From Antedon bifida (lineage: Eukaryota > Echinodermata > Crinoidea > Comatulida > Antedonidae), in NCBI GenBank assembly GCA_963402885.1, contig OY727096.1:31601820-31665819 (forward strand): a stretch of DNA of 64,000 nucleotides, given 5' to 3'. Below are positions 1 to 64,000 of the stretch, in pieces. Under the pieces are notes generated by a model. It was not told where the DNA came from, searched no databases, and was given only the letters and a program-made list of their open reading frames with translations. A program made the translations under genes and the position numbers. Each line of letters starts with the position of its first letter. Position 1 is the first letter of the stretch.

Positions 1-2240
1 TGTATTATTTAGATTTATAGGACCACTTAATATCAGGCGTTTATCCTCTTTCAGGATGGTAGAATAGATAAATACAAATCATTGGTTATACTATGAAAAT
101 AGTAATGACGTCTGTCTGTATTTTTTAGAATGATGAGCAGGTTGTATTTTAAGACAAATAAATATAATAACTATACATATAGGCCTCTGTGTTCGCTCCA
201 AACTGTGTAACACATTTAGAATTTCACAGTTAAGCCACAAAAAGACAGGATTTTAATAATAAATTATTAGTTGGATTACCCGTTTAGTATTTTAGGTGAA
301 AGTTATGTTTTTTACGAATTTGAATCAAATGTGTGACAAACTAATATAATTTATAAAATAAGTAGGCCTATGCCTAATTGATACAATTGTTGAAAAACGC
401 TACAGCAAACAAGTAGTTAAGAAATAATGAAAATTAAAGGTAATGGGAAATCAACTTATTGCTTTAGTACTTGTTTTTTTCACCTAAAACAAAGGCATTA
501 TATGACTACAAAGGCGTTGTTTCTTACATTGAAGATTATTATAAAATTAATTAGTTCTATTATTATCTGTAGGCTATAATCTGTCCTGTTACATTCAAAC
601 CTAATACATGTATTGTACACAGTTAATTCTTACAAGCAACGGCCAAGCTTAAGTAGTTGATTTAATAGTACCATAGCTTAGGCTTTTGAAATTAACTTCT
701 CCAACAAAAGTGTGTTTTCAATTGAATTGTAAATCTGTAACCGGAGGTAAAGCTATAAATAAATATATTTTTAAAACAAATCAGAAAAGGGGCTTCCCAT
801 TTCCTTTTTAACTAAAATGAATTTATGGCTTATTACACTTATAATAATGCATAATTATTAACCTGTGTGACTGATTTAAGCTCCGGTATGGAGTTTAAAC
901 TCAATTAAAAAGTTTAGTATTTGCTTTATGATGATTACAGTACATACGAATTAGAATGCATTTTTTATTATTTACAGGAATTATCTTGGATTTAAGAAAC
1001 AGAGTATTCCTTGTCGTATAATACATACACAATATGCGGGAAATAAAAACATCTGTGCTAAAGATTAGCACATAAACAAGTAATAAAATTAACTGGAATG
1101 CAATAATACATTTTAGAAACCATTAATATTTATTAGTTTGCGTTTTAGTTGTAAGTTTCGTATAATATCACAACATTGCGCTTTCATCATCCACCAAACA
1201 CCGCACAATCATATTCCTCAAGTCCTGACGATGTTGTTAAATATAGGCCCTATTATTGAATATGTACACGAATGGAACAACTTACATTCAAAGTACTATA
1301 TTATTTCAATCATTGTGAGTTTATATTTATTCTCTATATGACCGATTATATCTGCAGCCTAACATAATTCTAAAGAATTTCTGAAGATATTCTAAAGAAT
1401 GTCTAAAGTTTTTTCTTAAGATATTTTAAAATTTATTTCTAAAGTTATTTTAATACAATTTATTATTAATTTAACCTATACCTCTATACATCATATAACA
1501 GTTAAATATATAGAATTTGTATATAATTTCTATATAATTTTTTTTCAGTTTCAAAAATGTAAATAAATTGTTATAATTTTAGTGACTACACATCTCTCTT
1601 TCTGACTTCAAAACTCCATTACACTATAAATAAATTTTATGACATTAGCAACATCTTTATTAACTGAACGTTTCTATTTTTGTTAATCATTATTAATACG
1701 GATTTTATAATGATAGTCCGGTTTCAGTATACTTGATTATACTGTATAATACTACTCGAGTCAAGGAAGTATTACTAACAATCAGGTTAATTGCTAATTT
1801 TCTTTGAAAACGTGTCCGGCTGGAAAACCCATGATTACTGGAAATTGGATTTTCTCCAGTATTATAAATCTTTAAAATTCGATATAGATTAATTAATTAA
1901 CTATATTTTAATACTATATTGATATAATTAGATGCATGCTCTATTAATTGTTGAAAAAGTAAGAAAATAGTAACATGTTTTATTGCTAAAATATCAAACA
2001 AATTACAAAATAATATTTTATTAACATACTTCACTTATTGATGCCTATTGACGTTAGTTGAGGATTAAACTACTTAAAATGCTGAAGTGTGACTTTGTTT
2101 ATAAGTCTTAAGAACACACTGCATGACGTATTCACAGTGACAGTGACTTTGTCGACATTATCATGCCATTCTGTGATTGGTGGAAAGTAAACAGAAGGTC
2201 TTATAACATCCTAGTATCTTCTTTATAACGCGCCAAATCA
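1..2240. other. AT-rich intergenic DNA, no gene seen
   Basis: I see no open frame with protein-like composition on either strand and no RNA gene. The stretch is strongly AT-rich with scattered taggccta motifs. Its right end grades into the putative PKS-A promoter. Confidence 0.6.
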
Positions 2241-2276
2241 GTGTTGAACTGTAGTGTCAGATGTATACACACTCCG
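2170..2276 (+). promoter_or_regulatory. Putative PKS-A promoter and non-coding first exon
   Basis: A CCAAT-type element (gattgg, about 2176), a TATA-like tttataa (2222-2228) and then a candidate transcribed stretch ending in a good splice donor (g|gtaagt, GT at 2277-2278) precede PKS-A. The matching acceptor is tttttcag ending at 3124, 16 nt before the ATG. PKS-B and CAP show the same layout of non-coding exon, intron and short leader. This is inferred from sequence signals only. Confidence 0.4.
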
Positions 2277-2444
2277 GTAAGTTTTCTTTTTTTTCTTCCG
2301 CCTCGATAGGAAATTTGAATAATGTACATATTTTAAACTACTACTGTACATTCATATAAAACACAAATCCTTGTTTGTTTAATAACATTATAATACTATT
2401 TTACTGTATACTATTTTTTATTTGTTGGTTTATTTTGTTTGTAA

Positions 2445-2655
2445 ATAATTAGCTTGTCTATTTTTTGGTCCCCTCGCATTATGTTTTTTAATACTATTAT
2501 TTTGTAAACCAATTTTTATATTTTTTTAAAAAGTAATCTAGGGTGTCTATCACACACCTGGTTTCCTGAGACCCCATTTCATATTTTTCTTGACTCATTG
2601 TACATTCTATTATTTTATCATGTGATTTGATGAATAAATGTATTTGAATAATATT
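2445..2655 (+). repeat. Possible LINE 3'-end fragment
   Basis: A T-rich stretch ending in tgatgaataaatgtatttga has the look of a non-LTR retrotransposon 3' UTR, with a poly(A)-signal-like end and no coding part. It would lie in the PKS-A leader intron. The call rests on texture, not on an aligned family. Confidence 0.25.
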
Positions 2656-3140
2656 ATTTAATTAATCATCACTGTAAAATTGAAAACATTCATATCATAT
2701 AAAATAAAAATGTCATTATAAGATGTATCCGTTTTTAGATCTAAAGGCAAAACTTGCTTGATGTTACGATTGTTGTATTCATTTTGTTCCTCTGAGCCGG
2801 CGGTGTGGATGTTTTTGGCTGTGTTAAATAAATTAAATACAAATAATAATACTCAGTTGATGTTTACAATTTTCTTTGTATTATTTCATTTCTCCGCGTT
2901 GTCGCATGAAATGATGGATGGATCTTGTTTCTGATTGCTCATTAATTATCAGGATAATTTGATCTGGAAAAAATGTGTGTTATGTGATATTGTCTATTTA
3001 TTGAATTGATTCATTTTTTCATCATCGGTAAAAACAATCCTATTTGAATTGAATTGAATTCTTAGATCAAAATCAAATGATTGAAATGAATCGTATTAGT
3101 TAATCATGATTTTATATTTTTCAGTAAGTAAGAGTTAATC

Positions 3141-6100
3141 ATGAGTATACGGAACCTTTACCGTTCTATAAAACCACAAGTAACAGTGGACGATTCCCTT
3201 GACGATGACAACAAGATAGCCATAGTAGGAATTGGATGCAGGTACGGCGATGGAGTCGCAGGCCCACGTCAGATGTGGGAAATGCTCATGGAGGAACGGG
3301 ATTGTACTGGTCCACCGCCTCCTCAACGTTTTGATAAATCTACATATTTTTTCCCCGGTGAAAAGCAAAAGGGAAAACTGTATACAAAAGCAGGAGGATA
3401 CTTGGAACAGAATCCTATGATGTTTGACCGACAGTTCTTTAAGATGTCTCCAGGTAAATTCATTTTAATCATATACAGGTATAAATGAATTTGCTTGCGT
3501 AGAAGTAACACAAGCTGCAGCAACAAGTATTATACAGTTGAAACAATAATGTTTGTTGAAAATTATCTTACATCGATCGTAGGCAATAGCATAGTAATAT
3601 TACGACTTAAATTTATTACAGAAAATATATTGCTCTATTATGTTAGATTTGGAAAAAAAATCTGATCTGATATTTAATTTACATGTGAATGCAATGCGAT
3701 ACATAGAATCATTCTAAAGAAACACGATACGAAACGAAACTGTATTCTTAATTCTTTTTCTTAATATCTATATAAAATTAGTACCCAGATTCCAAAAAGA
3801 TATACTGACTTAAAATGACAATCTTTCACACCCAAATGTTTATAGAAGAATTATTTAATTTTTTTAGAAGAGGCCGAGCATATGGATCCACAAATTCGAA
3901 TTCTTCTTGAGGTTGTATGGGAATCGATTGAAGATGCTGGTATTTCGGCATCATCACTCCGAGGCTCAAACACCGGTGTGTATATGGGAGTAACAGCCAA
4001 TGAGTATCTCCATCTTACTGCATTTCCTCAAAGCAACATTGGTCAATATACAAATTCAGGAACCAACTCTTGCATGATCTCAAATCGAATTTCGTACGAG
4101 TTTGATTTAAGAGGGCCAAGTTTTTCCATCGACACAGCATGTTCGTCATCTCTCTATGCCGTGAAAGTTGCTTGTGATGCCCTTAAAGAAGGGGTCTGTG
4201 ACACAGCGATTGCCGGTGGAGTCAATATCATTCTTTTACCATTGGTTACAATTGGATTTTGTCAAGCTGGTATGCTCTCTCCCGATGGACAATGCAGAAG
4301 TTTTGATGAATCCGCTAATGGTTACAGTAGAAGTGAAGGGGTGGGATCGGTAATACTCAAGCCACTCAAACGTGCCGTAGAAGATGGAGATCGAATTTAT
4401 GCAGTGATACGAGGAGGAGCTCTTACAAATGATGGACGAACTCCAGGTATTGCAAACCCAAGTTTTGATGCCCAGATTGATCTTGTGTATAGAGCTTGTA
4501 CAGCTGCAAAAGTCGACCCATGTGATATTGCTTATATCGAAGCACATGGAACTGGTACTAAGGTAGGCGACAAAACAGAAGCGAATGCTATTGGTGAAGC
4601 CATGAGTAAAAAACGTTCAGATGACATGCCACCTTTGTATATCGGTTCCATAAAATCAAATGTAGGACACGCAGAAGGTGCTGCTGGAATAGCAGGTGTT
4701 ATCAAGACAGCATTGTCATTATATCATCGAGAAATTCCGGGTGTTGTGCATTTCAAACGCGGTAATCCTAACATCAATTTCAAGGATCTGAAACTGAAAG
4801 TTCCACCAACAAGCATTCCCTGGCCGGCTGGTTCAAAATTTCTCGCAGGTTGCAGCTCGTTTGGATTCGGTGGGGCTAACGCACATGTCGTTTTTGAAGC
4901 CGCACCATTAAAACCATTTAACAGTTTACCAAACAGAATTGATAACATGAATGGTAATGACGGTGAATACCACACGTTATTATTATCGGCATCTTCGAAA
5001 GAAGCGCTTGATGAGAGATGTTCCAACTGGGTGGATTTTCTTGTGGAAGACCTTGAAATGAGATCTGATGCATTCATAAATGCACTTTATACAGCAAATG
5101 TACGATCCCATCGTCATTCAGACAGGTTGGCATTGCTGGCAAAATCTAGAAATGAGTTGGTAAAACTTCTTCGTGATAGAGTGAAAGGAAATTCAAACTC
5201 TAATATGACGTTTGAAGGAAAGGCACCAGAGGGAAATACATTCATCAGAATAGTGTTTGTCTTTTCTGGTATGGGCACTCAATGGTGGGGCATGGCTAGG
5301 CAGTTAATGAACACTCAGCTTATATTCAACAGTGTTATAAACGTAAGTATATGGTTCCATCCATCCATCCACTTTCTCTTCTTACGAACTACCTGAATAA
5401 TAGAACGCAATTTACTTCCTATAACTCCCACTTTTCTGAACTTCTTCCTGTTACATGCGGCGTTCCTCAAGGATCCATTCTGGGCCCCCTTCTCTTCTTA
5501 ATCTATGTTAATGACTTAATTCATGCTTCAAACTCTTTTTCATATGTTCAATTTGCTGATGATACCAATATCTTCCTTTCCCATCCTGATTTCAACACTC
5601 TTACAAGAACCTTCAACAATGAAATCAGCAATGTTTCAAACTGGTTCAAACTAAATAAGTTATCCCTTAACATCAGTAAAACAAACTACATTTACTTCTC
5701 CACTAACAAAAAAACTAATAACAATCCGAATGCAAATATATACATCGATCACACCCCTATCAAACAAGTTGAAAGCACATCATTTCTTGGTGTTCAAATA
5801 GACAACAAATTAAACTGGAAGCTTCATATAGCTAAAATCTCCAATAATATCTCCAAAACCATTGGTGTACTAAATAAACTGAAATCTACATTACCTCCTA
5901 AAATCATCACTTCTTTGTACAACACACTCATCTTGCCTCACCTCTTCTATTGTAACACTGTCTGGGCAGCAACAGATTCAAAGCATCAAACTCTTTGTCC
6001 ATGGCTTAGTACTGAAACAACTAAACTTGACAGACTATTCAAACTCCAAAAGAAGGCAGTCCGTATATGTACCCAATCAAATTATCTCTCTCATACTAAA

Positions 6101-9100
6101 CCACTTTTCCATGATCTAAACACCCTAAATATCTTTGACATAAACAAATTACAGACAGCCCTTTTCATGTATCGACTTTCCAATAACACACTTCCTAATA
6201 CCTTAAAAAGATTTTTTCAAAAAAATAACGAGCTTCACAAATATAATACCCGAAATTCAAACAAATACGTCCAATCTAACCTAAATCGAAACTCTTCCCG
6301 AAATTCAATTATCCACACAGGCCCCTTACTATGGAACTCCCTTAACAAGTCTTTATTTGATTATAGTTTCATCATATTTAAATCAAAATACAAAAAATAC
6401 CTAATATCAAAATACAAACCAACTTAATATTTCACCCAAATTTTGACCTATTTCAAACACCTCTTTTACCCTTATTTATTTATTTGTTTGTTTGTTTGTC
6501 TTGTCTTCGTCCATACTTTGTCTCTTGCGTAGTGTATGTACTGTCTGTAACCCCTGTTTGTCTCTGTCTATGAACATTGATCCAAATTTTTTTATACAAC
6601 TTTTTTCCTGGTGGAACCTGTCTTAAAGCTCTTTGAGCTTATTTGTGTTTTCTCCAGATACAATGCATTTATATTAACTTGATTCATATTTTGTCAACAT
6701 ATTTTGAAATTTGCTTTGTATAAATAAAATGAATGAATGAATGAATGAATTTTGATGTAAAACTTCCTACCTTAGTAAAGAGACTGTCACTAAAAAACCT
6801 TAACGTACATCTTCTCTCGTAACAAATTGTATGTTTTTTATAAATACATTTACACTTTTACTGGTTACCGTACAATCCATTCAGGCTGTTAATTTATATT
6901 TGTTAGTTAATTTTTTGATATAAGAAACGTTTAGTTGATGTCCATGTAGAATTTAGGGATAAATCACGAGTGATAGTATAGATGTCCGTTTAAAATTGAT
7001 GATTTGTTAAAATATTTAGTCAAAATGATCAAAATTCCCAAAACAAATATATTGAATATAAGAAATTTGTTATTTTTAATGTAGAAAATAGACGTAATAC
7101 TTGGTAAATACGGTGCAACATGGTCACTTGTACAAATGCTGTCAGAAGAAAAGGACAAAGACAGAATCAACAATACGGGTAAGTTACTTGTTTTAACGAT
7201 TACACAAAATCAACTTTTTCTTTTTAATGTTGTTTGTCTATTTGAAGTATACACATATAATGGCCGGTGGTTTGGGTTGAATGAGTATGGTGAAAAAATG
7301 ATGGGAATATGAACCTCTAGTTGACCCGAAATTACTCTAAACCTTAAAAGTTAAACAAGTTTTTTATTTCATTTAATTAATTCTGTTCGTTGATAATGAA
7401 AAAATAATAATTCTTTTTATTTAGTCTCTGATTAATTGTAATACACAATAGAAAAGACACAAAGAAGCAATAATGCAAATATTTATATTATTTTATGCTT
7501 TTGTTCCGTTTTATAACATCATTATTATTATTGTTAATTACATAAAAAATATTATATTTTCACAGAAATTTCCCAAACTTGCATTTGTAGCGTTCAGATC
7601 GGATTAGTCGAACTGTACAAGCATTATGGAGTAACTCCGAGTGCCATAATCGGTCATAGTGTGGGCGAAGTAGCAGCAGCATACGCAGCCGGACTCATAT
7701 CTATGTCAACTGCTGTTAGAATAATTTTTACAAGAGGTCATCTTCTTGTAAAAACTAGTGGGTCAGGAACAATGGCAGCAATTCTTCATGATGTTGATGA
7801 TATACAAGATCAACTAAAATCCACGGATTTGGACGTAGCTGCTCTTAATAGTCCTTCCCAGATAGTGGTTTCTGGTACAACACTATCTATTAACAAGCTC
7901 ACTTCAAAACTTAAACAAGATGGTATACAAGCAAGAGAACTAAAGGTAAATAACGCCTTCCACAGCCGTCAACAGGAAATTCTTAAAAAAGAATTCTTTA
8001 AAGAAACACGCTTTCTAAAGAAACGCAAGTCGTCGTCGTCTAACTGTCACAGACCTCTTTTCCCAATGATGTCAACCGTCACAAACCGGTATCTTACGCT
8101 GCAAGAAGCAAATAGCTCCGAGTACTGGTGGAATAATATTCGCCATAAAGTGAGATTCAAAGACGCAGTGGATGCTGTACTCAAGGATGGATACAACAGT
8201 TTTCTTGAAATAGGTGCCCATCCTGCATTGGCACCGGCAATTAAAGATACCATAGCTTCTACACCGAACAAACCAACTATTAACTTCATTACTCATTCTC
8301 TCAAAAGACCTCGTGATGTTAGTAACTCTGCCAACGATATTCTGAGTTTTAATATGTCAATAGCACAATTATTCGTAAGTGGCTACAAAGTCGATTTGTC
8401 ACCGTGTTTTCAAGGGTTTAAGGTCGAAGTAGAGTCTTTACCTCTGTATCCATGGCAACGAATTACATGTTCGGCAGCAACTGAAGCAGCTGATATAAAT
8501 ATGAGATATCCACATCATTGTCATCCTCTTTTAGGGGAGTCAGAATCATCCGCAAACTATCACGAAAACAAGAAACTTCGAGTTTGGAAATCAAACATTG
8601 GAACTCACAAAGAGCCGTGGATTGCCGATCATATTCTCCAAGGAAGTGTCGTACTTCCAGCTGCTGGCTTTATAGAGACAGCCATTGCTGCTCATCGTGA
8701 GTTGTTTACAGATTCTCGCCCAGTAGTGATGTCAGATCTTCGCTTTGACAGGTTTCTTTTTGTTTCTGAAGCTGACACAATACTAGAAACAACGACTGAG
8801 ATGGAATTGAATGGACAAGCAACATTCGCATTACGATCTTTCAACACAAAAGAAAACAAATGGATGACACATTCAACTATGCATCTAAAACAAGAAAAAC
8901 ACAATTCAGAAGAGAAACAATCGTTTCTTCCAATTTTTGAGATAAAGGGAAGGTGTCTTGGGGAATTGGACAAATCTGGTTTTTATGAGATTATGACAAA
9001 ACATGGCTTTAGTCTTGGTAACAGTTTCATGTGCATCGAAAAGGTAAAGTACAGTCGAACGGTTGATGAGGCACTTCTATATATTCACGCACCCGACACG

Positions 9101-12100
9101 GTTGTCGCACAGTCTTCTCGTTTCAACACGCATCCAGCCATCATTGATGGGATATTACAGGCCGTCGGTGGTCTTGTTGGCCTACAAGGAAAGGTATTAA
9201 ATCCAACAGAAAAACCTATTGTGCGTGCCCCAAGAGGTGTAAAACACGTCATCTTAAGCCACGTCACATTTCCAACTAATGTGGTTCTTCACTATAAGCT
9301 ATCGGATGCGTATAGTGATACACATGATCTTAAAATAAATATTTCCATAGCAGATGCAGAATCATATGCTGTACTTGGTAAATTTGAACAAATTAGTTTT
9401 GGCTCAGTTGCTGCCACAAACGAACAACAGAATCTGCGGCTCTGGGAAAAACATTGGATACAAGTATACCCTGGTGAATCATCTTATAATGAGAAAAGTC
9501 AGAATATCTTGATGGGAGACGATAGTGATCTTACTAAACACCTAAGTAAGTTGCTTAAACAAGAAGGAATATCGGCAATGACCATCGCCAAAGGTTCCGA
9601 TTTCAAGTCAGATACAGACGAACAGAAGAATATTATTTTGCTTTTTAAAGCTGGTGACAAAGACCTCACAACAATATCTAAGATAGATTTACTTAACCAA
9701 CAAGCACATATTGCAACATCATGCTTAGACCAATATAATAAATATTCTCGTAAGAAAGAACAAAGACCAAACATGTGGCTTGTAACACGTGATGCTTTTC
9801 CTGCAAACCACGACGATGTAGTTGATCCAACACAATCCTCTGCTTACGGATTTGCACTTTGTGTCATGCAAGAAGATCCTACTATGAAAGTATTCATTGT
9901 AGATCTACCTTCAAATCTTGATAATCAAGCTGCATCGAAATGGTTGACCGACTATATTTGGAAGACAGATCCATGTGACAACATAGTTGCTTTACGTAAG
10001 TCAAAATTAGACCGGCCATACGATGCGTTTTCACTTAGACTTGCTATAAGCAAACCTGATGAGTTCCCTTTAAAAGTAGCATCTTCTATTTGGAAATTCG
10101 ATATTGGGAAAAGTTTGCAGAATGGGAAAGTGTTTCTTACTAAAGACATACGCGATCACATTATAAACTGTGCAGATAATGTTGATATACATGTGGCGGC
10201 TTTCCATTTAATGACAACAAAGGAGAATAATACTTCTGACGAAGATAAAAGTGTTGCTTTTTTCTGTGGTCAATCTGATAAGAATACTTCATTTATTGGC
10301 TTCTGTGAAGAGGAGGAACTAAGATCAACAATAAGATGTCACCAAGATGACGTCGTTGAAGTGACGAGCAGCCTTAACGCAGACGAGATAGTCAATATCG
10401 TATCAAGATACATAATACCATTCGGTGTAATTCGTAACTTTAGACCCTGTAAAGAAAGCACAACAATAGTTTGTCTGTCTTCAAACAAGGACAAGATTGG
10501 GCTTTCAATGGCACATATTGCTGCAGAACTGAAACATAATGTTATTGTAGCTGTTAAAGATCTATCAGTAAACAACGGAGTTCATCTACATGGTGAACAT
10601 AGAGCAACTGTTTTAGACATTAAAGATGTCATGTCATCCTTAAACTCACAGAGCGTGGGTATCGTAGTTGGCTGTGAATCAGTAGTTACAGAATTGTTCC
10701 AGTTGTGTAATATGAACGACAAACTAAAACCCTTTTCTAAAATTTCTATTATTGACACCGACTCGTCTACTGTTACCAATTCTAAGCTTTGTGGTTTGCC
10801 CAAGCATGCAGTTGTTGAAAAGGTTTCCTACGCGTTTTCTTCAAAACTCGAACTTCAGAAAATGAAACCTGTCCTTGATGAGTTAGTTGGTTTATTTGAA
10901 AAACCTTCCTCTATGATCAATCAATTGAAAGAGGATGTGATTCCAAAAGTAATTCCACTGGAAAACATTGCAGTCATGAAAGATGTTTCATTTAGTAACG
11001 TTACGGTTGCTGTTGGAAATTCACCTGTCTCAACTTCATATGACTTTTTAAAAGGAGAAATTGTGTTCAAAAATGAAGAATCATATCTTGTGACTGGCGG
11101 TACTAAAGGCTTTGGATTGTGTCTAGTTGAATGGCTATCTGCCAAAGGAGCAGGTTGTGTGTATATCCTTAGTCGGTCAGAAGCGGATGCTGAAGAAAGA
11201 GAACGGTTAGATTATCTGAACAAGTCTGGGACGGCAATCGTTCATATTAAAACTGATATCTCAAGCAGCTCCGACGTAGAACTGGCTTTTAAACGGATTT
11301 CAAGTGATATGTCCTATCAACTTTCTGGAATTTTCCATTGCGCTGCACAGTATGATGATAGACTGTTAAATGATATCACACCTGAAGTATGGAAGAAAGT
11401 AATGGCTGCTAAATCATGGGGCGCTCTTCTGTTACATCAGATGTCCGTGAAGTTCAATACTGATTTGAAATATTTCGTTATGATTTCGTCTATTGTTCAA
11501 CTGATAGGAAATTCGGGTCAGGCAAGTTACTGTGCAGCCAACACCTTTCTATCTTCCCTCGGATATTTCCGTAGAAGTAAGTGTTTACCTGCAACAGTTT
11601 TTTGTCCTGGAGTAATCAAAAGCGATGGATATGCTGCAAGGGCGGGCCTCGTAGACTTCTGGGATAGAAGAGGTGTTGAAGCTTTGTCTCCAATGCACTT
11701 ACTAAACGGTCTGGGCATACTTCTAAGAAGCGGAGTTAAGGAAATGGGATTAAGTGGAAATTTTAGACAAAGAGATTTTATCAGAGAGAATAAAATATTT
11801 GCCAAAGAACACATTGCCATTCCCAGTGGTCGTTTTTCTATACTGAAAGAATTTGATATAGAAAATATAAAACTGCAAGTTGGAGACAGTGGACAAAATG
11901 ATATTACTCAATATCCTCCAGAAGTGGCCAAGTCATTTGTTCTAAATAAACTGTGTGGTTTTATCTCAGAACGTCTTGGTATAACGGGTGACATTTCACC
12001 AGATGTATCGCCATCCTCGATTGGTGTAGATTCTCTTATGACAACTGAATTCAGTGGGTTTATCCAAAGTACATTTGATGTATTTGTACCACCAATGGAG

Positions 12101-13012
12101 TTAATGAATGCTAATATTACATTACTAGCAATATCTGCTTCAATATACAAGAATGTATTAGCAGAAAAACAGATTGTAGACGATGGAAATAATGATGAAG
12201 AGGAAGATGACACATCATGGAAGGCCTGGTATGTTATGGATGAAAGAGTTACCCCTGATATTCAACTCATTTGTTTTCCACCGAATGGAGGTGGTCCGTC
12301 TACATACGCTTGGTGGCAAAACAACTTCGATAAATACAACGTTCAGGTAATTATGGCAAAACTTCCCGGATGGGAAGGGCGCCAACACGAGAAGCCACTT
12401 CAGACAATCGAAGAAATGATAAGTCACTTAACAGAAAATCTTGCTCCTAGGCTCATTTCCGGTAAATTTGTTTTATTTGGTCACAGTCTCGGTGGACTCC
12501 TTGCTTTCGAAGTTGCACATCGGTTGATGGAAAGAAACATCCGCCCGGCTCATTTAGTAATCAGCTCTTGGTATGCGCCTACACTAAACTACCCTAACGC
12601 GACAGAACTTGAAAATGCCCCTAAACTATTACGACAAATGGAACAAGATATCAAGAACAATATTCGAGTGGTGGACAACAAATCATTAAAGCTTTCGTTT
12701 GTTGATGATGATGTCTTGGGCAACAATGAATTGATGCGACGCCTCATTCCATGTTTCCATGTGGGCTTCAAGATTTGCCAAATGTACAGTAATACTCACA
12801 AGGAAAAACTTCCATGTGGCATGACGATAATTGGTGCAAAGTCGGATAGGTTTATTCCAATTTCCTCTTTGGACGCATGGTGTCTTGAAATTGAATCTAA
12901 TCAATCTTTTAAAAAGATAATCGTTCCTGGAGGTCATATGCATATTACATCAGCTAAAAAGAAATTCTTTAATGAAATGCAGAGTGTGTTAAAAGACGCA
13001 TTTGATTTTTAG
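3141..13012 (+). CDS. Animal type I iterative polyketide synthase, copy A (KS-AT-DH-psiKR-ER-like-KR-ACP-TE)
   Basis: Four coding exons, 3141-3453, 3868-5342, 7085-7178 and 7566-13012, join in frame (phases 1, 0, 1) to give 2442 aa. An in-frame stop at 3129-3131 fixes the start. Domains by approximate residue: KS 22-450 with DTACSSS (Cys196), EAHGTGT (His331) and NVGHAEG (His372); AT 565-870 with GHSVGE (Ser659) and NAFHS, the form typical of malonyl-CoA selection; DH 945-1165 with H-x3-G-x4-P (His983) and HPAIIDG (Asp1155); a structural pseudo-KR about 1250-1450; a degenerate ER-like segment about 1465-1690; KR 1800-2020 with TGGTKGFG and SYCAAN (Tyr1949); ACP with GVDSL (Ser2117); TE 2195-2442 with GHSLGG (Ser2268), Asp2388 and GGHMHIT (His2418). 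It should extend malonyl units iteratively with ketoreduction and dehydration, then release the chain through the TE. A mammalian-type FAS is less likely, because FAS needs a working ER. The product is unknown. Confidence 0.93.
5352..6752 (+). mobile_element. 5'-truncated non-LTR retrotransposon (L2/CR1-like LINE) in PKS-A intron 2
   Basis: An open frame of about 350 codons ending at 6427 encodes the C-terminal half of a LINE reverse transcriptase: GVPQGSILGPLLF, FADDTN (catalytic DD), LSLNISKTNYI and LGVQID, then the LWNSLN segment common near the end of jockey/CR1/L2 ORF2 proteins. The 3' UTR runs to an aataaaatgaatgaatgaat tail (tandem gaat, about 6725-6750), a tail style seen in L2-like elements. 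The endonuclease and N-terminal RT parts are absent, as after abortive reverse transcription. It lies in the same orientation as the host gene, starting about 10-30 nt past the donor. The RT frame is intact to its stop, so the insertion is probably fairly young. No clear target duplication was found. Confidence 0.85.
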
Positions 13013-14350
13013 AATTCTCCAAATTCCTTCCAACGTACAAACAGTTTAAATACAAAAGTAAGACTTTAAGTACTACCATTCAGTTTATAGTTAACAGCAC
13101 ACTTTTGTATTGATATCATATTTTTAAATCGTTTGAATAAGGTACAGATTATGGTGTCCGTTTACTATTATTTTGTTCTTACTAAACTTTAATAAATAAG
13201 TTAAATAACTATAAAATATATTGTATAAATTATAGGTATATTTGGAGGGAAACGGTTGAGGTATAGACTCATAATACTTTGTAGATTAGACTTTATTTAG
13301 CTCAAATAAAACTTTAATAAATAAGTTAAATAACTATAAAATATATTGTATAAATTATAGGTATATTTGGAGGGAAACGGTTGAGGTATAGACTCATAAT
13401 ACTTTGTAGATTAGACTTTATTTAGCTCAAATAAAACAAGAAATATGAACAATGATTTTATTGATGTTTAAATATACAATGTGCCAACAAAATAGAAAAA
13501 TAGACAGGAATTATCATTATCTAGAAGTTACTATATGATTTCTATTGGTATTCTGGAAATTATAATGTAATTGTAACAGTAATAAATAATAGTATAAATC
13601 AACATGGCTTACATTTTATAGCTGTTAATTTTGTGGAAAGACAAACAAATTTTAGTTTTAGTTATTCGGAATTGATTAAATTAAAACCATCATTGAAGAT
13701 ATGGGTTGGGTATTCCATGTTGGTGAAGTTTGTTTTTTCTCTGATGTGGTAAACAATCATTTAATTTCTGACAATCGTGTAATTTCAAAATAAGATGCAA
13801 TCAATCACTATATTGTTTAATGAACATTTAAAAAAAATATTTTAAATATATATGGTATGAAATGATATTTTTAAAAATATTGATTAAAATATATACATAA
13901 TAATTAATGTTATATATAAGATTATATGCTTACCATTGTCATGACATCCAATTTAGCAGAGTTGTAGTTTTAGAATTCTGACGTTGACTTTAATTGACTC
14001 ACACGAATACACGTTTTCTATTACATTTTTAACTTGACTGGTGATAATGTTGCTATGTATGTACATATTTTATGCCTTGTATTGTAAAGAATAAAACCAG
14101 TTTTAAATTTAAATTGTTTTTTTTTATTTCTCAGCTGTAAAGCAATTAGCAATCCACATCTTTAAGTCTGTGTCAAGACAATTGATTGGCATTGCATTTA
14201 AATAGTGACGGCGTCAAACATTTTGTGTATTGTGACGTAGGTGATGCATCTATGGAGTGTATTCATGCGATCCGTACACCACCACCGTGTCTCTCAAAGC
14301 CAATGTTGTTCTAAAGCAGTATAAAGCAAATAAATAAGGCATACATTAAA
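13013..14350. other. Intergenic DNA downstream of PKS-A, no gene seen
   Basis: This holds the PKS-A 3' flank with several AATAAA-type signals (for example about 13189 and 13304), the 125-bp duplication listed separately, and AT-rich sequence. I see no credible coding region. Confidence 0.6.
13184..13433 (+). repeat. Perfect tandem duplication, 125-bp unit x2
   Basis: The unit starting aaactttaataaataag at 13184-13308 is repeated base for base, as far as I can read, at 13309-13433. It lies about 170 nt past the PKS-A stop and contains AATAAA hexamers, so both copies could offer poly(A) signals. Lack of divergence means a recent duplication or an assembly artefact. Confidence 0.9.
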
Positions 14351-14353
14351 CTG

Positions 14354-14866
14354 AATTACCATAGCAAAGACAGTAATTTTTAAACAGTCTAAAACAGTAT
14401 AACAAAATAACCATATCAAGGTATTAAAGCAAATAAAGCTAAACATTCACAAAATAGCCATAGCAAACAAATCAGTTTCAAGAGCTAAACAAACAGCCAT
14501 AGCGAAATCAGTCTAAAGCCAACAACAAAAAATCACCAAGTGAATTCAATCAACAAAACATAATGTGTCTATGCTTCGTTTCTTAACGGGAAGACGTAGG
14601 CCTACCTATGGATGGTTCGAACCAGGTTTCAGTCAACATTATATCTATCAGTACTTGAACATCCTGAACGTTATTGGCAATACTAAAATATTACGGGCGT
14701 TGAACATAGAACTTGTGTATTATACTGTGCTGTTAACCAAAGGTACGTGTACGTTAACCAAGAATTCCTTGATTTTCGGGTTAAGAAAGCCCGATCGGGC
14801 CACTATCTAACGGCCGCCACTTAATTATGTGACTGCCAGCCATTACAAGTTCTTATTATAAAGCCA
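14354..14866 (+). repeat. Left arm of a ~0.5-kb inverted repeat
   Basis: Outer end ttaccatagcaaagacag, inner end near agccattacaagttctta. It matches the reverse complement of 17441-17942 along its whole length with many substitutions and small gaps (roughly 70-80% identity by eye). No coding content. It is either one end of a foldback-type element of about 3.6 kb or one of two copies of a repeat inserted head to head. Confidence 0.7.
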
Positions 14867-14869
14867 TGG

Positions 14870-17370
14870 CCCACGGCCATACTCAAGCATAACCAAGCCC
14901 TACCAGTAATTGTTGCAATTATACTTTTAGAGAGATTTTTTGTCAAAAATTGAAAATCTATGTTTCAATAATGGCGTCAACATTGTATTTTTAAAAATGT
15001 ATTTTCATATGTGAACGAAAACATACTTGTTGACGCAATACAGACATTATTGACGCATTGTCGATGCAGAGTGAGCAACCCACACGCGAAGGACACGCGT
15101 CATGCGTCAATCTAAACCGTAATTTTTACGCGACTAACGATTTCAGTGTGAACATCAAATCGAATGTGACGTGTTACTAGCGTCAGTCGATTTTCAACAT
15201 CAACGCGGTGAATTAATTTATAACTGCCGAGACTAAATAATTATTGTTTTAACGTACTGACTCGGCATGGTATTTGAATATCCGACCACTGCTGCGGTAC
15301 AAAACAGGAGTTTGTGTAGTTGATACGCTTGTCACTAAAATTCACGCACGTATCATTCAGCGGTTTCGAAGGAAATACGTCAAATTACGCGACCAATTTG
15401 GTAGCATTAATAACTACGTTGAGACCATCTTCTTCTTTGGCCTACTATATGTTTTATTATTTTTGAAAAAGCAGTGTGATTAATAATCGTAAATTCTATT
15501 CCTAAAATCTAACAATTACACAGGAAAATTGGTGAAAAAGTAATCGTCGAAAGTACGTCACCGACCATAATAATATGTTAAGCCCGTTATTGTGATGAAA
15601 TAAGGGTAGCCTATTAGAGCGGACGTGTGGATTTACCGACAATGAAGTAATCTAGGCTACTTTTCTTATAATAAAACTAAACAGTTACCAATGAAAGTGA
15701 CTTGACACTATGATTGTCTTTAGTTAATGCAAGATTGTCAAGTATTGTAAGATTGCCAAGGCCGATCAAGAAAATGTAAATAAAAGGTATTAAATTTATG
15801 CTACCGACTTACGTGACAATAAATAGGCCTAATGACAATAGAAAGGAATGCCATGCCCACCAACAACAAAAAACAACAACAAAAGCACCTTGAAATTGAA
15901 AAGATTATTGTTTTTATAATAAGTGATTTTTAATTGTAATTTTGTTTTAATTTTTTGATTGTATGTTCTACATTTCTGAATGTCTTTTATATTTGTATAT
16001 TGCATTTTATTTTTCTGAGTGAAACGCTTTTGTTAAACTTCAATCTTTCGTTTGATTGCAATAAAGTTTTATTCGTATTCGTATTCGTATTGCACAGCAA
16101 AAATAATTTAAAACTTGTTTTTGTTGAATATGACAACAGGTTTGGATGGATCTAAATAATTAATTTTATTATATAACGGGTTTCTGGTTAAATTTTGTTA
16201 GTGAATACAATAAAAATTGTGCTATTAAAAGTTCTATTTATTCATCATCTTTTTCAAGTTTTACAAATCAGATTAAATTAAATCAAATAAATAAACATCT
16301 GTGAACGTTTTTGAAGGAAAATTGGGCTATTATTGGTCAAAAAAGCACTCTAATACCATTCTGGGCTTTGAAGCATAACATACTGTGAGTCACAAGAGGC
16401 AAATTAGCCTATGTAATATATACCCTCACATAATAAGTTTCAAGTAGCATATAACCAAAAGCTGGCAGTAGCATTTTTTATATTTTGTTTAATATGTGTA
16501 AAATACATTTCAAAATAAATGTAGTAAAAAACATATTCCACATTTGACCCAAATTTTCAACTTTCTTACGATACGATAGTATTTATTGTCATTTTTAACT
16601 AGGTAAAAATGAAATGAATTTGGTTGGTTGGTTTACATTTGATTTACATACAAAATACAAATATAATGCACACAGACATTCATATCCAGTCTCTATGCAA
16701 TTAACAGTAAAACGAAAAAAAAAAAAATAAATAAAATTAATGTGACAAAGAAATTGAGCAAATGAACAGTATTGTTAGTTAAGAAAGAAATATATGAAAA
16801 AGTATATAAACAAGGCCTTATACATGACTGCAGTCGCGTGCTCAAATTTGAGTTAGTGTTTACCGACCGACCGATAGTGAGCTGTAGAGTCGCGTTGCAC
16901 GCGACTAAAAACCGAATTAGCTTGTGCTAGAGGTGCCAGTAAAATAAATTTAAAACAGAAAGAAAACAAAAACCTGTACAGGGTAAATACAGGTACACTA
17001 TATACCTAGAAATCACGTAGGCCTACGCTTAAATGCTAATAATTATGTTTATATTTTAACTAGTTCGCGTTCGGGTGTGGTACTGGTATTTGTTGATGAA
17101 TGTGAGTGATTGGTTTCTTTCTTTTTTATTTCCCAAATTCCCTAAGTGTTTTAATATTCAATACAGTGATCAAACAACAATAGTACCTTTAACACCATGA
17201 GTGAGGTCAGACATTTTATTGATTTTCTTTTCTTATTTGTGACGTGTTTGTTGACCCTCTATTCAGTGTTTTGTATTCTCTAATTGCTCACGTCATGGTT
17301 GTCTATGACATCATCTCAAACTTTAAGGCTGCAAATTGAATAAAAGTAACTTATCGTTAAGTTTGTATGG
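14870..17370. other. DNA between inverted-repeat arms, no gene seen
   Basis: Apart from a possible LINE tail near 15930-16100 and a GC-richer stretch with acgcg motifs at 15030-15230, nothing is recognisable. No open frame here resembles a transposase. Confidence 0.5.
15925..16100 (+). repeat. Possible LINE 3' tail with attcgt repeats
   Basis: A T-rich stretch leads to gcaataaagttttattcgta, followed by three or four attcgt-type repeats (16065-16092), the usual look of a non-LTR retrotransposon 3' end. No coding part is seen. Confidence 0.35.
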
Positions 17371-17411
17371 TATTTACTAGAATTTTCCAGAAGGACAATG
17401 TTGCAGACATG
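17275..17411 (+). promoter_or_regulatory. Putative PKS-B promoter and non-coding first exon
   Basis: A cacgtca element (about 17289), a TATA-like aataaaagta (about 17340) and a candidate leader ending at 17411 before a strong donor (gtaagt, GT at 17412-17413) precede PKS-B. The acceptor ttttgtattttag ends at 18084. The right inverted-repeat arm would then fall inside this leader intron. Inferred from signals only. Confidence 0.35.
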
Positions 17412-17440
17412 GTAAGTCCGTAACTTAAACACTAGGATAA

Positions 17441-17942
17441 GGCTTTATAAGAACATGTAATGGCTGGTGGTCACATAATTAATACAAGTATAAGTGGCAG
17501 TCGTTAGATAAACAATTAGCGACTACCAGATGACGGTTCTCAAAAATTAGTGGTCCTGGTATTAACGCATAAATGAAGGAATTTTTGGTTCACGTACCTT
17601 ACGTAACAGCACAGTATAGTAACCAACTACACAAGTGCTATTTTCAACGCCCGTAGTATTTTAGTATTTTCAATAACATTCAGAACGTTCATGTAGGCCT
17701 ACGGATAAAATAATGTTGACTGAAACATGGTTGGAACCTTGGAACTTTGTTGATTGAATTCACTTGGTGATTTTTCGTTGTTGGCTTTAGACTGATTTCG
17801 CTATGGCTGTTTGTTTAGCTCTTGAAACTGATTTGTTTTGTGAAAGTTTAGCTTATTTGCTTTAATACTTTTTATATGATTATTTTCTGATTTTACAATG
17901 CTTTAGACTGTTTTAAAATTACTGTCTTTGCTATGGTAATTT
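17441..17942 (-). repeat. Right arm of the ~0.5-kb inverted repeat
   Basis: Reverse-complement partner of 14354-14866: ctttgctatggtaat at its outer end mirrors the left arm's start. It begins 30 nt after the candidate PKS-B leader exon. No coding content. Confidence 0.7.
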
Positions 17943-18104
17943 TGTTTAACTAGATGATATGAATTATTGAATAGAATAGGCAGAGTACAAAAACACATTC
18001 TGCTGATTTTTATTTTATATTTACTATTCTAACCAACAATCTTCCGTATTTGTAAAAACTATATTTTATTCTTTTGTATTTTAGAATAATACTAAGCTGT
18101 AAAC

Positions 18105-21100
18105 ATGAGCCAACAAAATATACACCGTTCGGCCATCAGCGGTGACTCTTTAAGCGATGATGATAAGATTGCTATTGTAGGAATTGGGTGTAGGTACGGC
18201 GATGGTGTGGCAGGTCCACGAGAAATGTGGAGTATGTTGAAGGAGATGAGAGACTGCACAACATCTCATCCGGCAGAGCGATTTGACAAATCATCTTTCT
18301 TTTATCCTGGTGAAAAGAAGAAAGGTAAATTGTACACCAAACGTGGTGGTTACCTTAAGCAAGATCCGTTTAAGTTTGACCGACAATTCTTCAAAATGTC
18401 ACCAAGTAAGTAATAATATTTCGAATATATTTACAGTACTTGACGAGCATATAATTGGTATCCACTTATCCAATTATTTTCTGTTTTAATGTTTTTGTGT
18501 AGAGCTATAGTTTGTTATTTATTATACTGTTCTTTGAACCGGTTCTATTTCATGTTATGTTTGCATGTACACTTTTTAATATTTAATGTGAATCTGATAA
18601 ATAGACTAATGTTGAAAATTAAACATTCTTTGTTTTATTTTCTCAAAATTTAAGTGAAAGTTTAATTTTTTAAATTTCATTTTGTTTTTTCTTATAAAAA
18701 GTAGAAATAGTATAGATATTTGTTTATAAATAATTATATCAATACTGATTTTACCTGTAGTTGATATGAAATAAAAATGGACTTCCCCAAAAACTAAAAC
18801 TAAGGCACTTGTGTTTCGAGAAAACTGGCTTTTGAAATTGTCAGATTTTTACTTTGCTTATTTTATGAAACATTACCCCAGTAATTTTTTTATCAACCAC
18901 GTATGGAAACATACTCCCATAATACAGCTAGTAATCAGCGCAAGAAGTGTCTTGATCTACACCTGGGTGGAGAGAGGCAAACATAAGTACATACAAGCAA
19001 TGCGGCGAGAGTTGGATTCGAACCCCGATCTCACGATCAGTAGTCCAACGTCCAACACACTGCGCCACACGCCCTCACTAGTAAAGCCTTTAGGGCCTAG
19101 CTCTTCTTTTTCTTGAAGACCTATAAATAATGTTTAGGCTAAATAAAACCGTAGAGCAACCACTAATATATCACTGCGGTCACGGTGCTAAAATCTCTGA
19201 AATATTTAGGCTGAACCCTTTGAGCAACCATTTGTTTACCCACTGAGCCTTACTAAAATCTATCACAAACTTTCTTAAAGTTACATTTAAGTATGACGTA
19301 GCAGAGTTAAGTACATTCTCATGAATTGTATTTAACTTAATTTGAGCTTTGAGCATTTAATAGTCTTAATTTAATAGTCCTAGCTATCTTTCCCCACCCC
19401 CTAAACATATCTGGTTGCAGCTTATGGCAATATAATCTCATTCTGTATTTATTCTATCATATGCTTAGTGTAACCTGAATTGTTCTTTTAACCCGGACTA
19501 CTATATCTTTCTTATTCATTTGCTTGATATTTTAATCCAGTGGCTATGACCTTAAATTTGCTTATTTTGAGCTATTCTGCACTTCCATTGTACTCTTTTC
19601 CTAATATGTATCACGCATGGTACAACAATAACAATGACTTAAAATTTATATTAGAAAATCACTAAATCTCTAAATAATTAACAAATCCCAAAAGTAACTG
19701 ACTAATCGTTATGGAAATGTTCTCTTCTCGAAAACAGAGACTCCCATATAATGTAATACATTTTTGTTCCGGTCTCTGTTTTCTAGATTTCTCGAAAACA
19801 GGTCCCGGGTCTGTGGTCTCTATTTTCGAGGTCCCGGGTCTGTGGTCTCTATTTTCGAGGTACCGGGGGTGTGGTCTCTATTTTCGAGGTCTCTGTAGCT
19901 GTATAGGACGACCCTTTTAATGAGACCGCAGAAATAGGCCTACTAATAACACAAGTTTCAGTATTCTCAGTGGCCAGGTTGATTTATATTTAGTGTTAGG
20001 AAGGGTAATGCTGCTAGATTATGTTTGTCATTATTATTTATTTTATTCTATTTCAACCATATTTAATGAGGGTGATCCATCCAGCAATTGCTGATCATTT
20101 GGGACCCGCAGAACAGATACAATACACAATAACAGTAAAGTTAAAGAAAAACAAAAGCCTATAAATAAAATAACTTAAATGAGAATTAAAAATCTGAAAG
20201 AAAATTTGGATTATAGTAAATAACTGATATGTTAAATTAAGCAAAAATAATATATATATATACTTAGATCTAATATTTTACAATTTAAAGTCTGGAAAAG
20301 GATTACATAGTTTGGAGAAAAGTCATAAGTCTAGTTTTGAATGAGGAAAAGGATAATTAATTATTTATTCGTCTCATCCGATACATCGAACTTCAAAGAA
20401 AATTTAAAACTTGAAAGCAAACAAACTATTTTAGGGCTCTGTTATGAATATAATTTTCGTATCAAATATCAACTTAAATGACCGTGAATTTACAAAGTAA
20501 TTTTGGGAACTCGTCCGGTAATGTCCGGTTAAAATGTATTTTAAACCCTTCTCATCAATTTTTTTTATACCTATTACCCCCAAAACTCTAGAATAAATGT
20601 CTCTACCACATGACCTACATCTTATTGAAAGTCAATAATTTTTATATTTTTTTAGTTGAAGCTGAGCATATGGATCCACAAATTCGAATTCTTCTTGAGG
20701 TTGTTTGGGAATCGATTGAAGATGCTGGTATTCCTGCTTCGACATTTCGAGGCTCTAACACTGGTGTGTATATGGGAGTAACGGCTAATGAGTATTTTGC
20801 TCTTACTGGCTTACCATTGAGCAACATCAGTCAATACACAAATTCAGGAACCAACTCTTGCATGATCTCAAATCGTATTTCGTACGAGTTTGATTTAAGA
20901 GGGCCAAGTTTTTCCATCGACACAGCATGTTCGTCATCTCTCTATGCTGTACAACTGGCCTGTGATGCTCTCAGAACAGGTGTCTGCAGCACAGCGATTG
21001 CCGGGGGAGTTAATATCATACTTACACCATCTGTTACAATTGGGTTTTGTCAAGCTGGTATGCTGTCTCCTGATGGTCAGTGTAAAAGTTTCGACGAGTC

Positions 21101-24100
21101 AGCTGATGGTTACAGTCGAAGTGAAGGTGTGGGATCAGTAATCCTTAAACCACTCAAAACAGCAATAGCAGATAGAGATCGAATTTATGCAGTGATACGA
21201 GGAGGAGCTCTTACAAATGATGGACGAACTCCAGGTATTGCAAACCCAAGTTTTGATGCCCAGATTGATCTTGTGTATAGAGCTTGTACAGCTGCAAAAG
21301 TCGACCCATGTGATATTGCTTATATCGAAGCACATGGAACTGGTACTAAGGTAGGCGACAAAACAGAAGCGAATGCTATTGGTGAAGTCATGAGTAAAAA
21401 ACGTTCAAACGATATGCCACCTCTGTATATCGGTTCCATAAAGTCAAACGTAGGACATGCAGAGGGTGCTGCTGGAATAGCAGGTGTTATCAAGACAGCA
21501 TTGTCATTATATTTTCGAGAAATTCCGGGTGTTGTGCATTTCAATTGCGGTAATCCTAATATTAATTTTGAAGATCTGAATTTAAGAGTTCCTTCAACAA
21601 GCATTCCTTGGCCTTCTGGATCGAATCTTCTTGCAGGGTGCAGCTCATTTGGCTTCGGTGGTGCTAACGCACATGTTGTGTTTGAGGCCGCACCGTCAGA
21701 CCAACACTACAATAAGCAAACTGATTCATTGGAATCATACAACCTGTTAATGATTTCGGCTAATTCACCCAAAGCTCTTGAACAAAGATATGTTGACTGG
21801 ACAAAGTTTCTGTCATTTGATTTTAATGATAGTGCTTTTAAAAATGTGTTATACACTGCAAGTTTAAGGAGCCACAATCATGCAGAGAGAGCAGTTGTTT
21901 TAGCTAAGTCTAGAAATGAATTTCTCAGTATACTGCAACAGAAAGTGCAAGGAAGCAGAGTAGATACTGTAATTGAAGGCAAGGTACAAGAAGGTAATTC
22001 TGTCATCAGAACTGTTTTTGTTTTCTCTGGAATGGGTACTCAGTGGTGGGGCATGGCAAGAGACTTGATGAATACACAGCCTATCTTCTTTAAAGTCATG
22101 CAGGTATTATTACTATTATTATTATTCTGTAGGATTCGATTTAGTAAAGGTCTATATCTAAAGAATCTCAACAAAAAGTTTGGGTCTTTAGTTTTCGTTT
22201 GGTCTACTAAGTAGGGTTAGAGCGGTTTGTATGTTGGTTGGCCGGAGAATTGATACGTTTTGCAAATACAGAAACATTTTAAACTATATTTTATAACACT
22301 TTACCTTAACATATAAGCCGATTCTAATACTTTAAGTGGCCCGCTATAAATATCAGAATTCGTTTCATATTGCTTCGATACGAAGACTTACGTTACCTTT
22401 ACCACTAGGCCTACGAACTAAGCCTAGCCAAGCTAGGCATAAGACCGTCTACTTAAATAGTGCATTGTTTTTCTCATTTTATCATATTTAACTTTGAACG
22501 TATATTTAAGACCAGGAATGACCTGGTTTAATGCTTTTAAAGTTATATGCATTATTTTTACCAAACGTGAATATTTGCAGGCAAGTGTCTAAATTTATTA
22601 CGATACATTTCTTTGTTTAATTCTTAGTTGATAGACGGTTATCTTTGGAAATGTGGAGGAAGATGGTCACTTATTCAGATGTTGTCAGAGGAAAATGACC
22701 AAAACAGAATAAACAGCAACACAGGTTAGATAACCTTTATTAATCATTTATTTATTCATTTCAACTTTATTTAGAGAGACATAATATTACCTCTCGTTTC
22801 ACGTGAAACTGTCCCCTTAAAAAGCGTCTCAAAGGAGGAATTCTACTGTATCAATTTTTAGGTGCCTTACAAACGCAATATTATTTTCTTTGACAGAAAT
22901 TTCTCAAGTCTGTATTTGTAGCGTTCAGATAGGATTAGTCGAACTGTACAAGCATTATGGAGTAACTCCGAGTGCCATAATCGGTCATAGTGTGGGCGAA
23001 GTAGCAGCAGCATACGCAGCCGGACTTATCACTATTGAAACGGCAGTTAAAATAATATTTAAACGAGGACGTCTTCTCAGAAAAACAAGTGGTTCAGGAA
23101 CGATGGTAGCAGTTCTTCATGATGTGGAAGTTGTTAAAAACAAGATGAAAACGACTACCGATATCACATATCTAGACATAGCCGCAATCAACAGCCCTAC
23201 ACAAATCGTGCTGTCAGGAAAAACCGAGTTAATCAATGATTTTTCATCCCGATTGAAGGAAGATGGTATACAGACAAAATTACTCAAGGTTAATAATGCA
23301 TTTCATAGTCGTCAACAAGAAGTTCTTAAGAAAGAATTTTTCAAGAAGACGAGTTTTCTTACAAAGAAAAAGTCTTTAGGTAAGCTGACCAGGCCGTTAA
23401 TTCCAATGCTGTCGACTGTTACTAATCGGTATCTAACGCTACAAGAGGCTAATACTCCAGATTACTGGTGGGGTAATATTCGCCGACAGGTGAGGTTTAA
23501 AGATGCAGTAAATACTATACTTAAAGACGGATATAATAGCTTTGTTGAAATAGGCGCCCACCCTGCATTGTCACCAGCAATTAAGGACATCATAGCTTCT
23601 ACGCCGGGTGAGCCAACTATTCACTTCGTAACGCATTCCCTTAAAAGACCACGTGATGTAAGCACTACTACCAATGATTCTCTAAATTTTAACATCTCGT
23701 TAGCAGAAATGTTTGTAAGTGGTTACCCAGTCGATATGACCCCAAAGTTTCAAGATTTTTACTATGAAGTAGAATCTCTACCTTTGTACCCATGGCAACG
23801 AATTGAGTGTTCAGCAGCTACTCCATCAAGGAACGAAGTGATGCGGTATCCAAATGCTTTTCATCCTCTTTTAGGAAAACCAGATACCTCAGCAAACTTT
23901 TCCAAAAACGGGGTTCAGGTTTGGAAAGCAAGCATTGGATCAAACGAGGAACCATGGATTGCCGATCACGTTGTTCAGGGTAGTGTAGTTTTTCCTGCTG
24001 CTGGATTTATAGAGACGGCATTTGCGGCACATCATAGTCTGTTTTCTAAATCCCATCACGTAATTATAAAAGACGTCCGTTTTGACCGTTTTATGTTTGT

Positions 24101-27100
24101 TTCTGATAAGAGCACGGATATAGAAACAACAACCGAAATGACTTCTCGTGATACAGCAGCTTTCCGATTTTGTTCACTCAACAACAAAACAGAAAATAAC
24201 TGGACCAAGCATACGGAAATGACATTAATTAATAACGGTTACCAAAACGACCCAAGACAAATTTACACCTACTAACTGAGCAGTCCCTCCATGTAACTGA
24301 CATTAAAGAGAGATGCCTATTTGAACTCGACAAATCTGCCTTTTATGTCTTCAAACATCAAGTAGGATTCAATCTTGGTAAAACTTTTATGTGCGTTGAA
24401 AAGGTAAATCATAATAAAACGGCTGGCGAGGCACTTATATATCTCCGAGCTCCTGAAACTGTAGCTGCACAGTCCAGCAGGTTCTACGTCCATCCCGCAT
24501 TCCTCGATGGTATATTGCAAGGCATGGCGGGACTTGAGCGACTGCGGGGTAAGATTTTAAATCCCACCATGAAGCCTCAAGGTCGTGTTCCAAGATCAAT
24601 AGAAAAGCTTTGCTTTAAAAAATGTACGTTTCCAGAAAATGTTTATCTTCATTTCATGATAAGTGACGACGGAGATGATGTGTATTCAGACGTGACTGTT
24701 GCGAATGCAGACACCTTTGAAGTCATTGGTAAATGTTCCAAAATTCGATTTGGATCTGTTAATGGGCGTGAATCTAACACAATGAAGCTGTGGACGAAGA
24801 AATGGGTACCTATAGATGTGGAAAAGCAATCATTCGATACAGATGGCTTTGTATTGATAGCAGGGAATGACTCGGAATTTTCTTTACAGATTCAGAACAC
24901 ATTAAATTCAGTTGGATTTCGCTCGCAAGTGTACACTGGAGAAGATGTACAGGCAGACCAGTTACGTAATGAAGAGATGTTGAATTTTATAATCACAATT
25001 AAACCCGGAAACTGCGAGAGCCTTCGTCAAATATCCAGAGATACTTTTTTGGAGCAGCAATCCGACATTGCAGAGATGTGCATCAATTATTTCAAAGTTA
25101 TATCTAACTTGAAAAACGTGAGTACAAAAGTATGGCTCATTACAAGAGATGGATTTAGTGTCACACAAGATGACATAGTTGATCCATATCAGGCATCTGC
25201 TTACGGTTTTGGAATTTGTGCAATTCAAGAACATTTGGATTTTGACCTATCTATCTTAGACATTTCATCGGATGTCACCAGTACAACTGCGTCGGATTGG
25301 TTAATGAAGTACATTTGGGGAAGTGATAACTATGAACAAATCATTGCATTACGAGCCAAACCAACTCATTTCAACGCATATGCGTTTCGTCTATGTATTT
25401 CTGATAGTTATACTTTTTCTCACACAAAGTCTACAGATGTGTGGAAGTTTAACGTGCCCGAAAGCCTTCAATCAGGAAGATTGTCATTGACAAAATACAG
25501 TGAAAAGAAAAGAGAAGATACCAAATGTTCTGAATTGATAACTGTACATGTTGAGTCTTTCCGACTACTTCAATCTGAAACTCGTAGTTCTAAAGACGTA
25601 CAAACCGCTGTGCTGTTTTGTGGAAATTCAAAGCAATCGTCTGTTGTCATTGGTGTTTGTCCATCAAGTGAAATGACACCGACATTGCAATGCAGTGCAA
25701 ATGAACTAGTTGAGCTTGACACCAACTTTCCGCCTGCACAAGTAATTAATATTGTCTCATCCTATTTTATTCCATATATCACGATTTGTGAAATGAAACC
25801 AAATGGTACGACTGTTGTTTGCTTGAGTTCTATCGAAGACAAGCAATGTTTAGCCGTTGCACACATGGCTGTAGAGCTAGGTCACAGTACTGTGGTTATC
25901 AATAAACACACACCAGAAGGATATGCAAATAATAATAATAACACTAATAATAATTTGCTAAGATTTGTTGAAGATGAAGATGCAATGGTTGTTTTGAATA
26001 CACATAGTGTTGGCTGTGTAATTGGACGAAAAACGTACGTAAGTGAACTATTACAACGCGATGGAGGAATTAAAGAGAGATTGACACCATTTGCTACAAT
26101 TGAAATGCTAAAATCGAAAGAAGATGATTCATCTACAGGAAACCTCGGTCTTCCAGTAAATGTAAGAGTTGTACTTACCAGCTACGAATTACCAATGCTT
26201 GGTGAATTTCACCAAGTGGAGCCTCACTTAAATAAGTTAATGAATATTTGTGAGAAGCCATCCGCCATGCACTTTTTACAACAAGTCAGTTCACGAATTA
26301 TCCCGTTAAATGAATGGAAAAGACATGCTAATTTTTCTTTTGATGAAGTTATCTTTTCTGTTGATACCAATGAATCTGTTCCTGTGAATTATGATTTTTC
26401 TGGCAATGAGACTAAATTTAGTATGAACAATTCGTATATTGTAACTGGAGGCACGACAGGATTAGGCATTTGTCTTGTAGAATGGTTGGTGGATAATGGA
26501 GCTGGAAATGTTTTCATCTTCAGTAGGTCTTCACCAGATTCCGAAACTGAGAAGAAGTTGGCAAGTTTAAGAAGTCATGGATCGACAATAACACAAATCA
26601 AGACAGACATCACACAAAGAGCAGACGTTGAACATGCATTTGAAACTATTTTGAAAGATTCGTCGAAGCCGCTAACAGGAATATTTCATTGTGCTGCGCA
26701 GTATGATGATAGACTGATTGCAAATATGACATCAGAGAGTTGGAAGAACGTAATGGCTGTAAAATCATGGGGTGCTCTTCTTCTGCATCAGATATCAATC
26801 ACAAGTAATGTCCAACTAAAATACTTTGTAATGGTATCTTCTGTGGTTCAAATGGCAGGAAATATTGGTCAGGCAAGTTATTGTTCAGCCAATACGTATC
26901 TTTCTTCTCTTGGCCATTATCGTAGAAGTCAAGGTTTACCTGCAACCGTCATATGCCCAGGAGTGATTGGAGACACTGGTTTTGCAGCACGAGAAGGTCT
27001 GATCGAACATTGGGAAAGAAAGGGAATGGAAAGTTTGACGGCCAAGGATGTAATACATGGACTTGACGTAATGCTTAGTAGTTTTGTATCTGAAATCGGT

Positions 27101-28351
27101 ATAAGTGGGAATATTCAAGTTAATGATTTCATCACAGAGTACAGAGGTATTATGAAAGAACACACCAATGAAGAAGTAGGATCAATTACAATGGGATTCT
27201 CTTCTGAAAGATCAATGAGTTCACTGGGATGTGATCTACATAATACAAATCCAGATGAAACTAAGCTGTTCATCCTTCAGAAGCTCTGTTCTTTTATCTC
27301 AAATCGCATTGGCCTAACAGGTGATATTTCACCGAATTCTTCAGCATCTTCCCTTGGAGTTGATTCTTTGATAGCAACTGAGTTGAGCGGGGATATTCAG
27401 AGAACGTTTTTTATTCCATTTCCTTCAATGGAATTGATAGATGAAAACATGACAATTCAAGACTTGACAATATCCGTCTATAAAAAGATATTAGACAAAA
27501 ATAGACCTGAAGGCAAAGAAAGCAATGAACAAGAACAAGAAGAGGATACCTCCTGGAAGTTGTGGTATCTAATGGATGAAACAGTTACTTCTCCAAAAAT
27601 CCAGCTGATTTGTTTTCCGCCTAATGGAGGAGGCCCATCTGTATATGCATCGTGGCAAGGACAATTAAGTAAATATAATGTGCAGTTGATCATGGCAAAA
27701 CTGCCCGGATGGGAAGGACGTCATACTGAGAGACCCCTCCAAAATCTTGAAGACATCGTGCGTAAGTTAACTGAGAACCTAGTGCCACGGCTTTTACCAG
27801 GTAGATTCGTATTGTTTGGACATAGTATTGGTGGACTCATTGCGTTTGAGGTTGCCCATCTTCTACAAGATAAGGGTTTGTATCCTGCTCACGTGATCGT
27901 CAGTTCCTGGTATGCACCCACACTTGACTATCCCAATACAATAGAACTTTCAAAGGGCCCACTGTTATTAAAGCAAATTGAACAGAACATCAAAAATAAC
28001 ATTCCAATAAGCAACGAGCAATCACAAAAGCTTTCGTTTGTTGATGATGCTGTTTTGCACAATACTGAGTTAATGAAACGTCTTATTCCTTGCTTTTATG
28101 TTGGCTTTAAAATTTGCCAACATTACAGAAACATTCACAAGACAAAACTTCAATGTGGTATGACCATATTTGGTGCCAAGTTAGATCGTTTTATTCCGCT
28201 TAGCTCATTGGACGATTGGTCTCAAGAAATTGATCCCAATCATCGTTTCAAAAAGGTCATAGTGCAAGGCGGTCACATGCACATTACGTCAGAAAAAAAG
28301 AAGTTTATCCGCGAACTTCAAACAACAATTGCAGATGCATTTGTTTCTTAA
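18105..28351 (+). CDS. Animal type I iterative polyketide synthase, copy B (tandem paralogue with a frame break)
   Basis: Exons 18105-18405, 20656-22103, 22628-22724 and 22897-28351 match PKS-A in position and phase (1, 0, 1). An in-frame stop at 18093-18095 fixes the start. Motifs in order: KS DTACSSS (Cys192), EAHGTGT, NVGHAEG; AT GHSVGE (Ser647) and NAFHS; DH DHVVQGSVVFP and HPAFLDG; degenerate ER-like segment; KR TGGTTGLG and SYCSAN; ACP GVDSL; TE GHSIGG, AKLDRF and GGHMHIT. Spliced length is 7301 nt, one short of a multiple of three. The first frame runs into a stop at 24273-24275 inside the DH, while homology resumes in another frame (TEQSLHVTDIKERC, from about 24276) and stays open for more than 1300 codons. 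This is either a recent one-base loss or a base-calling error; all catalytic motifs remain. Expected length without it is about 2433 aa. Confidence 0.9.
18950..19085 (-). repeat. tRNA-derived SINE head in PKS-B intron 1
   Basis: On the minus strand, gtgtggcgcagtgtgttgg (A-box-like) and ggggttcgaatcc (B-box) are spaced as in a tRNA gene, followed by unrelated tail sequence. The arms do not fold into a full clean cloverleaf by eye, so this is a SINE or tRNA pseudogene rather than a tRNA gene. Confidence 0.6.
19801..19886 (+). repeat. 29-bp minisatellite, 3 copies
   Basis: The unit ggtcccgggtctgtggtctc plus tattttcga occurs at 19801, 19830 and 19859, with the third copy slightly changed. It lies in PKS-B intron 1. 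Partial related pieces (tctcgaaaacag, ggtctctgttttc) lie just upstream. Confidence 0.85.
20040..20140 (-). repeat. SINE 3' tail in PKS-B intron 1
   Basis: The reverse complement reads atgatcagcaattgctggat then ggatcaccctcattaaatat, the same tail as the SINE at 55030-55230. The head is missing or unrecognisable, so this is a truncated copy. Confidence 0.65.
22335..22582 (+). repeat. Dispersed intronic repeat, copy 1 (PKS-B intron 2)
   Basis: Contains gcccgctataaatatcag, aggcataagaccgtc, tttctcattttatcata and ggaatgacctggtttaatg in the same order as copies at 30242-30330, 32570-32965 and 54378-54800. Non-coding and of unknown class; see findings. Confidence 0.6.
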
Positions 28352-29690
28352 GCATTAATTTACATACTATATCTATTAAACTACTACTAATAATAATTAG
28401 GTAGGCCTACAATGCATTTTCAATTATTGTTATCCTTATTGTCTATATAGTATATGATTATAATGTAAATTGAACTTTTATTAACGTTAGTCAGTAGCTC
28501 ATCCTTATGCTCAATTGTAATAGGTAAATAGACTTTCTTTCTGCAATCAATAACATGAACGTATGGTTTTAGTATAGTTATAAACTGCATGCTACACTTT
28601 GAACAAATTGTTATGCTTTTGTATCAAAGTTTGCGATGGAAACTTTTTTTACAGCTAGGCCTACCTAATCAAATAACAATTTCAATTATTCATTTTATTT
28701 ATATTTGGGATTCAACACAACATGTGTGTGTGTTGCGAGAATGAATTAAGCGATCATGTTAGTAATAAAGTTAAGTAAACATAAGCCTAATTATACGTCT
28801 TTAATTCGTATTGAAGTAGTACAAGTATTGCAGTGGTCGGATTGTTTTTAAAGGTATGTCGTGAATGTTGTATTAGTGAAACTTAAAATAATGACTGCAG
28901 TAAAAAGTATAGACCTAAGCCTCATTCCAAACCTTGTAGCTTCAGTGAAGAAGCCAAGCACCTTGCATGTTGGGAAATAGAGTTAAAGTTAGCGAGCGTT
29001 TACGTGTTCCTGTGCAACACCCCCCCCCCCCCCCCCCAAAAAAAAAACAAACCCAAATTAAAAATGATGAACCATAGGACCCCGAAAACAATATTGACCG
29101 ATAATTGGAATGCCATGTGAACTGTAAAAATTGTTGACTGTAATTAATAATGCCCTATTGTCCCCCTAAAACATGAACAATAATTTAATAGGCCATCCAT
29201 TTGTGGTTTTAATGAAGTTAAATGGTTTCACTTATAAAAATACAAAATAAACTGCTAAGTTTAACCAAAACCCAATGTCTGACACAATTATTGACCTTTG
29301 CTTTAAATTTTTCAGGTAAATCTTTTTTTTTATCCGAATTTTGGTTCAAGTTAATATTATTTTATTTGACATTACAAAGACATATTCAGGGGACAATATA
29401 GGCTATCTAGTCTTTTTAAAGTGTAAAACTCAGATCTTCACCATAATTAGTCACTACGATTTTTGTAAGATTAAACGCGTCAAATGTGAGAATGTTGAGG
29501 GCGTTATTAAACTAAATTGGGGTCTGCACAAAATCTAATCAAATGCTTTGCGGCGCTCCATACATGGTAATATTTTTTACACTGGATAACACCAAATAAG
29601 GCAATCATAAGTTAGTTGGTAGCGGTGGGTAGTGTGCTGTACTGCTGTGAAAAGGCCTGGATGGTAGGCCTAGAGTGTCGAGAGTAATAA
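28352..29690. other. PKS-B to CAP intergenic DNA
   Basis: This holds the PKS-B 3' flank, a run of 18 C followed by 10 A (29020-29047), and a TTAA-flanked MITE-like element (29148-29407). No coding region seen. Confidence 0.6.
29148..29407 (+). mobile_element. TTAA-type MITE, copy 1
   Basis: Left end after TTAA reads taatgccctattgtcccc and right end ggggacaatataggc. Internal sequence (ttttcaggtaaat, then aattttggttcaag) parallels the element at 60331-60678. No coding capacity. Confidence 0.5.
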
Positions 29691-29717
29691 TACGTAACCG
29701 GCTTCCCAACAGGCGTT

Positions 29718-29828
29718 ATACTTCCTGTACACTTCCTGGTTTAGGTTTGTCAAGAGTAGGTGTGTTGTGTACTCTGTGTGTGTGATTGTGACATCCTTTT
29801 TGCAGAGTTTTTTCCTGTCAGCAAACTG
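29718..29828 (+). promoter_or_regulatory. Putative CAP promoter with paired ETS-like sites, and non-coding exon 1
   Basis: Two cttcctg cores (29721-29727 and 29732-29738; reverse complement caggaag, an ETS-type core) precede a candidate leader ending at 29828 before a donor (g|gtaaga). The acceptor tattttattcag ends at 30462, 44 nt before the CAP ATG. No TATA box is evident, as is usual for housekeeping genes. Inferred. Confidence 0.4.
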
Positions 29829-29929
29829 GTAAGATATTTATTTTTCAAAACTGTTCTTTTGTGTTTATTACCATCATACTGTAAAAGTACAATAAAGCTT
29901 ATTTGACATCCACATTAAACGGAAGTAAG

Positions 29930-30180
29930 TAGGCCTACTTACTAGCCTAGGCTAGAGAGGCTAGGTAGGGAAGTAGGCATAGGAGGCCTGGCCTAGGAAG
30001 GCCTAGGCAGGGCTAGGAAGGCCTTAGAGTAGTAGTGTAGGCCCTAGCCTAGGAGGGAGAGGACCTACCTAAGGCTAAGGCTAGTCTAGGTAGTAGCTAA
30101 CCTAGCTTACTAGACTAGAGCCCATAGGCCTAGGATCGGAGAATCTCTCTAGGCCTAGCCCGATCTAGGCTAGCCTTTGC
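29930..30180. repeat. Cluster of aggcctagg/ctagg motifs in CAP intron 1
   Basis: About 250 bp is dominated by overlapping aggccta, ctagg and cctag words in both orientations, unlike the AT-rich surroundings. The pattern is degenerate rather than a clean tandem array. Confidence 0.6.
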
Positions 30181-30241
30181 TGGTTAATTATGTATTAAAA
30201 TTGTTTTTTGTAAAAATATAATTCAATTCTATAATATATAA

Positions 30242-30330
30242 TTGTAAGCTGCCCACTATAAATACCAGCATGCATTGTTGTTGCACGCTGATTGATATTT
30301 TCGTTTTTCTTCTGTGATTCACGTTTAGAT
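30242..30330 (+). repeat. Dispersed intronic repeat, copy 2 (CAP intron 1, partial)
   Basis: gctgcccactataaatacca, gcatgcattg and ttgatattttcgtttttctt match the 5' part of the copy at 54378-54800. Confidence 0.6.
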
Positions 30331-30506
30331 ACTCGCGTGTTCTGTGTGGGAACCTCCGATTATTGGTTGTTCACATCATTGATTTGTGTTGATAATTGTG
30401 TTTTTTGTAGTAATTATTTTTGTATAATTGATTTAAAATTTCAATTTATTTATTTTATTCAGCATTTTCATCAAACAAAGTCTTCAACAAAAAAAGTCTT
30501 TTAACC

Positions 30507-33500
30507 ATGTCGGCAGAAATAAACAAACTGACGCAATGCCTAAAAGAGTGTAGCTCCAATCTTGAGACCAAGTGTGCAGGAGTAGATCCAAGTGAACTGT
30601 CTGCAGAATTTGTTGAAACAATCGAAGCTGCAATCGGCAAACTGCAAGGTGTTGCTAGAGTTGGTGGAGGAAGTAAGTTAATTTAAAGCGTCAGCCAACC
30701 AGAGAGTGTCATATTTTATCTTTATAGACAATCACAGTCACAAACTCTTTAATAAACCAATTTCCATTGGTTATTAAAAAAAAATTCCTTAGGTTGTTAG
30801 AAATTATGGTAGCTGGGCTGCTGATATATTTTCAAACAGATAGGTACCAAACATGACATGATTCGGGTCAGCAGTTTGTTTACAAATGCGCTGTAAAGAA
30901 TGTCGATTTTTGAGTGAACAAAAATACAATTTCCTAACAGATTTTTAATGGAAACTTAAATAGTTGCAAAATACACATACTTGTGATATTTTTTCATGAA
31001 CAAGAGTTTGATAAGTTTCCCTGGGTGCCAATTTGAATATATAAAAATTGCCATGATGCCTTGCTGCCCCTTGTATTAAAAAAATTAACAAAATCCCAAA
31101 TTTGGTAACCACAGTTTAACAGTACAACTAAATAAAATAATGAAGAATATGGCTGAAAACATTGTGCATTGACAACTTTAATATTAATATTATGTTATAC
31201 AGATACATATGTTTTCCTGAAAGCTTTTGATCAGTTCTTAGCTGGTGACTTTAATAATTACATTCAAAGTAGTTCTGCAATAGGCGCTGATGTCAAAACC
31301 CATGTAAGTATCACAGTTTGTTTACATTTTTAATATGCATTAATTTAAATGTCTTTTTAAATATTTCTAAAGATTTTTTTTTTCGGCCTTAAGGTTAAAT
31401 GATGAATCCTAGTGCTTTATTACCAATAGTTTTTTAATTTTCATTCATTAAGCCCTAAATTGATTACACCATCACAGGAAAATGTTAGAATTCTGTAGCT
31501 TTTTTTGTACACATTTAGTGTGTCAATAAGTTAATTTATAATTTGAATACAATAAAAGATATGAAAATATGATTTCAAATATATTTACAATTTCCTTGAA
31601 TAATTTTAATTTAGACAAAAATAGACCTTATTTTTACCAGACACTATGCTGGGTTGCCCCATGATATGAAAACTCTCTGTAACTGAATTCATTTGGTGAA
31701 AATGCGCAAATAGACATGCCAATCTTCATTTTGTTTTTAATGATTTCTTTTGCTAAAAAATAAAAATACTTCATAAATCTGTTGATTACTATTAAAATTT
31801 CATTTAAATGTTTAAAAATAGATTGATAATAACAATTCAAAGGAATTTGACTATTTTCTTTGTAGTCTGAGCTAGTGAAAAAGGCATTTGAAGCACAGCG
31901 AGACTTCATAAAAGTTGTTGCAGAGTGCAAACCACCTTCGCAAGATGTACTCATGAAGCTGATTAAACCAACAAGTGAAGCTATGACTGCAGTCGTTGAA
32001 TTTAAAGACAAAAACCGAGGCAGTAAACAGTTTAACTTTTTGTCTGCTGTTGCAGAGGGTATTGGTGCTCTTGGATGGGTGACTATTGTAAGTGTTTTGT
32101 TTTATATTTTTCTCTCCATCAGAGCACAACAACACATACATATATCATAAATAACACAAATGTGAGATAACCATATACGCTCAAAATCTTATTTTCATAG
32201 GGAGTGTGAACATACAAAGGAACAACATAAAACATCCAAAATGATAAATAAATCTTTATTAAATAATTACATTTTTAAAAATGTTTTTAAGTGTATCTTT
32301 AAATTTATTATTTTTTCCTATTTTCTTTCAACTTCCACTAATTTCTAGTTTAAATCTATGTAGTTGTTGGTCACATATACAATCCAACTCAAAACCCTTT
32401 CTGTCTGAACCAACCCTTAATAGGTTTCATTATTGGAAATCTTTACAGTAAATACTCAAAAATTATTTAATTTGTTTGTAGATGAAAAACCCAGAAAAGT
32501 TTGCAAAGGATATGGCAGACGCAGCAGAATTTTATACCAACAGGATTCTTAAGGAAAAGTGAGTGACATATTTTTGTTTTGCTTCTGTGATGCACCCACT
32601 TTCGATTGATCGTGAATGCAAACAAAAGGAAGAACTGTAACTTTTCAGAAAAAATACTGGGTCTTTCCCGGATTCTGTCAAAAAGACAATGTAGCAAACG
32701 CCAGGCTAGGCCTGTAGCTAGCGTACGATGTTTACAAGCTTGGCCTTCAAAATTAGGCCTAGCTAGGCTTGGCCTACAAAACTAAGCTTATCTAGGTTAG
32801 GCATAAGACTGTCAATGAGAGGACATTATACGCAAACTTCTTTGTGCATGGTTTTCTCTTTTTATCATAATTAAATATAAAACGTACATTTAAAACAAGG
32901 AATGACCTTGTTTAATGTTTATTAATATATGCATTTTTTTTTACAAAACGTCAAAAATTGCAAATCATTGAATCCAAATTCTGTGGTAAAAATGTTATCA
33001 TCAATCATGAATATTAAGTTTTAAACTGTATAATAATGTAGAGTACCTGAAGAAAAGGATTGGACACTTAAATTGAAAGGCATGTTCAAAGGCCTGGGAA
33101 GTTACATCCAAGAATTTTTCAGTGCTGGACTTCAATGGAATGTTCAGGTATGTATTACAGTAGGCTAGTCAAGGCTCACTGTTTGTTTGTCACTCATTGT
33201 TAAGCTCTGTCTACACTATCAAATAATAATAATGGATAATAGATCAATTTATACTCATAAATGAATGAGTGACATTTTATACAATGTGAACATGATATGC
33301 AATAGATAAAAAAATCCTGCAATAGATCATTATAAATATAAAACTTTTTATCCATTTTAACAGGGAAAAGATCCAGCTTCAGCTATTTGTAGTAGCCCAG
33401 CTGCTGGTCCACCAGCCCCAGGACCACCACCACCACCACCAGTCCAAGCACCAGCTCCATCCGGAGCTCCTGCCCCAGGTGGATCAAATGTTAGATCAGC

Positions 33501-36336
33501 CTTATTTGATGAAATTAAACAGGGAACCGGTATCTCAAGTGGTGCGTATTTGTTTTGTAGTTTGCTAGTGATTAAGTACTTGTCCAAAATATTTCGAGTT
33601 GTATGATTTGTTACATATATAAATTTAGGAGGAACAATCCAAAATAATACATTTAAACACAATCGCACTTCTTTACGATGTACGATAGTGTGAGGAAGTA
33701 ATCACAACCACCATTATGACCTGTAGCTATTTGTACAACCTGATCATCACACAATCCACCATGTTTTTAAATAATTTGTTTGTTAAATAATACTGAATAC
33801 CGAAAAGCTTTACTGTATTTGTCAATTATAATAATAAAATAACAATAGAAATTCTTCTTAAAGATTGGCAAATATTATTACAATAAAAAACAGATAAAAA
33901 ACAGATATATATATAAAATATAAAAATAAAAATGTTTCATTAATGGCTAGATTTGTGTACACGTCATTTCTTGTACAGGTTTAAAACATGTGAGTAATGA
34001 CATGAAAACTCATAAAAATCCTGCTTTAAGATCACAGCCACCAAAAGCATCCGCATCCACCCCTAAACCATACAAAGCTCCAGCCGCTAAAGTCACTTCC
34101 TCTGTCAAGGCACCTGTTGCCAAAAAACCACCAGTTTTGGAATTGCAAGGGTTTAAAAAGTGGATTGTCGTAAGTATGATCAGATATGTTTGTTTTATAT
34201 TGTCTATTAAGGGTATTTCAAACCTATTCCTGCACGGTTCCAGTCTGCCACTGGCAAATCCTATCGAACGTCAATGTTTCATTTGCATGTGGCTACGGTG
34301 GAGCGTCGTGAAAGCGAAACATGGATGATTGATACGCCGCACCGGAACCGTGCCGGAAAAGGTGTCAACTCTTGTCAAAAATTTGGAAAAAGCAAAAGAT
34401 AAAAAATGTATTATTTTATTTATTGTAAAAACAAGATCTTGCATAATTATATGCAAAATGAATCGAAATGAGTTTAGGTAATAAATTAAAGGTGACGTCA
34501 AACCCTCTAGCTCATTAATCGAGAGAGTGCAAATTATTTGAGTACCCACCCCGACGCAGGAGCATAATATGAAATAAACCATACAGTTCAGTAGCCTAGC
34601 CCTGCCTTGCCTTTGTATGTAGAGTATGGTAGGGAGCTCAAAAACAGCATATGCATTTGTTCTCGCTCCTCATGTTTGTAAATTAAATAGTTAATAGTTG
34701 GTTAAGTAAATAAAAAGTTAAATGATTTTTTTTCAAATGATAATTCAGAATAACTTAAGATTATTAATTTATTGTTAAATGTAAAATTCACTCTGAGGCA
34801 TACATTTAAATAACAAGCACCATTTTAAAATCCATTGTATATTTATCTATATTCTTTTTCAAAACAAAACCTAATAATATTGTTGTTGCATTGCAGGAGT
34901 ACCAAGAAAACAATCAGCAATTGGAAATTAATGGCGAGATGAAACATACAGTTTATGTTTATAAATGTACCAACAGTGTTTTAAAAATCAAAGGAAAGGT
35001 CAACTCCATCACTTTAGGTATGCAATATAAGAAAGTGTCTATGCTACCAAGACCAATTTTATGAATCATGGTCTTCCAGTCCAGTCTTCAGTTTAACACA
35101 AAAATAGAATTTTATTCAATTTTCAAAACGGTAGGCTGTTTCTGAATACACTGGCAAATGTGTTTGGGCAGCACAAACACATTGGAACACCTTTGGGCTG
35201 AAGCATCGCTTGACTGGATAGCTACCTAACTAATAATCATGAGGCTTTTTAATTCAGGTCGTGGAATTCCTAAATGCATTCAAAATATGCTGTTTTCTAA
35301 ACACGTTTCTGCCGTTTGGAATAATTTTTAGATTGTGCCTTAATGGATTATTATTTTATTGCTATGTATGAAATAAGCATACTGCAATCAAGTCTGTATT
35401 CTCTGCTGTGCATGTACAATATGCATCTTTATTCATTTCAATGTAAATGTTTTTTATATATTTACAAATGACAATTTACTTACTTACTTAAATGCTGTTT
35501 ATTTTTGTAGATGGATGTAAGAAGTTTGCTATTGTTTTTGAAGATGTATTATCTTCACTAGACTTCATTAATTGCCAGAGTATGCAAGCTCAGGTTGGTA
35601 ATACTTTACATTGTATTTAATACATTCATTCTCAATTGCATATTGGCAACGATTAACTTTCCTCAAAGGTGCCAGTCCTATATACACAAGATAGTGTACA
35701 TAAAAACAGTCTTGTTACAAGTCTTTTGGCGAGTGGAGCTGTTTGTTTAAAAAATTATGACATCTGACAGGATTTGAACCAGGATCCTGCGGTCGGAAGG
35801 CGAGCATCTAAACCACTCCAATGATAAAAGGATTGTCTTGGAAATTTGGGAGAACACATACTTTTGTTTTCTTTTTTTTACTTAGGCAATATAAGTAGTA
35901 AATGATTTTATATATTTCTTATTTCTATCTTGAATTTGTATTACATGTGTTTCTTGAATGTTATAGGTAACAGGACGTGTTCCAACAGTGAACATTGACA
36001 AGACTGATGGATGTATGGTTTATTTGAGTGAGAAATCATTGGACACTCAGGTTATCACAGCAAAATCATCAGAAATGAATGTTCTTATTCCTAAAGGGGA
36101 TGGAGACTATGTAAGTTTATTTTTGGATTATATTCACTTAGACTTATCTTTTTAAAAAAACAGATTTTTGAGGTGCTGTGTGCTTTCTCAAAAAAATTAT
36201 GGTTATTATATCATTTTGTTTAATAAGAATTGTTGTATATATTTTTTTTCAGACTGAGTATGCAATTGCCGAACAGTTTGTTTCCAAATACAACGGTGAA
36301 AAGGTGGTCACTGAACTCCACGATCAAGTGGCATAG
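30507..36336 (+). CDS. CAP1: Adenylyl cyclase-associated protein (CAP), actin-recycling factor
   Basis: Eleven coding exons (30507-30672, 31203-31303, 31866-32087, 32482-32558, 33042-33147, 33364-33541, 33979-34169, 34897-35017, 35511-35593, 35967-36110, 36253-36336) join in frame to 490 aa, the family's usual size. The helical N-terminal domain (about 50-220) carries GALGWVTI and [10 protein letters not shown] proline-rich stretch (about 238-265, with GPPPPPPV) would bind profilin or SH3 partners. A WH2-type actin-binding segment follows ([20 protein letters not shown], about 267-286, then HKNPALR), and the C-terminal CARP beta-sheet domain (about 330-490) binds ADP-actin. The family works with cofilin to strip and recharge actin monomers in the cytosol. 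The N-terminal cyclase-binding helix is only weakly recognisable. Introns hold the dispersed repeat (1, 4), a MITE fragment (5) and a SINE fragment (9). Confidence 0.95.
32570..32965 (+). repeat. Dispersed intronic repeat, copy 3 (CAP intron 4)
   Basis: Starts within about 12 nt of the exon end at 32558. It contains gaactgtaacttttcag, aatactgggtct, aggcataagactgtc, ggttttctctttttatcat, aggaatgaccttgtttaatg and acaaaacgtcaa in the same order as the 54378-54800 copy. Confidence 0.7.
33200..33223 (+). repeat. Solo terminal repeat of the AAGCTCTGTC MITE family (CAP intron 5)
   Basis: ttaagctctgtctacactat plus caaa matches the terminus of the MITE at 62827-62993; the body is not recognisable. Confidence 0.5.
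35715..35825 (-). repeat. tRNA-derived SINE fragment (CAP intron 9)
   Basis: The minus strand reads tggagtggtttagatgctcg, ccttccgaccgcaggatcc and ggttcaaatcc (B-box), a tRNA-like head related to the SINE at 57162-57401. Confidence 0.6.
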
Positions 36337-36554
36337 ACAGTTACAAAAATGTTAGCCGAACAAAATGTCGTATTAATTTCCATGTACAAATAGCTCCATT
36401 CGAGACTTTTTATACATGATGATTTTAGCAATATAAAACTGATATTATTTGATAGATATATTTGGGTTTAATTAGTTTTTTTAAATTAAGTCGTCCATAA
36501 ATGACAATGAATTAACCATTGACATTGTATATATAGTAATGTAGTCGCTGCTAT

Positions 36555-36997
36555 GCTTTATTTTACAATGATCCTCTACTCATTGAACCTTTTACTCTAT
36601 TTTACAATGATCCTCTACTCAATGATCCTCTACTCTATTTTGCAATGATCCTCTACTCTATTTTACAATGATCCTCTACTCTATTTTACAATGATCCTCT
36701 ACTCTATTTTACAATGATCCTCTGCTCTATTTTACAATGATCCTCTACTCTATTTTACAATGATCCTCTACTCTATTTTACAATGATCCTCTACTCTATT
36801 TTACAATGATCCTCTACTCTATTTTACAATGAACCTCTACTCTATTTTACAATGATCCTCTACTCTATTTTACAATGATCCTCTACTCTATTTTACAATG
36901 ATCCTCTACTCTATTTTACAATGAACCTCTACTCTATTTTACAATGATCCTCTACTCTATTTTACAATGATCCTCTACTCTATTTTACAATGACTCT
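36555..36997 (+). repeat. 23-bp minisatellite, about 19 copies
   Basis: The unit tctattttacaatgatcctc plus tac is repeated with few variants (atgaacc, ttgcaatg, tctgctc; one short copy near 36623). It starts about 220 bp after the CAP stop codon and is probably in, or just past, the 3' UTR. High similarity between copies points to recent expansion. Confidence 0.93.
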
Positions 36998-37722
36998 ATG
37001 CTTTTTTTAATGGTCACAATATTCTATTTTAATATGCTACTATGCCCATTTTCACAATGTTATAGTGCTACATACTCAATACAGTATCACAGTGTTACTG
37101 CTATCACTCTATTTCACAATGTTGCAGTGTACATTATTATTGTGTAAATCATTATTGTGTAAATCATTATTGTGTAGGTCTCATCGAGTGTTCATAAAAT
37201 TATGCTAAAAAATGATTAGACTTGATGTTTTTATACAATTTGCTTAAAACTATCGTTGCTAATTATTGCTACTAATATATCATTAAATATTATTAAACTT
37301 TAACTAAAAGGTTTTCATTATCATAACTGAGATTTAAATACTTAATCTTTGCAGTTTCTTTTTTACTTTTTTCATAATACCATTTGTTAGAAAAAACAAC
37401 TAAGGTAGTAATTAAAATGTAGTAAAATCTGATGATTTGTTTGTTTTTAATATTGATTGGATCATGACTCATTAGCCGTGGGAGTCAAAATCGTGACGAC
37501 AACGATGACTAGGAAGATTGTAATGTAACTCTTCCTTATTAAAACAGCAGATAAACAGTAAAACAAACACGAATTGTTAGCGTCACGTCCGAGGACGGAA
37601 GCTATTTTTCAACTAAAAATGCTGATATTTAAAAAAAAAAGAAAAGAAAGATAAATATTATGTTTTGGCATGTTGTTTAAACAATTAAATTAAATAAAAC
37701 TAATAATGACCCATCATTTTAA

Positions 37723-37940
37723 GATATATTCTCCCCTTGAAAAAATAATTGTTTCTTATTTTGATCTTAATATAAAATTTATTCACTTTGACCAAAAATT
37801 GGATCGAAAAAAATTAATTATTTACCGGAAAAAATAGTAATTTAAGCAAACAATAATCAAATTGGCTGCCAATGGGGTTTGGTTGAAATTAACCGTTTGT
37901 TTTGTCAAGTAAAAACATTATTTTTTCGAGTAGTGATTAA
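37723..37940 (-). mobile_element. TTAA-type MITE, copy 2 (partial)
   Basis: TTAA (37719-37722) is followed by gatatattctcccc, then tcactttgaccaaaaattgg and atcg, as in the reverse complement of 60331-60678. The other end is not clear. Confidence 0.5.
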
Positions 37941-38095
37941 CTTTATTGAAACTACAAAATTATAGTCTATTCAAAATCTGATTGTATTAATATTTATCAT
38001 GTTTTTAAACGACTGTGATCACGCAACTTTTGTATTGAAAAAGAACAGAATAGACCATTTAATTGAAAGAAAAAAAATGCGGCCCCAAAATTCTG

Positions 38096-38145
38096 GACGT
38101 GAAACTAAAGCTTTGTCTACACTATCAAACTAGTTTGACAAATAC
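38096..38145 (+). repeat. AAGCTCTGTC-family MITE fragment
   Basis: taaagctttgtctacactat followed by caaactagtttgacaaa matches the left end of the 62827-62993 MITE. The rest is diverged or missing. Confidence 0.5.
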
Positions 38146-39458
38146 ATACAGAAAAACCGTGCAAAACATCGACGCAATAATAATAGGCCTACGTCACATC
38201 ATTCTTGTATATTCCAGTGCTCTAATAGCATGCTGTATAAAAACTATTACGGGACATATTCTACTGAATAATAACTATTAATTAAATTACAAAAATGAAT
38301 ATTCAATAAAAACAAATTAATTTAGACCTAAATCGATATCTTCAATATACTTGCACAGCCGTTTCTTACAAGATTAAAAATACACGTAGCCCCCTCTATT
38401 AAAAACCTTTCTCCAATACGATTGAGAAGAGCAATTTAATAATCTTAATTTCCATATTATTTGATTATGTCTGAAGTTAGCTATTGATTCCTTATTCAAA
38501 TTCAATTCAAGGAAAGGTTAACTTACAACAAATATAACAACATAATATTAATTAGGAACTAGCTAACTTCATAGACATACTGAATACTGGATACTTTAAT
38601 GCTGGTTATTGAACCTTCACTGGTATCATAGGCCTAAGTGTATCGCACATAAAAACACTAAATAAATAAAACAATATAAATATAGCCTGCAACTGTGAAA
38701 AAATAAAGCTTGATTTTCAGACAAAATAAAGGTACAGCATTGGCAAAAGATAGTATATAGGCCTATATTGTATATAAATGTTGAAATTTGTAGAAAATTC
38801 ATTAAATATTTTTGTTTTAATAATTGGGAGTCAAGTATCTTAACATAAAGTTGGAAGCAGATAAGACATATTTGATGTAGAGATTGTACCTGAATGGTAT
38901 GCCAAATTGGCAATGTCATATTACCATCATTAAAATAGGTTGATTTATATATTTATACATTCCTAATTCTGCTAAATGTCACCAATTGGAACCGATCCCC
39001 TGCGAATGATTGTATCCTTTTCCATATCCTTTTCCAATTAAAAAGAAAATAAATAAATGAAAAAAAAATGGTTTATTGGAAAATTGTCAATTTCTTATAC
39101 AACATTTACGGTAATCGCACAACATTCCAGGCTGTTGGTTTCTCAGAAATTCAAAATCGTCTCTTTCAACAACTTCCAAGTTCCGGTTACAGACATAATA
39201 ATAATAATATAAAGAAACAACATTGCGTATTAGTAACTATTGATTGGTTCTTAGTAAATTAACACGTTGTATATCCATAATAATCATTAAAATACCAAGA
39301 TAAGTTGCTAGAAATCCTGGATATGCAAAGAGTCACGTGCATCTCGGCACACACCTTCCTAAAATGTTTCCTTCAAATCAGGGACATTCCCATATGACGT
39401 TTTACCCAGAAGGACAACAAAGGCCCGATAGGAATTACCGGAAAAGAAGATTAAGATT

Positions 39459-40170
39459 GTGCTGCTCAATTTTGGGGTGGAATACTAATTATGACGTGGT
39501 GTCACATCTACATACCGTTAAGAATGTATACTATGAGTAAGCCTAGGTTCAACATTTATATTACTCTATAAACATGATTACTTTCGATAATGTGTATCAT
39601 TACCATACTACTATATATTTTTGTTTATCTTCCGTCATGTAAGTCTTTTGCAAAACTGATGTGTTTAGGCCTGTACGTAGAACCGTTCGATCATGGTTCG
39701 ATTGATGAAGTGCCGACCGGAGATAGGAACATTGAGGCTATAATTCCAAGAAATGATCCTTAGTTCACCAATAAAGGAAGAAAAATAATATACAGTTTAA
39801 TATATTCTTTCCTCCTGGAACAATTCGAGACCCGGATTGTTTAATCCACATGTGTAAAAGGTTGTTTGTTGATACATATCAGTGTTATTTTGTTATAGTT
39901 ACAGTACAAGTGTAACATGCTGCTCAATTTTGGGGTGGAATAATAATTATGACGTGGTCACATCTTATGAAGTGCCGACCGGAGATAAAAACATTTGAGG
40001 CTATAATTCCAAGAAATGATTCTAAATTCACCAATAAAGGAAGAAAATAATATACATTGTAATATATTCTTTCCGAGCTCCTGGAACAATTCAAGACCCC
40101 GATTGTTTAATTCACATGTGTAAAAGGTTGTTTGTTGATACATATCAGTGTTATTTTGTTACAGTTACAG
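39459..40170 (+). repeat. Two-copy direct duplication, second copy internally deleted
   Basis: The segment beginning gctgctcaattttggggtgg at 39459 recurs at 39919. Copy 2 lacks about 195 bp present in copy 1 and resumes at tgaagtgccgaccggagata (39704 and 39967), then both run in parallel to cagtgttattttgtta (ends about 39896 and 40161). Divergence is a few percent by eye. Function unknown. Confidence 0.85.
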
Positions 40171-40207
40171 CATGGAGGTAAAAAAATATTTATTTTTTAC
40201 CTCCATG
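40171..40207. repeat. 37-bp near-perfect palindrome
   Basis: catggaggtaaaaaa and ttttttacctccatg form 15-nt arms around a short AT core, ending the duplication listed before it. Could extrude as a hairpin; no terminator role is expected in an animal. Confidence 0.8.
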
Positions 40208-40411
40208 GTTACAGTACATCAGGTATATCAAGTATTTAGTTTGGATGATGAGTGTTTCTATGCGAGGTGGAATGCATGTGACATCATGCTGGTATTTATG
40301 TAATTCTTCAAAACTCGAATTAATGATGCCTATCGCCTCCTGGACATCCTCCACCGAGAAATCATGCTTTTTCTTTTCATCATATTCATCATAAAAAAAA
40401 GAACTACACAC
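40190..40411 (-). CDS. Unrecognised small frame, 73 codons
   Basis: I do not recognise this. The peptide is rich in charged and helical residues (EKKKHDFSVEDVQEAIG, IINSSFEELHKYQHDV, IPPRIETLIIQTKYLIYL), unlike the low-complexity chance frames around it. It ends inside the palindrome at 40171-40207. No convincing splice acceptor lies upstream, so it may be a relic exon, a transposon scrap or chance. Confidence 0.2.
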   Translation of the reverse strand: MCSSFFYDEYDEKKKHDFSVEDVQEAIGIINSSFEELHKYQHDVTCIPPRIETLIIQTKYLIYLMYCNHGGKK

Positions 40412-40904
40412 AACTTGGTTTTATTTATCCATAATTACATTAAATGATTTTAATAATTAACAGCTAATTGTATCATGTAATAAAAAACAATATTTTGCTG
40501 TGTTCTCCAATTTTCTTGTGTATATCTATCTTTAAATCAAAGAATGCCGAAGTAAGGCAAGAATGCAAAATAATGTAAAACAATATCGTAAGCAGTATAA
40601 AGAGAAAATGAATGTTTCCAAGTCATTTAATTCGCATTGCCTAAAGGTTGGTTATATCCACAAGGGAACAGGACTGTAAATATTTGATTACTTAGGGCTT
40701 AGATGAATTCTTACGCCGCTTATTCTCGCATTAACAGTTAAATGATTAGTATTTTTACGAGTCCCGAGTAGGTTGACACCATACATTTTTTAAACATTCA
40801 CTCACATCCAATTCATGCATAAAGTTGACGTCCAATTGGAATCACTCAATGGGTAAATTTTCGGAACCTGGGGAAGGCTTACGACTGATCACCTGTCATA
40901 AACT

Positions 40905-41161
40905 TCAATGACGTCAAACTGTGTTCGCTTATATACCTAATTTTATTGGATAAACATTTTGCTCATGCGCGTGTCGCGGTGACGACATCGGAAAAGTATG
41001 ACGTTATCTAGCTGTGAACATAATGATATAAGAAAACCCCCGTTTTGAAAAACTTTAGATAGCAACAAGTGCTCAGGAAAAGAAAGTCATACAGTCTCTT
41101 GTGATATACCTAGCCTCTTCTACATTCAACTAGCAAGGATAACACAGCACACAGATACACG
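40905..41161 (+). promoter_or_regulatory. Putative SC5D promoter with a consensus CRE, and non-coding exon 1
   Basis: A perfect TGACGTCA (40909-40916) lies about 110 bp before a TATA-like gatataag (about 41025). A candidate leader ends at 41161 before a strong donor (g|gtaagt), with the acceptor ttcttttatag ending at 42515 and the ATG at 42525. An E-box-like cacctg lies at 40891. No clear sterol-regulatory element was seen. Confidence 0.45.
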
Positions 41162-42524
41162 GTAAGTGTAACACTTCTTATGTTTTGTTAGTCAAACAAA
41201 CGTCATTTACATTCTTATAAATTATTATTAAAAAGTCATTACTTGTTTGTAAATTATCGAGGTTTTTTAATAATTATTTAAATATTGAAATTAAATGTGT
41301 GCACCTTTGAATGTTAGTATTTAAAATGACCACACAATAAGACGTGTAATGGCATGTCTAATTGTACGACCGTTATTGTTTATTTATTGTTTGGTAAATC
41401 AAATATATTACATAAGATTTTTTGTAATCAAATAAATATGCTTATTCCTGATGATGATCAAATAAAGATCGAAACATTGAATCATGGCTTGCCTCTCGTT
41501 ATTTGGAGTTAGTTTTATGCCATGCTTATTGAACTAGTTTTAATATAAATGTTTATTGTTGAGCGGTCACATTGAACTTTTACTGTATACCAACACGGAA
41601 AACCCCTACAATACCAGGAAATAAATAACACGTGAACGGTGAATTGGCTTTTAAAGTTGAAGCTCTATTTTCTCTACTATTTCTAAAAGTTTTTTCTGGT
41701 ATAGATTAAATAATAAGTTTATTTGTATTGTGGCTTTTTCTTATTCTCACTGAATTATTTTTCCTCAACAACTTTAGGCCTACCTTTTGTAAAATAAATA
41801 GACCTAAATTGTTCTGCATATGTGCTTGGGACCAGAAGGTTATTGGTTCCAATCTCGGTTGAAACAGTTTATTTTTCTCATTCAAATAGATTATATTGTA
41901 TATTGGAAATTAATTAATTTATCTTACGATGTTATTGTATATATTTTAACAATATCCTTAATCATTAAAACCACAGAACTAAACCACAGCATTGATTGAA
42001 AATATTAGATAGTATAATTTTTTAAACTTTAGGCTGCCCACATGGTGACCTGCAGATTTACTACTTGTTTCCACATGATTTCGTAGATTTCTGCTTGTTA
42101 ATTCGAAAATGAGTGTAATAAAGCATACACTATACCTTTAATACAATCATAGACGTCATCGCAGAATGTGGTTGTAATCACCATTAAATATTTTGTCAAA
42201 ACAAACAGTTTAATAATTAGTGAATCATTTAAATCCAATTACAAACGTTGCTTATAATCCAAAGTCTCGATAGGCTACAACTAAACAATTTGTGTGGGTT
42301 TTAATACAAACATTGTATAAAGAATTTGGTACACTATTCGAAAAGAATAGGGGATCGTCTCCCAGTGTACTGATCTGGTAGACGCTGCACTGCTGTCTGC
42401 CTGGGTCCGTGGAGGGCCTAATCCGAATTTCTTCAGTTTTCAGTTAGGACCAGAATACATTTAACATTTAACATTTTAAGCAATACTCATGTGATATGAA
42501 TATTTTCTTTTATAGACTGCCATA

Positions 42525-44247
42525 ATGGATATAATCTTGCAATACACAGACGAATATGTATTTACACCTTACATCTACCCAGCTTCGTGGGAGGAAAACA
42601 ATCCTATGAGACAGTGCCTCAGTCTATTTTTCATCACATGGTCGATGGGTTATATCTCGTATCTTCTTGTAGCTGTTCCAAGCTACTTTCTTATATTCGA
42701 TCACGACATGATGAAACACCCACATTTTAAAAAGGTAAACATAGTAATTATTAATTTCGTTAAACTGTGGTCTTTTATGTTAAGGTGTTTCTATTTTCCC
42801 ACTGAAAGAAAAAATGCATAAGTCTCTAACAGTTTGTAAAATTTTACTTTTTCAGAACCAACTTCGTCAAGAAATCTTCCAATCAAGTTACGCAATGCCA
42901 ATCATGTTTATGATGTCCACACCAATGTACTATCTTGAAATTTCTGGAAAAACTCGTCTCAGGAACAACTACGACGACACATATCTAGGTGAGTTGACGT
43001 TTTTGATAACAAATATTATTTTGCACACTCTTTGAGAGATACTGTACAAGATATAAGTCAACTTTATTGTCAAAATCTAACAATTTTAAGATATGTGTTT
43101 GACTTTTACTGTTAAGATTGATGAGAAAACCAAATAATTATACAATAAGAAATGATTTGATTGGACAACACAGTAATAGAATATTAATTAATTATATAAT
43201 TAATAATATAATATGAATAAGATTGCAGCTAATTTTGATGATGATTTGTGATGATAGTCAGTATAACTGATACATTAGACTTATAATCATATTATTTTTT
43301 TTACAGGTTATTTCAACATGGTGCCTGAACTGATTGGTATGATACTAGTCGTTGACTTTTTAAGCTACACAGTTCACCGTGTTATGCATCACAAGTTTGT
43401 CTACAAGTATCTTCACAAAGAGCACCACAAATGGAAAGTAGCAACACCTTTCGCTACCCATGCCTTTCATCCAGTAGATGGATTCCTGCAACAGATGCCT
43501 TACCACGTCTGTGTCGTTCTCTTTCCTGTCAATAAGTACCTTTTTGTGGTGTTTCTCGTATTTGCTAACATTTGGGCTGTCACCATCCATGACGGTGAAT
43601 TCGAAATGCCGGACTGGATGAAATCTGTCATCAATGGTCCAGCACATCACACTGACCACCACATGTACTTTAATTACAACTACGGACAATTCTTCACCGT
43701 GTGGGACCGCATTTGTGGTTCTTACCGTCACCCAAGCACATTTGAAGGCGTAGGACCACTTGACTTTGTACAAAAGTTAGAATTACAAGAAACGAAAACA
43801 ACACCACAACCACCACCAAAATACGATGTCGATGTGTGCGAATTGCCTACAGACAGTGGCGTTGAAAGTGCAGACGAGGACTTCAATGGAAGTGTATGCT
43901 CGTTCGAAGAAGAAGACATTGATGATGATGTTGTGGCACCAACTGGTATTTGTAAAAACTGCACGAAAATTGACAATGTTTTAAATACTGAATTAGATCA
44001 TTTAAGTTACAATGATTCGAAATGTATACATATATACAAACAAGTTGTTTCACAAGAAAACGTATTTGTGTCGAACAGTAGCAATACTTTAAGTAACGAC
44101 ATCATTAGTTCACTGAATAATAGTAATAGTATACCTAATACTAATTCCACAGAAACATTGATTCGAAGGCGTTTTAGTGTAGACTTTGAAAATAGCTCAA
44201 TGAACGAATTTAGGAATAAACGAAGACGATTTAGTTTTCGAGGTTGA
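42525..44247 (+). CDS. SC5D: Sterol C5-desaturase (lathosterol oxidase-like) with long C-terminal tail
   Basis: Coding exons 42525-42734, 42856-42988 and 43307-44247 (phases 0, 1) give 427 aa; the ATG is in a good context (ataATGG) nine nt into its exon. The fatty-acid-hydroxylase/sterol-desaturase core has the three histidine boxes that bind the di-iron centre: HRVMHH (138-143), HKEHH (151-155) and HHTDHH (228-233). It also has family-typical FATHAFHPVDGFLQ, HDGEFEMP and NYGQFFTVWDR. Hydrophobic segments fit an ER membrane enzyme that converts lathosterol to 7-dehydrocholesterol with cytochrome b5 electrons. Vertebrate SC5D is about 300 aa. Here about 155 extra residues follow the core: an acidic part (ESADEDFN, EEEDIDDD), an Asn/Ser-rich part and a basic end (NKRRRFSFRG), with no known domain. 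Confidence 0.92.
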
Positions 44248-45839
44248 TAAATTTACCTTAAAATTAAACTACACTGCCAAACACAAGTTTTTGATGCGCG
44301 ACTGGTCGTTTGTTTAATTTCTTGTGGATTGTCAGTAAATGTCACGTGATGTATGTGACACTCTAAACATTCCAGATTCTTATTTTTTAAATTTTAAAGA
44401 ATTTTAAAAGAAATGTTTCAGATAAACAATGCAATATTAATATTCAATTATTCCTAATAAGGTTTCTTATTACATTTTAACCAATAGTATTTCGTAACGA
44501 CTGTTTTTTTTCAGTTTTATTGGTAAAATATACATACATTTGCATACTCATAGCAATAATGATGTTTTATTACCGTAATTGTTTTAGAACACCAACCTCC
44601 ATTTTAAACTATCAATGGTTAATTTTCAATAATAGAAACGTTGTGTCGAAGTTCATAATGAATTGGAATCATATTATTACCTATATACTTAATTTAAGTC
44701 CGCCGTATACTTTCATCTCGAGTTAAGTTATATTATGTAAATAAAGTAGTATAAGTATAATATTAAAATATTTATCTAATTGATTATTTATGATATATTA
44801 ACGTTCATATTAAACGTTTTACTAATTTATGAATATGAGTGAGAAATAAAAAGGAAAACATAAGTATCATACAATGTCAATTTATTTTGTTGCAGCTCAG
44901 AAATCTAGCTATACATCAAAACAAAACATAGAAATAAAGAATGTGTAAAACAGACTCAACCACCATCGGCATGACCAGTGAACCTGCCTTATTACCTTAT
45001 TATTCTTTGACATTCACACGGTATCATACTGTACTTACATTAAAACAAAAATTCTGATTGTGGATTTGATTTTAGGAAAAGTAAAGACATTCAATCGCGA
45101 GTGTCCTTACTTCGACAGGTATTGCTTACGACAACTACGTACGACTTAATAAACGATACTTGTAAAACCTTACATATGTTACAAAACAATACAGAGTTTT
45201 TGACAAACTTTGCAACCTGTTGGTATTCAAATCATACTACTGTACTTTTAAAATATATTAAAGTCTTGTTAATGTATTTCATAGGAACATTGTTCAATTC
45301 TGACAATTGTCATTTGCATTTGTAGACTTAAAGCTTGATATTATAACGATCATATTTTGAAAAAGAATAGGATGCAAAACAATCCAGCTGAATATAAAAA
45401 GGTTCCTAGAACAACCAACGGTAACATCACATAAGATACCAGTAAAATGGTTGCAAGATCCGTATTGCAGAAATAAACACGAAAAACGACAAAATCTCCC
45501 ATGGATCAACTCTACGACAGTCAATTACTATCTGACCACAAATAACTACGGTAATATTATATCATTATGTTTGTCTGTTTAACAGTAAACACAAAAATAA
45601 GAGGCAGAATTGACTGGAATTATGGAAAACGTTGCTGCCTATCCCCCATACATCAGTATAACAAAATAATTGCACATGGACATTTCTTTTTGTTTGTTTC
45701 TCTTTTATATTTAGGCGAATTGCTAAGGATAAGCGAATTCATCACTGTCCAAGGTGGCAAATATATTATAGGCCTACACAAGATTCTCCACATAAACAAA
45801 GTCTTATTTATTTTTAACATTTATTTAGGATTAGGGGCC

Positions 45840-46025
45840 TATACACAATCAGGTCGTACGAGAACAACCTGAAACATGACAAGACTTGAAACCATTGGTA
45901 GCCGAGCATCATGACCACCGCTCACACCACAACATAAAATGTAACTCAGGCTTACAGCATCACCCCTGACATTCAGTAGGCCTAACTGAATAATCTCCCC
46001 ACGGGAACCAGGAGACACCACCTAC
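45840..46025 (-). repeat. tRNA-derived SINE, diverged
   Basis: The minus strand contains gcggtggtcatgatgctcgg and ctaccaatggttt, parallel to the head of the SINE at 55030-55230 (gcttggtggttatgatgctt). No clean B-box remains. Confidence 0.45.
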
Positions 46026-47238
46026 ATACAGTTTGTTTAATCTGGTCTGGTTTAATAAACCGTGTTTACACGTCGGCCTGCCTCCTGCTGACGACTATCA
46101 CATGACATTATATTGCGTTACCATCTAGTTTCCAGAATCATTGTTAATCGCTGATGCGACAGTTTCTAAATAAACATGAATGGAGATTTATGGATACATG
46201 TGTTTCGGAAATTGATAACATAATTGTAAACGTTACGTGTTTGGTATCTCGGGTCCGGGTGATGACAAACTAAACACAAATTGTTCCAAGTACACTTTAT
46301 ATTACGTCAACTCAAACATCATCCTAATTTCTTCTAATAATCAAACCCCACTTCACATGATCGGGTTATTAAGTTAATAAGATCAAAGTTAAAGAACATT
46401 TTTCTAGAGCACTTAAACCAGAATCAATTTAAACGTAAGTTTAACTCCGATTGTATTTAAAATTACTATTATTTACAGGTGTACTGGTTATGGTATTGTT
46501 ATTATTTTAATAAGATGACAGAGACTTTTGGTAGAGCGGTTATGACAGTTGGAACCGTAATTCATAGCCATAATATCGACAAGGGGAACACTCGCTCCAT
46601 GGTTCATTTTATCAAGACATTTTGTTTATGTACTCCTTATTCTTACATAATAATCATGAATATAAAATTTCCCAATATTCATTTATAAATGTTAACACAT
46701 TAGTTGTTAAAGCATCCGTGGTTTAGGCCTACACTCAAAATAAAATATAATATAGGCCTATATGTCCTGTTTTAATATTAGGTTTACTTTAGATAGTATT
46801 AAATACACATGCAAATGGAAAAGGGGATTTGCACATAATATGACATTTCTTATTTGAATTGCTAAATATATAATTATATGATATTAATATTGTTACGTGA
46901 GAGGATCTTAGATCGACCAGCTCTCGGTTTCATATTACACATAATCTCACAAGTCGTTATGTGTTTATTTAATAAAACAGCATACATCATAGCGGTTATT
47001 TAAAGAAATGTTAATCCGGAAGAGATCGTATTGTAAGTAAACATTTCAAGTGAATTGCGCCGCTAACTAGTGATTTAATGACAGCTGATTGTAACGGCTG
47101 AAAACAAACACTTCTTAGAAAATTGGGTATTTATATTTATAAACACTTCTAGGCCTATGTGATTTATAGTTTGTCAAGCTACCGTATACAACCATTAAAA
47201 CTTTGGTTTTCATAGGAAAAAAATTGATAAGACCTATG

Positions 47239-47273
47239 ATATCTGAGACGAAAGTAATTGTTGTCTCAGATAT
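47239..47273. repeat. Small perfect hairpin
   Basis: atatctgagac and gtctcagatat form 11-bp arms around a 13-nt loop. Isolated in non-coding DNA; role unknown. Confidence 0.6.
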
Positions 47274-50200
47274 TGACGTAATCTTTGTTGCCAAATTTTG
47301 CATCAGGGGTAACGATTTTACTGACATCGGTTAATGTACACAATTATTGGTTGCTATTTTGAACCATCTTGTTATAGACCTACAGGTTCTAAGGTAAATT
47401 TATGGCCAACTCAATCAATGTCTTTTCTCAAAATCGTCTCACCTGAAATCCGGCATCCACCCGCCACCCGCGAAAGTGAGTATTTCATTTAACTTTTTAG
47501 TACAATTAAATACGAACTTTAAACAGCATAGGCGACACATAGCTGACATGCACCTCGGCCTGAAAACTTTTAGTATCGTTGTGCATCTGAAACCAACTAT
47601 AATAATACACGCTCCATGGTATTAAATCTTTGGAACATTTTTTAATTTAGTTATGTTTTTATGATTGAGACTAGATTATTTGAAATACAGATTGTTTTGA
47701 GTTCAACTATGATAATTTGTGGCTGACAAATCGGATGGAAATTTACTACTAGCCTACACCAGGGAAGAGTGTAATTTCACCCTTACTTGCCTACACTAAA
47801 AACAGCTCCCCACCAGCTGCTAAAACTAGAATGAACATTACGATAGGCCTATAAAACATACCGTATAAAGGTGCTGGATTACTTCCGTCCGTCAAACCGG
47901 GTAAACATACACCACGTGTTTATGAAAGTGTAAGAATATAACCTTGAAAGTTATGTAAATGGTTTATTATTATTATTTTTTGTTGTAGTCCGGGACAATC
48001 TAAATTTTAAAGAAAATAAACAGGGGGCCCTGTACGTCATTGCATGTTGTAACTCTCGGTATATTACACCTACACTAAATGTAATGATTGTTTATCTTTG
48101 CTCACAACACAGTGTTAAGTGACTATGTAAGTTCAATCTTCTTTATATAGGCCTATATATATTTTTTAATTCTTATCATTTCCTGCTTTGTCTCCATCGT
48201 ATGAACACATGGATCAGTAAGATGTGGTGAGAAAGTTACACCATCCGCAATGCCTCGTTAATTACATGTGCGATTATTAAAACGTTCATCGAAGGAGTTC
48301 CAAATCCACCCAAGTCTTTGCAAACAAAGATATTTTACATTATTTTTATTTCCTTTAATAAACTTCCGATTGTGTACACATGTTGCCTTTAGCATCAATT
48401 GACAAGTGGTTATTTGTTCCTTATCAAATTCTTTCCGAGAAGTCAACTACTAAACTTGTGACTCAGTCTCCAACATGTGACATAATCGTTGCCCATGTAA
48501 ATCATTTGATACTTCGGCTAAAAATAAAGTAACTAGGCCTACACACAGTAGGAAAAAAAAGAGGAAATAATCATTTAAGCACGCTTCAGGTTCTTCCTCA
48601 CAACCTGGATGAGTATTCTGTCTGTTGTGGTGAGGTTTATAATAAGCCTACATAATGAACTTTAGACGGATTCGCTCTATACATACAGTCCATTTAGATA
48701 CTATATCAACAAGGTAGGGGTGTACTGGGGGAAGGAAGTTACAATTTCAGCTAGTACTACGGTATTTGTGCCTTCATCATCCTATCTTATTGTATCTACA
48801 CATATGTTGTTACATAACACAATGCTATTTAAGAAAACAATTACTTCCACCATTTACTTGACTATTTCCACAGCAGAAACACTTATTATTGACAAGTAAA
48901 AAAGGAAACGTATATTATATTCTTTAAGTTAATTTATGTTGCTTATAAAAGAAGACTTTTATGTAACACACATTCATTTATTTCATCGTAAATAATGTAT
49001 TACCGTAAATATCCTAATATTTTCCTAGGAAAGAAAGGTAGATGTAGGACAAACAATGATTCCCTTGATGTAAAAGGAAATCATGTGCAACAAGCCTATC
49101 AATGAAACAGTTGTGTTTATTTGATTTACAGTGTGGAAATAGTGTATATAAATGTCGTTGAAAGTAAGATGACGTCAACTCTGCCCTATTGCTTGCGGAT
49201 AATTAATTTCATATAGCAGCCATGTGTAATTTAGCATAGCATTGCATCATGTGGTCGATGATTTAATATATAGAGAATCATTAACAAAGTTAGCCTAATA
49301 CTGCTATGTTGGTTTAATATCCAAAAGAAAATTTATAAAAGAAGACATTTATAGATAGATATAAAAACAACAGGCACAGAACATGAATTCTAAAACCCCC
49401 GGTGATATACTGACATTGAATTAATTAATTTGAAACGATAAGATGAGAAAATCTGTGAGATAGAGAAAATATATATACAATATCAATACCAGTTACATAA
49501 ATATTTAAAATAAATAAAATAATAAATTTAAATGAATAATGTTAAAGCCTGATAATTAAAGTTATGTCAGGTGTAGGCTACTATACCACCAGGTAACACA
49601 TTCAATATAATAGTAGTGACTGGTATAGATGCTGGACGTGTTTCAAGTTAACACCATTTATCATGAAGGTAAAAAAACAAAAACCAAAATAATGTAATGA
49701 GCGTTGTTGTTAACATTTCGCAAGCCAAGTTTCAAATATCTAAATACCCCACGTGGTTAGTTTACTTAACGAAATGAGTAATAAGCCAAGGTCATATTTA
49801 CTACGGTCGTAATTATTACTCATTACTAATACTACATGCAAGCTCATCCATTCCTTTATTTCAACCCCAACCTCCACCCCCACCAAGAAAAAAAAAAGAA
49901 AAACATACAAAAATATATATATATATATATATATTACAAAACACAAGGTAAGGACTAGTTTCGTTTTCATGTTTAATTTCTGATCTCAGAGTGTTATCTG
50001 GCGTCGGAAAAAAGATCAGTAGATCATATGTTTGTTTTCTCTACACATCGGGATCATTATATATAATACACGTCAAAGTATTTAACAAAAATTGTGTCTC
50101 ACCTCTATAAATAAATAAACAAATAAATAAAAGGAGAACTACCGATTCCTACAAATTATTTGTCCAGTATCGGTTAAAAACCCGTACTTAAGCTTCAGAT

Positions 50201-50366
50201 GTGAAGTACTGGTATTTAGTATTGGAAAAGTTAAGTCCATGGTTTATGATTACTATTGCTTCGATAAAAAGTTTATTTTTGATGAAAATTGACTATTCAT
50301 TTTTGTAGGCCTAATAGTAATTGCTGATCAATTAAAGGAGTAGATTAACAAGTAAAAGACAGAGCA

Positions 50367-50494
50367 TAAAGCTCTGTCTACACTATGTGAGGTGTCCAAG
50401 TATGGTAGTGCTATGCTTAAATATGGTAGTGATATGACATCATATGGGCACATCACATTTTTGTTGTCATATACAGTTTGATAGTGCATAAAGA
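50367..50494 (+). mobile_element. AAGCTCTGTC-family MITE, copy 2
   Basis: Left end taaagctctgtctacactat, internal atatggtagtgatatgacat and catatgggcacatcacattt, right end cagtttgatagtgcataaag. Same layout as 62827-62993 with deletions. Non-coding. Confidence 0.7.
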
Positions 50495-51950
50495 CAAACA
50501 GTTTGACGTTATTTCTAGTTATTAAAAACAAAATAGGTAGGTCTAAATTATATTATATTACTTATTCACGACTAACTGGATTGATTGCCTCTATGGTGTG
50601 GATATCACACAGGTAAACGCCTAAAGGCGTGTGTGTGCGCATACCGATTTGTAGCTGCTCACTTGGTTAGTGGCAATATAAAGTCTAGACCGTAGGTGGC
50701 GTAGGTAGATAGATAAACAATTTCGCTAATCTCGACTAAAGTGGATCATGTTAATCTCTTAATCATGATCAACCTTTCCAATGGGATTAATCCAAATTAC
50801 AAACACACATAACATTATAATACCATAATAATCTGCATTTATGTAAACATTCATTAAACATTGTAATTATTAGGATATTAATGTCAAAACATGTCACGCA
50901 CACACGCCCACATTTTAGAGATAAATGAATAATTACAATAACAAATATTTAATTCATTTCATGATTAAATTAAAGAATTTTAAAGAGAAATTATATCGAA
51001 TAGATTTCCTCTGGGTTGTAGTTATGTACGATTAATTTTTAGGCGTCTGTTACGTTGTATTTTGAAATGTTTTATTTTTCAAAAGATAAAAAAAAACCAT
51101 ATATCAATTCGATAGATTGCAATATTTATTTTATTGAATCAAAGTGTACCATTGGTGGTTTTCATACATTTTCTGTATTATCATAAAAATAAGCATTATA
51201 CACATTTATTATGTGGTTTATTTGCATAATTAAAATTTTAAAAAGTATTAGTCTCAACTATAATATTAGAATAACGATTTTAGATATAAATTTAAGGTAT
51301 TAATTGGAAAGAATGAATGTAGTTAATGGCAAAAACAAGTTGGTTTTACACAGCAGTCACTGCAAGCAAGTTATTTACTATACTTAGTATATTTATTAAA
51401 CAACCTTCTAAATTATTAAGAATTATCTTACTGGAATTACTTCTTTTGTAATCAAAGAAATCATTTCTCTACTATCTGTATCCTGTTTGTATTTTTCTTC
51501 TGCAACTAATAACTTTTTTTATTGAAAGTCTTAAGTTAAATTATTAAGTTTTCTTATTCAAATTATGTCATAATTATTGGGTTCTTATTATAGTTATGTC
51601 ATATCAAAACGTAGCCAATACCTCTTAGGTACATTTTCATCTGGCCTCCTCTTTTCTGTATATCATGTTATATATGTTGTCATGTCCTTTTGAGGAAATA
51701 AATATATTATTATTATTATTATATAAATATCTATTTGCACAATATGGAAACAATACTTTTCTATTTCAAGAACATTTCAAAACACATTTTCAAACAATCA
51801 TGAATAATAGCACTGCAATTATTATGGTTAACTTTTTAATCTCTGAGCTGCAACGATACAACAATCACACAACTTTGCCATCACATATCAAAGACTATTG
51901 CTTACACTGTTTCACTAACAATAACAGTAACACTGCATATTATATTAGTT

Positions 51951-52060
51951 AACTATCAAATTAGTGTGCCCAAATATGGTAGTGATATGCCTAAATATGG
52001 TAGTGATATGACATCATCATGTCCATATATGGGCACATCACATTTTTAGACAGAGCTTTA
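51951..52060 (+). mobile_element. AAGCTCTGTC-family MITE, copy 3 (5'-clipped)
   Basis: aactatcaaattagtgtgcc, caaatatggtagtgatatgc and atgggcacatcacattttta are followed by gacagagcttta, the family's right terminus. It lies about 100 bp past the PFK stop on the other strand. Confidence 0.65.
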
Positions 52061-52165
52061 TGTACAAATGTTGCTACTTCCACTACTAAAATCACAATTA
52101 ATGAAAAGTTAATGAACTTCATCTATAATCAAAGCACCAACAGGTAGAGAGTGTAATCTTGCTAT

Positions 52166-55100
52166 TTAAGTCATGTGGTGGTTGAATACTTCTTCACAAT
52201 CAGCCTCATATGTACTCTCATGTTTTGCTAATATTCTTAATAGTGGCCTTAGTTTCATCCACCACTGTTTCTCAGGAATACGATGCCTGAAATTGAATGT
52301 TATTAGTCACTTATGAGAGGTGGTACCAAATGTACTGATTATAGATAGGATGAACAAAAATAGGCTATCAACAACCATTGTCTGCACACAGAGCAGTTCA
52401 ATTTTCTCAACCAAATGCAATTGTGATATGAGATATGAAATGAAAAGAATAGTTTAAAGAGATGCATTTGCACAAATATAGACATTAGTTTGTAAAATAT
52501 ATTATGTTTCAACATTTGCTGTAGAGTGAGTAAGTGGTCTTGGCAAGGGTTCTAGCTCACATGGTTGTGGTGGTATAACAAGTCTTTACGGATAAGGATT
52601 ATAAACCGTAGGTCCAGTGTACACAGCTTGGACGACAGGTTCTAACTCCCAGCCAGTTTTAAAACTTGGAATCTCAATTATTCAACTACCGGTATTTAGT
52701 ATAGTTGCATATACAGTAGAAATGTAGAATTATGCTCAAATCAAGAAAAGTCTTAACACCTAATGCCACGTTCTCATGAGGACATGCTATATTAAAATAC
52801 CAATGATGATGATGTACGTAAGTACACTTTTAACTTATAAAAATAAACTTTGATTTCTATCTTTTAAGATGAAAAGTTCACCCATAAGCTAAATTGATGA
52901 GTAGAATTGGCATGAGCACCTTGCATCTAGGGTAGCTTCAAGGGGCTATTAAATCACCATTACTTTAAATGTATTATACTAGCAGGTATGGACACAACCG
53001 TATAATGATTTTAAGGTTCAGGAATCAAAAAGATAGTACAGTAATATAGTACAATGTACAGTATACACAAATCTATAAATGGATGTATAGTGCCGAGCGG
53101 TACACATTATACAGCATTTATATTAGAAAGAAGATAAAGGCATACTGTATTCTTCTTTATATTTCAGTGTCTATTTTTAATTCTAAAAGCAAGCAATTTT
53201 AACTGCAGCTGCACTGATGATCACATGTTTTGCTGTCTCGATATTGCTAATGACTTGAGTGACCTAATTGTGACGTGGGAAAATGGCCGAGAATTACCGA
53301 ACTGTTGGTCTAGTAGCGATCGGTATTCTGCAAAACGATTTACACGCAGAGTGCTGTTATGCTTTATTAATTCGCACTTTTTGCACTCCAGTGCATTATA
53401 GTGAAAAAATAAAGAGTGCACATGTGATTCATTTCAGTGTGTCTGATTGGCTAACATCCTTGAACCCATGTTATAATGCATAATAACAGAATATACTTAC
53501 TTAAAATCTGTTGCTTTTAGTAGATAATTAACTGGCGTGAACTTGGTTTCACGTTTGCAAATTCCAACAATCACAGCAGACTTATCAGATTTAGTATACA
53601 CGGTATCTGCATAAAAAAAGAAAAAAAAATAACAACATGGCTATTTTAATTTTTATGCTAAAAATTGCTCAGTTACAGTAGTATTTTGCAAAACACAAAC
53701 AAAAACACAACAAATCGTTTGTTTTCAACAGGTGTACTACCCAAATATAATCAATTAAAAAAAGTATTGTGAAATTATTGTTATCCATTTTCAGTAGAAA
53801 CAGGTCAGTAGTCTATATATAAGTGCAGTACCTGGGAAGATTAACGAGAATTATATTAGTGAATTTATGGAACCTTGAACCTTGAGAAGATATTGAGATT
53901 GTTAAAGTCCTCCCAGGAATCCAAATGATCATTGTTATGATTTTAAGAACCTGGGGAAATGTACCTACACCAAATCAGATATAGGATACTATGTGACAGG
54001 TGGCAGTACATTAAGAAAAAATCATAACACATCATGTGATGACCCTTGATGAATGAAGAGGTCAGAATTGAAAGTGGTCTTTTGTGGGACACCCAAAACA
54101 AAACACACTTGTTAGTGAGACCCAAGACATATAAACAAAGTAAACACATCTACAAGCAATTTCTATTAAAACTAATAAAACAAAAAATGATATACTGTTC
54201 ATATTTTGCTGTTTGAATGCATTGATATCATAGAGGTTGAAATATAAGCTGTAGCCCGTGGGAGCATTGACTTTATTGCTATGTCTGAAAATGACCCCTA
54301 TGATCCTTACAATAGTGTATTATTTCTTTTGGAATGGAAAAATGTTTGATCAAAAGTAAGTTTAGTTGATTTTAATATTTTAGGCAGCCTGCTATAATAC
54401 CAACATGCATTGCACACAGATTGATATTTCCATTTTTCTTTTGGTGCTATCATGTAAAAAAAAATGAAAGAACTGTCAACTTTTCAGCGAGAATACTGGG
54501 TCTGCTCTGATTTGTATTAACGAATGCTGTCAAAAAATAAAGACATTTCAGGAATGAGACAATGCGAGGCTAGGCATATCTATAGCTCTGAAGTTACGAA
54601 CTAGCCTAAGGGCACCTAGGTAATAAAAAAAATATGAAAAAACTGGGAAACTACATCTATGATAATTTTTTTTCTTTTTTTTATAACAAATAACCATCGA
54701 ACATTACGCTTACATTTAAGACAATTAATTACCTGGTCTGCTATTAAATTAACATGAATTATTTTTACAAAACGTCAACAATTGCTGGAAAAGTGTCTTT
54801 TTGTATTTTTATCAGAATAGGTACAGTAATGTATCTGTGAAAAGTGCATGTTTTACTTACTATTATCTTTTTTGTTCTCCTCAATCTGTTCTATTAAAAA
54901 GTTTGCTGCTTTAACTGCCAACTTTGTTCCTAAATTACGATCAAACGGCGATGGTGCACCACCCTGCAGAGAAAAATGACACGCACAAATGTACTTACTT
55001 GAATTTTCAACATGAAATAAATAAAATTTAGGAGTGGAGTTGTGGCTTGGTGGTTATGATGCTTGGCTACCACTCCAAGGACAAAATTACAACTCCACTC

Positions 55101-56672
55101 CCAAAGACTTGTAATAAGACTTTGTTTATCTTTGTGCATATGTTTGTCTTGTGAACCTCTGAGGGTCCCTAATGATCAGCAATTGCTGGATGGATCACCC
55201 TCAATAAATATGGTACAAAAAAAAAATATATATAATGTTCAATGTTTTCTTGTTATAGAATTTATAAAAGTGCTGAATATTCCAATATACTTAATATAAT
55301 TTGCTACAAATATATTCTGTGATAAAATGGATTCTTTCATTCATTCAACTTTATTTACATATATAATACATACAGTACAATATGTGAAAAGGAGCCAAAA
55401 AATAGATTTCGCTAATCTAAGTTCAAACTCCTGTCACAAAAATAAATTGGTCTAAAAGCATTTGATCTAACGACAATAACATGTTAATAATTCAATAAGA
55501 AAGAAGAATAATTCTAACAATTACATTTTAATTGTATTGGCAAGCAAAATAATTGATTGTTTAATATTCACCTTCCCACTATAACTAGCATATCATCTGA
55601 TAAATAATCAGTTGATTGTAATTATAATCAACTTCCTAAACCCATACTCACCTGCTGAACATGACCAAGGACATTTTGGCGACATACGTATACGTCCTTT
55701 CCTTCTTCTTGAAACAAATGTTCAATAAACGTAGTTGTAAAGTTGTTGTTTGCTTTTTCATTTCTGAAATCCCAGAAAATCCACAAATAGTTATTTGTAT
55801 TTAAAACAAATTAAAATGTAATGTTGCTGGCAACAGAATTCCTATTACATTTTAATTGTTTTTTATATCTGTTTTATACAAGACAATTTAACTTTACTAA
55901 ACCTGAGAACAATTCCCCGCAAAATATTGTCTTTTATCTTTGCTTTCATGTGCTGCACATCTCCCTGTAAAGAGCAATTTCATATAAATATTCATAATTC
56001 AATGTTGCAACTTCAGACAGAAGTTACAATCATTTTTGTTGTTAATGTTTGTTTTTTGTTTGAATTGCTATTATTGTTTATGTTTCTATGTTCTGGTAAA
56101 ATAGTAAAGTTACTTTAGGCCAGTTACTATTGAAAAGGAAATATAAGTTTATGTGGTTAAACCGCAATGCAATAAACTTTACAAATTGACTCAGCTAAAC
56201 AACTCTAGTACTCTGTGTGGACAATACTATAAATATGACATTAATATTACTCATAAATGACCACCAAACTAAGAATCAGATATATTATAGACATGTACAT
56301 ATGCTATGCATATCGTTTTCTAGAACTGAGACAGGAAATTGTGGAAAATAACTGAATTTCTTGACAGTAAGAACAGGCTTATGCTCTTGACAACCACAAG
56401 GGGTAGTCCCAATTCTTGTTGCGGATAACCAACTATCATGTTTGAAGTTTTTTCAAAGAATCTTTAACAAAATATCACCAATATTTATTTCACATATAAT
56501 AGCTTACCTCAAGATCTTTAATAGTAAATGGTTCCTCAAAGATGTAGGCTGCATCTGCTCCTGCAGCCAAACCACTCATTGTTGCTAAGTAACCACAAAA
56601 ACCTCCCATTGTCTCCACAACGAACACTCTACGCCTAGAACCTGTTGCCGACTGCTTCAGGCGATCCAGTGT
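52166..56672 (-). CDS. PFK: 6-phosphofructokinase, C-terminal part (5' exons outside window)
   Basis: Minus-strand exons in coding order are 56672-56508, 55964-55903, 55763-55652, 54963-54861, 53606-53501 and 52286-52166. They join without a frame break to the stop at 52166-52168. The peptide follows the C-terminal half of animal [23 protein letters not shown], then [66 protein letters not shown] and [20 protein letters not shown]. The enzyme converts fructose 6-phosphate and ATP to fructose 1,6-bisphosphate in cytosolic glycolysis. In animals this half is the diverged regulatory duplicate binding effectors such as fructose 2,6-bisphosphate. The catalytic N-terminal half is not visible up to 64000 and is expected further right. 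Introns contain a dispersed repeat and a SINE. Confidence 0.94.
54378..54800 (+). repeat. Dispersed intronic repeat, copy 4 (PFK intron)
   Basis: The fullest copy: gcctgctataataccaacat, gcacacagattgatatttcc, aactgtcaacttttcagcg, aatactgggtctgctctg, gaggctaggcatatc and acaaaacgtcaacaattgc. It runs antisense to PFK, unlike the other copies, which are sense to their hosts. Confidence 0.7.
55030..55230 (+). repeat. SINE with conserved tail (PFK intron)
   Basis: A tRNA-like head (tggagttgtggcttggtggt, tatgatgcttggctaccac) leads to a tail atgatcagcaattgctggat and ggatcaccctcaataaatat, then an A-run. The B-box region is deleted. The tail recurs on the minus strand at 20040-20140. Confidence 0.75.
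55330..55400 (-). repeat. Possible LINE 3' tail, reversed
   Basis: tttcattcattcaactttat reads on the minus strand as ataaagttgaatgaatgaaa, resembling the gaat-repeat end of the LINE in PKS-A intron 2. Very short; weak call. Confidence 0.25.
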
Positions 56673-57161
56673 CTGGAAAAAAAAATAATGGTTATAAAAA
56701 ACTACAATTTCACTTTTGTAACAGTGGGGTACATGAAAAAACAAAAACAAAGCATTTTAAAACTATATACAAGTTTAATAAAAACCCATTTAAATATTAG
56801 GATGCAGAATGTACAATATAAAATATTCTAAAATTATACAATAAAAATTTCAAATGCTTTTTAAAAATTCAATAGTACTGATACGGATCAATTTGAACAA
56901 GCCAGAAATCAATTATTTAAATCTTTTATTTGTTTGTTGATGATGTCACAACTCATTCGTAAAATCGATGATTTGTAAACTGAACGTTCGTAAAATACAC
57001 GTTTTACTGTAAATGTTAAATCATTTTAAGAAAGCTGGTGATATTCACAAAAGAAACGATAATTCACAAAAGAAACGATAATGTTCATCATCTATTAGTA
57101 GTTTTAGGGCAACCATCCCTCTACCCTCATTTTATTTTTACCTAATTACCATTTAAGAAAA

Positions 57162-57401
57162 GTGGAGTGGAGTGGAGCTGTAGCTTGGTGGTTAACGTGC
57201 TTGCCTTCCAATCCCAAGGTCCCGGGTTCAATCCTGACCTAGTGCAGGGTTGTAACTCATGACTCTTTCAACTCCACTCCCTAAGCCTCAAATGAGACTT
57301 AGTTTATAAGCACGATAAATTATTAAATAGTTTATCTATCCTGTAATTGGCGAGTTACTCGCTGTTAGATGAGTATGAAAAAAAAAAAAAAAAAAAAAAA
57401 A
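57162..57401 (+). repeat. tRNA-derived SINE, near full length
   Basis: Head with A-box-like gtagcttggtggttaacgtg and B-box gggttcaatcc, then a tRNA-unrelated body and an A-run of more than 20. It shares gtggagt motifs and the promoter region with the copies at 35715 and 55030, but its tail is different. Confidence 0.8.
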
Positions 57402-57799
57402 TACTAAAGTAAAAAGAAAGGAGAAAGAAATTCTAATCTAATACAGTAGTATTTTCCCCTAGGGGCTCACAAAAAAAAACTTACAACAATAGTGGTTCAT
57501 AATGTATTTTAAATTGTGTAACAGTGTCAAAACATCAACAGGTGTTCATATTGTTCATCACATGTTTTATTTGTGGGTCACAAAGTTTACTTTAGTTGGA
57601 TCATTTTCATGTAGGACCTACTGTAAATAGTTAATTTGACAATGTTATGGTAAATTTGTGAATATCTGCCAGTCAGAATTTATTTTTTCGTACATAGGTT
57701 GGGGACCCCTTATGTGAAAGATAACCGAACTACTTTCTAGTATAACTAAACTTAACCCTCTAAATAATCTCTCTCTCTCACTACAAACAAAGTAAAAAG

Positions 57800-57880
57800 A
57801 AGTTGCTCATGGGATCCGAACCCCATACATCGTAATGTAAAGTCCATAGTCTAATCCATTCGACAACACAGACAGCTCGA
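57800..57880 (-). repeat. tRNA-like SINE or tRNA pseudogene fragment
   Basis: The minus strand reads gttgtcgaatggattagact then ggggttcggatccca (B-box-like). No complete cloverleaf is evident. Confidence 0.45.
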
Positions 57881-57897
57881 CAGAAAGCGTTTCATTT

Positions 57898-58071
57898 GCA
57901 TTAGCGAATTGTAGTTAGCTCAATTCTTACGTCACACCTTATGAATATTACTAATGCATTAGCGAATTGTAGTTAGTTCAATTCTTACGTCACTCCTTAT
58001 GAATATTACTAATGCATTAGCGAATTGTAGTTAGTTCAATTCTTACGTCATACCTTATGGATATGACTAAT
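57898..58071 (+). repeat. 58-bp tandem repeat, 3 copies
   Basis: The unit gcattagcgaattgtagtta plus gttcaattcttacgtca and ccttatgaatattactaat starts at 57898, 57956 and 58014. Copies differ at a few sites. Confidence 0.9.
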
Positions 58072-58714
58072 AAATATTCATGTTTATTTTGTGACGTTTC
58101 ATGAGGGGTACGAAAAGAAATATCGCTGCCAATTATCATTATCATCATGTTTCCTGTACATAACATAATTTGTGATAATAATCAGTCAACAGATAAACAC
58201 AGTTATTCTAATTTGTCAGCCAGGATTTTTTACATTCCTCAAGTTTTTGTTTATAACAAATAACAAAAAGGTACCTGGTGAAAGGTACATGTGGCTATGA
58301 TACAATTGTGTTGGTTGTTTTATATTATGTACAATTTTATAAAAAAAATGTTTGACAAATTGCAATGGAATACTATCGAATGAGGCTACTTAGGCATCTA
58401 TAATTCATCATACAATGTTTCAATACCTTATCATTCAAATCATTTTCTGTCATATGTGAGTGAAATCTGGGATAAATTCAATTGACATATTGTTGGCATC
58501 AGAGACAACATATCCTTGAATCTAATAAATAAGCCGTTTAAAAAGTAAGCGATGATAACATTTTAAAATGTTTTGCGCAAAAGTAGCATTTTATAATTTG
58601 CATAATATCTAACAAAATCATTTGTTGTACTCTATACAGTTAGTACACAGCGGAGTCCCAAAGCACTGCTGTTTAGCCTGCAAGAAAATACATATCATGA
58701 GGGGAGTGTTACTA

Positions 58715-58840
58715 ATGCGAGTTGCGAGTCGAAAAATGCGAGTTACGAGTCAGAGAATGCGAGTTGGAAAATGTGAGTTGCGAGTCGGAGATTGAGACTT
58801 AGAAAATGCGAGTTGCAAGTTTGGAAAAAGCGAGTTTTTA
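58715..58840 (+). repeat. Degenerate gcgagt minisatellite
   Basis: aatgcgagttgcgagtcgga-type units of about 20-22 bp are repeated roughly six times with much variation. Non-coding. Confidence 0.75.
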
Positions 58841-59884
58841 AAGCGTTTATAACTGAATTAAGAAAAGTTTTAGTTACAGAGTTCCAGAGCTAAAGAAAAA
58901 TAATTAAACTACACTAAACACTTTATTATTGTTTTGATTCTATTAAATGTTGTTGTACCCAGAACAAAGAAGAGGACCACCCATAGAAGGTCAATAACTG
59001 CATACCAATGGGTAGAATAGGGGTAAGCACCTAGAAAGACATTCCAATATGGATTTATACTGAGCTGTTTTTATCAGCACAAACTTAAGAATAAGCTGTT
59101 TATGCCAGCATTAGTCACATCTTCAATATTAGTTACTGATTAAAGTCCTTGGAAAAGTGAATCTTGAGTTCAAGTTCTCTGTTGGATTCAGTTGAAGGTT
59201 ATAAGAACAATTTTCAAAATGAATGATTATATAATTGACTGTTGAAAAGTTATGCCATTATATGTGTATGCCATTATGTGGATGCTATTATAAGCACAAT
59301 TAGATTTTTAGGAGCTCCTCCTAGAAAAATGAAATCAAATGACTACTACTATTTCATATGAATTTATAAAAATTAAAATTTGATTGAAAATTACGCATAT
59401 TTTCTTCCTGCAGGAATACCTTATATAACATGTTTAAAAAGCCTATTTTTTTATATGCAAAGTGTCTATCCAAACATAATATAAACTTGGAAAGTCCGAC
59501 AGCAGCTTCAATTTTTAAGAAGATTACGTCAATGTTTGAAATATGTAATAATATTTATGTTTCTAAATTATTTCAGTGGCATACCACAGAAACTGCTCTG
59601 TATAAGGCAGTGTAAAATATTAATTAATAAAAGGATTTCCTCATTCTACTACTTCCTTTATGAAACCACAAAACCCATCAGTGGTAATGTTCACAGTCAA
59701 ATAGCATTCTAGGAATTCCATTTCCGTTCCAAGATGTACTAATAGCAGAAACAGGTTTGTTTTTTAGATGATGTTGTAATAATGTTATATTTGATATCCC
59801 ATTAATTCAAACCAATAACAAATTTGGACATGCTTTCATAAATGTATTCCTTTAAGGCAAAATCTATTCTGTGAAAGTAAAGAA

Positions 59885-60040
59885 TAACATGAGCTTAACG
59901 GTATTGTTCTTTTTTGTTTTATTTAACTTGATTGTTTTTGTTATACTGTGTATATTTTTTCTGTGTTCATTTTTTATGAATCATTATGTCAACTTCATCA
60001 TTGTTTACTTGATGCAATAAAGGAATTGAAAATGAAAAAC
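59885..60040 (+). repeat. Possible LINE 3'-end fragment
   Basis: A T-rich stretch ending in tgatgcaataaaggaattga has the form of a non-LTR element 3' UTR. No coding part, no aligned family. Confidence 0.3.
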
Positions 60041-60330
60041 TTACAGCAGGCTTACTGCCATGACAACAACGATATGTAATGAGAAATTATAATTACACTC
60101 ATACCTCAGGGGAAATATAAACAAAAATACAAGTGTAGAAAAGTTGTGGTTGGCCACAAACAATGAACAACTTTTTCCTCGTAATGTTTTTTACTATAAT
60201 TCATATTTAGAGCCTGATTCTACTGAAAAACACAAACTAATTCAGTAATTTCCAAGTATCAAGAATACACACATTTTTATAAAACCAATCTATATATGGT
60301 ATAATTGAATAAAACATTTTTTCCCCTTAA

Positions 60331-60678
60331 AGATGTATTGTCCCCCAAAATTATGAAAATAAAATAATAATCTAATAAAGATTTATAAAATCAGACTTTT
60401 AATAGCCCATTTTGCAGTTTTTATGAAGTTATTCATTCCATAGAAAAAAAAAAAAAAAATAATGATTTTACTTTATAAAAAGACATAAACATTTTACCAA
60501 AAACCAATTGACTTCAATTCAAGTCAATTTTTTTGCGTTAAATTACAGTTTTTTCAGGTAAATAATGTTTTCCTCGATCCAATTTTTGGTAAAAGTGAAT
60601 ACCTTTTATGTAACATTAAAATGACATATTCAACAACAAAAACATTGTACAAATTATTTTTCAATGGGACAAAATATC
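60331..60678 (+). mobile_element. TTAA-type MITE, copy 3 (best preserved)
   Basis: Flanked by TTAA on both sides (60327-60330 and 60679-60682). The termini agatgtattgtccc and gggacaaaatatc are inverted repeats. The element is 348 bp, AT-rich and without coding capacity, as expected for a non-autonomous element moved by a TTAA-specific (piggyBac-like) transposase. Related pieces lie at 29148 and 37723. Confidence 0.65.
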
Positions 60679-60784
60679 TTAAAAAATTGACTTTAACTCT
60701 AAGTTTTCTAGAGTACTATTTGGTAATCACTCTACTTGGTTTAAATTTGCTAGTAATATCATTTTATTGACCAAGTTTTATTGT

Positions 60785-60900
60785 TTGTAGTAAAGTGCAG
60801 TGTTAACTAACAGATTGGCACTTTAAATAAACACCAAAGTTAGTGTGTTTTGGTTGGCATAAATCGTTAATAATTAAGTGTGTTCATGATTTATTGGCTT
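60785..60900 (+). repeat. Short dispersed repeat, copy 1
   Basis: aaataaacaccaaagttagt followed by gtgttttggttggcataaat matches 61840-61945 with moderate divergence. Class unknown. Confidence 0.45.
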
Positions 60901-61839
60901 CTATATTAACAATATCTTATATAAATTTTATGGACATCTCTTGTAAACAGACACAAGACACCTTGGTATATCTCTTAAGAGGCTGCTGAACTTCCGTTTA
61001 CAATTTGGATTTTCTTATGATAGTGCGAGAGTGGGTTATGGAAGGTTGATTTAACAAAAAACTTCCTTTAATTACTCATATGAACATTTTGTTTGTGGTC
61101 AAATATTTGTTCATGTACACTTATGCAATGATTTATTTTTGAATATCCTGTGGGAATTGAATCTTGGAAGAAAGATTGGAATGTTCCATTCATCACAATT
61201 AATTAGTGCCTTCGAATAAATACCAATAATACCATAATAAGGTCAAATTGTAATTTTTATAATGTTTATGTGTTATGTTTGCCGGTCAACATTACGATGT
61301 TGTTATCAACATGTGTACCAAATTTTAGCAATTACGAAGCATCCTTACATTGTTTGGGTGTTTTCAATATCGACATCCATACATCAGAAAACACTTGGAT
61401 TCGGAACAAATGGTTTAACATAAATTTGTTTTAAATGTAAATAAATAATTATCCACCTCCAATAATAATTTAAAATTAGGATTTTATTAGGTGGTAAAAA
61501 AAAACAGTAGAAAATCTACTGCATGTAAAACTTTCAGTAAAGATTCTAGAAGTTACACATGATTTACTTAATTTCGCCCTTATCTTTATATAGATAAAAG
61601 CATCGCTCATTATTAAACTTCTCATCATTTTCTATACATTTTGTCTCCAAACTGCTCAGCAATAACGATACTACAAGATTTGTGCTAACAACAGGAAAAA
61701 GCTTCCTGGTCCAACATTACATGATTGAAAAGGGAAAACATTACGAATTATAAATCAAAACGATGAATCCGGTAGTAATTTGGAAACGTTCCATAAACAT
61801 AAGAAAAAAGTAGACTGCTAAACAGACACATCCTGATTT

Positions 61840-61945
61840 GTAAAAGTGCAGCTCTGACCAAAGGCTTGACAATAAAATAAACACCACAGTTGGTATGTTT
61901 TGGTAGGCATAAATTACCTTTATTAAGTGTTCTAATGTTTGTTGA
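61840..61945 (+). repeat. Short dispersed repeat, copy 2
   Basis: aaataaacaccacagttggt followed by atgttttggtaggcataaat matches 60785-60900, about 1.05 kb apart in direct orientation. Confidence 0.45.
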
Positions 61946-62826
61946 TATTTTGTTGATACCCTTTTCTTTATTGGCTCAACACTGGAAATGTGACTTTCAC
62001 TTTTTTTACTATATCACCGCAAACTGGTGTAACCTGGAGATTGTTATTAAACACAGTACTATGACAACTGGCTTTAAATTGACTTGTGAAAATGGGGGAA
62101 AATCTGATTCTCCTTGGTGTAAAATATTTCAACAAAGACAAATGAAGCCTATGTTTTTTGGTGTACTCCTCATAACTAGATTTGGCTAGGATGAGTTAGT
62201 TGTCAGTTGAACCAAAACAATATCAATTACTATAGCAAAATATTAGTAGCAACTGCATGTTTCGTTTTGTTTATTTATTCGACCAGTATAAAATAAATAC
62301 GATATAAATATAAAATTTTTTTAAAAAGATGACAAAATGCTGGGCAGGGGTTGCTGAAGCAAAATACATCACTTTAACTCAAATGAGTCATCTGCCCCTC
62401 ACAATGTATACCAAATATTAATTTATGATATTTCTTGAGCTGCAATAGTAAACAAATGATTTGGAATGAATCAGAATATTATAAGGCCTAGCACTCAATA
62501 TCAATTAGTGGCAATTTAAATAAGAAATATTCAATTTGTTATACAACTGGGACATTAGTAGCATTGATAATTTCAAATGTACCACATTCTATTTTGCACA
62601 TAATTTAAAACATTATCGCAAGAGGGCGCGATTCATCCAGAAGTAAATGTGAAAAGCAACCATCAGTGTGTTCTTTATGTTTGACTATAATGTTTATATT
62701 ATAAAAAAAATCTACATTTCGCAGAACATCCGAGATAGATAGGATATAATAGGGCATACAAGATAGTTAGGCCATATTATCACAACATGTTTTACATTAT
62801 GTCTATATCTTAGAATTGAGCATACA

Positions 62827-62993
62827 TTAAGCTCTGTCTACACTATCAAACTAGTTTTACAAAAAAAAGTGTGATATGCCCAAATATGATAGTGATATGC
62901 CCAAATATGGTAGTACTATGACATCATCATGTCCATATGGGCACATCTCATGTTGTTGTCACATAAAGTTTGATAGTGTAGATAGAACTTTAT
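62827..62993 (+). mobile_element. AAGCTCTGTC-family MITE, copy 1 (most complete)
   Basis: About 165 bp with terminal inverted repeats: ttaagctctgtctacactat plus caaact at the left, agtttgatagtgtagataga plus actta at the right. The interior carries a repeated caaatatgatagtgatatgc motif and catatgggcacatct. No coding capacity. Four relatives in this window: 33200, 38096, 50367 and 51951. Confidence 0.8.
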
Positions 62994-63322
62994 AGATACT
63001 CACTATGGAAACTGTTTTGCAAAATAGAACAGAGACCTATTTGTCAATTTAATTTGACATCACTATTGCAGTATTAATGACTGATTTACAAGCAAAAAAA
63101 TACATAAACTCCCACATTGGCACTTATGTATACCACAAACATTTAAGGGAGTGTACAGTACTTTATACAATGTTTAAGTTTGGTTCCTGCTGTGAATAAA
63201 CATACGGTCACTCACTACTCTCCAGCCAGACGAGAGTGATACTGATAGCAACAGTTATGATATGACAAAATGATTAAATAGAAAAAATATTGAACATTAT
63301 ATTGTATTGCGTTAAAAATAGC

Positions 63323-63498
63323 CAGTGGCGTAACGCAGAGGCTTGAGGCCCCTGGTTTAGGAACCCTAAGTGGCCCTCTGACGCTGGAGGCCTCAGACGT
63401 TTTTAGCCTTTTTCGACATATTTTAATGTTTTTTTCCTCTGCGCACTCCGGGGGGCCCTGGGTTTAACTAGTGAGCACTCATAGCCGTTACGCCACCG
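63323..63498 (+). mobile_element. hAT-like MITE, 176 bp
   Basis: Ends CAGTGGCGTAACG and CGTTACGCCACCG are near-perfect inverted repeats of the CAGTGGCG type known in hAT elements. They are flanked by an 8-bp duplication, aaaatagc (63315-63322) and aaaatagg (63499-63506), one mismatch. The interior is GC-rich and non-coding. Confidence 0.8.
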
Positions 63499-63642
63499 AA
63501 AATAGGGCTAAAACTTTTGCAAGCTGCCGCCATTTGTCATTGTGCTACATTCAAAACCTACATGAGTTTTATACTGTTAAGTAAATGATCAAGCACTTTA
63601 TGTTGAGTTATGTTGTCATATTGTATGCACCATACAACTCCG

Positions 63643-63924
63643 TAGGTCTCAACCAGAAAAAGATTAGTGGAAGCCATCTCTTACGACATGATTTATGAAT
63701 TAAAAAACAATTATTATTATGCACTTTTAAAGTGCCCTCTAGCTAATATAGTAATTGGAAAAGATAGCTAACATAAAGTAAACTAGGTCTCAACCAGAAA
63801 AAGATTAGTGGGAGCCATCTCTTACGACATGATTTATGAATTTAAAAAAAATTATTATTATGCACTTTTAAAGTGCCCTCTAGCTAATATAGTAATTGGA
63901 AAAGATAGCTAACATAAAGTAAAC
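63643..63924 (+). repeat. Tandem duplication, 141-bp unit x2
   Basis: The unit beginning taggtctcaaccagaaaaag at 63643 is repeated at 63784 with only a few differences. It contains a small palindrome, gcacttttaaagtgc. Probably a recent local duplication. Confidence 0.9.
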
Positions 63925-64000
63925 ATTGATATTGCAAATACTCTTTTGGCACCAGGCCAGAAAAAAAAACCAAAACAAGTCTCATATTAGATGACAATTA

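Follow-up and report, generated by a model that had tools for sequence, protein, structure and literature searches.

What do two giant, neighbouring genes in the genome of the crinoid Antedon bifida encode, are both of them in working order, and is their product a pigment? The initial annotation of the window (the 64,000-nucleotide stretch of DNA analysed here) described a working pair of animal polyketide synthases (PKSs), for which a link to echinoderm pigments was suggested.

Organization of the locus

The window contains two type I PKS genes, located head to tail on the + strand at positions 3141–13012 (gene 1) and 18105–28351 (gene 2). Their arrangement and outer boundaries (ATG at 3141, final stop at 28351) were confirmed, as was the proposal that their introns share identical positions and phases, with three coding introns per gene in phases 1, 0, and 1. 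Gene 1 is a single open model of 2442 amino acids. Its exon 1 (3141–3453) contains the start codon and the N-terminal part of the KS domain and ends in a phase 1 donor, while exon 2 (3868–5342) encodes the remaining KS (Cys196, His331, and His372), the KS-AT linker, and the start of the AT domain, and ends in phase 0. Exon 3 (7085–7178) encodes a portion of the AT and ends in phase 1, and exon 4 (7566–13012), with approximately 1815 codons, encodes the remaining AT, the DH, a pseudo-KR, a pseudo-ER, the KR, ACP, and TE domains, and the stop. The corresponding exons of gene 2 are found at 18105–18405 (phase 1 donor), 20656–22103 (KS and AT start; phase 0), and 22628–22724 (phase 1). Its fourth exon is split between two frames, the first running from 22897 to a stop at 24275 (AT and first half of the DH) and the second open from 24236 to the exon end at 28351 (second half of the DH, pseudo-KR, pseudo-ER, KR, ACP, and TE). 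The introns of both genes are few and all N-terminal, a pattern which, in the available part of the source, is given for mollusc PKSs and not for FAS and AFPK (PMC10764717).

The second intron of gene 1 contains a reverse-transcriptase (RVT_1) remnant (5375–5800, + strand; Pfam E-value 2.7e-14), which is part of an open frame at 5300–6427. An Rfam scan of the window returned nothing at the gathering score. A frame for a fatty acid hydroxylase is found 15 kb downstream of the PKS pair. A biosynthetic cluster with this gene was rejected, as a CAP gene intervenes and none of eight genome places adjoins another PKS locus. Seven palindromic Alx1-type sites (TAATNNNATTA) were found in the window against 7.67 expected, which is no excess. 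Three of the seven are at most 2.1 kb upstream of gene 1, and the only one directly upstream of gene 2 is at 16161.

Domain content and proposed mechanism

Both genes have the domain order KS-AT-DH-pseudo-KR-pseudo-ER-KR-ACP-TE, in which the KS, AT, DH, KR, ACP, and TE were assigned by Pfam. For these domains the order originally described stands, while the part described as ER-like is a pseudo-ER. Catalytic motifs of the KS, AT, DH, KR, ACP, and TE are present in both genes, in agreement with the residues first reported. In gene 1, the DH (8522–9397, + strand; right edge approximate) contains HxxxGxxxxP with His983, together with Asp1155. It is followed on the same strand by the KR (11081–11605), with a complete K/S/Y/N set (YCAAN), the ACP (11948–12139), with GVDS, and the TE (12263–13009), with Ser, Asp, and His in GHSLGG, GAKSD, and PGGHM. 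In gene 2, the TE histidine lies within QGGHM, as read from the translation. The KR motif YC[AS]AN is present in all seven family copies checked.

The pseudo-KR and pseudo-ER of gene 1 occupy positions 9434–11080 (+ strand), where the NADPH motif is gone and the substrate domain is shortened; the fold of this region comes from a low-confidence model. The ER-like part of the window genes gave no match to the ER family of Pfam, no GGVG (NADPH) motif was found in it, and its substrate domain is short. With this motif lost, the window genes lack the working ER that is a trait of animal FAS. A single-sequence fold (pLDDT 34) was of no use, and a second model (pLDDT 51), which matches DH-ER-KR regions, is biased toward a real ER because two bacterial sequences with real ERs were in its alignment.

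NAFHS and GHSVGE in an AT are associated with malonyl-CoA, and a KR and DH accompanied by a dead ER with an unsaturated chain. The occurrence of NAFHS together with GHSVGE is consistent with the malonyl-CoA use predicted earlier, and the presence of KR and DH beside a dead ER is consistent with the predicted double bonds. Since the NADPH motif of the ER is lost, the product chain should remain unsaturated. The gene 1 enzyme would probably act alone and iteratively, with its AT loading malonyl-CoA and its KS extending the chain. Each beta-keto group would be reduced and then dehydrated by the KR and DH, enoyl reduction being absent, and the unsaturated product, a polyene acid, would be freed by the TE. 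With less certainty, and by analogy with Pks2, the product may contribute to calcium carbonate deposition in skeleton-forming cells rather than to pigment.

Phylogenetic position of the KS domains

The earlier classification as animal PKSs and not FAS was examined with KS trees. The first tree drew on 24 translated loci out of 26 (L048 and L049 were omitted as partial), of which 23 were kept once L045, which has an internal stop, had been removed; the second was built without the 11 bacterial rows that scored lowest against gene 1. The window family was represented by gene 1, gene 2, B, and C10, with A, C, C15, and D left out. The KS domains of the window genes fell outside the clade (support 100/100) that unites human FAS with the FAS of this genome, in line with that classification, and formed a clade with a long stem branch (0.8). 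Their deep placement is tentative, as AU tests rejected none of three alternative groupings: with FAS (p = 0.149), with a second PKS pair on the C8 contig (p = 0.115), or with both together (p = 0.379).

The KS of gene 1 scored 388 bits against CurL and 285 bits against the best FAS, so that the AFPK trait of a KS nearer to FAS than to PKS is absent. Exon 2 alone scored 381 bits against CurL, 282 against FAS, and 248 against EcPKS2. The closest bacterial KS found among the 26 loci is 48% identical. The trans-AT KS 7zma was dismissed as close kin, its score of 527 bits being the sum of two KS domains at approximately 300 bits each. We make no claim of a bacterial horizontal origin, because the deep KS branches are unsettled in the trees and AU tests. 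A search of the genome with the window TE (E-value 0.001) found six places, all at loci of the window's PKS family, and the FAS gene gave no match at this threshold. Animal FAS and AFPK (EcPKS1/2) thus resemble the window genes in general domain logic, and EcPKS1/2 also have an inactive ER according to the available part of PMC7280274, but the window genes differ in a KS nearer to bacterial PKSs, few introns, and a TE that is not recognisable as a FAS TE.

Similarity to sea-urchin Pks2

In the part of PMC4604110 available, sea-urchin Pks2 is described as KS-AT-DH-[ER]-KR-ACP-TE without an MT domain and as required for larval spicules; its transcripts are placed in primary mesenchyme cells in the available part of PMC10172037. 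The window genes have both the order KS-AT-DH-(ER)-KR-ACP without MT and the C-terminal TE. They are likened to SpPks2 (NP_001239013.1) and HpPks2 (AB923907) by architecture, within a shared echinoderm context. One difference is that the SpPks2 DH is marked as missing an active-site residue (PMC4604110, Table 2), whereas the window DH has both His and Asp; the residue is not specified in the text available, nor do the authors use the mark there as a defining trait. Vertebrate PKSs (OlPKS, MuPKS, and ApPKS) share KS-AT-DH-KR-ACP with the window genes but, as described in the available parts of PMC6334511 and PMC4604110, lack a TE. MuPKS, in the same sources, combines an inactive ER with a polyene product, and the window genes likewise have a pseudo-ER. 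The sea-urchin Pks2 literature covered, as far as its text was available, gives no chemical product for echinoderm Pks2.

We consider it probable (approximately 0.68) that the locus comprises two TE-ending PKSs of the Pks2 class, in which gene 1 would be iterative and yield an unsaturated product with a skeletal role, the role being less certain, and gene 2 would be a diverged copy. It is possible, though unlikely, that the genes represent a TE-ending lineage apart from Pks2, such as an older class common to coral and lancelet, for which TE-ending PKSs are also listed in the available part of PMC4604110, with a role of its own in defence lipids or membrane polyenes. The long stem branch in the KS tree, the growth of the family to eight loci and a fragment, and the divergence of the modifying domains (the pseudo-KR and pseudo-ER of gene 1 are 34.5% identical to those of gene 2) would favour such a lineage. 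However, the portion of PMC4604110 available describes two pks genes in echinoderms, pks-1 and pks-2, and the one Pks1-like clade and one TE-ending clade of this genome map one-to-one onto them, with no extra class.

Paralog family and the state of gene 2

Of the eight family loci, five are damaged or have no TE: gene 2 has a frame break, C9:10.24M a one-base frame break in the KS, and C15 a stop in the KS, while C9:10.21M is without a TE and the KS Cys and AT His are altered in C9:10.16M. Judged from their sequences, the window genes are members of a family that is in part decaying. The frame of gene 2 is broken within the DH linker, where its two frames overlap (24236–24275, + strand). The same linker is read straight through in three paralogs, and the second frame of gene 2 retains residues common to all three (LTEQSLHVTDIKERC), which makes a frame shift likelier than an intron. 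Mini-introns were tried with GT/GC-AG pairs (donors from 24040 to 24275, acceptors up to 24420), and several restored the frame. The mildest GT-AG candidate (24238–24308; 71 bp) was rejected, as it would delete part of the paralog-conserved residues, and a 46-bp candidate (24238–24283) leaves the frame broken. The break may be a true lesion or a fault of the assembly. The description of a working locus can be kept for gene 1, with its predicted open frame, but not for gene 2.

Genes 1 and 2 share 52% identity in the last exon, and their sequences identify them as old, non-sister paralogs and not recent duplicates. The dN/dS between them is 0.26 overall (0.12 in the TE and 0.14 in the KS) and well below 1 in all seven domain regions, indicating purifying selection. 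A 213-bp KS tract is identical in gene 1 (4387–4599, + strand), where it contains His331, and gene 2 (21175–21387, + strand), which in such old paralogs is a mark of gene conversion. A 95-bp identical run spanning the AT active-site Ser (7601–7695 and 22932–23026, both + strand) is weaker evidence, as four paralogs are likewise 86–89% identical to gene 1 across the exon's initial 30 codons. Gene 2 is probably an older diverged copy that underwent conversion with gene 1 in the KS, and it may no longer be active.

We regard it as quite unlikely that the whole locus is in decay, with gene 2 and most paralogs as pseudogenes and gene 1 as a survivor of little role. The five damaged or TE-less loci fit such a view, but gene 1 has an uninterrupted frame of 2442 codons, the low dN/dS extends across the seven domain regions, and the single-base lesions are possibly assembly errors.

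Pigment synthases and the C8 pair

Aromatic products require unreduced chains. SpPks1 and CrPKS resemble the window genes as echinoderm iterative type I PKSs with KS, AT, DH, KR, and ACP, yet in them MT and ER are present, a TE is missing, and the KR, which lacks the catalytic Tyr, is inactive (PMC11414698). G[L/M]MD in the KS is a further trait of both, GLMD being the crinoid motif (PMC11414698). The window genes lack an MT, end in a TE, and retain the KR Tyr, and by eye GVYMGVTANEY stands in place of GLMD/GMMD. In contrast, the C8 pair has the SpPks1/CrPKS architecture with MT and ER and no TE, as well as GLMD in both KS domains, which favours a crinoid origin, although its KR Tyr is kept; this likeness is by domain order and motifs. 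The C8 pair thus probably already fills the Pks1-type slot of the genome. Although crinoids contain polyketide pigments, a crinoid PKS yields a 14-carbon precursor (PMC11414698), and the crinoid GLMD motif is present in the genome, it is very unlikely that the window pair makes pigment precursors, given its TE, its lack of MT, its preserved KR motifs, its presumably reduced chains, and the better fit of the C8 pair. The pigment link first suggested was not borne out, which is a caution that not every echinoderm PKS is a pigment enzyme.

Implications

As a kind of locus, the Pks2-class pair is ordinary; the expansion of its family is the point of interest. The genome has at least eight Pks2-type loci, compared with the usual one to three pks genes per animal genome and 13 in the lancelet, according to the available part of PMC4604110. 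As a tentative and rather improbable extension, a Pks2-like expansion in the crinoid lineage, in which conversion homogenises the condensing domains and the parts for reduction and release drift apart, could provide related enzymes with varied unsaturated products and uses beyond the skeleton. Gene 1, which is intact, TE-ending, mostly contained in one exon, and from a crinoid, would be well suited to expression and to analysis of its product. As crinoids branch outside the remaining living echinoderms, gene 1 could help to show whether the skeletal role is ancestral.

Organization of the tandem PKS genes

The 64-kb window carries two type I polyketide synthase (PKS) genes, arranged head to tail and both encoded on the + strand. 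Both carry KS, AT, DH, KR, ACP and TE motifs, with the His of the gene 2 TE located by eye, and Pfam places the domains in that same order. Gene 1 comprises exons at 3141–3453, 3868–5342, 7085–7178 and 7566–13012 (all +) and has an unbroken reading frame of 2442 aa, while the exons of gene 2 are found at 18105–18405, 20656–22103, 22628–22724 and 22897–28351 (all +). The three introns of each gene share phases 1, 0 and 1. Splice-acceptor-like sequences (TTTTTCAG/TTTTAG), recognized by eye just 5′ of both start codons, near 3124 and 18085, suggest a further intron common to both genes in the 5′ untranslated region.

An RVT_1 reverse-transcriptase remnant is found within intron 2 of gene 1 (5300–6427), and a 125-bp unit in two tandem copies (100% matches) lies just 3′ of this gene (13184–13437). 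Inverted repeats occur between the PKS genes as two pairs, ~3 kb apart (14465–14719 and 17628–17838); the arms measure 93 nt in one pair, with 99% complementarity, and 68 nt in the other (87%), and the repeats may represent a foldback or mobile element. Directly after the pair, 30507–32562 covers the start of a gene for adenylyl cyclase-associated protein (CAP; CAP_N domain by Pfam, exons by eye). Further along are a 23-bp unit repeated 16 times (36620–36993; 98% matches) and, 15 kb downstream of the pair, a 322-aa frame (43279–44247) whose domain, PF04116, is that of fatty acid hydroxylases.

A family of TE-type PKS loci

A KS search of the 315.6-Mb genome (27 contigs) returned 24 places, among which we grouped eight loci and one unread fragment (C9:10184106) as a TE-type family. 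Its members are the window pair on contig C9, four loci at C9:10.16–10.27M (A, 10.26M; C, 10.24M; B, 10.21M; D, 10.16M), and one locus each on C15 and C10. The donor and acceptor of intron 1 and the donor of intron 2 occupy the same position in all seven copies examined (genes 1 and 2, A, B, C, C15 and C10), as does the exon 4 acceptor in 8/8 copies, including D; exon 3 was detected by its motif in only four (genes 1 and 2, C and C15).

A TE is present at six places and missing from B, within the 10 kb read, and from D, in which the KS Cys and AT His are also altered and the frame stops after AT. A single base is missing within the KS of C, and the KS of C15 contains a stop. The single-base lesions in the family could be assembly errors. 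The frame of gene 1 is open throughout; A and C10 show no break in any exon that was read, a set that excludes exon 3 in both. Near the decayed copy D, a − strand frame (L052, 6548–7009) resembles, by eye, the end of an element similar to the one in intron 2 of gene 1.

In this assembly gene 2 is broken: AT and the first half of DH are read in a frame that stops at 24275, and everything from the rest of DH onward in one that is open from 24236. The linker at this break is coded straight through in three paralogs (A, B and C15). Because residues of that linker are still present in the second frame of gene 2, a frame shift is likelier than an intron, and it may be either genuine or an assembly error.

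Age of the pair and a shared KS tract

Exon 4 is 52.0% identical between genes 1 and 2, and gene 2 shares 66.8% identity with A and 65.7% with C15. By this measure the two genes are an old pair and not sisters; synonymous change between them is 1.25 per site overall, with a dN/dS of 0.26. A KS tract of 213 bp is nevertheless identical in gene 1 (4387–4599) and gene 2 (21175–21387), a stretch over which the identity of either gene with A, B, C and C15 is just 80–90%, and this points to gene conversion. This run spans 51 variable sites and was matched by 0 of 5000 shuffles; the test covered 15 pairs, and in six of the remaining ones the runs, either shorter or weaker, were matched by 33 to 122 of 5000. 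The AT holds a second run of 95 bp, which is weaker evidence of gene conversion because in four paralogs the opening 30 codons of that exon are 86–89% identical to those of gene 1.

Loss of the ER and proposed chemistry

The ER of the window genes is, judged from its sequence, dead. Pfam gave no ER family match between DH and KR of gene 1 (9434–11080), and found the family in two Pks1-type genes on contig C8 of the same genome. Aligned with two ER-keeping bacterial PKSs, the gene 1 stretch lacks the GGVG motif, and its substrate domain is ~27 residues shorter. Compared as profiles, this stretch and the C8 ERs match collinearly but weakly (E 0.0022, probability 12.9), and the best matches of a low-confidence structure model (pLDDT 51) were DH-ER-KR regions of PKSs. 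The C10 copy shows the same loss by eye.

Substrate choice by AT domains follows motif rules. In the proposed scheme, malonyl-CoA would be loaded and the chain extended iteratively, with keto reduction and dehydration but no enoyl reduction at each round, and the TE would release it as an unsaturated acid. In the budgerigar enzyme MuPKS, an inactive ER leads to polyunsaturated chains (PMC6334511).

Relationship to FAS and to echinoderm PKSs

In KS trees of 34 and 23 rows, genes 1 and 2 grouped with B and C10 in a four-row window clade supported at 100/100, and the genome's own FAS and human FAS formed a distinct clade (100/100). AU tests allowed more than one exact position for the window clade, rejecting neither window with FAS (p 0.149), nor window with C8 (0.115), nor all three together (0.379). 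The window KS scored higher against the bacterial PKS CurL (388 bits) than against FAS (285), and exon 2 alone scored 248 against EcPKS2.

The C8 genes form a tandem pair (C8:7217331–7224185 and 7246189–7253136, at 7.217M and 7.246M; L009–L012), one frame of ~2300 codons covering most of each. The pigment enzymes SpPks1 and CrPKS are described as having a pseudo-MT and an ER, no TE and a dead KR, with a KS that reads GMMD or GLMD, the latter in 17 of 18 crinoid genomes (PMC11414698). Like them, the C8 genes have KS, AT, DH, MT, ER and KR by Pfam and no TE match, together with an ACP motif; both KSs carry GLMD. Unlike the published enzymes, the C8 KRs retain the catalytic Tyr (QPMYITAN and QSMYIAAN). 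Since the C8 pair fits this description, the animal is probably a crinoid and its pigment-type PKS is probably located outside the window, on C8.

The window genes instead share the architecture of sea-urchin Pks2, a likeness in published domain order: KS-AT-DH-KR-ACP-TE, to which the version in that paper's Discussion adds an ER (PMC4604110). A passage stating that echinoderm PKSs are without a TE (PMC11414698) fits SpPks1 homologs, not Pks2. No crinoid Pks2 study was among the matches listed in the open-licence literature, as judged from titles and abstract starts. Sea-urchin Pks2 is reported to be expressed in skeleton-forming cells and required for spicules (PMC4604110), and solely by analogy with it, the window genes may have a role in the skeleton.
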